Assembly (NCBI RefSeq): GCF_018143015.1
Contig: NC_054751.1
Coordinates: 26,828,783 to 26,892,782, forward strand
Length of the DNA: 64,000 bases
Direction of reading: 5' to 3'
From: Lytechinus variegatus
Taxonomy: Eukaryota; Echinodermata; Echinoidea; Temnopleuroida; Toxopneustidae
The translations under genes and the position numbers were made by a program. Under the pieces are notes generated by a model, which was not told the DNA's origin, did not search any database, and worked only from the letters and a program-made list of their open reading frames with translations. This document shows positions 1 through 64,000 of the stretch, one piece after another. Each line of letters begins with the position of its first letter. Position 1 is the first letter of the stretch.

Positions 1-2458
1 TGACTTGGGAATTTACACCATTGCTTGGTATTCATATTTTGTACCAAAATTGATTTAGATTCAAAAGCATGGTGTTCTAAATATCCAAATCTGAAGATAG
101 TCTTTCATTTGTGATTAGGAATCAAAATCCTACACTCGTCATTTGCACAGGTGTCTCGAACACAATTAACTCAAAGTGTCGAGAACACAACCCCCAAATA
201 TCAGTTCCAGGGGAACGAAACCCAAGAAGAACTCTGGGTTCACTTAAACATAAAATAAATAAAAAGGAGGGGGTAGGGAATAATGAAAATTTCATTAAAT
301 ATTTAGTGATTTTATTGATTTAAAATAAATCATGTCTGTGAACATTGTTACTTTATCCCTTTAAAGTTATATAACTATGTTGAGGAATGCTTTTGAAGTT
401 AAGTTTCTTCTATCCAGGCTTAACATGCGCATATAACATACAGCACACCCTTTAGGTTTTATCAAAAGGGTAAAATGCTTTTGAATTCAAAATGATTCAG
501 AGTTATTTCAATTGATAATGTTTGTAAGCAGATTCCTTAGGCCATTGTGTTCAAAGCTTTTATACAAAACTACTCCCCATAATTAAGCAGATACTTTAGA
601 TAATTTAATTCAGTGCTTTCTATAGAAAGCTATTTCCATTGATCAAGGGTTCTTCAGTCAATTGGAGGATTTGCAGAAAGCCTCCGAATATAAGCTATTG
701 ATCAATTTCAATCAAATAATACAAATGTATTTCTTTTGTTTAGTTTCTTAAGCAGACCCTCTGAATATTTGAGAGCAGACTTGAGAAACACCCAAATTTG
801 TTGTCTTCAACCCTGATTGCAGAACATACCGTACATAATAGGTTGGAATTGCTATTGTCTGTAGAAAGTAGGGCAATCTATTAAACTCTTTAAGGGTGAC
901 ACAAACTTTTCAGACTATAGGTGAAAACATTGTAAATAGTTCACCTTTGGAGTAATTCCTCTTCCAGGGCAATGCGTTATGTAATTTGCATTCTTTCTCT
1001 AAGAATCTTCCAGGGCTGGGTGTTAGTTTATCTAAATTGTTCAGACAAGTTTGTCTGAATTAATCTTAATTGTTAATCAGGGGTGTTACTAGGGAGTTCC
1101 AATTCATTTGGTTTATTCAGTACATATCTATTTTGAGAGTACTTGTTATTTCCCATGTGCTTGTCCATGGTCAAAATACATGTACTTACCTCGGAATATT
1201 TTTTGTGCTGATGAACTAAACAATGTCTTTGTAGCTGCAAATTGACATTCATTTTCTAAAGTCTGACATTTTTACTTTCACCTAGAATGTCATTGACACC
1301 ATTGAATACAATTCCTTTAACATTGACATAAAGTCACTTAAAATAATGGGAAATATTATTTATCATTATGCTATAAATCATTAATTAACTTGAAAAGCTA
1401 TTTTGATATTTTTATGTAATTGGAGACAAGAATTACACAAATATAAACACTTGTCAATAATTTCAATCTATATCTTTTTTGATGGGAGTTTAATTTGTGG
1501 TCTTTCTTAAATTAGTTAATGAATAGAACTTATACTTGGAGCAAATGAGTTTCCAGTCCATTGCTTCCAAAATGTTTGAGTACATGTAGTTTACAAATCA
1601 GGTGAAAAATATTATGCTACTTAACACTTTGGCACAATATTCCTGGGATTATTTTATGCAGGTTACATGTATGAGGTCTTGAATTTTATGACTTCAGACT
1701 TCATCATTGTGCAGAGCTATTCATTTTTAAACTTCACAACAACCAGAATGTGTTTTTCTTTATTCTGGTTACACCCTCCTTGGGAATCTTTTAACTTATA
1801 GATTTCTGCAAGGAAGATATAAACATCGTTAAAACCAAGCAAATTGATAGAGTTCAATAAGGTTCTCTTTTTACTGGATAGATGACAAATATTAACAGAT
1901 TCTCCTGAATCTGATTGCTCGTCTCTTGGCAATAAGGGCGGAGATCCATCAAAGGACTCCAGACCAAATTCTGCCCAAGGACTAGCCTCAGAAATTGAGA
2001 TTTGTATTTATTCAGTAATAATAATCAAGCCCCAAATCCTTACAAGTCTAAGAATTTATCTTTATGGAAGGGGTTAAGAGTAAAACAAATTTTATAGAAA
2101 TTTGTTGACCTTTGGGTCAACTATTTTTCTGGCTGCTGCAAGCATGCGTTCATATGTACATTACAAATTTTAGAAATTCCAGTATTCCTGGGATGAGGTT
2201 AAGCTTGTCAAGTGAAGGGTTCAATAATCAATTAAAAGGATCATTCATAAATTCACATTGATGAGCTACCCCATTAATCGTCTGCTCAAAAAGCTTTAAC
2301 TTTTTCATAAGAATTATTTTTTCTGGCTTCTGTAGACAATGGTTCAGGTGTCGTTCCCTTACAGGAGTAAAGATTTCTAGATCTTGACTTGTGGGATGAT
2401 AACCACCAACAAAGTCTTCATAAGCATTTCAATGAATATATGCATTCATGTATTCTCC
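1..2458. other. AT-rich intergenic DNA, no gene seen
   Basis: No exon with coding-like composition and paired splice sites was recognised on either strand. Open frames here are short and rich in Lys, Asn, Ile and Phe, as expected of AT-rich non-coding DNA. No terminal inverted repeat or tandem array was noticed. Confidence 0.5.
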
Positions 2459-2552
2459 TTTCCCTTGCGGGCGTAAGGCTTGACCTTCGCTCTTTTGGTA
2501 GTCCATTTCCCTTGTGGGCGTAAGGCTTGACCTTAGCTCTTCTGGCAGTCCA
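2459..2552. repeat. 47-bp direct tandem duplication
   Basis: Two adjacent 47-bp units (2459-2505 and 2506-2552) share TTTCCCTTG, GGGCGTAAGGCTTGACCTT and AGTCCA and differ at about five positions. The unit is not a multiple of three, so a repeated peptide is not preserved in one frame. It is probably a small minisatellite or fragment of a larger repeat. Confidence 0.7.
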
Positions 2553-4784
2553 TTCTGATATATATTTTTGCAAAACTTTAGAAATCCCTCTTGTAGTCTC
2601 GGTATTAGCATCAAGTTTATCATGTGGCAGCGTTTGTTTGATTAAAATACTTGTATCCAAAAGTCACATTGATAAGTCCCCCCTTGACCTTTTACCTGAG
2701 AAGTTGGATAGTTGTTTTATTTAAAATAAATTTGGGCATATAAATATACCGACTAAATGGCATGTTCATCCTCTGACCCTTGCGACTCCAGACAGTTTCT
2801 TGCAAACTTCTGAGAGCGGCAGTGGATTAACATTTATCGTTCCCTCCTTTCACTGAGGATTGCTTAGATCCACATGTGTACATATGACATATGGCCGGAC
2901 GACAACAGTCCAAAAATAAGGGAAGTAACGATGTTCTAAAGTCGGGGGGAGTGTGGTAAAATGTACCACAGTCTGGGGCACGCGCGACTGCTCCCTACAT
3001 ATAGTACTGTGGGATGGGTTGGAACATAGAGGATTCATGTACTATAGAGGCTGTGTGCACACAACAATAGACCCCAAGCCATGTGCATTCATCCATGCTT
3101 GGGTGCACAACTCAGCAGAGCTGCATTGTCAGGCCAGCCAAGAGATCTAATGATCACTTGAAGAGTCGACATGAGCGAGACGAGGACGTCTGTGAACACA
3201 ACACAACAACCTTTGCTTCGCCCTTTCGCTCTTCGAGGTTATCTACAACAAGCTACTATATATTACATCTACACCAGGAATACTTCACATCCCAGTAATA
3301 TCACCACAGCAATTGTCTACCAGTTTCTTTGGCCTGTTTTTGGTTCTACCTCATTATTGTTTTCACCGTGCTTTCGGTTATTTTCAACGTGCCCTGCACC
3401 ATCACTTTTTTGGTAAGTATCACTGATACTTCCCTCCTGATAACCCCCTTTCCTTCCTTCCCAACAGGTTAATCCCATACCAACAATCTTTTTTTATTAA
3501 TTACCACATTTGGTACAGTTCTTTTTATACACAAAAATCTGTCTGTGTACAAGGAGAAATTTTTAAAAAATATAAATGTTTGAAACTCCTCGAAACAGAC
3601 GGCTGCCGGCTGCCAGCTGTCTAATATTATAAATGATAATCTACACATACACTGCATCAAAAAATGAATTTCAAAACAGGCCTAGTCGATAGAGCTAGAC
3701 TGGCTGGAGCAAAGTTTTTATTTTCAGTCCAGTTTTTAAAAAAATAAGCATGCAAACCAAAATGCCATTAGCATTAATGAAATCCCCCCCCCCCACAATT
3801 GACAGAGCAGAGCACATCATCAAAACAAACAGGGTCATCATTCCTCTAAGTCTAAGCCACCAGGCGCAGTCCGCTCCCTGCCGCGGGTCGGGGCGCGACG
3901 GCACTAGAGGTCACGTTCTCAATCCGCCCGCTCCCTGGGCCTGGGCCTGGTTAGAATATCGGTATCCTGTATTATAAAATCTTGACTTACCACGTTGCAC
4001 TCGCTGAAAATCTTGCTATACTTGTAAAAGTGTAGGCTTAGTGTATCAAAGTAAATCAAAAAGTAATCCAGTCAGTAATTAGAGTCTTAAAAGCTTGACG
4101 GAAAGTTCACACTGCACTGCTGCACTCCACAACAGTCAACAAGCAACACCACGTAGATCAACAACTTCACTCCTTTTCCTGGGTCGTGAACTTTTGGGTG
4201 GCAGACTGTTTAGGCTTTTATCATCCGTTTGTAAGTGCAAAATATCCCCTGCCCACATGGCCATTGTATGGTTAATTCACTTGTGAGGGTTAGTTGCCTA
4301 CTTAAAGACTACTAAAACACGATGATGTTGATGTTTTGAATTTGAGATGTGACTGAGTTGAGAATGAGATGAGCCGAGCTTTTATAGCTGAACTGACAAC
4401 TTTATAGGAATAAGGAATAACAAATTCACGTAGCATCGCTCGGGACGTTGTCAATCTGGAAAACCAGCTGTAAATGCGAGGTTCGTATATATTCCAGCCT
4501 TCACAAAGCACAGGGACAAACACAACATCAACATGAACATGTAGCTTTGATTTTTGAATACCGGTAATATGATCATTGTTTTATGTAGGCCTATTGACTA
4601 TTGTATTGTAATCACTGATGTATTTGTGTAACTTGGTATACCGGTATTAATTATCTATCTGTTGTAATTGTAATCTAAAATATTTATGAACATTGATTTC
4701 ACTTCTTAGTAGTAAACAAGTGTGGTACTTGGGTAAAGGGAAATAAACATTTACATTGTAAATGAAGAATCCGGCATAACTTGG
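2553..4784. other. Intergenic DNA with two GC-richer islands
   Basis: GC-richer stretches lie near 3080-3240 and 3850-3950, unlike the AT-rich surroundings. They could be promoter DNA or repeat fragments. The second contains a poly-C run at about 3783-3795. I see no exon with convincing coding sequence. A short string containing AAACAGACGGCTG near 3590 recurs in inverted orientation near 21440 and in related form near 51580, so part of this is dispersed repeat. Confidence 0.35.
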
Positions 4785-4985
4785 AAGACATTTCCAGTTA
4801 CCCAAATGGTTCCAGTTTAAAAAGGATTTCCATTTTCCAGTCACCCCACTGGAACGTTCCAGTTAGAAGGCATTTCCAGTTACTCAACTGGTTCCAGTTA
4901 GATTTTCCAGTTGCCCGACTGGTTTCAATGGGAAAATGTTATATTTCAATTGGATTTTGGTCATGGAAATGTTTATAATCTAGAG
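4785..4985. repeat. TTCCAGTT/AACTGG periodic repeat
   Basis: TTCCAGTT recurs several times between about 4791 and 4910, repeatedly followed by an AACTGG or ACTGG arm, so each unit is a tiny inverted repeat (CCAGTT-N4-AACTGG) within an irregular array. It reads as a degenerate tandem/foldback repeat with no coding potential. Confidence 0.6.
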
Positions 4986-5447
4986 ATGATAAGAAGATGA
5001 GCAGGGTCCCGTAACACAAAAGTTAGAGATTAATTGTTAATTTAAAAGAACAGTTCCGATTGGTTCCTAGTCAGTCTACTGGGCAATTAATTGCAAACCT
5101 TTGTGTTATAATAGCCCCTGGTCCAAAAATTGGGATTGTCCCAGAAAACAGGGATATCCCAATGAATAAACTTATCATGACTTGATTAATTGAGATTTTC
5201 CTGGTTTATGACGACAGTTTTTTTTTTTTCACTTCCCCCTGCGGGACATAGACAAAAATTATGGAGATTGACAGTGCTAAAGATAGATTAAGTGGCCCGT
5301 ATTCTGAACTCAGGTTTAAATTTAACCCTGGTTTAATGTTGCTGGTTTAACTAATGGATAGCCAATTGGGGCATAAATCTCCCTAGCAGTACAAATCCAA
5401 TTACTCATTTGACACTTAAATCATTCAGAACTGTCTGGAAAGGATAT

Positions 5448-5716
5448 GGGCCCCGTATTACAAAGAGTTATGACTGATCCAATCAATCCCAACTTTATGG
5501 AAATCCGACAGTGTCATAACTTTCTTCAGGGAATTTGCAAAATGTCCTTTGTAAACAAAGAACACACCAAATTGTTAAGAAATCAATGAATTTATAAGTA
5601 TACATCATATCAAGAAATATTTTTTGAACGAACATGCATTTTATATGTCGACGTTTCTGGCCGTCCATAGTTGCGATTGATCGGATCAATCGCAACTCTT
5701 TGTAAGGCGGGGCCCC
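5448..5716. mobile_element. MITE, GGGGCCCC family, copy 1
   Basis: Imperfect terminal inverted repeats: the left end runs GGGCCCCGTATTACAAAGAG and the right end contains AACTCTTTGTAAGGCGGGGC. Just inside are matching GATTGATC-type arms. The 269-bp interior has no meaningful reading frame. A related copy lies at 9387-9716 and a fragment of the right end at about 29694-29720, so this is a non-autonomous DNA-transposon family. Confidence 0.75.
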
Positions 5717-7044
5717 TGAAGTTTATTTCTTAATTATGAGAGCAAAAGGAAACAAATGGGCAGTTCCACGGTTACGGAGTGACATTCAGAAGCAACATTT
5801 TTGCATTCAAACAAAGATATATCCCATATTTGAATAATTATTTGCAAAGAAATGGTAACTGACAGTAGTTGATGAAACTCACTTTTCAAAATAATAAAAT
5901 TCATTATTTTGATCCACTGAATTAATGAGATATGAATATTAATCATGGCTACGGAGTGACACAAAATAGACATGCATATTCTAGGAGAAAACATATTGCT
6001 CAAACTCTGTGAATTTTGAATTGCTATCATAATTTTGATTTATTGATTGGATTCTATGTTGTTCTGGCTTTAATATGCTGCATTACATTAAAAGATTGGT
6101 GAATTAGACTTAAAACGTGAACCCATTCCAGATTAAGGAGTGACATGAGAAATAGCCACTCATAAAACAACATAAAATGAACTTATATTTTAAAATTTTT
6201 GTTTGATATGATGTAAAATGATGACCTTCAAATTATCCAAAAGGAAATTTCACAAAACAAGCAATAGTTTTCTGTTAAATTGAAATTAAGTAAAAACAAT
6301 ATACGTAGTCCCATGTATAGGATTTCGTGTATGGTTCCGATCCTCCTACAAGGAGATGCGTAAGAAAGTATTTTTTTCTAATTATGCTCCCCTTTTGTAT
6401 TTAGGAAATTCCATATGAGTTTTGATAGAAAAAATTTGATGGACAGATTTGAAATAGAGCCAATTACAAATTATTGGAAAATGTCCACTTTTACTTGGAA
6501 TTGCCCAAAAGCAATATACAAGTCATAGTTTTTTTAATTTTTGGCTCCCATAATTTTAGCACAGAGTTAGACCATGGTATGAGTTAACCTGACTTCAGAA
6601 TACAGTCCTATACAGTCGTTGCAGAAAGAGTTGCGTTTAAATGCAAGTTAAAAAATCAAACGCAAGTCCCAAATGCGCGCTGTTGATTGGTTGAAAATCA
6701 AGTTGCGCATGATTTTTAGAGTTGCGATTGATTGCAACTCTTTCTGCAACGGGCACCAGTAACCTCAATTCCCCCCCCCCCCCCCCCCGGTTCATTCATT
6801 GTATATTTTTGCCCTCTTCCAATAATCTTGATAAAAACACATATGATTGGTGTCAGCAATGACAGGTGAATGAACTTTCCTAGATTTTTTGTGTGGAGAA
6901 ATCTTTGAAAACTGAGACATTCCCTGTAAACTGGGAAGATACCAATTTTCTGACCAGCTCCTTCACTGATGATCGATCTACCTGTCATTCATTGATCAAA
7001 AACAATTCTAAAAATAATATAAGCACATTTCCATGTCATTACAG
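5717..7044. other. Intergenic DNA upstream of CARD-A
   Basis: AT-rich DNA with GGAGTGACA near 5775, 5952 and 6137, and a poly-C run of about 19 at 6770-6788. A string near 6545-6605 (GTTAGACCATGGT, TTCAGAATACAG) matches the end of the repeat at 26946-27130. Any 5' non-coding exon and the promoter of CARD-A should lie here or further upstream, but I could not place either. Confidence 0.4.
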
Positions 7045-7079
7045 ATCTCGACCAGATTCTGGCTATATAGTGTTTGGAA

Positions 7080-7229
7080 ATGAATACCAAAGAGAAGCAA
7101 TGCTTGCAGTCTGTGCATGACCTGATTTTGCGAGATGTACGTGCTTGTGATGTTCAAGACTACCTCTTTGAGACCAGTGTTCTAAATTTGGATGACCTGA
7201 CTTCATTAGAAGAGGAGAAAAACCCAAAA
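7080..7229 (+). CDS. CARD-A exon 1 (first half of CARD)
   Basis: It encodes 50 codons and ends in phase 0. An AG acceptor at 7043-7044 (TTACAG) suggests this exon also carries 5' UTR from 7045 and that an upstream non-coding exon exists. The donor at 7230 is weak. Confidence 0.7.
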
Positions 7230-9325
7230 GTACTAGAATAATCTGTTTTAATCCACTCAGGGGGCCATTGTCAAATATGATGTGCAATTTTGCCTGCATG
7301 CAAGCGTTTATCGCTTATCAAGTGACAAGTGCTCATAACATAGGCTACAAACAAGTGTAGAGTAAAATTGTTGGCTATAGCATATCTGTGTGATGTAGAG
7401 TGAATAAGACATGCTTTGCATATTCTGGTCAGAAATAATGCTTTATTGAGGTTAAAGCTAAATTAAAGTAGTTGCAGTAAACACTGATTTTGTGAGAAAG
7501 TCTGTAAAACCAAAGTTAATTATTACTATATCATCATGGATATAGAGCTGGTACAGTTATTGAACTTTGTGAAATCATAAAATCTAAGCTGAAAAACGAT
7601 CACACTAATGATTGCGAACACAGATAGGCAAACGTGGGACAGTGTATTATTATTGCTGGAATAAAGACCCAATGGAAGTGATCGAATCTGCGCTTATTTT
7701 GCTCATTTCTCAGCAATTACACAATTTCTTCCAGAATCCTTTGTCACATATTTTGTATTCATACAAACAGACACTTGGATGGTCATTTTATTAGATTCTG
7801 TAAAAAGTATTTTTGAGATCGTTACCACAACTGGCATTTATCTTTAAGCGATTATTTGACTTGCATGGAATGTCGACTTAGGCAAAGTTGTCTGTAATTG
7901 TACAATGCATAACATTCTTTTGATCCAGAACTTTTACATAATTCTATGGTTACAAAGTAACTTTTACGCATAATTTTTGTTTTCAGAAACAACTAGAGAT
8001 GATACTTAAATGTGTGAATGACAGACCTGATTCTTTTCAACACTTCTCAGATGCATTGCGAGACAGACATCCATATATCCTTCAAGAAATGGAAAAAGCA
8101 CAAGTTTCAGCTTTTGGTAATTGTAAAATCTATCTAACCTTGTTTACAAGCCGGTATTTAAGGGGAAGGGGGCACCCTGTCTTTCAAAATGGACCCTGAG
8201 CAAGTGATCATCAGAGTACCCGAAACATATATTTTTTCCTTTTTTTTTCACCCTAAACTGTACCTCAAATATTTCATTTCTGTGATAAGGTGTAACACAC
8301 CATTCACATTATCCACTATCCAGGTTATTGAAAGTTTTTCCTATTCATCTTATTTTATCAATTTTCACACCATTTTCATCCTACACATGCACATTGCCTG
8401 GCCATGAAAACAATGAATTGCCAATTCGTCCACTGCCAACTCGTCCACTCACCACATGGTCTACCTTCATTTAGTCTAAAACCATTTAATAGGTCCAATC
8501 ATCACTTCGTCTAATCACCTGTTCGTCCTTGACCATTTCGTCTCATAACCAGTTGGTCTAATATTCTGTTTTCATTCCTTTTGCCCAATTAACATTGTCT
8601 ATTATTTGAGACCAAATGGTATATGGACGAAATGGCTATTGTTATTGGACCAACTGGTTATTAGACAAAATGATGAGTGGACAAAATGGCAATGAGATCA
8701 TGTGGATATTGGATGAACTGATGGTAGACCAAATGAAAGTAGAGGAGTTGGCAATGGACGAATTGGCATTGCACCAATTGAAAGTAAACCATGAAAACAA
8801 CCCTTTCTGCATGCTTTTATGTACTAGCATGGTATCGACCTTGTGGTGGCAGCATGTGTATTTTCTGTACCACAACATTGTAACAGAATTATTTTCGGTT
8901 GGCCTGGAATGATTCAAGTAAGGGGTCTATTTTTCTAGTTTATTATTTAAGTACAACATCTCTACCCCTATCTTTTTTATTAGAGTTTGAGATGAACTGT
9001 CAATATTATGAAATACCAGTGCTACCTAACAATGATCAATGAGAGGTTTTAGTATAAAGAGGATAGATTCAGTGATTAGTTGAATTAAGGTTTCTTCCAA
9101 GTCATTAGCTTTCCCAGTATATGTTTTTATTACTTATTCATCCCTTTTATTTTTTACTCAACAGGTCACATTTCTTCTGCTTCTCAGCAGCCTGTTTGTC
9201 CCACCAAGAACTATGAGATTATTGGTGATGGAAACTTTGTTGTTGCTGAGTCCGAAAATACAAGAGTTCACATGAAGCGAAGAGATGTTCCTACTGCAGG
9301 CCTCACGGGACCAGAGCCAAGTTGA
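7080..9325 (+). CDS. CARD-A: CARD protein with C-terminal RHIM-like motif
   Basis: Three-exon model: join(7080-7229, 7987-8116, 9165-9325), 441 nt, 146 aa. Residues 1 to about 88 form a CARD: helix 1 KQCLQSVHDLILRD, then VQDYLFETSVLNLDDL, then after the intron LEMILKCVNDRPDSFQHF and SDALRDRHPYILQEM. It resembles the CARD of CRADD/RAIDD (family knowledge). A short Ser/Gln linker leads to residues 110-130, Y-x-I-I-G-D-G-N-F-V-V then SENTRV, and a short basic and Pro/Gly tail. There is no caspase, kinase or NACHT domain. An in-frame TAG at 7068-7070 favours ATG 7080 as the start, with G at -3. Exon count, first-exon length (50 codons) and intron phases match CARD-B. Likely role (inference): a death-fold adaptor. 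Weak point: the first donor (AAA/GTACTA) is non-consensus; reading through gives a stop three codons later. Confidence 0.75.
7467..7848. repeat. Interspersed repeat, copy 1 (intron of CARD-A)
   Basis: This stretch is closely similar over about 380 bp to 39044-39421 in PIH1D1 intron 1, starting AGTTGCAGTAAACACTGATT and including GGGACAGTGTATTATTATTG. The starting motif alone recurs at about 52028. It is a dispersed non-autonomous element of unknown class; I saw no clear terminal inverted repeat. Confidence 0.75.
7987..8116 (+). CDS. CARD-A exon 2 (second half of CARD)
   Basis: The acceptor is TTTTCAG at 7980-7986 and the donor G/GTAATT is at 8117. The exon is 43 codons plus one base (phase 1). 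It encodes the Phe- and Leu-patterned final CARD helices, including DSFQHFSDALRDR, typical of the AF-x-x-F-x-x-AL pattern in CARD helix 5. Confidence 0.8.
8412..8770. mobile_element. Foldback element with short internal periodicity
   Basis: The left arm has CCAATTCGTCCACTGCCAAC and CTCGTCCACTCACCACATGG; the right arm has ATGGTAGACCAAATG, GAGTTGGCAATGGACGAATT. The arms are inverted relative to one another. Inside them, GTCCA/GTCTA (or GGAC/AGAC on the other arm) recurs about every 10-25 bases, so each arm is itself a degenerate tandem repeat. It lies in CARD-A intron 2. The frame across it is a by-product of the repeat. Confidence 0.75.
9165..9325 (+). CDS. CARD-A exon 3 (linker and RHIM-like C-terminus)
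   Basis: The acceptor is CTCAACAG at 9157-9164; the exon completes a Gly codon and runs to TGA at 9323-9325. It encodes the linker, the motif at 9212-9274 and the tail. The stop is followed within about 60 bp by a MITE, which would lie in the 3' UTR. Confidence 0.75.
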
Positions 9326-9386
9326 TAAAGGATTTTATGTTTCCAACACCTTTCTGCTCGTTGTCTCACCTGAAGAAAGTTCATCA

Positions 9387-9716
9387 GGGTCGCGTGTTAC
9401 AAAGAGTTGTGATTGATCCGATCAACCTAAACTGTATGGCAATCTATCATGTAATAGTTTGTCCTAACATAAATGAAACTTTGCATAATGTTGTTTTGTA
9501 AGCGTAGAGGAGCATTCTGAATTGTCAAGAAAATGGCGAACATATGATTATAGCTACATCATAATATCTAGAAAAAAAATAGAGCAAACGTATGATTACA
9601 GCTACATCACATCTAGAAATTTTTTGTTAGCAAACGTGCACTTTATCTGTTGATGTGGCTGTCTGTCCATAGTTGGGAACGATCAGATCAATCACAAATC
9701 CTTGTGAGACGGGGCC
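9387..9716. mobile_element. MITE, GGGGCCCC family, copy 2
   Basis: It shares the GTTACAAAGAGTTGTGATTG left end and the ATCACAAATCCTTGTGAGAC right end with the element at 5448-5716. An internal duplication (CGTATGATTACAGCTACATC and a near copy just before it) makes this copy longer. It sits directly downstream of the CARD-A stop codon. Confidence 0.7.
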
Positions 9717-10069
9717 ATGGAGTAACTTCTCAATCATCTGCAGCCAAGTTATGGAGCCGGATAGCTATGATACTGAACACCGTTCCATGCTTCGTCTGCT
9801 GGCCAGTTGTAGGATTTCGGTTGGAGGACATTCCTCACCTTGCCCATTGTGAGGTAAAATGTGGTTCAATATTCAATGAGTGGTTTAACAGCAGCATCAT
9901 TTGTGTATGTGCCAGGATTTCTAACTGCAAGGACAGAAACCTATATCAGAGTGTCTAAGAACAGGTTTCAGTCATCCGTAAAGTTGTGCGTAACTTTATG
10001 AACAGCTTTATGAAACACCACCCTGGTAACTTTGCCCCATATCTTTTGGGACTGCAGATATCTATTTGA

Positions 10070-10330
10070 CTTAAAAGTTATGCATTAATATTAATAATAT
10101 ATAGCATTTATGAGGCGCCGATCTATCTAGTTGCCTATTCAGTGGCGCACTATATATTACGCCGGCTGTAGCTCCAGCTGCTAAAGGCGCTTGGTGCATT
10201 CAAGGAATTAATCTTGCCGGGTACCCATTCACCTCACCTGGGTCAAGTGCAGCACAGTGTGGATAAATTTCTTGCTGAAGGAAAACATGCCATGGCTAGG
10301 ATTCAAACCGACGACCCTCTGTTTATTATT
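10070..10330 (-). repeat. tRNA-derived SINE-like repeat
   Basis: Read on the minus strand, GGTCGTCGGTTTGAATCCTA near 10290-10312 fits a pol III B box (GGTTTGAATCC). The + strand side contains CACCTCACCTGGGTCAAGTG and GTGGATAAATTTCTTGCTGA. I recall similar strings as a common interspersed repeat in marine invertebrates. No intact tRNA fold is visible. Confidence 0.5.
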
Positions 10331-10502
10331 GTGATGATTATTATTATTATTTTACTATTAATTGTTTGGTGTCACCTGTGCCTGGGAGGCGAAAAGCGAA
10401 ATGAATCACTGTGACCTGCAGGTCTCTCCTCCCGATATAAGTGATTGGGGGAGTGCAGGTGAACCACTACATATAACATATATTTTGCATAGTGTGGTTT
10501 AA

Positions 10503-11089
10503 AGGGGAATCCAGCCTTGGTTATGAAATATTGTGTTGGAAAGGAGAAAAATAAATAAAAAGTTTGGTAAAAGTTTTAAAGAAATCGGACAGGCAATAAG
10601 AAAATTATGGCTGCTTTAAAATTGAGGTCCCTAAAGCTATGTAGATTTCAATTTGGCAACTGGTTTTATTTGACAAGGGGCAAGGGCAACTTTCCCATAG
10701 GCCACATACTTAATTATCAGGGATTTGTAGTTATCTCCTTTTAAGTACTAGAACCCATTCCCCTGGTTAGTAATCTGAATATAACTCAGGTTGTATTTTT
10801 TGTTATGTCCTCATGAAAGAAAAATATAATTTGCAGTAAAATTGAAAAAAGGAGACATTTTAGCCATTTTAGTATTGGAGTACATGTACATAGAAGAGTA
10901 GTCCTTACTTGCCTTACATCACTACAACATCACATAAATACGGCCTGTTTGAGGTCCATGGGTGTATTTACAACTTTTAGAAATTCACAACATTCTTATT
11001 GTTTTCCGATATTAAAACTTTCCCCCTTCAATTTGTCTAATTATTCTTTTTCCTCTAAAAACAAGATTTTATTTGGATTGGATTCCCCT
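10503..11089. mobile_element. TTAA-flanked MITE (AGGGGAATCC ends)
   Basis: The left end is TTAA-AGGGGAATCCAGCC and the right end is TTGGATTCCCCT-TTAA, giving inverted ends with TTAA on both sides. The interior has no coding frame. TTAA target duplications are characteristic of piggyBac-type transposition. Related ends occur at 16340, 23480, 44105 and 44213. Confidence 0.75.
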
Positions 11090-11330
11090 TTAAAACTTGC
11101 TCCTTGCTTTGACTAAGGAGAATATTTGAAAGTTCTTATGTGTATGTAAGGTTACCTGTAGGCCTATACTTTATACAGATGAATATTAGAATAATCAGAC
11201 ATTCAGAAATTATAGGAAAGCTATTTATCCATTCTTTGATTGTACATTCCGTGTAGCCAGGAGTAATCATAGTTTCTGGGGATTTATTTAACAATTTCTG
11301 ACAGTATACTATCGTCCTCATCCATATGTA

Positions 11331-11392
11331 TTGGTGAGTGGAGGCAATGTTTAGCTGAACAACCAGTAAACAGAGACTGAAGCTTTTGGTCT
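11331..11392 (-). repeat. Dispersed ~60-bp module, copy 1
   Basis: Reverse complement of a module that starts AGACCAAAAGCTTCAGTCTC and ends CTCCACTCACC. It is also present at 21496-21540 (+), 22509-22584 (-) and 32728-32791 (+). Both flanks of the module are conserved while the middle varies. The class is unknown. Confidence 0.65.
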
Positions 11393-11460
11393 GCATTCCA
11401 TGATACATGGAAAGGCTGAAATAGAAAGCAAACATAGACCGGAATATTTGGCTAAAACTA

Positions 11461-12828
11461 CAGTGCGTATAAAAAAACGGGATAGATTTGAAAAGTCTAT
11501 AAAATTGTGGTTTTAAATTATGATCTCTATATTTTGGTGTCAATATGTGCTCTGGAGTCTTATCCTTCAAATGCCATTAAAATAATTTAGTTTTGTTCAT
11601 GTTTGAGCAAACACGGAATGTTTTTTTTCTGGGGTAAAAAAGGAGGCTTGCGCCAAAATGGCATAAAATGATAAATATCATGGTCGGACTTCTTGCTAAT
11701 CAGCAGACTTTCTCTTAACCTTTTCATTATCTTTGCAATAATTTTCAAATTATGTGGCCAAAATTCATTTCCAAATCTACTTATATGCTTGAATAGTTCT
11801 GTTGTTGTTCCTTTTTAATATGTTCTCTTTCAGCTTTGAATATTCCTTCTTTAGGCAAGAACATTTTTTGTTTAAACCAAAGTATGGGAGAGCGTGTTTT
11901 TTTTTCAAATCCTTTCATTGTTTGCTACAAAGGTTATGGTGCCTTTGAAAAGTGGCATACTGAGGGGTGGGGACTCGGGTACTCCCCCCTCAAATAAGAA
12001 TTTATGACCAAGGAAAAAAAAGTGGAAAGGAAAATAACAGAAAACATAGAAAGTGAAATATGATATCATTTTTAATATGTCAAAATGACAAAATTTGATA
12101 TTTTGATGAAAATGTGAAAATTTTTGCTTCCTCGCTTCACAACTTTTTAATACATTTTACCCAATCTGCCATATCTTGCTCCTTCAAAATTGACTCAATA
12201 CACCATTGCAATTGAAAGACATGAATCCTTTCCTGTTTGTCCTGTCAAGCACATGATTAAACCCCTTGAAAATAGGATTCATGTTTTTTGTAGGTACCAT
12301 AACATAATTTGTTTCACATAATAATTATTAAAGGTAACATAACATAATTTTTTCACATAATAGAAAGATTTAAATAATTAGAAATTCTCCCAATTAATAA
12401 TGTAAATCTTCTTACTTGAGTTGACAAAGAGTCTCTTCTTTTCTTACTTATGAAGGAAAATTCAAAGATAAAAGAAGTTTAAATGAAACAAATATAATTC
12501 AGGTAAACAACAAAATTTTTATATGAAATCTCACAGCATAATTCGAAAATTATGGCAAAGATAGTGAAAAGATTAAGAGGAAGTCTGCTGATATGCCGAA
12601 AGTCTAATAATCAAATTTCCCATTTCTGCCATTTTGGCGCAAGCCTCTTTTTGAACCCCCGACAAAAACGTCTCATGTTTGCTCAAGCATGAACAAATTT
12701 TATTTTTTTAAATTGGCATTTCAAAGATAAGATGTTAGAGCATCTATTAACATCAAAATATAGATATAATGATTTGAAACAAAGTTTTTATAGACTTTTC
12801 AAAACTGTCCCTTTTTTTATACGCACTG
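11461..12828. mobile_element. Long-TIR Tc1/mariner-like non-autonomous element
   Basis: TA dinucleotides flank CAGTGCGTATAAAAAAACGG at the left and the inverted TTTTTTTATACGCACTG at the right. The inverted arms extend far inward (GCGCCAAAATGGC near 11650 pairs with GCCATTTTGGCGC near 12630; AGCAGACTTTCTCTTAA pairs with an arm near 12573-12593), so almost the whole 1.37 kb folds back. There is no transposase frame. The 144-codon minus-strand frame at 11136-11570 overlaps the left arm and is chance. Confidence 0.8.
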
Positions 12829-14120
12829 TATAGGGAGCCATTAAAATATGATTTTGTTTAATATATACCCTGTATGTTCGTAGGTACTTTTTGCATGCTT
12901 GAAAGAAAGCCTTTGATAGTGATCATGCCCTAAACTTATTGCTAGATCAAATGCATCAAAGATTGAGTAGGGCCCCACCTCCTGTCAATCGGGTTAATTG
13001 TCACATTCAGAAAATAATATTGAATTTTATACCCCATTCAGTACTTCTTCCACTTCTGGTGCCGTTTAATAATACTTGCTACAAATTAAAAAAAAATAAT
13101 TGCAATAGCAGTTTAAAGCTACTGGAATCATTTGATTTGATCAGCTGACAGTGACTTGTTAGAGAAATTGTGCTTTTGTTATTGTAATATAAATAAGTCT
13201 TCAAGAAACAGAGCCCTAGTCTTTATGATGTAAGATAATGTGCTCAAAACAACTATTGTATCTTTGCTTTTATTGTAGATTCCATAGAAACCTCTACTGT
13301 GATTGGCCGCTGAGCCCTGTTACCATGGCAAAGTTACCATACTTGTAACTATCAATGAGATGGGTTCCAGAACCAGAATTTGCTTCCAGTCTAATTCACA
13401 ATGGACTAGTACCCTTCTTAATTTTTCCTTGACCCTTCCAATAAATTGGTCAACTTTGGAAATCCACTACTGGTAGCACATTTCTATACTACTCACTTCT
13501 ACACCGGGCCAACAGGGAGCATGTATTAACAAAAGTAGCACCGGGATTTTTTTTTTTTAAGTTGGAGGGGGTGCAAGATTGGATTACATGACTGTACTCT
13601 ACATTACTCTCAGTTTTTTTTTCTTTTTCTTTTCCTTTTTCAAAAGTTCAAGGGAGATGATGCCCCCTTGGTGCATATACTGTGGGTGAACCTTCATTTG
13701 CTTTGACCATGCAAGAAATTCGGCCCACATTTAGAAGTGTTCCCTTCCATAATTCTCTGGTCTGTGCCTGGTGCTTCTAAAAGAATCGCCAAATTACCAT
13801 GGATTATCATATTTGGAAAAGTCAATAATTGAAATTCTTATGACATTGAAACTGGTATTGAAATCAGCTCTTGTGTTTGTGATAGTAGTACAATGGTGCT
13901 GGCAGAAGATATTTGAGTATTATCAAAATTATGCGATATTGACAAAAATATTGAATATTTGATAATGAGTTTAACCCGCTAATGAGTGTGTTGATGAAGC
14001 GCTCTAACACGACATGACCAAATTATTGTTGATTATTATATGTTGATCACCATTATTTATTGAATACAAATGTTGCTCTCTAAAGCTTTAAGCCTACATA
14101 GACTGGGCTATTTCAACGCC
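12829..14120. other. Intergenic DNA, no gene seen
   Basis: No credible exon. It contains a T-rich tract near 13610-13640 and otherwise unremarkable AT-rich sequence. A trigram-like string (ATTGGCCGCTGAGCCCTGTTAC) near 13300 looks like a repeat fragment but has no partner that I could identify in the window. Confidence 0.4.
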
Positions 14121-14840
14121 TAAGAAGACTGGGGGGGGGCTGATTCAGCCCCCCCTTATGATCTCGGCCGTCGATCGCGCGATCGCGACGAAAATTGGCA
14201 CATGCATTACCCATGGCATTATCTACAAAACTATAACATCAAATTCTGCAAAAAATCTCATGTTTCATTAATTATGCTAATTTATGCGTAAAATCATAAG
14301 TTTGCTCTAATTAATAAAATAATGCCCCTGAAATGCTAATTTTTGTTTCACATACTCTAGATAGGCATCTGATCAAATTTATTTTTAAAAAAATTCAACA
14401 TCACATTTATTTTCTTATGTATTCTATTGTTTTCTAAATTTCTTATGTATTTCTTTGTTTTTCAACTTTTTGTTTTTTATTGTTTTTTTATGGAAATTGT
14501 CGGGGACTTTATTTTGACCATAAAAAAGAGAAAATCAATTGATTTTAAGCAGTAAAAGGAAAAATAATGATACATTTATGAATTTTGGCTAAAAACACTA
14601 TTTGCATTGGATTTGTACACAAATTCACGTTTTTGAGTAATTTTGGGTCTGCATGCACTTACGAAATGTTGCATAATTTCCGAACCGCGTACCCGGGGGT
14701 CACAATTTTGGTCTCAAAAGTTGCGCGAGACTTGAAAGTAAAAAGTCAGCGAGCGACGCGGTCAAAAAATTTTGCGCGGCGGATTTATCGCGAAAAATGT
14801 TGAGGGGGGGGCTGAATCAGCCCCCCCCAGTCTTTTTAGG
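14121..14840. mobile_element. GC-capped inverted-repeat element
   Basis: The left end AAGACTGGGGGGGGGCTGAT is followed by TCAGCCCCCCC; the right end has the inverted GCTGAATCAGCCCCCCCCAG then TCTTTTTAGG. Each end is itself a G-run/C-run hairpin. The interior shares its order of motifs (GATCTCGGC, GCACATGCATTACC-type, TAATTATGCTAATTTAT, ACCGCGT-CCCGGG, TTGGTCTCAAAAGTTG) with 48360-49005 in PIH1D1 intron 7, so the two are family members. Confidence 0.75.
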
Positions 14841-14968
14841 GTTAAGCCTACTCAGAAATTCGTAATTTGCCTGCTATTTATGAACAAGCACCATCGAAAG
14901 CTTTACTTTAATTTTTTCCTTCCCTGTTCTCACGGAATTGCAGATCATAATATCATGATGAATGTACA

Positions 14969-15082
14969 CAGTGGCGGACCGTGACCCGGAAGAGACAAAG
15001 CATTGGAGGGGCACTGTATTTTTTGTGAACAATGCTGTGCCCCTCCAATGTTTTGTCTCCTCCGGGTCACGGTCCGCCACTG
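14969..15082. mobile_element. 114-bp hAT-like MITE with 8-bp target duplication
   Basis: Nearly perfect foldback: CAGTGGCGGACCGTGACCCG at the left and its inverse CGGGTCACGGTCCGCCACTG at the right, with a short loop around TTTTTTGTGAACAA. The 8-mer AATGTACA flanks it on both sides (14961-14968 and 15083-15090), a clear target-site duplication. CAG-starting TIRs with 8-bp duplications are typical of hAT elements. Confidence 0.9.
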
Positions 15083-16335
15083 AATGTACAAGTACATAAT
15101 GAACTTTTAATCTTGGCGATATATCATGTTATCGACGATATTTAGCTGGCAGTAATCAAAACATTGAAATCAATGTTGATGTACATCATTCAGATTGTCA
15201 AATCATTGTGCAAATATGATTATTATTTTATCGCACACCTGGCAACACTGCTTTTTTCTTGACTACCAAGGTAATCTTAAGGCTTCTTCACTCCTTACGA
15301 CTGGTCCACGATTTGACTTTGGAACAGATTGCATTTTGCTCATTTTCTTTTCATTTACACTTGTAAATGATAAGCATCTTTTTATTTGAGGTACAAATTT
15401 ACTGAAATAATACTAACAGTCTAACATAATAATTTTGGAGTAAAAGCCAAATTAGTTCAAATCATATCCAATGGTATGATTGCTACATGACGTCATCATT
15501 CACTTTTATTCTAATAAGAATGATAGCATGGTCTGAGGTTTGAACATACATGTAGGTATTTGTACGATGAGTTAGAACATTACACAGTATTATTCTGTGT
15601 CTCATTATTACCATCAAATTCTACTACGTTTTATTCCAAAATCACCGGGTCGCAGACCAAGCGTAATGTGTGTGATGGCCTTAAGATGCACAAAATGGTG
15701 ATATTATTTGTGAGTTGGTTAGGCAAATGCTATATCTCTGAGCATGTTTGGCATGGTTTTCTGTAATATTGATGTGTTTTTATTAGGAAAACTACTGGTC
15801 ATACCTCAATGACACTGACTTCAAGTAAAAAGAAAAAGTTATCAATGACGAGATATTTGCTGAGAGCACAAGATCTATGACTCATCTACTGTCATGAAAT
15901 TAAGTGTATTAATATAAGATAAGGAAAAAAGCTACATATGCTTGTTATTATTCAATTATTTGCAAATGTAATACAAAACCACTTTAGGATATTGGTTTAT
16001 TATTTCTTATTGAAAATTTCTAACTCCCTACAATTGCTAAATTTTTGATTGTATCATATGTACCCGTTGTCATTTTGATTTGTTTTTCATTGTAATTAAG
16101 GTTGTATTTTAATGGATGCCAAACATGTTGAATTGAATTAAAAAATTAATGTATGTGCAATTAATTTGTTCTAAATTATGAAATTGAATACAATTGCTCT
16201 CACCAGAAATTAATCCCAGTTCTATTAGACATGTATTATATTTGCATTTGGTTTGTAGTTTTCATTTTCCTGTAGTGCAACAGATCACAAGACACCGAAC
16301 TGGTAGTCTGCAAGCACAGACTCAAAGTTGACACT
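15083..16335. other. Intergenic DNA, no gene seen
   Basis: AT-rich sequence without a supported exon, tandem repeat or long inverted repeat. Short frames around 15195-15766 have low-complexity composition and no splice-site support. Confidence 0.4.
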
Positions 16336-16339
16336 TTAA

Positions 16340-16836
16340 AGGGGAAGTTCACCCTGACAAAAAGTTTATTGTAAAAATAGCAGAAAAAATAATAAAAAAT
16401 ATTGCCGAAGGTTTGAGAAAAATTCAGCAAATAATTAAAAAGTTATTAGAATTTCAATTATTTGATTTGTGACGTCATATGCGAGCAGCATCCCTACATA
16501 GCGAATGGTAAAAAATCAATGAAATGTCATTTTCTCAGAAAATTGAAAATGGTTTTCACTGTAACTTTTGTATATCAATAGACAAATTGTTTCACACCCG
16601 ATCATGAAAAGAAAACGAAATTAAGTCATCAGGAACCATACCAAATTTGAAATTCATACATTTTATATTACATAATACATGGGGCAGCTGCTCGTTTATG
16701 ACGTCACAAATCCAAAATTTTGAACTCTAATAACTTTCTTACTCTTTAACGGATTTTCCTCAAACCTTCACCAATATTTTTAACTATTTTTTCTGCTATT
16801 TTTACAACAAAGTTTTCTTCAGGGTGAACTTCCCCT
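16340..16836. mobile_element. TTAA-flanked MITE (AGGGGAAGTTCACCC ends)
   Basis: TTAA-AGGGGAAGTTCACCCTGA at the left and the inverse AGGGTGAACTTCCCCT-TTAA at the right, with arms continuing inward for over 100 bp (GCAGAAAAAATAATAAAAAA pairs with an arm near 16770-16800) and a pair of TGACGTCA-type sites. Outside it, GTAGTCTGCAAGCACAGAC at about 16300 pairs with GTCTGTGTCTGCAGACTAC at about 16977, suggesting it inserted into an older inverted-repeat element. Confidence 0.8.
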
Positions 16837-17096
16837 TTAACCAAAACTTTGTCTAGAGTGAAGACTAGACTCCAAACTCTGTCTGTGCCAGCCACATGTA
16901 GTACACAGTGAGTCTAGTCCCGGGTCTAGTCTCACTACTTCAGACTCTGCATTATGCAGTTTGCAAAGGCCAAGGGTCTGTGTCTGCAGACTACTTACCT
17001 GGTGCACATGCTCAGTCACCATGGATACCATTCCAAGTTTCAAGAAAAGAATGTGATGCAATCACTTATTTTTATTTCTTTCCTATTTTTGTTGTA

Positions 17097-17915
17097 CAGT
17101 GCGTCCCACAAAAAACGAAACCGAGATTTATCGATGATTTATCATCACTTAATCACAAATACAATAGAAAAATGACCTACCATTTTAAAGCATAGAATCT
17201 CCTCTTTCATCTGAAATTTACTTAAATTATTTCTCATTCACGCATGAGTGAGCAAAAATAATTTGAAAAGGGGATTCCAAAAAGTCACTTGTCGGGCCGT
17301 ATCTGGGTTTAAAAAGAAAACCACATTGTTGAAAAGTTCAATATCTGCTCTTTAATTTGATACCTCAATTACAGAAAATGGTCAAGGAACAACAAATTTC
17401 TGGTTATTTGAAATAAGGCTTGAATTTCAATAATTTCATAAAATGAAGAGGTTTTACAGGCTAGCGTTCAAACTCCCTCGACGTTCCGTTTTGTTGACGA
17501 TCAGCCATGCATTAACTCTTTTGTTACCGTGCAATAGCTTCTTTTGGAAACTGGTGAAAACACGTTTATTTACTGAAATCATGGAAATACAAGCATTGTT
17601 TCGAAGGATCATAACTTTTTTACTTCCTGACTATTTTTTGTGATTAAGGTATTAAATAAAAGAGCAGATATTGAACTTTTTAGACATGTGACTTTCTTTT
17701 TGAAATTTAGATACCCCAGCCAAATGAGTTTTTGGCATCCTTTCTTTGATTTTTTTTTGCTCACTCATGCGTGAATGAGGAATAATCTAAGTAGTACCAG
17801 ATTAAAGTGGACATTCTATAAGCTTTACGTTGTAAGGCCATTTGTCTATTTTATTTATGATTAAGTTATGATAAATCATCACTAAATCTCGGTTTCGTTT
17901 TTTTTGGGACGCACT
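17097..17915. mobile_element. Tc1/mariner-like MITE (CAGTGCGTCCCA)
   Basis: Flanked by TA, it begins CAGTGCGTCCCACAAAAAAC and ends with the inverse TTTTTTGGGACGCACTG. Arms about 50 bp long contain AAACCGAGATTTA and inverse TAAATCTCGGTTT; a second arm pair lies inside (CACGCATGAGTGAGCAAA near 17241 and its inverse near 17758). It has no transposase. Confidence 0.85.
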
Positions 17916-17967
17916 GTATATATATATATTGGTGGGGGCGGGGAAGGGGTAGTTAACAATTACCAGT

Positions 17968-19197
17968 AAACAGCAGTGGCGGATCTAAGATTTAGGGGGT
18001 TACCCTCCCCCCCCCCCCCCCCTAATTGGGATGCCAAGTAAAAAGGAAAAAAAATGAAAGAAAAAAAGAGGAAAAAGAATGGAGAGAAGAGAAGAGGGAA
18101 AAAGGAGGAGGGAAGCGAGTGAGTAAAAGAAAGTGATGTAAAGACTTGGAATATAAAAATGAATTGGTTATCATGTCACTATACAGAATTTCCGCTTGCG
18201 CTCGCATTGCCCGTTCGATGAGATAAAGATCAAGCTCAATAGGCTGAAATGGCTCTCAAAATATCTGGTGTTCAGTTGAAGTAATTATACAATACTCAGC
18301 TCGGACATCGAGCTTTAATTGTACCGTTTCATTTACAAATCGAAATTTGTAAAGTGCTCTGAAAATGTCTGTTTTAGATCTGAATATCTATTATTTCAGC
18401 TTGCACCGCGCACTCAAATTATCTATTTGTATAAGGTGAACTTCACTTTGTGTGTTATTGTCAAAACTTATCAGCTCGCGCTTTGCGCTCGCATTGTTGA
18501 TTTTGAAATTAGATGACCTAAATTTTCATAACTAAAAAGAAAATGTGTTTAGAATGCCTAGATTCTTGATCTAAATGTAAAAAAAAAGAGATCGCGCTTC
18601 GCTTCTCACGCGTGTTTATTGAGACCCGCAGATCTTTTTCAGATCATGATAGAATTTTTAAAAATCTACTCGCGCTTCACACTCGTACTATTCATGAAGG
18701 AAGATTCCTATCCTGTTCATGGTTACAAAATATGAATAAAGCCTCCCATTTTGTTTCTAAATCTCCTTTTTTCCGTTCGCACTTCGCGCTCGCATACTAC
18801 TTCTTAGAAAAGTGCTTCGGGTCAGAATATCAAAAATGTTCAACTCGCGCTTCACGCTAGTTATTTGATTGTTGAAGTATGTAGGCCTATATCGCTTACC
18901 TTGGTAATTGCAAACTGTATCAGACCCGTATATCAAAGTTTCAGCTTGCGCTTTGCGCTAGAAGATCACAAAAAATGCTCAGAGTCAGAATGTTCAATTT
19001 TCGATCAGGACAAAATACATAAAATTTCCACACACAAAAAAAAATAGCTCACGCTTCGTTCTCGCATTAATTAATCGGAACTTAAATAAAATTATCTTGT
19101 TTATAAGAATAAAGCTAAGAATTGAATAAGACTACCTCTTCAAAGAAAAAAAATCCCCCCCCCCCCCCGGAAAAGGGCATGCATGCAGGATCCGCCC
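17968..19197. repeat. Repeat region with ~100-bp-spaced TCGCGCTTCGCGCTCGC motif
   Basis: Variants of C-T-CGCGCTTCGCGCTCGCA lie near 18193, 18399, 18475, 18591, 18669, 18775, 18843, 18943 and 19047, roughly every 70-120 bp (one 206-bp gap has a decayed candidate near 18295). Poly-C runs are found near both edges (18008-18022 and 19157-19168). The left edge reads CAGTGGCGGATC and the right edge contains GGATCCGCC, the hAT-like end motif, so it is probably one non-autonomous element; no target duplication was seen. Confidence 0.65.
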
Positions 19198-20027
19198 TAG
19201 GACGAAAAAAGATCTCCTTACTCCCGATCCTTACTAAGTCTAAATAATTTGAATTGAGCCCCTTTCGAAAAATCCTGGATCCGCCCGTTTGTCATATAGC
19301 ACATGAAAAACACAGCTGAGGCCCGCACAGAGGCCCCATTCTGAATTAATATCCAATCCTTACACAGCAAAGAAAAAATGGTTCTCCACTCAATAAAAAA
19401 TACACTTTTTCTATTATGTCTAACACTCCCAAAAGAATATTGAAATCTTACAATGAAAGTCCGAAAGTTGAGCATTAGTGCTTTAATTCTAAATGCGGGC
19501 TTCCAGAGTTGTTTCTTTTTAACCTAGTTTTTATCTTTGCCGTCTTTTTGCAAAATAAAGCTAAGGTGCGGGGATGTACTAAACTTACCAAGAGCTCAAA
19601 TGAAAACAAATACACACTTCAAAAGATTTTGGTGTAATTTGGAATATAGGTCAATTATTTTTTTTTATCGGGCTATGAAAACAGAAAATACCTCGATGCC
19701 ATATGCTTTTTTCCCAAAAGCATTTGTACAAAAAACGTAAAAATCACCATGCATGATCTGATTGTGATTCTTTGTGTGGGCAGCCCCCGGCCCCTGCAAC
19801 TCCCCCATTAGTTTCAATTCACAATGACTAAAATGCTATCTTTCCCAATATACCAAGAATTTCATGATCAGGACATGCTATTATATATGCTATAGTCCTA
19901 AGAAAAACTCAAGAATTCCAGACTACAATAAAAAAATTAACTGAGGAAAAATTGAAATAAAAAACTTCTGACCAATTTGATAATTTGTTATCCTCTTCAA
20001 CTGATACACTGATCAACTTTCGTATTC
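19198..20027. other. Repeat fragments, no gene seen
   Basis: Near 19258-19290 lies TTTCGAAAAATCCTGGATCC followed by GCCCG, another copy of the hAT-like right end found at 43790 and 63925. The rest is AT-rich with no supported exon. Confidence 0.4.
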
Positions 20028-20191
20028 CTGGGGAGCGTTTCATCAATATTTTCATCCGACAAGTTGTCAGATCTGACATCTTTCCATGATTTTGATTGGC
20101 TGAGAGGCACTGTTCCTATGGTAACCGTCGGATAAAATGGGACTTGTCGGATAAAACGTCCGACGAGTCCTTTCATGAAACGCCCCCCTGG
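20028..20191. mobile_element. ~165-bp MITE, GCGTTTCAT family, copy 1
   Basis: Inverted ends GGGGAGCGTTTCATCAA and TTTCATGAAACGCCCCCC, with inner arms ATCCGACAAGTTGTCAGA and a TCGGATAAAA...GACTTGTCGGAT block. A second copy lies at 46058-46221 and is about 85-90% identical by eye. Confidence 0.8.
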
Positions 20192-21040
20192 ACCGTCTTG
20201 AAATTTCTTCTGCATCAATATACTTTTCTCTCGATCAGTAGTTTTCCACAGACACATTTTTTTAGATTGCCAATTAAGGTTGAATCAGCTGTTTTATGAC
20301 ATTTATTTCCCATTTTTGCTCTTTCTTTAAACCTCATCTGTAACTAATATACCCATCTCATTACTTTTTAGAAATAATTTGAAACTTATTCATTATATGT
20401 TCAATGATATGTTAAGTATTGTAGATCTTTGCCCCGCCCCTTTTTTTAGCGATGTGGATTTCAATATATATACAGTTATATAATATGGGATTTGTATGGG
20501 GATCAATCTTAATTCCGCAATACATAAGGGGAAAGTCGATGTGCATGTATGTTATCATTACTATTATTTATTTTTTTATTTTTTTTTATTTATTTATTTT
20601 TTTAATTATGTGTTTTATTGGTATTCAAAATCACATATAATCACAATATTTACAGGTAATTGGAATGATTTAAAACAGTTCAAAAGCAGTAAAATCACAA
20701 AACAAAGATGAAATAAAAAAATAAATGGAAAAAAAATAAAAAGGGTGACATAAATCAAAGTAAAACATTGGATGATTTATTTTCTCGATCTCGATCTCAT
20801 TCAGTCTTTGCTACGGCCCATTATCATCTAATTTCACCTTACTAATAGCTCAAAATCGAATTACCTGCTACCGAGATTCATTTGTTATTCTTCATAGCAA
20901 ACAAAATATAGAAAAATAAGAATGATTTTGTCTCTGAACATGTCTGAACATGTTACGGATTTGGCGGGAAATTGTAAAATCTCTGTGAATGAATGATAAG
21001 ATTGCCTTTGTTTACATCTTGACAACGCACGTTGTGGAAG
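20192..21040. other. AT-rich low-complexity DNA
   Basis: It contains a T/A simple tract at about 20563-20605 made of TATTT/TTTAT repeats. No supported exon. The sequence changes to more mixed composition near 20980, where the candidate promoter of CARD-B begins. Confidence 0.4.
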
Positions 21041-21209
21041 GGGATTCCCCTGAGTCACGTGATATCTTTTCACCAATCAATGAACACCAACATCAATATT
21101 CTCTTTTCGGCTTTTCTCTCCTCAACTCAAGCTAAAACCTTTTAAACTGTCACCTGCTCACCTGTCAAGAATTCAGAGTTCGGCTCTTCTACACGCTTTG
21201 TTGTACTTT
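21041..21209 (+). promoter_or_regulatory. Candidate promoter and 5' non-coding exon of CARD-B
   Basis: A CACGTG E-box (AGTCACGTGAT, 21056-21061) is followed by CACCAATCAATG, a CCAAT-type site, and then pyrimidine-rich sequence ending at a strong donor, TTT/GTAAGTATT (GT at 21210). CARD-B needs an upstream exon, because its first coding exon is preceded by an acceptor at 23131-23133. The link is inference from position and splice-site quality. Confidence 0.35.
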
Positions 21210-21495
21210 GTAAGTATTATAGAATAAGAAGATGTAGATAATGATTTGAATTGCAGTTCTTTTGTTTATTATATTTCATTTGTAAAAAAAAAACCCAGCG
21301 CTATTATTATTAGAGTAACACTTTGGTCGTCTGTCGGTGCCTGATGCCCACCGAACCGCGCCGCGACCTTCCAGTCACCCCATAGTCACGGCGACTTGAC
21401 TGGTAGTAATAAGACAGCTGGCGCTGGCAGCCGTCTGTTTTGAGGAGTTTCTTAACATTTTTTTCTCCTTTAACTTAGACGGCTAGCGATCGTGT

Positions 21496-21540
21496 AGACC
21501 AAAAGCTTCAGTCTCTGTAGTTCGTTGGCTCACTCACCAA
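21496..21540 (+). repeat. Dispersed module, copy 2
   Basis: AGACCAAAAGCTTCAGTCTC through CTCACTCACC. It continues into GGGGATTATGTCAGAAATTG and AATAAATCCCCAGAAACGA, a tail also found after the copy at 32728. Here the tail is contiguous, whereas in the 32.7 kb copy it is interrupted by about 650 bp. Confidence 0.65.
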
Positions 21541-22508
21541 TAATACATGAATGGGGATTATGTCAGAAATTGTTGAATAAATCCCCAGAAACGATGGTTA
21601 TTCCTGTCTAGCGATCGTGCAGCCGCCATTATTTTAAGCCGGTTAAACATGAAAAATCCCCCTGACAGCACTCATTCAATGAACAAGGTTATGATATAAC
21701 CTTGTTCTCAGTTACATCCCCATGTGTGGCCAAATAATGGTGGCAATGTTTGGCTTAATTTCTCTTTTTATGGGACAAATGCTTGATTTTCTTACTCTGT
21801 CAGTTTTCATTACAGCTATTCATCATATAACTTTGCACTTATGCAAATTTAATTTTTTGAATTATTTTTTTCTCAATTAAAATTAGAGATTGAAAAATGA
21901 CAAATTTCTTGCCATATAACTTTCCACCAATAGAGGGCGTACACAAAAATATGCCCAAAACTCGAGTTTTTGAGCACTCTGGTGAATACAAAAATTAATC
22001 CCAAGTTACTAATGAAAAATAAATTGCAACTGTATGGAAATTAGTAATTTTGGTGACAAAAGTGATATTTTAATGATTTTTTAAAGCGTGTGCTATGTAC
22101 AGCATTGGCATACCATAGTCCTACCTGTAGATTCCCCACATGCAGGATGGTTGCAGTGAACAAGTGCCTGACAGGGCTCATCGATTTTTGTCTTCATATG
22201 ATGTCATGGTCTTTTATTTCATAAAATTAAAATAACTGAAGTCTGAACATGCTGAACCAATTCCAAAAATACAAAATAAAGATAAGTTATTCCGTTTTGA
22301 CCTGAAATGCACCAAAACGGGAAAAATTAAACTGAAAAGGAAAATATCAGTGACTTAGTTTGGCTGTCGCGCAACTCCCACTTCCCTGGTTTATCCGGAC
22401 GTACCGTAATACATAAACACTAAAACAGATGGCCATTATAAAGTCCCTGTACAGACCAATCGAGTTAGAACTTACTTAGGTCTCTGTACTGTAGACTGTA
22501 GCTGTAAT

Positions 22509-22584
22509 TGGTGAGTGGAGCCATCAGAGTTCAGCGGAACAACAATAGTACCGGTAATACGACAGAGACCGAAGGTTTTGGTCA
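22509..22584 (-). repeat. Dispersed module, copy 3
   Basis: Reverse-complement copy: GGTGAGTGGAGCCA, GTTCAGCGGAACAAC and AGAGACCGAAGGTTTTGGTC. Short frames across it are not coding. Confidence 0.6.
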
Positions 22585-23155
22585 AGACTGGTACTGCACT
22601 GGTAGTGGTTGCAGTTTGGCCTCTTTGCTACACTGTATGCCTATTATTTTTACGCTTGGCTTGGCCACTCACACGAATGGGAGTTTCGGATTATTATAAA
22701 ACATAAAAGGCGTAGTAAGTGGCGTGTAAGTTTCGGGTAGATTTCTATGACTAAATTCTCGTCTAATATGGGAAGACATGTGCAGATGTGTGGGCACCAA
22801 ACCCAGCCAGAGAGCTCCTGATTATTGGGCAACATGCAATTAAACTGGGGGGGTTCTATTTTTGCCAATTAAATTCACATTTTTCACAACCTTAATTTAA
22901 TACAGAATTCAGGACTTTGGTAGTTTTTTTCTAGCATTTCGCGAGGAAAGGTCAGATTTTGAAATTCATGTTATCAAAAAATGCGGAAGGATTATTTTTA
23001 TTTTTTTACAAGTTTTAATTTAATTACAAGCTTTCCAATTCCACAGGCGAGATGGATTGATCAGTCTCAGCAAGCAAAAAATCTCATAATATGTTTGATT
23101 CTATTTCTTGATTACTTGTATTTTGTTTTCTAGACAAATTCTGCCAAAGTCTGGG

Positions 23156-23305
23156 ATGGATCCTGTTCACCGTATGGTATTGCAGAAGAACTGGACCTAC
23201 CTTTTAGATTCCTTGAAAAGTGAGGATGTCATCCCTTATCTCATTCAAGAATTAGTCCTGGACATTGACATGGTGGAAGAAATTGAAGCCGCAGAAACCA
23301 ACAAG
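23156..23305 (+). CDS. CARD-B exon 1 (first half of CARD)
   Basis: 50 codons, ending AAG/GTGAGA at 23305 (phase 0), exactly the length and phase of CARD-A exon 1. The acceptor TTTTCTAG ends at 23133, so 23134-23155 is 5' UTR or additional coding sequence. Confidence 0.85.
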
Positions 23306-26300
23306 GTGAGAAATGGGAAAATGCAATTAACTGAGCTACAGTATATTAATGTTACATGTATGCAGGGAATGTGCAAATATTGAAATATTTTAACATAGAT
23401 TTACATTTACTATATTAATATCTAGTCTAGAAAGTAATGCATTTGCCTCATTACCATGGATTTTCATTTTCTTCCTTAAAGGAAAAGTCCACCCCAACCA
23501 AAAAAATGATTTGAATAAAAAGAGAAAAATCTAACAAGCACAACACTGAAAATTTCATAAAAATCGGATTTAAAATAAGAGAGTTATGACATTTTAAAAT
23601 TTTGCTTAATTTCACAAAACAGTTATATGCACATCCTGGTCGGTATGCAAATGAGGAGACTGATGACGTCATCCACTCACTGTTTCTTTTGTGTTTTATT
23701 ACATGAAATATGAAATATTCTAATTTTCCTTTCATTGACAAGTGAAACAGTGATTAATTCCTCCCTGAACATGTGGAATTAGCATTGTTTAAAACTTTAT
23801 GGTTCAGTCAAGTTGGTCCCTATGGTAAAATCTGTACAAAATGAAATATTGTATATTATTCAAACAATAAAAAAAATACTAAGTCATGGACATCATCAAC
23901 TGACTCATTTGCATGTAACTGGCTCATTCATATAACTATTTTGTTAAAAATGAGCGAAACTTTGAAATGTCATAACTTTCTTATTTTACATCCGATTTTG
24001 ATGAAACATTTTATTTTGATGAAATTTCAGCATTGTGCTTGTCTGATTTTTCTCTATTGATTCAAATCAACATTTTTCTGAGGTGGGCTTGACCTTTAAA
24101 ATAAGTACAGGTAACTCTACGTAAGTCGACATTCCATAAGTCAAATAATCGCCCAAGTCGAAGCAAGTTTTTAGTCCAGATAATTAAAAATATGTGTTGT
24201 GCATGTACTTCATTTACATGTAAGTCAATTTTTTTCCTAAGTCGAACAGATTTCTCTGGTCCTTAGAGATTCGACTTAATAGGAAGAGTCACTTGTACAT
24301 GTGCCTGTGTGTCTATTACATGCTGTATTGCTTAGCCATTTGATTCATAATAAGTCACATGCAGAGATTGGCAACACCAATCTATTCAAGTGTTGGAGGG
24401 AGGGGGGAGACAATGCAACAGGCCAGAGACTTACATGTAGTCAAAGTTGAAGTTTACTCAATAAAAAGATAATCTAACCCTAAAATGATATCAGTGTTTT
24501 AAGATTAAGTGTAAGTATATAAAGATCAGTAGTGCTAAGAAAAAAACCTAGTGATGATTACTTTGTTGAGGCATTTCTTTTCGCTTATTGTCAGTACTTG
24601 AAATGGTTGATCTATTTTGTTTCCTGATGTGTCAGTTTTCATGCCCTCAAATTGCACATTCCATGTTTCCTCAACTAGGAATTCCAACATTACTGATTTA
24701 AGTACATGTACCTACAATGTATGTTATCTTAATCTCAAACAGCAAAAGACGAGGCGACTCATGACCAAACTGATGCGGAGAGGGCCGACAGCCTACCAGG
24801 CTTTCAGGGAATCGCTGCAGCAATACGACGTGTATGATCACCTGGTACAAAGACTTGATTCCACTCGGATTGATCCAGCCCTGCTTCCTGCACCTTCACC
24901 AAAGACATCACAGTCAGGTATCCATGGGTTGTTGGAGTTTGAAAAGACATGTATCATTCAGATATCATTTATCATGGACCGATCTTTAACGTCACCATGT
25001 GAAAGATGTGACCAGGGCTCGAACTTCTGCATCAGTTTGTAACTTCTCCAATGTTTTTTATTTTTTGTCTCACCTGCATAGCAGAGTGAGACTATAGGCG
25101 CCGCTTTTCCGACGGCGGCGGCGTCAACATCAAATCTTAACCTGAGGTTAAGTTTTTGAAATGACATCATAACTTAGAAAGTATATGGACCTAGTTCATG
25201 AAACTTGGCCATAAGGTTAATCAAGTATTACTGAACATCCTATTAGAGTTTCATGTCACATGACCAAGGTCAAAGGTCATTTAGGGTCAATGAACTTAGA
25301 CCATGTTGGAGGAATCAACATCAAAATCTTAACCTGAGGTTAAGTTTTTGAAATGTCATCATAACTTAGAAAATATATGGACCTAGTTCATGAAACTTGG
25401 ACATAAGGTTAATCAAGTATCACTGAACATCCTGCATGAGTTTCACGTCACATGACCAAGGTCAAAGGTCATTTAGGGTCAATGAACTTTGGCCGAATTG
25501 GGGGTATCTGTTGAATTCCCATCATAACTTTGAAAGTTTATGGATCTGATTCATGAAACTTGGACATAATAGTAACCAATCATCACTGAACATTTTATTT
25601 TGTGCAAGTTTCAGGTCTCATGATTAAGGTCAAAGGTCATTTAGGGTCAATGAACTTTGGCCGAATTGTGGGTATCTGTTGAATTACCATCATAACTTTG
25701 AATGTTTATTGATCTAGTTCATTACACTTGGACATTAAAGTAATCAAGTATCACTGAACATCCTGTGCGCGTTTCAGGTCACATGACCAAGGTCAAAGGT
25801 CAATGAACTTTGGCCGAATTGGGTTATCTGTTGAATTACCATCATAACTTTGAAAGTTTATGGATCTGATTCATGAAACTTGTACATAAGAGTAATCAAG
25901 TATCATTGAACATCCTGTGTGAGTTTCAGGTCACATGATCAAGGTCAAAGGTCATGTAAGGTCAATGAACTTTGGCCATGTTGTGTTTTTTTGTTGAATA
26001 ACCATCATATCTCTGTAAGTTTATTGGTCTAGTTCATAAAAAGTGGACATAAGAGTAACCATGTATCACTAAACATCTTGTGCGAGTTAGAGTAGTTTTC
26101 AAAGTCAGCACTGCTGCTATATTGAACTGCGTGATGCAGGTGAGACGGCCAGAGGCATTCCACTTGTTATTTAATAGTTTCCACTCGTGGGCTGGATGGC
26201 CCTCTTCAGCCACAGACTGTTCTTCAGAGAGGTCGAGTATTGTAGCTTGGATTACAGGTGCATGCCATAATGTCTAGTTTGGGCACCTTTAGAGTTAGGA

Positions 26301-26917
26301 TTAAGGCACATTTACAAAATTAAGACTTGACAGCCAGCCCTTGCCACCATAATCTGTATGTTAGCAAACTGATAATGGACTGATGATTAGGACAAGATAA
26401 TTGGCAGCCCAAGGTGGGGGGGGTTAAACCACCTCCTCCCCCTTTAGATTCACCACTAGACTGGAACAGTTTCTTATGTCCAAAGCACAAGAAGGGCTCA
26501 CTAGTCATGCGTTAAGTCATTTTGTAACTTACAAATAGTTTCTGAAACACCCACCATCATATTCTTGGACAGGATATGTTGTCAATTATGTGGCAAATCG
26601 TGAAAACAGCTCCTTTGTTTTGTATAGATTTCATTGGTATTTTATATTCTAAATTGTCAATTTACTACACAGAACAACCCGATATAGGGATCACTCAAAT
26701 GGAAGAAGACACACCAAGCCAGCCTTCAACACTCTGTTCTCAGACATTCCAGCCACAACCAGTACAACAGACACCGCAGCAGCTACCACAACCACCACAA
26801 CAGCCACCACAACAATCATCATTGCCAATGACAACAGGAAACAGCAATTTTAGGATAGCAGGCAACAATAACTTTGTCATCATGGGTAGCAATAATACCC
26901 AGGTGTACTACCATTGA
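23156..26917 (+). CDS. CARD-B: CARD, Pro/Gln linker, C-terminal RHIM-like motif
   Basis: Three-exon model: join(23156-23305, 24743-24917, 26673-26917), 570 nt, 189 aa. Residues 1 to about 95 are a CARD like the prodomain CARDs of caspase-2/caspase-9: MDPVHRMVLQKNWTYLLDSL, then EDVIPYLIQELVLD, VEEIEAAE, and after the intron RRLMTKLMRRGPTAYQAF and RESLQQYDVYDHLVQRL. Residues 109-163 are a low-complexity linker rich in Pro and Gln (QTPQQLPQPPQQ). Residues 165-189 end the protein with N-x-N-F-R-I-A-G-N-N-N-F-V-I-M-G-S-N-N-T and QVYYH. There is no protease domain, so it is not a caspase. ATG 23156 has G at -3 and +4; the frame is open back to the acceptor, so an earlier start is possible. Likely role (inference): a CARD adaptor able to polymerise through its tail. 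Confidence 0.85.
23480..24095. mobile_element. TTAA-flanked MITE in CARD-B intron 1
   Basis: TTAA-AGGAAAAGTCCACCCC at the left and GGTGGGCTTGACCT-TTAA at the right; the arms are inverted and continue inward (GAAAATTTCATAAAAATCGG pairs with CCGATTTTGATGAAA). A close copy, including about 90 bp of sequence to the left of this one, is found at about 44283-44984. Confidence 0.75.
24108..24295. mobile_element. pogo/Tigger-like 188-bp MITE
   Basis: TA-flanked. It starts CAGGTAACTCTACGTAAGTC and ends with the related inverse GACTTAATAGGAAGAGTCAC then TTG. Internal AAGTCGAA/TTCGACTT repeats are typical of pogo/Tigger termini. There is no coding frame. Confidence 0.7.
24743..24917 (+). CDS. CARD-B exon 2 (second half of CARD)
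   Basis: The acceptor CTCAAACAG ends at 24742 and the donor G/GTATCC begins at 24918. 58 codons plus one base (phase 1, as in CARD-A exon 2). It encodes GPTAYQAFRESLQQ, the classic CARD helix 5 pattern, and a Pro-rich beginning of the linker. Confidence 0.85.
25078..26145. repeat. Tandem-repeat element with five DR1 motifs
   Basis: Bounded by TCTCACCTGCA and the inverse TGCAGGTGAGA. The interior is a tandem array of units about 150-190 bp long containing CATCATAACTT, ATGAAACTTGGACATAA, CACTGAACATCCTG, CACATGACCAAGGTCAAAGG and TTTAGGGTCAATGAAC. A perfect AGGTCAAAGGTCA, a direct repeat of AGGTCA spaced by one base, occurs at 25267, 25459, 25627, 25790 and 25942. It lies in CARD-B intron 2. The CGCCGCTTTTCC-GACGGCGGCGGCG head near 25098 is familiar to me from repeats in other marine invertebrates. 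Confidence 0.85.
26673..26917 (+). CDS. CARD-B exon 3 (PQ linker and RHIM-like tail)
   Basis: The acceptor ACTACACAG ends at 26672; the exon completes a Glu codon and ends at TGA 26915-26917. The linker is coded by a CAA/CAG/CCA-rich stretch (26757-26820) prone to length change. The motif occupies 26840-26914. Confidence 0.85.
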
Positions 26918-26945
26918 CTGCTGGTTCAGTCGATATATAATAATA

Positions 26946-27130
26946 TAGACCTGTATTCTGAATCCTTGTTTAGCTTTATAGACCATGGTCTAACTCTGTG
27001 CTAAAATTATGGGAAGCCAAAAAAAATCCATTGTATTATATGATTCTTATCTTTGTACCAGAATTGGCTTTCCATAGTGAAACCACATTTTTAGACCAGG
27101 GTTTAGATTTAACCAAGCTTCAGAATAAGA
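26946..27130. mobile_element. MITE-like repeat (TATTCTGAA ends)
   Basis: Starts TATTCTGAATCCTTG and ends AACCAAGCTTCAGAATA; inside, GACCATGGTCTAACTCTG and CCAGGGTTTAGATTTAACC. The end motifs recur near 5300 and 6590. It lies just after the CARD-B stop, so it would be in the 3' UTR. Confidence 0.55.
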
Positions 27131-27322
27131 GTTTTAGCCCATAGTATTGGCCCATGCGTAGATTGGATATTAGTATGAATATCATGTTATTTAAATGAAC
27201 TGCATTATTTTTTTATATCTTGATATTTTATCACTAGTAGATTTGTTGTAGATTATGCTTCTCATTTTAGAATTCTGGAGCAGTATTTATAGAGATTCTA
27301 GGAAGTAGTCCATTTTTCCATA

Positions 27323-27557
27323 CAGTGGTGCTAAACAGCTAGTAAACCTCACCAGAAAATGCACTTCTTCGTGCCGAGTGTTGAACGTAGACAACAATGC
27401 TACAGTGTCCGACAAGCCCAGAGGTACATACTATACTGAATGTAATATTTTATCACCTGATTTTACATTTATATATCGAAAACATGGCAGAATTTGAACA
27501 ATTTTTAAATATATGTTAAATTTTCTGGTGGGGTTCTATAACATTTTAGCACCACTG
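27323..27557. mobile_element. Tc1/mariner-like MITE (CAGTGGTGCTAAA)
   Basis: TA-flanked, beginning CAGTGGTGCTAAACAGCT and ending TTTAGCACCACTG. Inner arms CTCACCAGAAAAT and ATTTTCTGGTGGGG also pair. 235 bp with no coding frame. Confidence 0.85.
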
Positions 27558-28021
27558 TACAAGACGGCTACCACAACCACAGTCATACCACCTCAGAAGT
27601 GGTAGGTGTAAGTGAGTCCATTGATTATTGAATAATAACGTGTGTAAGTTATGTCAGGTAGCCTGACAACAGTAATGTTCCTTGTATTTTACATGCTTTG
27701 CTGAATGTACTTGTATGATTTCAAAGTGTTTCTTTTTTCTTCCATGGGTTTGTCTAGATGCCGAAATGGGACGATCATATACCAAAAGGAATGCTGAGGG
27801 AATTCTTGTTGAAAGACATTTTTTTTTTAGTTTGGACTTTTTTAGGGTGCCTATATAGTGTCAGATGTTTGTAGGTGCTTTTGATTGTGATTGACTTCTT
27901 TATTTAGGACAAGATGATTATTGGGTTGTAAAAAATAGTTTATCCTATGTCCCATGATTAGTTGAAACTATGAACTGAGTACTAGATGATGTCACAATCA
28001 ATTTCATTTTTCTGATTTCAG

Positions 28022-28712
28022 CTTATTTTATCAGCATCTTTGCTTAGCTTGGTGAAATATATTGACCACCTGAATCTATGGGAGCTCAAGAGATGGCCTT
28101 CTGAATACCTACTTATCCCCATTGAAATCAGTGTAAGCTGGCCTGGTTCTAAATATTTATGAATCAGGAGTGGTGTTCCAAAAACGTTATCTATTGTTAT
28201 CCTTTATCTTATCTCACTGAGATCTAGGAAGGCGCAAAAATAATTGCAAATCGGTATTCTGACAATCTTCTTAAATCGTTCATATCTCTGTAAGGACTGC
28301 CCCTTCCTGAGCTTCAACGTGCTCATATTTTAGATATTACCAATCAAAATACACTTTATAATGGCAGTTTAACCAATAGAAGCTTTCCTTTTGTCAAGAA
28401 AATATGTGCAGTGTTTATATACTTGCATAATTACATGTATAATTGCGCGAAATTCAGAATACCACAAATACATTATGATTTTATGTTTAGCGCACATTGG
28501 TATTGTTATGGGCAAGTTACATAAATTTACACGCTAGGCATTTGAGAGAAAAGACAAGAAGAGATAAGAACGTTTTCAGAATACCAATTTGAGATTGTGA
28601 CGTAGATAGATCTATACATATTTGAAATAAGAACGTTTTTATAATATTGCTGCAGGACTTCTTACACTGATTTCAATCAGGGTCTATTGGTTATTCATTT
28701 AGCCACCTTGAA
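28022..28712. repeat. Nested inverted-repeat region
   Basis: An outer arm (ATTGAAATCAGTGTAAG near 28121) pairs with CTTACACTGATTTCAAT near 28659. Between them a second pair is visible: GGTATTCTGACAATCTTCTT near 28253 and ACGTTTTCAGAATACC near 28571. These are decayed MITEs; an exon-like string at 28022-28132 is part of the outer arm and was not taken as coding. Confidence 0.55.
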
Positions 28713-28830
28713 CCGATTCACGACAAGTCTGGTGTGTTGAGATTTTGCTCTACCTAAATCTGATTGTGAAAATGCTGAAAAAGCACTAAGAGAAAATGAT
28801 TACTTGGCAATTTGACACTCAATAGCAAAA

Positions 28831-29010
28831 GGGTTGTGTGGTCTAGTGGTAAGAGCATTGGACTCGTGACTGAAAGGTCGGGAGTTTGAATCCCAGCTCG
28901 GCCATCATCTCCACTTTTACCAAAAACGGGCAAGGATAATTTTGCTCTCCGTAAGGTCACCCACTAAGACTGATTAAACTTAGACTTAAGATGCTTCCTA
29001 TGTAATTGGT
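28831..29010 (+). repeat. tRNA-derived SINE
   Basis: The 28831-28912 head has an A box, TGGTCTAGTGGTAAGAGC, and a B box, GTTTGAATCC, at tRNA-like spacing. The anticodon stem and acceptor stem do not close well, so it is not a functional tRNA. A non-tRNA body follows to about 29010. Confidence 0.7.
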
Positions 29011-29493
29011 TGCATTCCAGCTTGATGTTGATGCGGCAGAAAGCTGTTTTGCCGAGTTCCTACGGGAGTTACTTCAACAGAAACAGAATATTTGATAAGT
29101 CTTTCACATAGTCATCCTTACATGTAAAGTATTTCTGCTCGTGTCTGCACAACTTGAAAAGCATTGGATGTTCCTAGTCAAATACTGAATATTTTACTGT
29201 CAATCTGTGAAATATCAGCTCTTTTTTAAATTGAATTTTGTGAGGCATTATTATTTCAGCATCATGAGAAACCTCAAACAAGGTATGATATTGTGACAAA
29301 TGTTGTTTTCCAGGTTATGTTTGAATTCTACCTCGTCTCTGCTGCCATTGTGTGTGCAAGATTTTGCAAAACCCCTTGGTCTGTACTATACATGTATGCC
29401 TCTAAACATCCTATTATCATAATTTGTGGCAAAATGCTATTTAGGGATCACATCAGAAAGCTTTTCACCTGTCTCCAGTGGCCACTTAATCTG

Positions 29494-29692
29494 AGGGGTG
29501 TTTCACAAAGATTTAAGAATGACTGAAGTGCTGTTGTGTAAAAGATATGCAATTTTATGATGTGCGATCTTATTGATTGATACACAGTAGTGTGTGTCCT
29601 CATGGCAAGATCGGTTAAGCCTCTTATACTGCACGCAACTAGGCATTTAGGTGCGACTCTAAGTCATACTTAAATCTTTGTGAAACACTCCT
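29494..29692. mobile_element. ~200-bp MITE (GTGTTTCACAAAG ends)
   Basis: Ends GGGTGTTTCACAAAGATTTA and TAAATCTTTGTGAAACACTC are inverted copies, with inner AGAATGACT / AGTCATACT. It is directly followed by TAACTCTTTGTAAGACGGGG, the right end of the family at 5448 and 9387. Confidence 0.8.
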
Positions 29693-29720
29693 GTAACTCT
29701 TTGTAAGACGGGGCCCGGGG

Positions 29721-32039
29721 TTCATTATTGTTCAATTATCCTTGATTACACCTTGTATCCAGCCCAATGGCAATTAACGAAGATTATTTTGCAACTTACA
29801 TGTATGGAGGCTATTATAACTTGGACCTTTAAGTGACTACAACGCCCTCCCCTGTGTATGATTTTTGTTAAAATATTCAGGGTGTATGTTATTATGTTGA
29901 TGAATTTGTAAGCATTTTATGTTTCTCACTCATTAATTTTCCTCTTTTTAGATGTTTTAACCACTGCCACTGTATCTTTATACTTTTTACCACTTTATAC
30001 TGATGTTCTGTCCTTGTGCAATCTTTTGACCATGATATGAGAGATACATTGTATAATGTATTTGTACTTTAAAAGGTTGAGTTATGTCAATCTAATTCTA
30101 ATACATTGTTGCCAAATGTAAGCTCATATTCTGAGTATGTTACATGAAACATAATTTTAGGTGATATTTTTGTGAGTAAACTGCTGTATGAGTATGAGGT
30201 ACTGTATGATTGACCAATGAATCCTCAATGATTGGATCACAATTTTGTTTTAAAATGTAAGTACACGCATTTGTGCTTGAGAAGTAAGAATGCACTTTTT
30301 TTATAGGCCTTGTTTGTATGTGAACAAGATCAAAATGTAAAATGAAGTATTGATGATATTTGAATGTCATTATATTTGCACACTTGTTCCTGAAATGTGA
30401 ATAAACTTCATTTTTATGGAGTACTAATGTTTTGCCATTGAAGTAATTTTGTGTAGAGGAAAATTTGTAGCTTGATAGCTGATCGCTATCAGGGCTGGGG
30501 CCACTGTATTTTGATGGGGGGGGGCAAGGAAACTTTTCTCTCATTGTATATATGGGGTTATACAGAGTTTACTTAATCATATCATTACTCTACTTAAGCC
30601 AACGATTTAAAGGTCTATGCCTACTTTTATGCTCTACTTGTTTCTCTTTTTCCCACTCTTTTCACTACTTGAAAATCAAAGGAAGGGGGAGGGACAGTCT
30701 TCCTCTCTTCCCCCCCCCCCCCCCCCGGTAGATTTGTCCCTATGAATAACCATTTTCTTTTTTTTACACTTTCCTGGACATGTATTTAATTTATATATTT
30801 CAGCCAAGAATAATTTATAATTCATGGTTAAACCCAACACTTTCATATTTTTTGTTGTCGTCATCCACACACAAAGCAAATGGACTTCTGACCTCAATGA
30901 GACAAAGTTTGGGTGCAAAAATATATGTTCTTGTTGCGTGTTGTTTCTGCTGTCTTTTTTAATTTGTGCAAAGCAAATCTCCAATATTTGATATTCAAAT
31001 AGACATTGATGTTTAGTAGTCATGGCATATACTTAAAAAAAAAAAAAAACTTAAAGGGGTGATGGGTTGTGTGTGTGGGGGGGTACAATTTTAGAAAGTC
31101 TCTGCCCAGTTGTTAGTTGCTTTAATGTGTTATCTGCATTGTAGCTTCCCTTTAGTAGAACCTGAATGTATTGAAAACGGAAAACATCTGGTAAAAACCC
31201 AAGACGAATTCCTCTTATTGTCTAGTTGGGCTTTGATGAAGAAAAATTAGAGTTTTAGTTGACACTATAAGTCCATCATTTAGGATAAGATGAATTTTTG
31301 GGATGAGATCAGTTGCAAACGCAGCGATCACCCAATGCGCGTTGGATTGACTCTACTGCATATAATTAAGGCTCTTGAAGTTGAGATAACTTTCATTTGA
31401 AAGAGTGCATACTGTATGCAGGAATTAGGGGATGACAGTACGTTTTCATAAGCCTTTGGAAGATGATTCTATTTAGGGAAAGTTAATTCATGATTAAGTT
31501 GATATTATGGAGAAAAACTGATCTAATTAATAGCCATGCAGTCTCGACAAAATATAGTGGGGGAAAAAGGGCCCTGACCGTGACTGAAAGACTAAGAATA
31601 AAAATATAGGCCTACATGGGAAGATCATGAGCTATATTACAGGAGGCAGGGCCCAAGGAGGAGCCGGGGGGGGGGGGGGCACGAGTGGATACCATGCGCG
31701 ACCAAAAAAACACATAAAAAGGATCTAGGGCATGTTACATACATAATGTAATAAGGGTGTCTAAAACAATGAAAAAATGGTATCTATTGGGGGCCGGAGG
31801 AGCATATGATTTTTTTTTTTAATAAATTGTGTCAAAAAGGGAACATGAAAGAAGAGAATAAAAAAGACCTAATTGAGAGGGTATAGGTGGTGAAGCCCTC
31901 TGTTAAGAATGAAATTGAATTTAGAACAAAATATGTCAACATTTCATAGGAATAGGTAATTAGGTCTTTCCGCCTCCCCCCCCCCCCCCCCCCTATAGGC
32001 TATAATTGTGTATTCCCCCCCTTAACCGTACCGTACGTG
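29721..32039. other. Intergenic DNA with G/C homopolymers, up to PIH1D1
   Basis: Long C or G runs lie at about 30709-30726, 31667-31678 and 31977-31993; the last is only about 50 bp upstream of the PIH1D1 start codon. The 134-codon minus-strand frame at 30140-30544 has no recognisable domain and AT-rich composition. A core promoter for PIH1D1 is not obvious; TATAGGCTATAATTG at 31994-32008 is a weak candidate. Confidence 0.4.
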
Positions 32040-32168
32040 ATGCCGCGCCAGGCCATCTCGATCTCGCGATTTGTTCCTGATTCCATGGCGACGAAAATGG
32101 AATCTGAAGGTGACAAAAGTCTTCTAGAATTGGACGAAGAAAGTCTTTATAAACATTTGTTGTTACAG
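32040..32168 (+). CDS. PIH1D1: PIH1D1 exon 1
   Basis: Encodes the N-terminus including LLELDEESLYKHLLLQ, which aligns with the FEELLLQ segment before the PIH domain in human. The donor CAG/GTATGG is at 32169, phase 0. Start choice is uncertain among 32040, 32085 and 32097. Confidence 0.85.
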
Positions 32169-35100
32169 GTATGGATTATTTCATTATACATGTATAGTTT
32201 ATCTGTGTATGTTTTTAAAAGAGAAAACTATTTATATGGACGAGAAGAGTATGACAAATTATGAGTCCGTCGCGACTTCCGCAACGGAAACGGTCTCCAC
32301 AGTGAGCCGAAACTCCGCCGTGTTCGGCGGCACGGTTGTTCGGACCTGGTACCCGGTATGATGGGGGGACCATAATTTGCGCACATTTCAAAAATCATCA
32401 TGAAGTTGATTTTCAATCAAAAATTTCTCACAGCTCACACAAAATTAATCAAAATCATGAATGCCAAACGGAAGACAAGATCCTATACTATAGTCAAATT
32501 CGCTTGACGGAATTATCAAGTAGGTCAAGGGTTTCGCTGGTATTTCGCGATCTCAAATTCAAAATTCCACGACGATCGACTTGTGCATGCTCGGCTGAAA
32601 AAGGGTCATAAAAAAGTGTGACCTTTAATTTGCGCACGATCTATTTGCAATGCTTTAGAAAAGAAATCAAACAGACAAAGGTAAGAAAATTGTAGGCCTA
32701 GGCCCTATTAGTATCAGATATTTAAATAGACCAAAAGCTTCAGTCTCTGTATTTTGGTTGTTCCGCTGAACTGCGTTGGCTCCACTCACCATGGGGATTA
32801 CAGTATGATGGGGTGTCCAAACTTCGCGCACTTTTCAAAAATATTCATCAGGCTTAATTTTGTCCACAAATTATTCATAATTTATACAAAACCAATTCAA
32901 GAAATAGTTACCACATTTACGGCAAGATTGTAAACTATAAAATCATGGACGAAAATGTAAAGTAGGTCAAGGGGTTTCGCCGGTATCGCGATCTCAAAAT
33001 TCTATTCCGATCAGCGAATGCGGGCTGTGCTGGAAACTCGTTGAGAAAAAGTGTGACCTAACTTCGCGCACCAAAGCTTTTGTGGAGATTTAAACAAAGA
33101 CTCAAGCTCAAAAAGTGAAATATTTATATCAGATTGATGGCAAAATGCTATGGAATCGGTTAGTACCACATTTAACTCACATTTTTGATGATTTCTGCTT
33201 GTAAAATGGTGATATCGTGATTCTTGTTGCTTTCTTCAAAACAGGCGCTAACGGTGACAAATTTGCCGATCTTTTGCCAATATTTTCATGAATACTGGAC
33301 TAATCCTAAAGAAACTTTCAACGAAGGGTAATTTTAGGTCGCTTTTCACATTGATGATGTCAGATTTTAACGATATTGGCCAGTTTTGGAGATAATGACC
33401 GTCCGCGAAGTTTGGACACGCGCGAAGTTTGGACTCACTGCCATAAAATGTCAGAAATTGTTGAATAAATCCCCAGAAACGACGTTTATTCCTGTCTAAT
33501 ATTTAAAATGCCATAAATTCTGTTGGTATCACATTTTACTTATTTGGAGAATTGGAGACCTCCGCTGGCAAACTGGCGAATTCTTGATGCTTGTCGAGAA
33601 GGTCAAATTTTCTCGGAGCGGATGCAAAAGGTAACAAAATTTGCCGATGTTTTGCCAATATTTTTATTAATAGAGACCTTACCTTCAAGAAAATTACTAT
33701 ATACCCAGTTGTGTATCCGGACGGGTTGTGTGTCCGGACGATCAATTTTAGAATGTCATTTGGAAAAATTTACCAGCGAAGTTTCATCAATTTTTAGTAC
33801 TAAATGTTAGGACATATTATAAAGAACAAAATAGAAAATGATTACAAGTAATGAATTCATATTTTTAGTGTAATCCACAGACAAAAAGAAGGCTTCAAAA
33901 AGATAAAGTGTCCGGACACCCAACCCCCCATCCTACTTGGTAATTTCAAGTTGCTCTTTCTGTTGGTGATATCAGTTTTTCAAAATATTAATTAGGGCCT
34001 AGATATTGAGGTATTCGCCTGTGTGCAAAATTAGGTAAACGTGCAAATTAAGATCACACTACCATACTGACTACTGTTAACCCGTTGCCAACGGGAGCCG
34101 GATATATACGGTTCCCTAAAACTTATTCATGTACGGGAGCCGTATATAGTCGGTTCCCCAAAGGCTATTACTCGCATCCATTTGCAGGCTTTAAAAATAC
34201 AATTTCATACTATGTTTCTGCCTTTTCTGTGTTATAATTACAATGTCCATTAATTAAACTACACATTCCAGAAAGTCATACGTTTTTACCTTTTGTTTCT
34301 ATAGTTTATAAAGCATTATAAAACGAGTTATGCTTCGAAGAGAGTCCAATATTGGCGTACAGTGGGCATTGCCGCGATGGAAGCTTGATTTCAACGATTT
34401 TCAGTTTCGCAGAACCACGTATATACCGTAATCAATAAAAGTGAGGGAAAACAATGGGAGCAGCGAAATGCAACCCAAAACGCACGCAGAGCTGCGTGCG
34501 TGCGCTGATATGATCAACGATAGATTGAAAACGATCGATACTTTATAAGATTGCTTGTGAGGTTTCAAAAAGTCCGGGGTTCGATCCCGGCCGCGGCACC
34601 TATGCCCGTGAGCAAGGCATTTAATCTACAATGCTCTTTTATCCTGCTTTCAAATAAATGAAAATGCTATATGCATTACTGCTATTAGGTGTGCACTTCT
34701 TTAAAAAAAAATGGCGCCGTTGATAAAATATAGGAAGAAGAAAAATCATGGTTTCAGTTTATAACACATCGATTTTTGTTTCCTTCTTTCATTTAGGTGC
34801 ATTATTTTGCCTCTTGAAAATGGCGGTCATAATATTCAACTTCATGAACTGATCAAGCTAGATCAAACTAGAAGAGAGTACACGACTTTAAGTTGATATC
34901 GATTTCTATAATCCTAAACAAAAAGTGTATACAGCTGGCTATTGAGAATACCTCGGATCGTACGTACACTCTATTTTGTTCTAACGATACGGATGTGGTA
35001 ATTGATGGAGGCATGGCCCCCTTTCCTTTGAAAATCACAAAAGGGCATCCAGCGAAGGTCAATAAAGTTGCCACTTACTAACAATGTAAAAGAGTGACTT

Positions 35101-38100
35101 GAAAGGGAAGGATGTACGGATGAATTCACACTTTGTCAGTTTGGTTTAACACCAAAGAGTGATAAACGCCGTGACATAGGCATAATCATGCTAATGAAGA
35201 CTAATATGTGTTATTTACGATGTACAAAGTATATGAAGCATGTTTTATCCATATCAGTAATCTCATATGAATTTTCGAAAAAAAATCTAAGGTTTCCCCA
35301 ATTGATTTTATTCTGATTGAGTATGTTATCGTGGTTTGGTTTGACCTGCATATAAAAAAAAATGTGATGCGATAGGAATCCAGAGCATGGAGTAAATATG
35401 CATTCCATGGATATATTATTCGAGAAGATAGAGGGAATGAAAAGCAGAATATATTAAAATAAAATATTTATGTTTATGTCTGCAAACAGGCCTATAATGC
35501 TTTTCACGGAACAAATGATGTAAGCCGGGTAATGAATAAGTAGAGCGCCTTGATCACAATGTTTAGTGGATATTATATGAATTATTAATCATTATCATCA
35601 TGCGGCTCGTTTTATTTTTTTTAATTGCTTGTTAGAAGGGTGCGAGAAAAACGGCATAAAGCATATTGTGATTCCATATACGTCCATTCAGTTATTTGTT
35701 TCATTTTTGGCCGTACTCCATAGAATATAACAGACGTTCAACTTTGATAAAGATAAATATGAGAAAAAGCAATCAGTACATGAATTGATTAATAAAGACA
35801 ATTAATTAATTAATTAGAGATAATATATATCACTTAATATGAGCTGGAATATGATATTTAGGCAGGCGAGAATGGCCTTTCTATGTATCTCTTTTGAAGC
35901 ACGCTCTTCGTCTTACAGTTCTCTAATTAACTCGTTATATTTGTATTTTCATCGCAGCTCCTATGGATTGTTGGCTACAAGGAAAAAGGAAGTGGAGAAA
36001 TAAAACATAATAATTATTTTAATACATCAAAATTCTGTAAAGGTGAATGTACCGGGTGAGAAATTATATACACTTACGACATTTTAGAATTATACTTTGG
36101 CAATGCAGGTTATTATTTTCAGAGTCCTTTTTCATCTTGACGAAATTGGATATTAAAACAAACTGAACGCAGGAAATAATAATTTCCGAACGGAAAGTTC
36201 CTAAAATGTTAATCAAATCAGATATTGTCCGAAAATTTGACAGTGAGTGTGGCGAAACAAATGAGGGGGGGTTAAATGATGGAATATAATTTATATGCAC
36301 TAGAATAAAAAAAGGGTATAAAATATAGTAATGGTGTAACTTGGGTTGCGATTTCATTGCTGACCTCTATTTCTCCCCCCCCCCCTTTGCTTGTCAGAAA
36401 AAAAGTAAAGAAAAAGTAGCACATTTATAGTCCCCTCCACCAAGAATTCCTTGGTTCACCGCCGATCTCTGACAACTAGATTACCAGCAAAACCGAAAAT
36501 GTCTTTCTGGTCACACTCATTTTTTCCATTTTAAATTGTCCAACATATAATTAAGTTATTTTTCTTGCATTTTCCATGAATTACTAATCATTTGTTGATC
36601 ATTAAATCCTTTGCACATAAATGTCAAGAAAATAACCACACACGTTCTAAACTAGTGAAATAAACTGAGAATTGAGTAAGTTCACAATAAATAAAACGGT
36701 TTGCAGGGACTTATTGTATATTCTTGGATAATGAAAGAAAGGCAGAATGTCTTGTTTTTAATACAATTTTAATTACTAGAATCATTTGATACATAATATT
36801 CATTTTTTTACACAAATACATGGCAACGTCTCCGTTGGATTTTGAATTAAGGAAATAATTTGGAGGTTTTTGTTGAACATTTCTCGACGACGTATAAAAT
36901 CTAGAAATCATTTGAAATTGATTATGGGCCAAATATGCCGGGCACCTATCCTAATGTAGGTTCTATTTTTTAGTATGGGTTGGGCTTGGAGGGCCGGGTT
37001 TGGACATATTTCTGTGATGACGAGAATATACTCAGAAGGGAAAAAAATAGAGAGAGGGCCGGGGGGCACGGAACGGGAGATGAAGAAGAGAGAGAGAGAG
37101 CATAACCCACTTGTCTGCGCAGTGTTGTAGTACATTTTTTTTTCGATTAAAAGCGCCTCGTATGAAATTGAACCCTCTCCCCCCCTGCGTAAGCTACTGA
37201 TTGAATAGAAGGGAAAAAAGTAAAGGGAAAATAGAGGAGAGAGAGAATACAAGTAGAGGTTGACTAGAGGTAAGGGGATTAGAGAAAGTAGAGGGGATGG
37301 CATTCATGACAATAACAATAATATTTTTCAATCGAATTAAACTAATTTTTTTTATTCTTTACATGTAAAATATTCAAATGTTTACATAATATCAATGATA
37401 ACAATTATAAACATTACTATCAACACTAACAATGATAATAACAAATAATAAAAGAAAATATAACAATCGGATAATAATAAAAAATAATAATATTGATAAT
37501 AATAACAACAATGGTTAAGATTATGAATATAATAATGATAAGACAAAGAAAAAGATAAAATAAAAAAGCAGACGAAACAGAAAAAAAGATGAAGGGAGAA
37601 GATAATGGTGATCATGGGGGATGGGGTGGGCTAACTTAAGTAATTGGATGATAAATGATAAATAATCTTCATAATAATTGTCGTATACCACCTATAATCG
37701 AGAAGATTATGATTTCTTGTTCAGAAATTATTACTTGTATGCATATAACGATATTTGAAGATTCATGTTTTGGGGGCATACTTTTAAAAGGAAATATCAT
37801 ATTCTTCATTTTTTTTCATTTTGCATGAAGAGAAAAACAGAGAGAACAAAATTAAGCAAAATAGGACGACGGGAGTAAAAGAATGAGAATAGGTATAAAG
37901 AGAAGATAAGACGACGAAGAAAAAAGGCGAAAAAAAGAAGCACAAGCAAATTCATAACAAGAATAAATAGAAGGGAAATAGAAAGAGAAAACTTAGGAGA
38001 TGGAGGAGGTGTAGGATTACACAATTATCAGTGAAGAAGAAGAAGGAGGAGAAAATGAAAAGGGAGCATTATAAAAAAGGAAGAAAAAAACAAGGAGGAT

Positions 38101-41100
38101 TTCATTTGCAAGAGGAAACAAAGCAAGACTATATCAAGGGAGAAGGGGGGGGTCTATAAATAGGAAGTATAAGAACAAAAAGATGAGACAGAGATCGAAC
38201 AAAAGAAGAAAGGAAATGAGGATGATAAGATAAGAAGAATATCGAAAAAGAAGAATATGAGAAGAAAAGAAATGAGAATAATTTTGATAATAATAAGAAG
38301 ATCGAAAAAGAAGAAAAGGAAGAAGAAAGGAAGGGAGAATATTATGATAATAGTAACATTATGAGAATATTATGATAATAGTAATATCGAAAAAGAAGAA
38401 GTCCAAGAAGAACTTCAAAACCCACATCACCAACAATACATTCTCAAAGAAGTCACTCTGTACGGACATAATTTTTGCACTGGAGCGACAGGTGAGCTCT
38501 GAACTCCGTGCAGCCAAAACAGGAAATGAACTACGCATGCGCGAAAACTATCGATCGATCAATTCACTCATCGTGGATCGCACACACGCTTTTGTAATCA
38601 ACGATCCAGCTCGCACGCACGGAACAATGGAGCTGTTCGAACTTGACATGGCCGGCTGATTAATCTCGTTTGGGGTGTTAGAACCTATTCTACTATGCCG
38701 TCGCGAATGGCTACTGTTAACATAACAACTGCAACAGTACAGTGACACTGAAAAATCTGCTGTTTCAACTTTCGCAGGAGATTTTAACATTTTCAGATTT
38801 TTTAAATTTTAGTCCTGCTAAATTAAGATGGAAGTCTACCACTACCATCATGACCAGCCCAGGCATAAGACTCGTACTTATAGTGCTGGTGCTTCGCATG
38901 ACACTTTACTACAGCATCTATAATGGAGATTACTGCATTATTCCCTTTTTTTGGTGTGGGAAACAGAGCACAATAATGTAAAGTTGTTAATGAAGAATGT
39001 AATCAGCTTACCAGGTTTGTGAAATATGTGATTAAAGAGAAATGCCAGTAGTTGCAGTAAACACTGATTTCATGAGAAAGTCTGTAAAACCAGGCTTAAT
39101 TGTCAGTATATCATCGAGGATCTAGATCTGGTACAGTTACATAAACTGAACTTTTTGAAATCTATAAATCTACACTGAAAATGTTCACACTGAAGATCAC
39201 CAACACAGCTAGGCACACGTGGGACAGTGTATTATTATTGCTGGAATAAAGACCCGACGGAAGTGACCGAATCCGCGCTTATTTCTCAGCAATTACACAA
39301 TTTCTTCCAGAATCCTTTGGCACATATTTTTTATTCATACAAACAGACACTTGGGTGGTCATCATATAAGATTCTGTAAAAAGTCATTTTGAAATCGTTA
39401 CCAGAACTGGAATTTATCTTTAATATCCCAAATTTTTATTCAAAAGAACCGGTGTCATTTTCCAACGATCAAGAGTCTTCATGTTTCTTTTGCAGCTTGA
39501 GCCTTGAGCTAACGAATGCACCAGCCAATCACGTTTGTGTTAGCATTTCAGTTTATGATCAATGAAATGAATTAGAAAGGGTTCTTTGTGTGTGAGATGA
39601 ATGGTAATTTCTGAATTCAGAAATTTGCCTCATTTTTACTCTAGGGCTAAGCCTAAACTCAAATGCAAGAAGATGTTATAATGAAAAACAAAAAAATCAA
39701 GTTCAAAGTTGGATACAAATGCATACAATGCAGTGCAAAGGAACTGTCTGTGTGTTTTCATCTTTCTACATTAAAATTGAAGGATTTTATGCCCACTTTT
39801 TTTAGTTTTGTTAATTTTTTGGTTAAAAATGCAAGCTTTTAAAATTTCTGGGCAGCAACTGCCTACCCCCCCCCCCTTGCTGCGTATGGCCATGAAATGA
39901 TGTTTGATTTTAATTGTAAAATGTAACCCTAAATTTCATGAATGGTGTATTAAAGAATATTTGAAAATTTGGCCCAAAAATATTGTAAAGGTTGGACCAG
40001 AACAAGATTGTAAAAGAAACTGAAATATACCCCTTTCAAAAAGTGTTATATTTTATCATTGTTTTTATTTTGTTTATTTAATTGATTTTTAACAGGCCAA
40101 TGAGAATGCTGGTGGGCTGTTTGGAAATTCTGCTCCTGATCCGAGCCAAGCTGAGGTCAATGTTGTGACGCCTGAACCGGGAGTCTGCATCAAGACTAAA
40201 GATAATTCAGGAAAGAAGGTCTTCATTAATCTGTGTAAAACAACAGAGGTAGGAGGGAATTTGTCATGATTGCTCAACCTTGTATGTGGGGTGTGAGATA
40301 TTTTGTTTTTCAGCTTATCTTCAATTTTTTTGTGTACTTTGTATAGTCTCTTTACAATTTCAGCTATTTTCATTTGTCGTCACTGTCACTCCTGAATGTA
40401 GTAAAGACTGTGTTCGTTTAGAATTAGAAAAGTGCATGAATACGGTAGTGATGATCTGGTTAGACTGAATTTCGTTTTAAGAAAAAAAAAGTATATTAAC
40501 TTCAGATCTGGCAAGGACAGAGGTGTAGTTTTTTTAGCGTGAATAGATGAGAATCTGTACATGCTTTTGATTCGTTGTTATGTTTCTTTTCCAATCCTCA
40601 GGGAAGTTATGATATAAATTCATTGGAAATAATTAGTCTGGATAAAACCTGCTGTACACAATCTAGATTTTCAGGCCAAACCAAACAAATTGGTAATGGT
40701 TAATGAAAATAGAAACATAAATAAAGATACCCATATGTTTCCCTTCTTGTTTATTTTAACTACTACTTGAAGTGTTGAAGGGGGGGGCACTCACATACAT
40801 TGGTTGTACGAGGACATGCCGCTTTGATGACCCCCTTTTTCAGACCTAATTTTCAGTTCTCTAGATACTCTGAATGACAAAAGTTCAGATTAGAAGCCGC
40901 TCCGCCCTGCTCGCAAGACCCCCATTATGAGTCATCTCAGCTCCGTACTTCCCCAGCCCTGCCAACATTTTCAAGGGAGAGCACCGCATGCGACTTTGCA
41001 CACACGGCTTCACTAGTAACCACTCCATGCATGGCTAGCGCATGCACAGCACTAGCATGCGCCGTATCTAAAGTGCCACGATCCTTTACGTTCCGTAGAC

Positions 41101-44100
41101 CAGTTTTTCATACTGCTCGGTATATATTTAGTTCCCAAGACCCCTTAATTTACCCTTATATGAAAGTTTTAACAATTGGGAATGATATGTACTGGTCTAG
41201 TACATATTTCACTTTGGGTGTAAATTTATTGATTGACTTCTAGAAGGTTACATTTTACCTGTTGCAGTCTGAGTCTGCATATATTTGCACAGGAATGAGT
41301 GTTATACATGTAGCGTGAGGCGTATCAATGAGCTCAGCAGAATTATTAGAATATTAATATGCAGCACAATAGTAGAAGTGCATACCATTATCCTAGCTTT
41401 AGCATGACTATCCTGATAAGGTCCCTAAGCATTCAACAAATTTCTTCCTACCTGCTTCCCAAATCAAACTGGGTTGAGAGTGGCAAAGGTATTTGAACGC
41501 CTATTTTTCTACTATTTTTCAAATAGATGCCTGCCCCTCAGGACATTACTGATTCTGAGCTTGTCAAACTCCTGGACTCGGATGAGATAAGTGACTACAG
41601 AGTTCCACTTAGTATTGGAGAGCCTCATGCTGAAATAGATAATTGTGAGTAGTGGACACCAGTGTGGCGAGAGTCCAGGGGTGTGAGAGTTCAGATTTTT
41701 ATCTGATTTCAGAATTTTTTGTTTAGATTTTCAGCTGAATTTCAGCTTGTATTTGACTTTCCTCTGTACAAAAAGTATGGGAGCTCTTTCTATATCAGAC
41801 TTTTTCAATGCTCTTAAGCTTTTTTCAGATCTTTTTATTTGTGACCACTCACACCCCTGGGCGAGACATTCGTGTTCAGTGCATTTAAATATGCAGACTT
41901 TAGATGTCATACTTACCTTTAATAAGTCATCTTGTAGGCCACACCGTTACAGTGAGGTAAATGTGCAGTAGAAATGATTGTGTGGCATGGTAAAGGAGGT
42001 CCCATGGAACCAAATGGAAACCCATGTTTGACAGTTCTCTCTTAAAATACAGAAGTTAAATTCTTAAAATCAAATTCTAGACAGGTTTGGAATGGAATAT
42101 GCCATTTAAAAAATGGGCAGACCCATGGCATCACCCTACATTCTTTTCATTTGCTCAGTTAGTTTTATTAAATTACAAAATATAAATGTTGTGTTGAAAA
42201 TATCATCATGATCAGGTATATAAAGTAGTATGATATATTATACTGGGAATGTGATACTTCATTTATTAACATGGTTAAATTGCCAATATGGAGTATGAAA
42301 ACAGGGTAGGAATTAATTATTTATTTAAAATGGCTATTTTGTTTACAGTCTTGAGGCCAACTTATTGGGGTTCTTGTATTGGCATGTTTTTTGTCCCAAA
42401 AGATATGAACATTAGACTTTTATATGTAGACTCATATTTACTAGACTTCCATATTAGGTCTACAATAGAAAGTATGAAATGACGATAATTCTGTCAAATA
42501 TCTGGCAGAATAGGGGTGATTTTAAATGAACTTGGTCACCCTAATGAGGTTAAATGGTATTCTGCAGCATTTTGGGCTACAATCACGCCAGAATCGTTCC
42601 CCGCCCTGGGTTATTTTGTACACTGTATGAAAGCATGACAGCTTTCCAGTGTGTGGTATATGTATGTAATTGAGAGTGATTCAATGTGATTCCACTCATG
42701 TGTTGAGATGCACACTTTTGCCTCTCTATCGTTACACAGCCGGGAAAGGATGCACTGCATATGATGTCATGATCAACAACGAGTTCTTTGAGAAAGTGGA
42801 AAAGAACAACCTTTTCAAGGGATTCCTCATGTCTGTAGTCTTTGAAGGATTGGAACAGAAATATAACATTCTGTTGAACAGAGGTCAGTATTTTAGTCAG
42901 GATAGTTTCACCCGGGGGGGGGGGGGGGTAATTTCTCTGCCCAAATTTGTGTGATTTTAACTTAAGCAAAAAGAAAGGGAGGAAAAATGGTTACCCTTGA
43001 CAATGGGGGGGGGGGTGCACAACAGCATCTGGATCTGGATGGAGTATGTCCTGTCTACCCCTCCCCCCTGTGTAATGTTGATGTCAACTTTCGTTCTTTT
43101 TTATTTTTGAAGCAAGTGTTTTTTTTACTATTTCTGACTTTGTAAATTAGAGTTTTAAATGAAATTCAGTCTATCTAAAAAGTTTATGAGTAAAGAGTAA
43201 ATAATTAATATGACAGAAATTGCAAATTTCTGGAATATGCCAAGCTGAATAGAAATCGGTTACTTTCAATTTGCATCATTCATAATTATCTGGAGAGTAA
43301 CACTTTCTCATGGACATAACTTTTAACCATGTACAATTCAGTCAAGATTATTAGAAATACAATCATAAGTAAAAATATGACAAAATATTTTGCAACACTG
43401 TTGGTGTTCCATATTCCTGTTGTCATTAAAGTCATTCATATATAAATGAATAGCTTTATGAAATACTCTTCTTGAGTTGTTGAGAAAGGCAGCATCACTT
43501 TCTTGGGCCAAGTTGCACAAAGCTTAGCATGTGATCACAGTGCTTGGTTATGTACCACCAAATGCAGGTGCAGATCCAGGGGGGGGGGTTGGGCACAGTG
43601 CCCCACCCCCTTTTGAGGAGAAAAATACAAATTTGTAATGCAAAAATGCCATTGAAACCAAGATTTTTTTTTGCATGTCAAGTTTTTTTTTGGTACGAAA
43701 TATCCTTAATTTGTGGTTGAAAACCTTTTTTTGGGGGGGGGCTTGTAAAAATTTTTCGAAAAAAGATTGCCCCCCCCCCTTTTGGAAAATTCTGGATCCG
43801 CCCCTGATCAAATATAACAGTCAACAGCACAATCAATCGCCCATGTTTTTGTAACTGCTTATATGAATAGAATGGTCCCAGATGAAGAAGAGGAAATGCC
43901 TTGGGACACTCCATCAGCATCACCTGCGTACCAAGTCAAAACCTCGCATCCTAGACATGGGACCAACTGCAGTGGATGAAGATAGTCACCAAACCAGTCG
44001 CCAAGAAAGTCAATTAAAATCAAAGCCACTCATTTCAGAGGTGAGAGTGATATTGACACCGAATGAATCCTACAACACAGCAAATGCATTGAAAATTCAC

Positions 44101-47100
44101 TTAAAGGGATGGTCTGGGCTGAAAGTATTTATAGATTAATAGAGTAGAATTCACTGAGCAAAATGCTGAAAATTTCATCAAAATCGGATAAAAAATAACA
44201 AAGTTATTTTAAAGGTCAAGTCCACCTCAGAAAAATTTTGATTTGAATCAATAGAGAAAAATCAGACAAGCACAAATAATGAAATATTTAACATAGATTT
44301 ACATTTACTGTATTAATATCTAGTCTAGAAAGTAATGCATTTGCCTCATTACCATGGATTTTCATTTTCTTCCTTCTTAAAGGAAAAGTCCACCCCAACA
44401 AAAAAAATGATTTGAATAAAAAGAGAAAAATCCAACAAGCACAACACTGAAAATTTCATAAAAATCGGATTTAAAATAAGAGAGTTAAGACATCTTAACA
44501 TTTTGCTTAATTTCACAAAACAGTTATATGCACATCCTGGTAGGTACATGCAAATGAGGAGACTGATGACGTCATCCACTCACTATTTCTTTTGTGTTTT
44601 ATTACATGAAATATGAAATATTCTAATTTTCCTTTCATTGACAAGTAAAACAGTGATTAATCTGAACATGTGGAATTAGCATTGTTTAAAACTGTATGGT
44701 TCAGTCAAGTTGGTCCCTATGGTAAAATCTGTACAAAATGAAATATTGTATATTATTCAAACAATAAAAAAAAAGAAATACTGAGTCATGGACATCATCA
44801 ACTGACTCGTTTGCATGTAACTGGCTCATTCATATAACTATTTTGTTAAAAATGAGCGAAACTTTAAAATGCCATAACTTTCTTACTTTACATCCGATTT
44901 TGATGAAATTTTCAGTGTTATGCTTGTTGAATTTTTCTCTTTTTATTCATATCAAGTTTTTGTTGGGGTGGACTTGTCCTTTAAGCAATATTTTGTGATA
45001 ACAGTCGTCATGAATATTCATTAGGTGGGCTGATGATGTCACATCTCCACTTGTTCTTTTCTATTTTATTATATGAAATTAGGTTTATTCAAATTTTTCC
45101 CTCCAAGAACTAGAAAAATTGGATTGACAACTGATTTAGTGCATTAGATATTTATTGCTACAACTTATTTCATTATAAGGGAGTCATATTATTCACACAG
45201 GTATGAAAAAATTTGAATAAACCTAATTTCATATAATGAAATACAAAAGAACAAGTGGAGATGTGACATCATCAGCCCACCTAATGAATATTCATGACGA
45301 CTCTTTTCACAAAATATTGCTAAACTTTAAAATTCAATAACTTTAGTATTTGTTATCCAACTTTGATGAAATTTTCAGCATTTTGCTCAGCGAATTCTAC
45401 TCTATGTAGTAAGATAAAAATATTTTCAACCCGGACCATCCCTTTAATTCACAATGAAATCTTTGTCAAGGGTCGGTGACTCGGAATAGCAGATTCCTCG
45501 AATTCTCAGAGCAGATAAAAAATGAATTATGATTATCACCATAATCCTGTATACCATATACGTTTCAATACACTCACATAAGGGGGGTTCGCTGACACTT
45601 CATATCATTACCATAATTATATTATTTTTTGATATACATGTACTCTTCTCAATTTAAATCAAAATTACATCTGTGTACATGTATTACCACTCTCATACTT
45701 CTCTATTCTGTCTTCATCTTCCCCCACCCTCTTTCCCTACTCTATTGGATCCCCCTTTCCCCTTATCTCTACACTCCGGTCACCCTTTCCTTAATCTGTC
45801 AAATTAAGTGTTTGTATTTGTGAATAATATATTTATAATGTTCGATTGCTCTACCATGTTATCATTTTATTGTTATATTTTGTAAATCCAATGCAATTCA
45901 GTCTAAATGGCTGCGATATGTGGATAAAACCTTCAAACAAACAAAAAATCGCACATACGTCGTTAGTCTGGAGTCACCGACAAAACTGCTTTTTTGATTC
46001 ACTGACCTCAACACAGACTTCATTGTCATGAAGGGCATTAGACACTAGATTCTCTACCAGGGGACCGTTTCATCAACATTTTTATCTGACAAGTTGTCAG
46101 ATCTGACATGTTTCCTTGATTCTGATTGGCTGAGAGGCACTGTTACTATAGTAACTGTCAGATAAAATGGGACTTGTCGGATAAAACGTCCGACAAGTCC
46201 TTTCTTGAAACGCTCCCCAGGACGGGCCTGTGTAGCTGTTGCAAATCTCGCTATCTACTCACAAATGTATGGATAGCAGGATGTAGAGAGTTGCGAGTAT
46301 AATATTACCTTGGGCCTGTTCTTCAAAGCTTGGAGATTGATCTTACAGTCGATGTGCACAACATGATGATCAATGCAATCTATTGTGAAATGCTGCCTGT
46401 GATGAATCAAAGTGCAAAGCTTTGTGTTATATTGGACCCTCGTTTTCATCGTTAAGGTTTGCACAAGACATTTCAAAGACAATCATAGGAAAGAAAAGTG
46501 GAAACAAGATTTTATCTTAAGTTTGATGTTTCACTTCATGACCTTGAATCGATCCTAATTTTCTGTTTAATTCCTTGGCCCGCTCATGTTGTTTATGTAC
46601 TACTTCTAAACTTCTTGAAAGCAGTCATGTAGTTAAGAATCACACTTCTTGAGAGTAAAGCTCAGCGCACACTAAACGATCCGACTTTGAAATGATTTTT
46701 TAACTAAATTTCACTTTTAATTATATTTGAAAGTTCCAAGAAGTAGAATCATTTTATTTGAAGTACAGCAAAATGCTGGGAATTCTAAAATCAAAATTTG
46801 TTTTTTCTTGAAGCCTTGTGTTAGGAGTAAAGTCAAAATTGGTTTCACGCCACACCTGACGATGACGTCATTGTGATTTGGATTTGAATTTGTTCCTACA
46901 GGGAAGCTCGAAATGGACTGGAATTTTGATTTTCAATATTCATCCCACTATTCAGAACTGTGATCGTTCAGATTTTATAGGTTACAATGATTATATCAAG
47001 TGCCATTATAATTTCTTTGAAAATCAGATCGCAATGGATCTTGCAGTGTGCGCTGATCTTAATACATCCTTATATTGGGAAATGGAAGTCAAGATTTGGG

Positions 47101-49479
47101 CCCCAATGCATAAAAGTATGGTAACTTTGTCATACATTGGTAACTGCCGTGGTAACAATGCATGAGAGCCAATCAAAACAAGGATTTCATGGAAGTTACC
47201 ATTGTTAGATTTCTGCACTTTAAACCATGACTGGTCTCAAACTGAAACAGAAATCTTTGCAGAATGAATAAACTGGAATCGAAAGGTACTGCACTCACCC
47301 TTTCCACCAATAAAGAATACTGAAGTGCATGCACATGTAGATAATTTTTTTAGTGCATTCTCATTTGTTCTCTCCAGATTTCAGATGTCAAGAGTTCAAA
47401 GGTCACAGAGATCGACACGGACAGTAGTGAGAAGGCACCTGAACCAAAGTACACCATCATGCGAGAACCCATGGATGGTCATCCAGAGTTTCTTGTAGTG
47501 GATATTGAGTTACCGGGAGTGGTAAGTACATCAATGAAACATGTCCTGAGAGCTCATTTATAAGCAATTAATGAAGCTCAGTAATGCAGAGATTTATTTT
47601 TTTTCTTAATCAATGTGAGCTATTGTAACGGTATCTTTTTTTTTCTTGATACCTTTCCTGCACAGTCCTATCATGGGAAATACCTATTTTCTAAAGGAAA
47701 TTATCCTTATTTTCTAGTTACGTTGGTTGGGAGGTCTGATAATGTAGCCATGATGAGACAGTTCAACCCACATATGCTTTACACCTACACAATCAATTTA
47801 GAATTCTCCAAATAAAAAATTGTCCAAAGTTTTGTTGACAAAAGATCAAATTTGTCAATGAGAAGTTAAAAAAGAAAATTTTGTAATTGTAATTTTAAAT
47901 CTTATTAAGAGTACTGATTATTATTGTTATCTCTAAATAGAAAATTGTCCAAAGTTTTGTTGACAAAAGATCAAATTTGTCAATGAGAAGTTAAAAAAGA
48001 AAATTTTGTAATTGTAATTTTAAATCTTAAGAGTACTGATTATTATTGTTATGATTGCTTAAACTATATTTCCATTATCATTGTTCTTTTTGTAGAAGAC
48101 GGCAAAATCGTTGACCGTGGACTTGGGAGAAGATCGCATCTTGCTTCATGCTCACCCTAAGGCATATCATCTAGATATTTATCTCCCCTTCGATGTAGAT
48201 CAAGACTTCAGTGGATCACAGTTTAACAGAGACACCCAGGTAATTCTTTGTTCCACAAAGCTTGTTATCAATTACAAGGTGTAAAGTATTAATATAAGCT
48301 ACTGAAGTCATGGCTTGGATAGGTTGAGTAAAATTTGTAATAGAATTCATCGTTCCTTAACCCTAACTTACCTGGGCTATTTTGTGAGCTTAAAGTTTTT
48401 GGGGGGCGTTTACGCCCCCCAAGATCTCAGCCACATATCGCACAATTGCTAAAAATTTTGCAAAAAGGTAGAGAATGACAATCTATGCCATTGCTTAGGT
48501 TAATTGCACAAAAATCCTTTTGTTTTAATGAATTAATTATGCTAATTTATTCAGGAAATCATACTTTTTGCTTTAATTCACTAAATAAAGCTACTATAAA
48601 GCCAAATTTTGGTGAAAATATTCTCTATGGCATTCCCAACAACTGTGTTAGTGTATGAAAAAAAATTCATTTCCAAAATCAATTTCTTAATGTATTTTAT
48701 TGTTTTTCAATTTCTCATGTATTTCTTTTTTTCTTGTTTTTTTAAACAAAATTCTTTGGGGACATTAGTGAGAATAATCACTCATTTATGAATTTTAGTG
48801 GAAACAGATTTGGTATTGACTGTGTACATGATATATACGTTTTTGAGCAATTTTTGGTCTGACGTGCACTCACATAATGTTGCATAAGTTTGTAACCGCG
48901 TCCCCGGGCATCCCAAATTTGGTCTCAAAAGTTGTAGGAGAACTTGAAAGTAAAAAATGTTTTTTAAAAAAAGGCCCCCCCCCCCCCCCCCCGGTAAGTT
49001 AGGGTGAAGCTATGAGAGTAGACCCAACTGTGAAATTTGATGTACATGATCTTTCTATTGCCTGTACATGTGAAATTCATTAAAGATATTGTACTTCTGT
49101 GAACATTGAACCTCATGATCTAATTTATCAGGTTGCATCTTTTATCGATTTAAATTTGCATTTATGTGAAAAAAAGTTTGATTAGAAGCCAGCTATACAG
49201 GAAGGAATCAAATCTGATTAGATTTTTGTAAGAATTGTTGGATAATTCAAGATAATAGGATTTTTTTTTTCAAATTTGATAGCAAACCACTTTGATAGGG
49301 CCTTACATGTTTACTTTTTCCTTATTGAGAAGAATATCTTTATTACTGCTACTTGCTTTTTTTTTGGGGGGGGGGGTTACCAGGTCAGTCAGTCTATTAA
49401 TTTACTGTTGCATTCCATCTTTTAATTTGTGTGTTTACAGATATTAACATTAACTCTTCCTGTGCAACCACAAGGATAG
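32040..49479 (+). CDS. PIH1D1: PIH1 domain-containing protein 1 (R2TP co-chaperone subunit)
   Basis: Eight-exon model: join(32040-32168, 40096-40248, 41527-41644, 42740-42883, 43871-44040, 47378-47521, 48096-48239, 49441-49479), about 346 aa; introns 1-7 have phases 0,0,1,1,0,0,0. PIH1D1 acts with RPAP3, RUVBL1 and RUVBL2 in the HSP90-linked R2TP complex that assembles PIKKs, RNA polymerases and snoRNPs (family knowledge). The PIH domain starts in exon 2: PEPGVCIKT and GKKVFINLC keep the Lys pair that binds CK2-phosphorylated partners such as TEL2 (human K57/K64). It continues with YRVPLSIGEPHAEID, GKGCTAYDVMINNEFF, EGLEQKYNILLNREWSQMKK and SKPRILDMG. Exons 6-8 form a CS-like C-terminal domain (EFLVVDIELPGV, YHLDIYLPFDV, ILTLTLPV). 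Human PIH1D1 has 290 residues; the extra length is N-terminal and in an acidic linker. In-frame ATGs at 32085 (331 aa) and 32097 are alternative starts. Confidence 0.95.
32346..34073. mobile_element. Nested, related inverted-repeat elements in PIH1D1 intron 1
   Basis: The outer left end has TATGATGGGGGGACCATAAT then TTGCGCAC; the outer right end has GTGCAAATTAAGATCACACT then ACCATACT. Inside, 32801-33448 is a cousin with ends TATGATGGGGTGTCCAAACT and AGTTTGGACTCACTGCCATA. AGTAGGTCAAGGG-TTTCGC and AAATTTGCCGAT-TTTTGCC blocks are repeated in both. CGGACACCCAACCCCCCATC (33913-33932) marks a third related end. None encodes a protein. Confidence 0.65.
32728..32791 (+). repeat. Dispersed module, copy 4
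   Basis: AGACCAAAAGCTTCAGTCTC, GGTTGTTCCGCTGAACTGCG and GGCTCCACTCACC. Its downstream tail, which starts TGTCAGAAATTGTTGAATAA, resumes at 33449 after an inserted element. Confidence 0.7.
34545..34680 (+). repeat. SINE-like fragment and neighbouring repeat
   Basis: GGGGTTCGATCCCGGCCGCG (34576-34595) carries a perfect pol III B box (GGTTCGATCC). No A box was found at the right distance. The upstream 34080-34175 segment holds two near copies of GGGAGCCG-ATATA-CGGTTCCC, a dispersed repeat. Confidence 0.5.
34893..35081 (+). CDS. Unrecognised exon-like open frame
   Basis: A 62-codon frame ending in TAA at 35079-35081 with less AT-biased, protein-like composition (CIQLAIENTSDRTYTLF, DTDVVIDGG, PLKITKGHPAKVNKV). 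It lacks an ATG near its start, and an AG at 34890-34891 could be an acceptor. It lies in PIH1D1 intron 1 on the same strand. It may be the last exon or relic of another gene; I do not recognise the family and give no function. Confidence 0.25.
   Translation: MISISIILNKKCIQLAIENTSDRTYTLFCSNDTDVVIDGGMAPFPLKITKGHPAKVNKVATY
35082..37039. other. PIH1D1: PIH1D1 intron 1, AT-rich, nothing recognised
   Basis: No exon or clear repeat structure. It contains short ATTAATTAATTA runs near 35800 and a C-run near 36377-36386. Confidence 0.4.
37040..38420 (+). repeat. Purine-rich low-complexity tract in PIH1D1 intron 1
   Basis: Two strongly purine-biased blocks on the + strand, about 37040-37300 and 37800-38420, made of GAA, GGA, GAGA and AAGAAG words, flank an AAT/AAC trinucleotide-rich block (37380-37560). 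Frames read from either strand are low-complexity artefacts. Confidence 0.8.
38450..38660. promoter_or_regulatory. GC-richer island with NRF1-like site
   Basis: A sharp change from purine-rich DNA to mixed, CpG-containing sequence. TACGCATGCGCGAA (38533-38546) resembles the NRF1 palindrome GCGCATGCGC, and CGATCGATC lies next to it. It could be an alternative PIH1D1 promoter or an old 5' exon. There is no direct evidence for transcription. Confidence 0.25.
39044..39421. repeat. Interspersed repeat, copy 2 (PIH1D1 intron 1)
   Basis: Matches 7467-7848 along its length, with short indels; for instance TTTGCTCA is missing here before TTTCTCAGCAATTACACAAT. Same orientation as copy 1. Confidence 0.75.
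40096..40248 (+). CDS. PIH1D1: PIH1D1 exon 2 (start of PIH domain)
   Basis: 51 codons, phase 0 at both ends; acceptor TTTTTAACAG, donor GAG/GTAGGA. Carries both phosphopeptide-contact lysines: CIK (residue 76 counted from ATG 32040) and GKK (83/84). Confidence 0.95.
41527..41644 (+). CDS. PIH1D1: PIH1D1 exon 3
   Basis: 39 codons plus one base; acceptor TTTTTCAAATAG, donor T/GTGAGT. Encodes DITDSELVKLLDSDE and YRVPLSIGEPHAEID, closely matching the human RIPMSLGEPHAELD segment. Confidence 0.95.
42740..42883 (+). CDS. PIH1D1: PIH1D1 exon 4
   Basis: Phase 1 at both ends; acceptor ATCGTTACACAG, donor GAG/GTCAGT. Encodes GKGCTAYDVMINNEFFEKV to EGLEQKYNILLNR, the strongest PIH-family signature in the gene. 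Confidence 0.95.
43565..43806. mobile_element. hAT-like ~240-bp MITE in PIH1D1 intron 4
   Basis: Left CAGGTGCAGATCCAGGGGGG, right AAATTCTGGATCCGCCCCTG. The outside 8-mers are ACCAAATG and ATCAAATA, six of eight matching, perhaps a decayed target duplication. G and C runs sit next to both ends. It lies 64 bp before exon 5. Confidence 0.65.
43871..44040 (+). CDS. PIH1D1: PIH1D1 exon 5
   Basis: 170 bp; acceptor TATGAATAG has a poor pyrimidine tract, donor GAG/GTGAGA. It begins EWSQMKKRKCLGTLHQHHLR and continues SKPRILDMG, aligning with human EWRMMKNRPFMG and RPRIQELG, then a polar linker rich in Ser, Gln and Lys. Confidence 0.9.
44105..45443. mobile_element. TTAA MITE interrupted by a second TTAA MITE
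   Basis: Outer ends TTAA-AGGGATGGTCTGGGCTG and AACCCGGACCATCCCT-TTAA. Inside, 44213-44980 is bounded by TTAA-AGGTCAAGTCCACC and GGGTGGACTTGTCCT-TTAA and contains about 90 bp identical in kind to CARD-B intron sequence at 23384-23475. The remaining outer part folds on itself (ATGAATATTCATTAGGTGGG and inverse CCCACCTAATGAATATTCAT). In PIH1D1 intron 5. Confidence 0.8.
46058..46221. mobile_element. ~165-bp MITE, GCGTTTCAT family, copy 2
   Basis: Shares CAAGTTGTCAGATCTGACAT and GGGACTTGTCGGATAAAACG with 20028-20191. Same orientation, in PIH1D1 intron 5. Confidence 0.8.
47378..47521 (+). CDS. PIH1D1: PIH1D1 exon 6
   Basis: 48 codons, phase 0; acceptor TGTTCTCTCCAG, donor GTG/GTAAGT. Acidic linker (EIDTDSSEKAPEP) then HPEFLVVDIELPGV, first strand of the CS-like domain. 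Confidence 0.95.
47816..48052. repeat. Recent 125-bp tandem duplication in intron 6
   Basis: Two units begin AAAATTGTCCAAAGTTTTGT at 47816 and 47941. They are identical except for a TTAT-sized indel near the end of the unit and the last bases. It is 43 bp upstream of exon 7, so it is close to the acceptor and branch site region. Confidence 0.9.
48096..48239 (+). CDS. PIH1D1: PIH1D1 exon 7
   Basis: 48 codons, phase 0; acceptor TTCTTTTTGTAG, donor CAG/GTAATT. Encodes SLTVDLGEDRILLHAH and YHLDIYLPFDVD, equivalent to the human LSLEIGENRLVM and YHLDAYIPLQI segments. Confidence 0.95.
48360..49005. mobile_element. GC-capped inverted-repeat element, copy 2 (intron 7)
   Basis: Terminal ACCCTAACTTACC and GGTAAGTTAGGGT are inverted; next to them are GGGGGGCG-TTTACGCCCCCC and a C-run of about 19. 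Shares motif order with 14121-14840. Confidence 0.75.
49441..49479 (+). CDS. PIH1D1: PIH1D1 terminal exon
   Basis: Acceptor GTGTGTTTACAG; 12 codons ILTLTLPVQPQG then TAG at 49477-49479. This is the last strand of the CS-like domain (human LMVAMPLLPVPS). From 49453 on, the coding bases are the first unit of the tandem repeat that fills the 3' UTR. Confidence 0.9.
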   Translation: MLTLTLPVQPQG

Positions 49480-50040
49480 CTGGCCTTCTTTGACTTCAAT
49501 GTTGGTTCGCCAAACTTTGAACAATTGACCGGCCACCGATGGATGACTCTTCCTGTGCAACCACAAGGATGGTTGGCCTTCTGTGACTTAACTTCGATGT
49601 TGGTTGGTGAAAATTTTGAACAATTAACCGGTCACCAATGGATGACACTTCCTGTGCAACCACAAGGATAGCGGGCCATATTTCTCTTCTCTTTAAGCTG
49701 GTTGGACACACCTAGAACGATTGACCTGCCACAACTGGATGAAACTTGCTTTACAACCACATGGACAACTGACCATATTTTTTCTTGACTTAAGTGCCAG
49801 CCGGACACTGCTGTACCGAGTGACCAATCACTATGAGATCTCTGAAGATATGAACATTTGATATTTCAGTGCAACTGCATTGACAGCTGACCATATTTCT
49901 CATACTAATTGGTCAACAAAGTGACCTGTCACCACTTAAATCTCTCAAGGTGCATGTATCAATGTGGACTCCTGTAAAACTGCAATAACTGGCCATATTT
50001 CTCTTCTCTTCAATGTTGGTTTGACACACGTGTGTCTCGT
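49453..50040. repeat. ~95-bp tandem repeat overlapping PIH1D1 stop and 3' UTR
   Basis: Units start near 49453, 49546, 49645 and 49742 (spacing 93, 99, 97), with two more decayed units after about 49837 and 49949. Shared words: CTTCCTGTGCAACCACAAGG, GGCC, TTGAACAATT-ACCGG and CACCGATGGATGA. A stray unit is at about 51258-51375 (CTCCCTGTGCAACCGAAAAG). Confidence 0.9.
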
Positions 50041-50406
50041 TGCATAAAAGTTAGTAGTAACTCTGCCATGCAATGGTATCTTCCATGAAGTCCTTGAATT
50101 TGATTGGTTGTTGGGTCATGTTACCATGGTTGTTACCATTGGAAGGCAGCAGTCAGACTGCAGGTCCCAAGAAAGTGGCTTCTTTCATCCAAGTGATATT
50201 CATGACTTGAGATGTTTTGCATATTTAATGAGCTTGATGCGGACCAAAACACCTCTTTTCATTCGGTCATTGCTGCTCTAATTGTGCATCGAATTTCATG
50301 AATTCAGTACCATTGTAAAGAAGAATCATTCTTTCATTTCATGTGTTTGGATTTATTCAAAGATTTTGTAATATAGGTTAAAATTTTGATCTAAATTATG
50401 ATACAA

Positions 50407-50412
50407 AATAAA
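50407..50412 (+). terminator. PIH1D1: Candidate PIH1D1 polyadenylation signal
   Basis: AATAAA about 930 bases after the stop codon. It is the first well-placed AATAAA I see downstream. A T-rich stretch follows. Alternative sites cannot be excluded. Confidence 0.4.
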
Positions 50413-50539
50413 TATTTTCACCTGACAAAAGCTGCTATTTTCACACTTTATTTATGTTTAAGCCTGAATGATTCTTATATCATGATAAAGCTGAATATGT
50501 ATGCTTTGAAATGATATAGGTTTCAAAATAAGAATTGGT

Positions 50540-50831
50540 TTAATCGGGTCAAGATCACACTTTTCATTTGCCAAGTACATAAAGCAGTTTGAAAACAAGA
50601 ATACTGCATTCTGATTGGTCAAAGAGACCACCCAGTGGCAAATTCCAACGGTTCCCGTGCCTGGTTCGTGGGAAGGTCACACTTCCCATGTGGTAATCTC
50701 CTCAAATACCCCGCGCCTGTTGTTCTGTGAACCTTATCCAGCCAATCAGGACTCTGGATTTCATGCCAGTACAAAATTTCAGAAATCTCGTCTTGTACCT
50801 TGGTGGAAAAGTGTGATCTTGACCCGATTAA
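50540..50831. mobile_element. 292-bp MITE (TTAATCGGGTCAAG ends)
   Basis: Left TTAATCGGGTCAAGATCACA, right TGTGATCTTGACCCGATTAA, a perfect inverted pair of about 25 bp (with CTTTTC / GAAAAG inside). Overlapping frames on both strands are chance. Confidence 0.9.
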
Positions 50832-52580
50832 AAGGTGCCGCATATCAAGAGTGGCATTGTGAGAAAGTACAGAAGTTCATATAGATATCATTGAGGCTCA
50901 AAATAAAAAGTTTTGCACAATTTGCAAAAGAAAACAGGAAGAAAATTCAGTTTCGAGGCACATTTTCAGGCCAGAAATTTACTTATTTAACAAAATATTG
51001 TATACAAAATAAATGACCAATATGAAAGAGTAACTTTTACTCTATCTGATGGTGCAATAATATTTCATTTAACTTGAGGTTAACACAGGTAAATTCTTAG
51101 AGAAAGAAAATCTCACGAATCACGAGATTTTGCAAGTAGGAGGATTCAGCCACGAGATGATTTCGATGAATCTGGCCTTTTTGCTCATCAGCAGTTGGAC
51201 CTGCGGTCTGACTGGCAGTGTTATGATAATAGTACGGTAACTCTTCTGCAACAGACCCCTGGATCAAGCTCCCTGTGCAACCGAAAAGGATAGCTGGCTA
51301 TACTTTTCTAGACTCGGATGCTGGCTGGACAATGCTGGACCAAGTGACTGGTCACCTCGATATCCATAGGAAGACTTGACAGTTCCTCTGTAACTACAGT
51401 TCTTTTTATATATTTCTATGAACTAAAGACAAAAATCGATGTGCCCCGTCGGGAGGGTGGGGGTGGCATTGTTAACCCCCTAATGGCGACTGCAAGATTG
51501 CGAGCCATCTGTGTAAATAAATGGCTATATGTTTATGTATTAAGGAGAAGAAAAAAAAGAAAGTTAAAAATCTCCTGGAAACAGACGGCTGTCTCCGGTA
51601 TATCATGCTTGTCAGAGTCCAGTGCCCCACCCTGTACAGTTAAAAAGGGAATGATTGGTAGTTGTGTCATGTAATGTATGATTTTGAAAAGGAGACCCCA
51701 GCTCTTATCAGGCTGCTGGTCATTTTGCGAGAGTTAGGGTTTGGTCCATTGAATCAAGAGATCAGTTGCTATGGTAACCTGTACACTTGAATGAATCTTC
51801 TTTGTTGCTGGTATGTTTTTTTTATGGCTTATGGAAAAAGAATTAATTCAATAAATTCCTCGGAAAAATTTAAAGTGTTGTTTTCAGCAATGCTTATTTG
51901 TGCACCTACATGTTTATACTGTGACTTGCCCTGCCCCTGTCATCCATATCTCCCCCTTCTCATGGTAAGGCACCAATTGCCCCTTTGACAATTGCTCCTC
52001 CGCTAGTTATTTTATAAAGAGAAATTCCAGTAGTTGCAGTAAACAATTATTTCACTTTCATTTCGAATAGTTTTACATCACGGTGGCAACTATAACCCTG
52101 GCCTGTATCATATATGAAAATGAAATAAAGCATGATGATCTCGAGAGCAGCGAGGTACATGTATGTAAGGCATTGAAGTGGTATAAAATCCAAAGAACAC
52201 CATGGTATGTTTTTACAGGGCATAAATGAAAGGGTAGAATTATTAAGAACGCTATAAAAAATTCTGTAGCAATATTAAGAATATAAGGGGAAACTAGCAC
52301 TAGCCTTATTCTGGTGACAACTGACAAGACCACCTATCCAATGTAAAATTTTATGATATAAGTAACCTAACGTTATCCTCATTTAGTAAACCTTGTAAGT
52401 TGTGCTGTGTGGTGATTGAAATGAATAAGTATTTATTTACTTTCTTTCTTATGTTCTTTTGATCTATACTGGATAAAGCACTTCATTATTTGGTACAGTC
52501 CTGGTTGCGAATTCATTTTATGCATTGGCCCCAAAATAAATTGAATTCTTGAAATTAATTTGTTCTTATTAAAATAAGGT
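50832..52580. other. Intergenic DNA, repeat fragments only
   Basis: Contains the stray PIH1D1-type repeat unit at about 51258-51375, an AAACAGACGGCTG fragment near 51580 and an AGTTGCAGTAAACA fragment near 52030. No supported exon. Confidence 0.4.
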
Positions 52581-53116
52581 AATACCCTTTTTACACAGGA
52601 TTTTCTTAACCCCGGACTATTGCTAACCTATTTTTTTTCCTTTTCACACATGCCAAATTGTTATTGCTAACCCCGGATAAGGAATGCTTGCTTTTTACAC
52701 ACGAAACTTGCTAACCCCGGACTAGTCATGCTAGTGGTTTTTGTCGATCATTCGTAGTACAAGTACTTCACTCGTACACTTTTTACACACGCAAAAATTT
52801 CCTTAACCCCGTACTATAGGTGGGGCTAAATTGCTATTTAGCCCCACCTATAGTACGGGGTTAAGCTTAGCCCACTTTCATTTTACACTAGCGATCTTAA
52901 CCCCGTACTTAGCACCGCAATTGGTGGGATAACCCTGCTTTTTTGCAGGGCCAAATAATCCCGTACTATAGGTGGGGTTAGCCCACTTTGCAAAAATGCT
53001 GTGTGAAAAGAAAGTGGGCTAAGCTCAACCCCGTACTATAGGTGGGGCTAAATGGCAATTTAGCCCCACCTATAGTATGGGGTTAAGGAAATTTTAGCCT
53101 GTGTAAAAAGGGTATT
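52581..53116. mobile_element. 536-bp foldback element with repeated internal palindromes
   Basis: Ends AATACCCTTTTTACACAGG and CCTGTGTAAAAAGGGTATT are inverted. Inside, TTAACCCCGTACTATAGGTG or its complement occurs about six times, giving hairpins such as 52802-52866 (AACCCCGTACTATAGGTGGG with its inverse) and 53028-53094. The 'TTTTTACACA' terminal word is also repeated inside. Confidence 0.85.
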
Positions 53117-53317
53117 AGTGGAATTGAATATCTGCATTTTATCTCACTTTCCATCAATTAATAGGCAATATACGTTTCTTCAAAATCTTCGAAATTCACA
53201 AGTTTGATTCAAATTGTCAAAGTTGATTTTAATAGGATACCAATGATCTTTCTCATAACATGTTTGCATACTTTTTTTTGCCTGTACACTTTGTCATGTT
53301 TATTTTAACTCACTGCA

Positions 53318-53347
53318 TACCAAATAGATCTATAGATCTATTTGGTA
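53318..53347. repeat. 30-bp perfect palindrome
   Basis: Arm TACCAAATAGATCTA followed directly by its reverse complement with no spacer. A further partial copy (AATAGATCTA) begins about 5 bp later. No flanking element ends were seen. Confidence 0.9.
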
Positions 53348-54085
53348 TTATTAATAGATCTAGTAACATTTTTTTTGCTGTTCTTTTTTGTTAATAGGGC
53401 CACAATGAAACCACCAATTTGATGATATGGGCCGCCCTGGCCCTGTGGCCTATTTAAATATCAGAAATAAAAACTTAAGTTAAGGTCCCACTCAGCTCAG
53501 TCAAACTCAAACTAAAGACAAGCACAAAGATATGCTCAAATCATTCATGTTTTTGAGTGCTCTGGTAAAAAAATCAAATTCAGCTAAATTTATAACGGCA
53601 CAAAATCTACAATAAGAATTTAGGATATGAAACTAGTATTTATGGCACCACATGATCTAGGCTCTCGCTCTCCAAGCGACCGTGGGGGACCAGCTAGCAG
53701 AACCTTACATCCAGCCCTACAGTTCCGGGGGAAATTAGTGCAGCGTCCCGCTTTCTACAGCAGCAGTGAGCATTTACGGCGTGCGACGAACCCGGTTGCA
53801 ATTTTTCAAATCAACGATATTTCACGTATTTTGTTATGAGATCGTACAAATTTGATAAATTTAGGTGGTCGCTAATAAATTGATATGAACGTGCAGCGTT
53901 AAAATAAATTTCTAACGTCAATTTTCGATATAATTATAAAAAATGATTCAAAATTTTGCACGCATTTCCAATGGTAGCAGTCGACAAAAAGGCCCGGTTG
54001 GTACTATTCGAGATCCTTCAAATTTGACCTTTGACCCCTGTTGTCGCAACCTTGGGCCTGGCCTGTTGCATGAAATGGTCTTTCG

Positions 54086-54412
54086 TAGAACCGTTCTACG
54101 TAAGAACGAGATATCGCTCAACTGTTTCACAAAGCCGATTTGGGCGATACGAAGAATGGTCCTTGGAAAGACACCTCCAGACATGTCCTACGTAGGCATG
54201 ATCTTCTTTGCACACCGCCCGCCACCGTCGGCAATGAGAGAAAATGCGGTTACGGCAAGCCACACTGACATATCACCTTTAAACATATTTTTTAGGGGGT
54301 TGATGCGTTTTATCTGGGATGGCGCCAAGTTATTTTTTTTACATGGGGGCTAATTGTCATCACTTTTCAGGTCGACAAGACGACCATAACGGAAGTCATT
54401 TTAACTTCTCTG
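54086..54412 (+). repeat. 328-bp direct repeat, left copy
   Basis: Starts TAGAACCGTTCTACGTAAGA and ends TTTTAACTTCTCTG; nearly identical to 61622-61949 in the same orientation. An open frame is preserved in both, which is expected from near identity and is not by itself evidence of coding. Confidence 0.9.
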
Positions 54413-57400
54413 AGGGTAATGTAAGCCCAAATATTTTCAAAATATGTTTTCTTTTATTCTCCCTGTCCTATCCCCACCCCTTTTCCATTAAAAAATAAAT
54501 AAACTTGAACTATGAAATGGGCTGCACTCCCTCTCTGACTCCTTATGCTTTCTCAATATAGATAATTAAACAACATGAAAACAAATTTCTTAAAAAGTAA
54601 TTGATGTAAGTAAAAAACGTGTTAATAACGTTCAGCAAAAAAAGACCCAAAACTAAGATGTTAAACATGCTAAATCATTTATTTTATTCATTTTCATTAT
54701 AATTATTATTTTTGATGAGCTTGATTATAATCAATGAAAATTAATTCTTGAATGGATTTGGGATAACTTGAGATGTAAAAAAACAAAGATCTGCAGAAAT
54801 AGCTAATTGAATTAAGGCCCATAGCTTACGAATCCATCACAATCATATAAATGAAGATAAGTTCACAAAGAAAAGATGAAAAGTCCATAACGAAGAGGCG
54901 CATTTCAAATCGCAGGGTAGGCCCTAAAAGAATCACGTTAGTCATATATATTTTGTATATTCTTAAACCTTATATTCTTATATAAATTTCCATTAATTCA
55001 GTGATCAACTTTAAATATGACCAACGTTTATGATCGTTTTATTTTTTGCATTATTTCCGGTTAACGGTATTTTTTCCATTGCGGATTACACAGCTTTTTC
55101 TATGCTTTAATTATTATTGCATAGCTACTTTATTCACTTGGCCATGTTTGCAGCAATTTTCATATTTTCCTTGTCTTCGGATACTCATCATGCAACTACT
55201 GAGGTATGTTTATACTCTAAACACTCACATTTGTATTTCTTGCGTTATATCTAACAAATAAAAAAAATAAACTAGATTTTAATTCGTCATGAGGACGAAT
55301 TAGGTGGTCTGTCATGAATTTTCATTCAGTGTCGGCTAATGTTGTATGAAATGAATTACTTAGATATAATTGGTAATCTTGATTATAGACATCATAGGAC
55401 TAAATTTGGACCATTCCTATATTTGATTATTAATGTGGTGATGACAATCGTGATGATTATAATGATGGTGGTGATAATACAATACAGTTAATATGAAATG
55501 AAGTTTGGAGCACGTAAAACGCCTTAAAAACTCAAAAATTTCAGACGATTTTTACCAAATTTGACATTCTAAAATTGCGCAATGAAAGGCGCCTTAATTT
55601 CCACAGCAGCTAATTTTTAATCGACAGTTCTATGTTTTTTGTGCAAAATCTGTTTAAAACCCATTTGTACTGTTACCACTTTTTTTCTAGATTTCAAGCA
55701 AGAATTTTTACAATTTCAGTGGGTATAAATTCCACAGAATACATGAAAAGTCATAGGTGACACTTTTTTAAAACTGAAATATGTTTAATACTTTTGTTCA
55801 AAATTTCTTCTAAATTTCAATAATTTAATTAGAAATTTCTGAATGACAATGCTTCAGTTTCCCAGCATTCTATTAAGAACTGATCAGCGATGTTTTCTAT
55901 GAAAGAATAACGTAGAATTTTGTTGCAAAAGTTTGCACAATTTCTGCAAATTTCTAAACATTTCACATTTTTCCGTCAAGAATTTTCAATATCCATTGAT
56001 TAATTGAGTATGACTGAAAATTATTTCAAAATTCTTTCGTGATGATTTTTTAGTGAAAAAGGGTTAGGTAAAAGATTAAAATACAAGTAATTTTCCCGCA
56101 AAATTAACAAAATTGCACAATCTGTTTAATTTCATATAAGGTACCTGCAAATTTGATATACATTATATTTAATAGAAATGACCACAACAAAAAAATCCCG
56201 GAATTTCCACAAAATGTCTGGAATGAAATTTTTCCACCAAATAGCGTTTCAATATTGTAGCGTTTACTCAGAAAATACATAAATGATGTTTTACAATGTT
56301 AAAACTGCCTCTTGAAAAGTTCCGGAAATAATACGAAAAATGTTGTACATGAAAAAGCGCAAAACCAGTGGGCTTGAAACTTACAGGAAGACCGTAAAAT
56401 TGATTAATAAAACATTTTCTCTAAAAAATTCACAAAAACTAGGCACAGAAAAATTTTGCAAAAGCTTAAACAGGTCACAAAACATTGATGCTGCGGTCGA
56501 AAGTGAAAATTATTCACACGTTATTTGTAGAAAATTGTTTCGACTACATCATATCAAAATTTGAGAGAAAACTGACCACTAATAAAAAAGATACGGTCAA
56601 ATATCTATAAATTCGTTGACGTATATTGCGAAAATATGTAATTTTTATTTCTAACATAATTTTGTGGTATTTACACAATCTCCAAATGAGATATTTACTC
56701 TATCCAAGAGTGAGGAAAAATTGGGGGTCAACGGACTCCTTGAAGAGCTACAGTGAATTTTATATAGGCATATTTTTGCCCACTTTTGACTTATTTTGCG
56801 AGTTTGCACGCGCTTGTAATGCACATTTGAATTGACGCGCATTTGGGTATTATTGGTCGTAAGAGGCTGAATGAGGTATCAAATTAATCAGAAGATCATG
56901 GACAGTGAACAGACATAAAATAAATGACGACTCGAAGATGCAAACCGATGGTAGGAGCAAAAACGCGCACGCATACCTGTGAGCGCGCAAATTTTTGACA
57001 TGCTCAAAATGGCCTGAAACGTACCCAAATTTGACCACGATTGATTTGGGGAATTTTAAAATTTTGACGCGCGCGTACGTGCGCGTCGTGACCTTTGCAT
57101 GACCTCTGTTGACATGTCCTGATGACCTGTCATCTGAACTTGATATGATGCAAATATGAATGATTAATGATGATTAGTTGCGATGATATGATCAATAATT
57201 TAATTTTACAAAATGGCGCCTAGATGACGTCATCAGGATTTGATGACCTTGAAAAGTTTCGTTTCGCGATTCCACAATAATATCCATACATGACATGAAA
57301 ATCAAGAAATTTGACAGGCCCGATTTTGAGATAACCTGGCGTCAAAATTTGGCAATAAAAATAAATAAAGTAAAATCTGACGAATATAATAGGTGATCTG

Positions 57401-57440
57401 TCATATTCATGACAGACCACCTAATAATAAAGGAAAAAAA

Positions 57441-57530
57441 AAAAAAAAAAAAAGAGAGTCAAGCCAGGTTTGAACCACCGACCCTAGCGTTACCAGGCAG
57501 GTGCGTTATCCAGTCGACCACGATCTTCCG
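57441..57530 (-). repeat. tRNA-like segment, copy 1
   Basis: On the minus strand: a D-arm-like GTGGTCGACTGGATAACGCA, a B box GGTTCAAACC, then GACTCTC followed by a long T run that could stop pol III. The anticodon stem does not fold convincingly. Probably a SINE head. Confidence 0.6.
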
Positions 57531-58611
57531 GACAGACAGGGAGCGCAAAACAGGAAACATATTGTCAATGTAAATTGTTGCAAGTACAAAAATGTCATGA
57601 TGACAAACCTAGTACAAATTCCAGTTTTGAGAATAGTACAAGCTTTAAAATGAAACAATGGACATATTGTCTAAAGGGTACATTCTAAGGTAAAACATAT
57701 TTAAAAGTTGGCGAGAAAAGACCAATATTTACGTAATTAGAATCAATTTACATGAGTGTTGTGACATCATGAAACAGAAAACACTAATTTTTAGTTCCGA
57801 CGCCATGTTGATGACGTCACGATGTTTTTAAGGGTCAAATGTGGCATAAAATCATATCTCCAATTCATACTCTATTCGAATAGGAAAAAAAAATTGGGGG
57901 TCAACGGACTCCTTGAAGAGCTACAGTGAATTTTATATAGGCATATTTTTGCCCACTTTTGACTTATTTTGCGAGTTTGCACGCGCTTGTAATGCACATT
58001 TGAATTGACGCGCATTTGGGTATTATTGGTCGTAAGAGGCTGAATGAGGTATCAAATTAATCAGAAGATCATGGACGATGGACAGACACAAAATAAATGA
58101 CGACTCGAAGAGGCATAGCGATGGTAGGAGCAAGAACGCGCACGCATACCTGTGCGCGCGCAAATTCGTGACATGCTCAAAATGGCCTGAAACGTACCCA
58201 AACTTGACCACGGTTGATTTGGAAAATTTTAAAATTTTGACGCGCGCGTACGTGCGCGTCGTGACCTTTGCATGACCTCTGTTGACATGTCCTGATGACC
58301 TGTCATCTGAACTTGATATGGTGCAAATATGAATGATTTATGATGATTAGTTGCGATGATATGATCAATAATTTAATTTTACAAAATGGCGCCTAGATGA
58401 CGTCATCACGATTTGATGACCTTGAAAAGTTTCGTTTCGCGATTCCACAATCATGACAATAATATCCATACATGACATGAAAATCAAGAAATTTGACAGG
58501 CCCGATTTTGAGATAACCTGGGAACAAAATTTGGCAATAAAAATAAAGTAAAATCTGACGAATATAATAGGTGATCTGTCATATTCATGACAGACCACCT
58601 AATAATAAAGG

Positions 58612-58700
58612 AAAAAAAAAAAAAAAGAGAGTCAAGCGAGGTTTGAACCACCGACCCTAGTGTTACCAGGCAGGTGCGTTATCCAGTCGACCACGATCTT
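58612..58700 (-). repeat. tRNA-like segment, copy 2
   Basis: Same segment in the second tandem unit; B box intact (GGTTCAAACC), with one change in the following CTCGC and one in the anticodon region (AACACTAGG). Confidence 0.6.
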
Positions 58701-59775
58701 CCGGACAGACAGGGAGTGCAAAACAGGAAACATATTGTCAATGTAAATTGTTGCAAGTAGAAAAATGTCATGATGACAAACCTAGTACAAATTCCAGTTT
58801 TGAGAATAGTACAAGCTTTGAAATGAAACAATGGACATATTGTCTAAAGGGTACATTCTAAGGTAAAACATATTGAAAATTTGGAGAGAAAAGACCAATA
58901 TTTACGTAATTAGAATCAATTTACATTAGTGTTGTGACATCATGAAACAGAAAACACTAATTTTTAGTTCCGACGCCATGTTGATGACGTCACGATGTTT
59001 TTAAGGGTCAAATGTGGCATAAAATCATATCTCCAATTCATACTCTATTCGAATAGGAAAAAAAAATTGGGGGTCAACGGACTCCTTGAAGAGCTACAGT
59101 GAATTTTATATAGGCATATTTTTGCCCACTTATGACTTATTTTGCGAGTTTGCACGCGCATGTCACGCACATTTGAATCGACGCGCATTTGCGTATTATT
59201 GGTCGTAAGAGTCTGAATGAGGTATCAAATTAATCAGAAGATAATGGACAGTGAACAGACATAAAATAAATGACGACTCGAAGATGCATACCGATGGTAG
59301 GAGCAAAAACGCGCACGCATACCTGTGCGCGCGCAAATTTTTGACATGCTCAAAATGGCCTGAAACGTACCCAAATTTGACCACGATTGATTTGGGGAAT
59401 TTTAAAATTTTGACGCGCGCGTACGTGCGCGTCGTGACCTTTGCATGACCTCTGTTGACATGTCCTGATGACCTGTCATCTGAACTTGATATGATGCAAA
59501 TATGAATGATTTATGATGATTAGTTGCGATGATATGATCAATAATTTAATTTTACAAAATGGCGCCTAGATGACGTCATCATGATTTGATAACCTTGAAA
59601 AGTTTCGTTTCGCATGTCCATAATGATTGCCATACATGACATGAAAATCAAGAAAATTGACACGCCCGATATTGAGATAAAGTGGTTACTAGCTTTGGCA
59701 ATAAAAATAAAGAAAATTCTGACGAATATAATAGGTGATCTGTCATATTCATGAAAGACCACCTAATAATAAAGG

Positions 59776-59868
59776 AAAAAAAAAAAAAAAAAGAGAGTCA
59801 AGCGAGGTTTGAACCAGCGACCCTAGTGTTACCAGGCAGGTGCGTTATCCAGTCGACCACGATCTTCC
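59776..59868 (-). repeat. tRNA-like segment, copy 3
   Basis: Same segment in the third unit; B box intact. The fourth unit ends before this segment. Confidence 0.6.
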
Positions 59869-60933
59869 GGACAGACAGGGAGCGCAAAACAGGAAACATA
59901 TTGTCAATGTAAATTGTTGCAAGTAGAAAAATGTCATGATGACAAACCTAGTACAAATTCCAGTTTTGAGAATAGTACAAGCTTTGAAATGAAACAATGG
60001 ACATATTGTCTAAAGGGTACATTCTAAGGTAAAACATATTGAAAATTTGGAGAGTAAAGACCAATATTTACGTAATTAGAATCAATTTACATTAGTGTTG
60101 TGACATCATGAAACAGAAAACACTAATTTTTAGTTCCGACGCCATGTTGATGACGTCACGATGTTTTTAAGGGTCAAATGTGGCATAAAATCATATCTCC
60201 AATTCATACTCTATTCGAATAGGAAAAAAAAAATGGGGTCAACGGACTCCTTGAAGAGCTACAGTGAATTTTATATAGGCATATTTTTGCCCACTTATGA
60301 CTTATTTTGCGAGTTTGCACGCGCATGTCATGCACATTTGAATCGACGCGCATTTGCGTATTATTGGTCGTAAGAGTCTGAATGAGGTATCAAATTAATC
60401 AGAAGATAATGGACAGTGAACAGACATAAAATAAATGACGACTCGAAGATGCATACCGATGGTAGGAGCAAAAACGCGCACGCATACCTGTGAGCGCGCA
60501 AATTTTTGACATGCTCAAAATGGCCTGAAACGTACCCAAATTTGACCACGATTGATTTGGGGAATTTTAAAATTTTGACGCGCGCGTACGTGCGCGTCGT
60601 GACCTTTGCATGACCTCTGTTGACATGTCCTGATGACCTGTCATCTGAACTTGATATGATGCAAATATGAATGATTTATGATGATTAGTTGCGATGATAT
60701 GATCAATAATTTAATTTTACAAAATGGCGCCTAGATGACGTCATCATGATTTGATAACCTTGAAAAGTTTCGTTTCGCATGTCCATAATGATTGCCATAC
60801 ATGACATGAAAATCAAGAAAATTGACACGCCCGATATTGAGATAAAGTGGTTACTAGCTTTGGCAATAAAAATAAAGAAAATTCTGACGAATATAATAGG
60901 TGATCTGTCATATTCATGACAGACCACCTAATT

Positions 60934-61621
60934 ACATATTTCACACGCAGCCTCTCATATTTTCCTTTTTAGTCTCATACAATCAGACACTGTTGATTTT
61001 GTTTACACCATTCAAACCCTATTTTTACCTCAACAAATAACATATTAACGCATAATTTGCAAAATTGTCATCATATATAAGTATTCTATAAAATAAAGAA
61101 TATTGAACTACTAAAATGTCTAAATTACTAAGTTACATCAATTTTTAAAAATTTATATCGGGCAATTAAGGGTCTCTTTCGTTGAAATATCAATGAAAGG
61201 TGTCTTTAAAAGGACATCGTGTTCTAAATAAGGGAAATAATGAAAATTTCGATTTTATTCAGTTATGTTTGTGAATCTTTAAAGTTTTTTCTCTTTTTAC
61301 CTCATAAAGTAAGCTCCATACATCAATTCTACAATCAGTAATAAATAAAACATCATTTGATCTCTTTTTATTGAAATAAATGATTTTAAGAAAACTCGTC
61401 ATTCCGAAATAAAAGGTTCAGGTGACGATGAAGACTAAATATTTTTCCGATACTATCGATATAAAACGATGTCGCGGACTTGGAAGACAAAATTGCCTTC
61501 GTGAAACGGAAAGCGCTGATTTGTCGCCAATCTTCCTATCTCGGAAGAATGGTCCTAGGACGTTCCTACGTATCGCTCATCTCGTCATGCAACAGGCCCA
61601 TGGAACTTTTAAGCTTCCATA
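60934..61621. other. AT-rich spacer, no gene seen
   Basis: Lies between the right end of the TIR element and the right direct repeat. The final part (61530-61620) has GAATGGTCCTAGGACGTTCC and CATGCAACAGGCCCATG, related to words near 54061-54085. Confidence 0.4.
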
Positions 61622-61949
61622 TAGAACCGTTCTACGTAAGAACGAGATGTCGCTCAACTGTTTCACAAAGCCGATTTGGGCGATACGAAGAATGGTCCTT
61701 GGAAAGACACCTCCAGACATGTCCTACGTAGGCATGATCTTCTTTGCACACCGCCCGCCACCGTCGGCAATGAGAGAAAATGCGGTTACGGCAAGCCACA
61801 CTGACATATCACCTTTAAACATATTTTTTAGGGGGTTGATGCGTTTTATCTGGGATGGCGCCAAGTTATCTTTTTTTACATGGGGGCTAGTTGTCATCAC
61901 TTTTCAGGTCGACAAGACGACCATAACGGAAGTCATTTTAACTTCTCTG
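61622..61949 (+). repeat. 328-bp direct repeat, right copy
   Basis: Nearly identical to 54086-54412, differing at a few positions (for example ATGTCGCTC for ATATCGCTC and a shorter T run). It directly precedes the hAT-like end at 61968. Confidence 0.9.
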
Positions 61950-61967
61950 CGCCAATATATGTAATTA

Positions 61968-63943
61968 TCAGTGGCGGATCCAGAGGGGGGCGCCCCGGGC
62001 GCGCGCCCCCCCTATTTTCGCCGGATTTTTTTTTTTTTTTGATGGTTATATTTACTGGATCCGATTGGTACAATGTAGTCAATTTCAAGGGCTAGATCTA
62101 GTCAAAACTATATTTTAACTTACGCTCATGGCCTTTGTGTTGGCACAAATGCACCTCTGTCATACTGTATTGCAATATGTGAATTCCGGAATTCCAGGGC
62201 GCGCAAGTCGATTGGTTGGAAAGTTGCACCACTTGTAATCGGGAGTTGCAGTGCAGTGACCAGTGTGAAGATGTTGGATTGGATATTATTTTTTTTCCCC
62301 GAAATTTTGTGTTTTTTGTAACATGCATTTGTCTGTCTTTATGGCAAATACATGTAAATTGTAAGTAACAGATCGCGAGAGAAAGTGTCAACGATGCGAA
62401 TGATAATGTCTATCCCCGAGATTATTCTTCACTCAAAGATGAAGCCCTATATCGGGCGCCACGTGCGCAGCATTATCATTCTGCCTTGGTCATGTACGTT
62501 TTCACTGAAATGTATAGTTCAGACATATTTGTATTTAATGTAAACTAACTTAACTTTTACACTTTCTGGTAGATTCAGAGGCACATTATCCAGGGCGCCC
62601 CAACTAAGTTTCGCCGAAGCAATCATTCCAACGAATTATCAAGGAGCAAAATTGTATATTCTCAATCACCAGTCGACCCCACTCCGCGTTTGCTGTGTAT
62701 AGGCAGCTCCCGGGAGGCAGCTATATGTCAGCGTAAGGAGCGAAGATTTTATGTGACGGGGGGGGGGGGGTTGGGGGGAGAATAAAAATACTTTCGTGCT
62801 GGGGAAAAACGTCCCGAGGACACATTGTGTATTGTTAAAAAGTAGAAATTGTGACATTAACCCCCCCCCCCTTACCCCATTTTTAATGTTTGATAATCTA
62901 TAGGTTTGCTGATTACAATATATCATTTAAAAAAAATTGCCAGCAAAATCGAAAAAAAAATAGTTTTAAAAATCTAGGGGGGACGACCTCCCCCGAAATA
63001 TTTGAGGAAGAACACGCCCCCCGCCCCCCCCCCCCCAGATCGCTGCCGATGATATGCGCGTAAACCCAAATCCATCCGACCAAGGAGGTTGGTGGAAGAC
63101 AGATTTCCCCCTCCCTGATGTGTTCCTCCGCGCACCCGTCCGATTGACGTGACTTGAGGCAAGCTATACGCTTAAACGTGCTCATACTTTTTTGTACAAC
63201 TCAATTCCGACGTCGGTATACTGGAAAGGATGCCGTACTGAGAGTTTTACTGTCATCATACTCGAAGTCGAAGTCGCAATCTCTGTGTTATGCAGTGGCC
63301 GTGGTGGAGCTGGACAATGGCAGAGAAGAGATGAGAATCCCATTACTTTGAGGTTGTGCAGAATGACTGGATTATTGAAGATGATTTGAAAATAATACGA
63401 GGGAAAAGGTTGATTACCAGAAGATGATGTCGTTTTTTTTTCTGTAGTTTGTAACAATTTACTGTGCATTTTGGGGAAAAAAGAACCAAATTTTATGCAT
63501 GTTGCCATACGACTAAACAATTCTCGTTTGAAACACACAATGTAAATACACAAATGACAATAAACAGAATGGATTATTCTGAACTTATCGATAACAAGTC
63601 TCAGTTTCGTATCATTTAAATTTGACGTTTCAATCACACGATGCAAGCAAGTGAAGAGCCTTTGCCAAATGTATGTTTTGAATGACCGCTTATACGGTGT
63701 GTGACTGGAAACCAGCTCCTAAATGAGTCAGTATGTGTCTTTTATTCATGAAGTTACAGTGATTTAAGTGTGCATTTTTCTTCTAAAGGTGCTCTCAAAA
63801 TACGACTTTTGGACATGATTTTTTGAAAAAGTCCTTGCCGTGGGAGGGGGGTATCCCCCCTCCCACACCCTCCCCCCGCTCGGTCGCTTCGCTCCCTCGC
63901 CGCTGGCGCCCCCCCTATTTCAAAATCCTGGATCCGCCCCTGA
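61968..63943. mobile_element. hAT-like end-bounded 2-kb region
   Basis: Starts CAGTGGCGGATCCAGAGGGG followed by GCGCCCCGGGCGCGCGCCCC, ends CAAAATCCTGGATCCGCCCC then TG. These are inverted. The outer 8-mers (GTAATTAT and ATTTTATA) do not match, so the ends may come from separate insertions. The interior has C and G runs near 62759-62770 and 62863-62872. The longest frame, 154 codons on the minus strand at 63182-63646, has no recognised domain. Confidence 0.5.
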
Positions 63944-64000
63944 TTTTATAGTCGGCTATGTTCAGCCTTGGTTCCAATAAATGATGAATGACTTTACGCA

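Follow-up and report, generated by a model that had tools for sequence, protein, structure and literature searches.

Do the two small CARD proteins encoded in a 64,000-nucleotide stretch of Lytechinus variegatus DNA, referred to in the following as the window, carry a RHIM at their C-terminal ends, as the initial annotation had proposed, or is the motif that they share something else? Both genes, CARD-A and CARD-B, were located where they had been placed, and their exons and tail motifs are listed in Table 1. The introns had GT–AG ends in four cases out of four, and the reading frames fit. The two genes follow a common exon plan, with an exon 1 of 150 nt and intron phases of 0 and 1, and encode products of 146 aa (CARD-A) and 189 aa (CARD-B).

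Table 1. Exons and tail motifs of CARD-A and CARD-B in the window.
Feature	Positions	Strand	Content	Located by
CARD-A exon 1	7080..7229	+	First 50 codons, first CARD half, then GT donor	tblastn, 100%
CARD-A exon 2	7987..8116	+	Second CARD half, phase 1 end	tblastn
CARD-A exon 3	9165..9325	+	Linker, tail motif, 15 more residues, stop	tblastn
CARD-A tail motif	9209..9277	+	Residues 109–131, NYEIIGDGNFVVAESENTRVHMK	
CARD-B exon 1	23156..23305	+	First 50 codons, first CARD half, then GT donor	tblastn
CARD-B exon 2	24743..24917	+	Second CARD half and linker start, phase 1 end	tblastn
CARD-B exon 3	26673..26917	+	Pro/Gln-rich linker, tail motif, stop	tblastn
CARD-B tail motif	26846..26914	+	Residues 167–189, NFRIAGNN-NFVIMGSN-NTQVYYH, very C-terminus	

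Spliced CARD-A was identical over 146/146 residues to the Lytechinus variegatus NCBI protein LOC121425051, and a protein from L. pictus matched CARD-B at 90% identity over its full length. Because CARD-A and CARD-B match these proteins from end to end, exon 3 is spliced to the CARD exons in the public gene models; the joining that had been proposed was thus borne out at the level of those predicted models. Two S. purpuratus records do disagree at the junction after exon 2, as might be expected if the joined models were wrong and exon 3 came from other transcripts, but we consider this extremely unlikely: splice sites and frames are consistent, and CARD and tail occur in the same order in public A and B proteins from three urchin genera.

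The presence of a CARD in both proteins was confirmed. The Pfam CARD family (PF00619, cut-off 23.9 bits) matched CARD-A with an E-value of 3.2e-5 (24.3 bits) and CARD-B with 2.9e-15 (56.5 bits), and no other Pfam domain was found in either protein; among other CARD-A proteins, that of Diadema scored above the cut-off (25.4 bits) and that of S. purpuratus below it (21.6 bits). AlphaFold2 models, made for L. variegatus CARD-A and for the L. pictus orthologue of CARD-B, had seven helical segments each, the first helix being in two pieces, with block means of pLDDT over the CARD mostly about 90. The predicted structure is a helical-bundle death fold, and the nearest natural solved folds were APAF1 CARDs, with target-normalised TM-scores of up to 0.93 (B) and 0.87 (A). 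The best Foldseek E-values were 5.7e-4 for B and 1.3e-3 for A, with none ≤0.001 for A; a designed protein topped the B list, and CED-3/CED-4 and RAIDD entries ranked lower in both lists. The best PDB sequence match of CARD-B was RAIDD (8.8e-6).

CARD-A and CARD-B are an ancient tandem-duplicated CARD adaptor gene pair of sea urchins. The two proteins matched each other by BLASTP with E=3e-7 in a single comparison, and identity between them was higher in the tail (10/21) than in the CARD (20/87; p=0.03). The gapless alignment of the tails over 21 residues, described earlier with nine identities, is real, and contains 10. When residues were shuffled, 0 of 1000 permutations matched the tail score in each of six A–B pairs (p=0.001 each, the floor of the test), which rules out chance as the source of the likeness. 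A relaxed core, [IV]xGxxN[FY][VILC], occurred twice among the 725 stop-free stretches of at least 40 aa in the window (41,743 residues), once in exon 3 of each gene. The paralogy of the genes and their common exon plan mean that they share the tail by descent; the exon plan and the CARD alignment ruled out that two unrelated genes had each come to carry the same motif by convergence.

Conservation of the motif in orthologues had been set in advance as a test, and it was found among echinoids, in Strongylocentrotus and Diadema. The B tail was recovered from L. variegatus, L. pictus, S. purpuratus, D. antillarum and D. setosum, and the A tail from L. variegatus, S. purpuratus and D. antillarum; protein searches returned no named orthologue outside the echinoids. 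From Lytechinus to Diadema, the tail is more conserved than the linker in both paralogues. Between the L. variegatus and D. antillarum CARD-B proteins, 20/23 tail residues were identical, compared with 62/90 in the CARD and, with gaps counted, 21/82 in the linker (tail versus linker, Fisher p=1.3e-7); for CARD-A, the counts were 17/23 in the tail and, again with gaps counted, 6/18 in the linker (p=0.013). The tail was not significantly better kept than the CARD in the same species comparison (Fisher p=0.12 for B and 0.23 for A), and when CARD-A of L. variegatus was compared with that of S. purpuratus, its tail (18/23, 78%) was slightly less conserved than its CARD (75/93, 81%). Both observations count against the functional explanation that we favor below.

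The CARD-B tail repeats an 8-residue pattern almost three times, an arrangement that suits strand-turn-strand arches. In a test spanning lags 3–12, the 8-residue period gave p=0.0016 in L. variegatus, 0.0012 in S. purpuratus and 0.0068 in Diadema, these three B tails being orthologues and not independent samples. No significant octad repeat was found in the A tails (p=0.13, 0.10 and 0.42), which counts against the beta-assembly explanation given below. Predicted aggregation-prone runs, called on an AGGRESCAN-type scale, fell on all three B units and also on three spots in the linker. In the monomer models, the tail was of low confidence, with block means of at most 56 pLDDT, and formed neither strands nor helices.

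The core of the RHIM is the tetrad (V/I)-Q-(V/I/L/C)-G (PMC9444067). This tetrad was absent from all 12 proteins scanned (eight tail-bearing and four tail-less fragments), and the position of its Gln, two before the Gly, is an invariant Ile in 7/7 distinct tails. The E or R that the initial annotation pointed to sits at G minus 3. The hydrophobic residues before the Gly lie mainly at G-4 and G-2, not at G-3 and G-1. The Pfam RHIM family (PF12721) gave no match at E-values up to 10 in seven of the eight tail-bearing proteins (all but that of D. setosum) and five tail peptides, in a search whose HMMER filters drop most weak matches, whereas a RIPK3 peptide used as positive control was hit at 2.5e-12 (46.3 bits). 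Searching the PDB with the tail profile at E-values up to 10 returned seven sequences, each of them a lectin or an agglutinin, and retrieved no RIPK chain; these matches (best E 0.036) were taken as chance, as were the NHL and Gp44_C rows of the tail peptides in Pfam, which fell below the cut-off.

What likeness to the RHIM remains, G-x-x-N-[FY] followed by a hydrophobic residue, is weak. It is nevertheless the starting point for an explanation that makes the tail a genuine, if divergent, RHIM that shares ancestry with the RHIMs of RIPK1 and RIPK3 and couples CARD assembly to RHIM amyloid. One resemblance was that between GNHNFVIVG of Diadema and GNHNYMDVG of RIPK1, the latter presumably the mouse sequence (permutation p=0.0015). 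Four of 18 pairwise tests fell below 0.05, uncorrected, while RIPK–RIPK benchmarks reached the floor of p=0.0005 in 3/3 cases. A column-permutation test of the tail profile against the RHIM gave p=0.0355 with all tails, 0.034 with B and 0.15 with A, and hhalign gave P=0.011, over nine columns and with a probability of 3.8%. CARD plus RHIM proteins are also reported from bivalves (PMC12452177). With the missing tetrad, the fixed Ile, the shifted hydrophobics and the silent Pfam family set against these points, homology to the RHIM is in our judgment improbable, and the identification of the tail as a RHIM could not be upheld. What stands of the CARD-RHIM adaptor proposal is a pair of CARD proteins with a shared C-terminal motif conserved in other sea urchins.

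No convincing further copy was found in the window by tblastn or with the family profile. The tblastn search with 11 proteins returned the six exons and, besides these, two weak matches (E 0.28 and 0.85), and the family profile returned six stretches at E≤2.5e-11 and one at 0.93, two being named among the matches listed. No Pfam family reached its cut-off, at E-values up to 0.1, in 22 selected ORFs of the window (14 of 67–146 aa between positions 9617 and 20284, joined into two strings for the scan, and eight others), and the window contained no tRNA and no Rfam match at gathering score. Pattern searches yielded 101 stretches in prokaryote genomes and 134 in viral contigs, of which tblastn confirmed none in prokaryotes and none were confirmed in the viral set. 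Protein searches revealed the tail on no receptor and no effector, which also speaks against the explanation that we favor below; they gave echinoid CARD-A/B proteins and fragments of these. A literature search for the locus numbers gave nothing.

We tentatively favor an explanation in which CARD-A and CARD-B act as CARD adaptors and carry in their tail a motif for beta-assembly, RHIM-like in action without belonging to the RHIM family. The CARD would join an apoptosome- or RAIDD-type CARD assembly, and the tail, on its floppy linker, would act as a short strand-turn-strand-turn-strand motif. Once the CARDs had brought the proteins together, the tails could co-assemble, A with B or the two with a partner bearing the same motif, and in this way would work like a RHIM. 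A close rival, which we hold to be somewhat less probable, is that the tail does not self-assemble but serves as a short linear motif for docking to a folded domain of a partner (TRAF, BIR, kinase or PDZ-like), either adding a beta-strand to that domain or being gripped by it; the proteins would then be CARD adaptors of the ordinary kind that bear a client peptide. A short, conserved, probably disordered tail with low model confidence near the C-terminus would be expected just as much if it were a docking peptide; CARD-B stops three residues past the last invariant Val, and the A tail shows no significant octad periodicity. Most docking peptides are, however, shorter than 23 residues, the B tail has its internal octad repeat, and the pattern of hydrophobic, Gly and Asn residues would suit beta-arches.

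Mammalian CARD-only proteins cap CARD assemblies as decoys, and the small size of the urchin proteins, in which the CARD is the sole Pfam domain, would fit regulators of that kind, with the tail serving solubility or localisation and having no part in assembly. We regard this as very unlikely: in both paralogues, the tail far outlasts the linker between Lytechinus and Diadema, which disfavors the tail being an incidental extension. Beta-assembly also has a bolder form, in which metazoans would have, independently of the RHIM, a second signalling-amyloid motif in this tail, its N-F-x-I-x-G-x-N octads folding into stacked beta-arches joined directly to an apoptosome-type CARD. This is unlikely as matters stand, although the distinct amyloid motif that the initial annotation had raised as an alternative is a more interesting reading than RHIM identity. 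If it were true, echinoids would possess a relay from CARD to amyloid with an evolutionary origin separate from that of the necrosome RHIMs; a tail that is a docking peptide only would still be an element conserved among the CARD proteins of urchins.

A review asks whether animals and their viruses have any signalling amyloid besides the RHIM (PMC7889193), and according to two surveys echinoderms have no RIPK1 that bears a RHIM (PMC12119088, PMC11507063). The tail of the urchin CARD adaptors, of which no description was found in the literature searched, is a small, easily synthesised candidate that makes this question testable.

Among known systems, the CARD fold is common to the urchin proteins and RAIDD (CRADD), APAF1 and CED-3/caspase-9; in place of the death domain, NB-ARC or caspase domain of these proteins, none of which was detected by Pfam, CARD-A and CARD-B have a linker that leads to the conserved tail of 23 residues. 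Like the RHIMs of RIPK1 and RIPK3, the tail is a short strand-prone motif with a G-x-x-N-[FY]-hydrophobic core, and in CARD-B, as in the RIPK1 RHIM, a second Gly follows eight residues past the first; it differs in its lack of the tetrad, its shifted hydrophobic register and the lack of a Pfam or significant hhalign match. The annotation had not known of a described CARD-RHIM arrangement, but such a protein is already in print from bivalves and their virus, bivalve iridovirus 1 (BiIV1_006R; PMC12452177). BiIV1_006R, like the urchin proteins, reportedly combines a predicted CARD and an amyloid-type motif in one invertebrate-associated protein; its motif is reported as a RHIM, while the urchin tail is not so recognised by Pfam. 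The fungal and bacterial amyloid signalling motifs (PP, HET-s type, sigma and BASS) differ from the urchin case in that the adjacency of the urchin genes follows from tandem duplication, that no NLR or pore-former was seen among the 22 window ORFs scanned, and that no prokaryote relative was confirmed. They nevertheless present the same design, a short terminal motif on a cell-death or immune module that is common to the products of neighbouring genes (PMC7889193, PMC8086366).

In the window, which is sea-urchin DNA, two neighbouring genes, CARD-A and CARD-B, follow the same three-exon plan (see the table), with GT–AG ends on all four introns, a first exon of exactly 150 nt in both, and identical intron phases (intron 1, phase 0; intron 2, phase 1). 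Spliced CARD-A equals the NCBI L. variegatus protein LOC121425051 at 146/146 residues, and an L. pictus protein matches CARD-B at 90% identity over its full length. The shared exon plan and a BLASTP E-value of 3e-7 between the two products (a single comparison) indicate that the genes are tandem paralogues and that their common C-terminal tail was inherited. At the exon 2–exon 3 join of CARD-B, the S. purpuratus records disagree, with GNIQIK in P0002 and E in P0005, which hints at alternative splicing directly ahead of the tail exon.

Features of the window (positions in nt)
Feature	Position	Remarks
CARD-A exons 1-3	7080-7229, 7987-8116, 9165-9325	
CARD-B exons 1-3	23156-23305, 24743-24917, 26673-26917	
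CARD-B exon 2-exon 3 join	24917/26673	S. purpuratus records differ
Minisatellite-like array	25124-26088	CARD-B intron 2; periods 192 and 163 bp
Second conserved stretch	26681-26710	CARD-B exon 3, linker start; D-[IL]-G-I-T, then acidic run
Direct repeat, 255 nt	54086-54340 and 61622-61876	99% identical, 7.5 kb apart, flanking the tandem array
Tandem array	56696-60675	four copies, unit ~1.17 kb
Stop-free stretch in array	59199-59510	minus strand
Stop-free stretch, 178 aa	63185-63718	minus strand

The Pfam CARD model scored CARD-B at 56.5 bits and CARD-A at 24.3 bits (cut-off 23.9), with the S. purpuratus A protein under the cut-off at 21.6 bits; Pfam detected no other domain in CARD-A or CARD-B. 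By sequence, the nearest solved CARD was RAIDD for CARD-B (E = 8.8e-6) and APAF1 for CARD-A (E = 0.055, non-significant; a designed protein gave 0.052). AlphaFold2 models were built on seven-row alignments for CARD-A itself (P0007) and for the L. pictus orthologue P0001 as a proxy for CARD-B; they predicted confident CARDs and low-confidence tails with neither strands nor helices. Among the Foldseek matches listed, APAF1 CARDs came top or nearly so for both models, with target-normalised TM-scores reaching 0.93 for B and 0.87 for A; a de novo designed protein took rank one in the B list and rank five in the A list. E-values of 0.001 or below were reached by 3 of 115 matches for B and 0 of 183 for A (best 50 of each listed).

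Searches of 5.8 billion proteins gave 6 matches among 132 candidates for CARD-B and 3 among 11 for CARD-A (E up to 0.1), and 11 among 1841 for a joint profile (E up to 10), all echinoid proteins or urchin-like fragments; since a match required words of five residues in common, remote echinoderm relatives could have gone undetected. The 23-residue tail is present in eight proteins: five B (L. variegatus, from the window, L. pictus, S. purpuratus, D. antillarum and D. setosum) and three A (L. variegatus, S. purpuratus and D. antillarum). The C-terminal motif that the initial annotation had described on two CARD genes is real, and it is kept in Lytechinus, Strongylocentrotus and Diadema orthologues. 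Since the B tail of L. pictus does not differ from that of L. variegatus, the tail alignment holds seven distinct rows.

Between L. variegatus and D. antillarum, CARD-B identities were 62/90 in the CARD, 20/23 in the tail and 21/82 in the intervening linker (21/61 without gaps); the CARD-A values were 54/93, 17/23 and 6/18 (6/15). With gaps counted, the tail exceeded the linker (Fisher p = 1.3e-7 for B, 0.013 for A) and was not significantly higher than the CARD (p = 0.12 and 0.23); these tests assume independent sites and serve as a rough guide. Against S. purpuratus, CARD-B retained 22/23 in the tail, 72/90 in the CARD and 52/83 in the linker, and CARD-A 18/23 in the tail, slightly under its CARD (75/93), and 10/15 in the linker. 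Between the L. variegatus paralogues, 10/21 tail and 20/87 CARD positions were identical (p = 0.03). We take this pattern to mean that selection has acted on the tail in both duplicate lineages. The D-[IL]-G-I-T stretch with its acidic run occurs only in CARD-B, in 5/5 orthologues, in an otherwise mostly variable linker, and could be a further docking site or a protease site.

The initial annotation had proposed that these proteins are CARD-RHIM adaptors. The available text of a review (PMC9444067) gives the tetrad (V/I)-Q-(V/I/L/C)-G as the defining feature of a RHIM. That tetrad was found in 0 of 12 urchin proteins scanned, eight of them tail-bearing; the core Gln is replaced, as had been noted, and Ile occupies its position in 7/7 distinct tails. 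The hydrophobic residues ahead of the Gly lie mainly at G-4 and G-2, whereas those of RHIMs lie at G-3 and G-1. Pfam RHIM gave no match to the 7 urchin proteins and 5 tail peptides submitted to it, but picked up a RIPK3 peptide, the positive control, at 2.5e-12 (this control also grazed the HET-S family, 0.033). A six-row tail profile run against the PDB (E up to 10) returned seven sequences, all lectins or agglutinins, with no RIPK chain, and hhalign, given the seven-row tail profile and a RIPK profile of three rows, aligned nine columns at a probability of 3.8% (P = 0.011). In ungapped comparisons with three RIPK RHIMs, listed in the PDB only as RIPK1/RIPK3 and presumably human or mouse, with residue shuffles as control, 4 of 18 tests gave p < 0.05, uncorrected, from 0.0015 (Diadema B against what we take to be mouse RIPK1) to 0.96. 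Column-permuted profiles gave p = 0.0355 for all tails together, 0.034 for those of B and 0.15 for those of A; RIPK against RIPK hit the floor p in 3/3. These outcomes point to a weak resemblance around G-x-x-N-[FY] that falls short of the RHIM membership that had been proposed; shared ancestry, convergence on a turn or chance could each account for it.

The CARD-B tail reads NFRIAGNN / NFVIMGSN / NTQVYYH, nearly three eight-residue units. Eight was the best lag among 3–12 in 6/6 tails tested, with p = 0.0016, 0.0012 and 0.0068 against same-residue shuffles for three B tails; three A tails were not significant (p = 0.13, 0.10 and 0.42). I6, G8, N11, F12, S17, T20 and V22 are invariant across the seven rows. 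Such a pattern would suit a pair of beta-arches in which Gly/Asn turns connect three short strands. A simple aggregation scale flags FRI, FVIMG and QVYYH in the CARD-B tail, and also IGITQ, TLCSQ and LPM in the linker.

The simplest mechanism would be an adaptor made of CARD, linker and strand-prone tail, in which the CARD joins an apoptosome-like CARD assembly and the tail thereafter assembles with like tails, A with B, or with a partner. Alternatively, the tail may act as a docking peptide that a folded domain binds, which would account for most of these observations. The eight-residue repeat and the extent of the tail, 23 residues, lead us to favour, by a small margin, CARD assembly followed by beta-assembly of the tail. 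The tail is a possible amyloid signalling element, a role that is cheap to test.

Elsewhere in the window, 300-nt stretches of the 1.17-kb copies are 92–98% alike relative to a reference copy, one stretch being present in only three copies. Every copy has a minus-strand stop-free stretch of 104–107 aa, and the one in the table had no Pfam match. The flanking 255-nt pair may mark a mobile element or duplication. The 178-aa stretch matched SNaCT9, a NACHT-associated C-terminal domain family, at E = 0.023 (15.5 bits against a threshold of 27), probably by chance.

In the open-licence literature, locus numbers retrieved nothing on these urchin genes, phrases such as 'CARD and RHIM' no echinoderm title, and, among the matches listed for RHIM + CARD + echinoderm and for RHIM + sea urchin, none bore a title on the two genes. 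The available text of a 2007 survey gives S. purpuratus 12 CARD matches and 42 caspases (PMC2246300). As far as the accessible parts of two further surveys go, RIPK1 with a RHIM tetrad is reported as absent from echinoderms (PMC12119088) and ambulacrarian RIPK1 as lacking a RHIM (PMC11507063); against these, a sea-cucumber paper names AjRIPK3, its available text not stating the RHIM status (PMC11932488). The available text of PMC12452177 reports a protein with both CARD and RHIM from bivalves and from bivalve iridovirus 1; the architecture itself, which the initial annotation had not known as described, is therefore already in print. CARD adaptors as such are known, and the urchin proteins are CARD adaptors with a new conserved tail.
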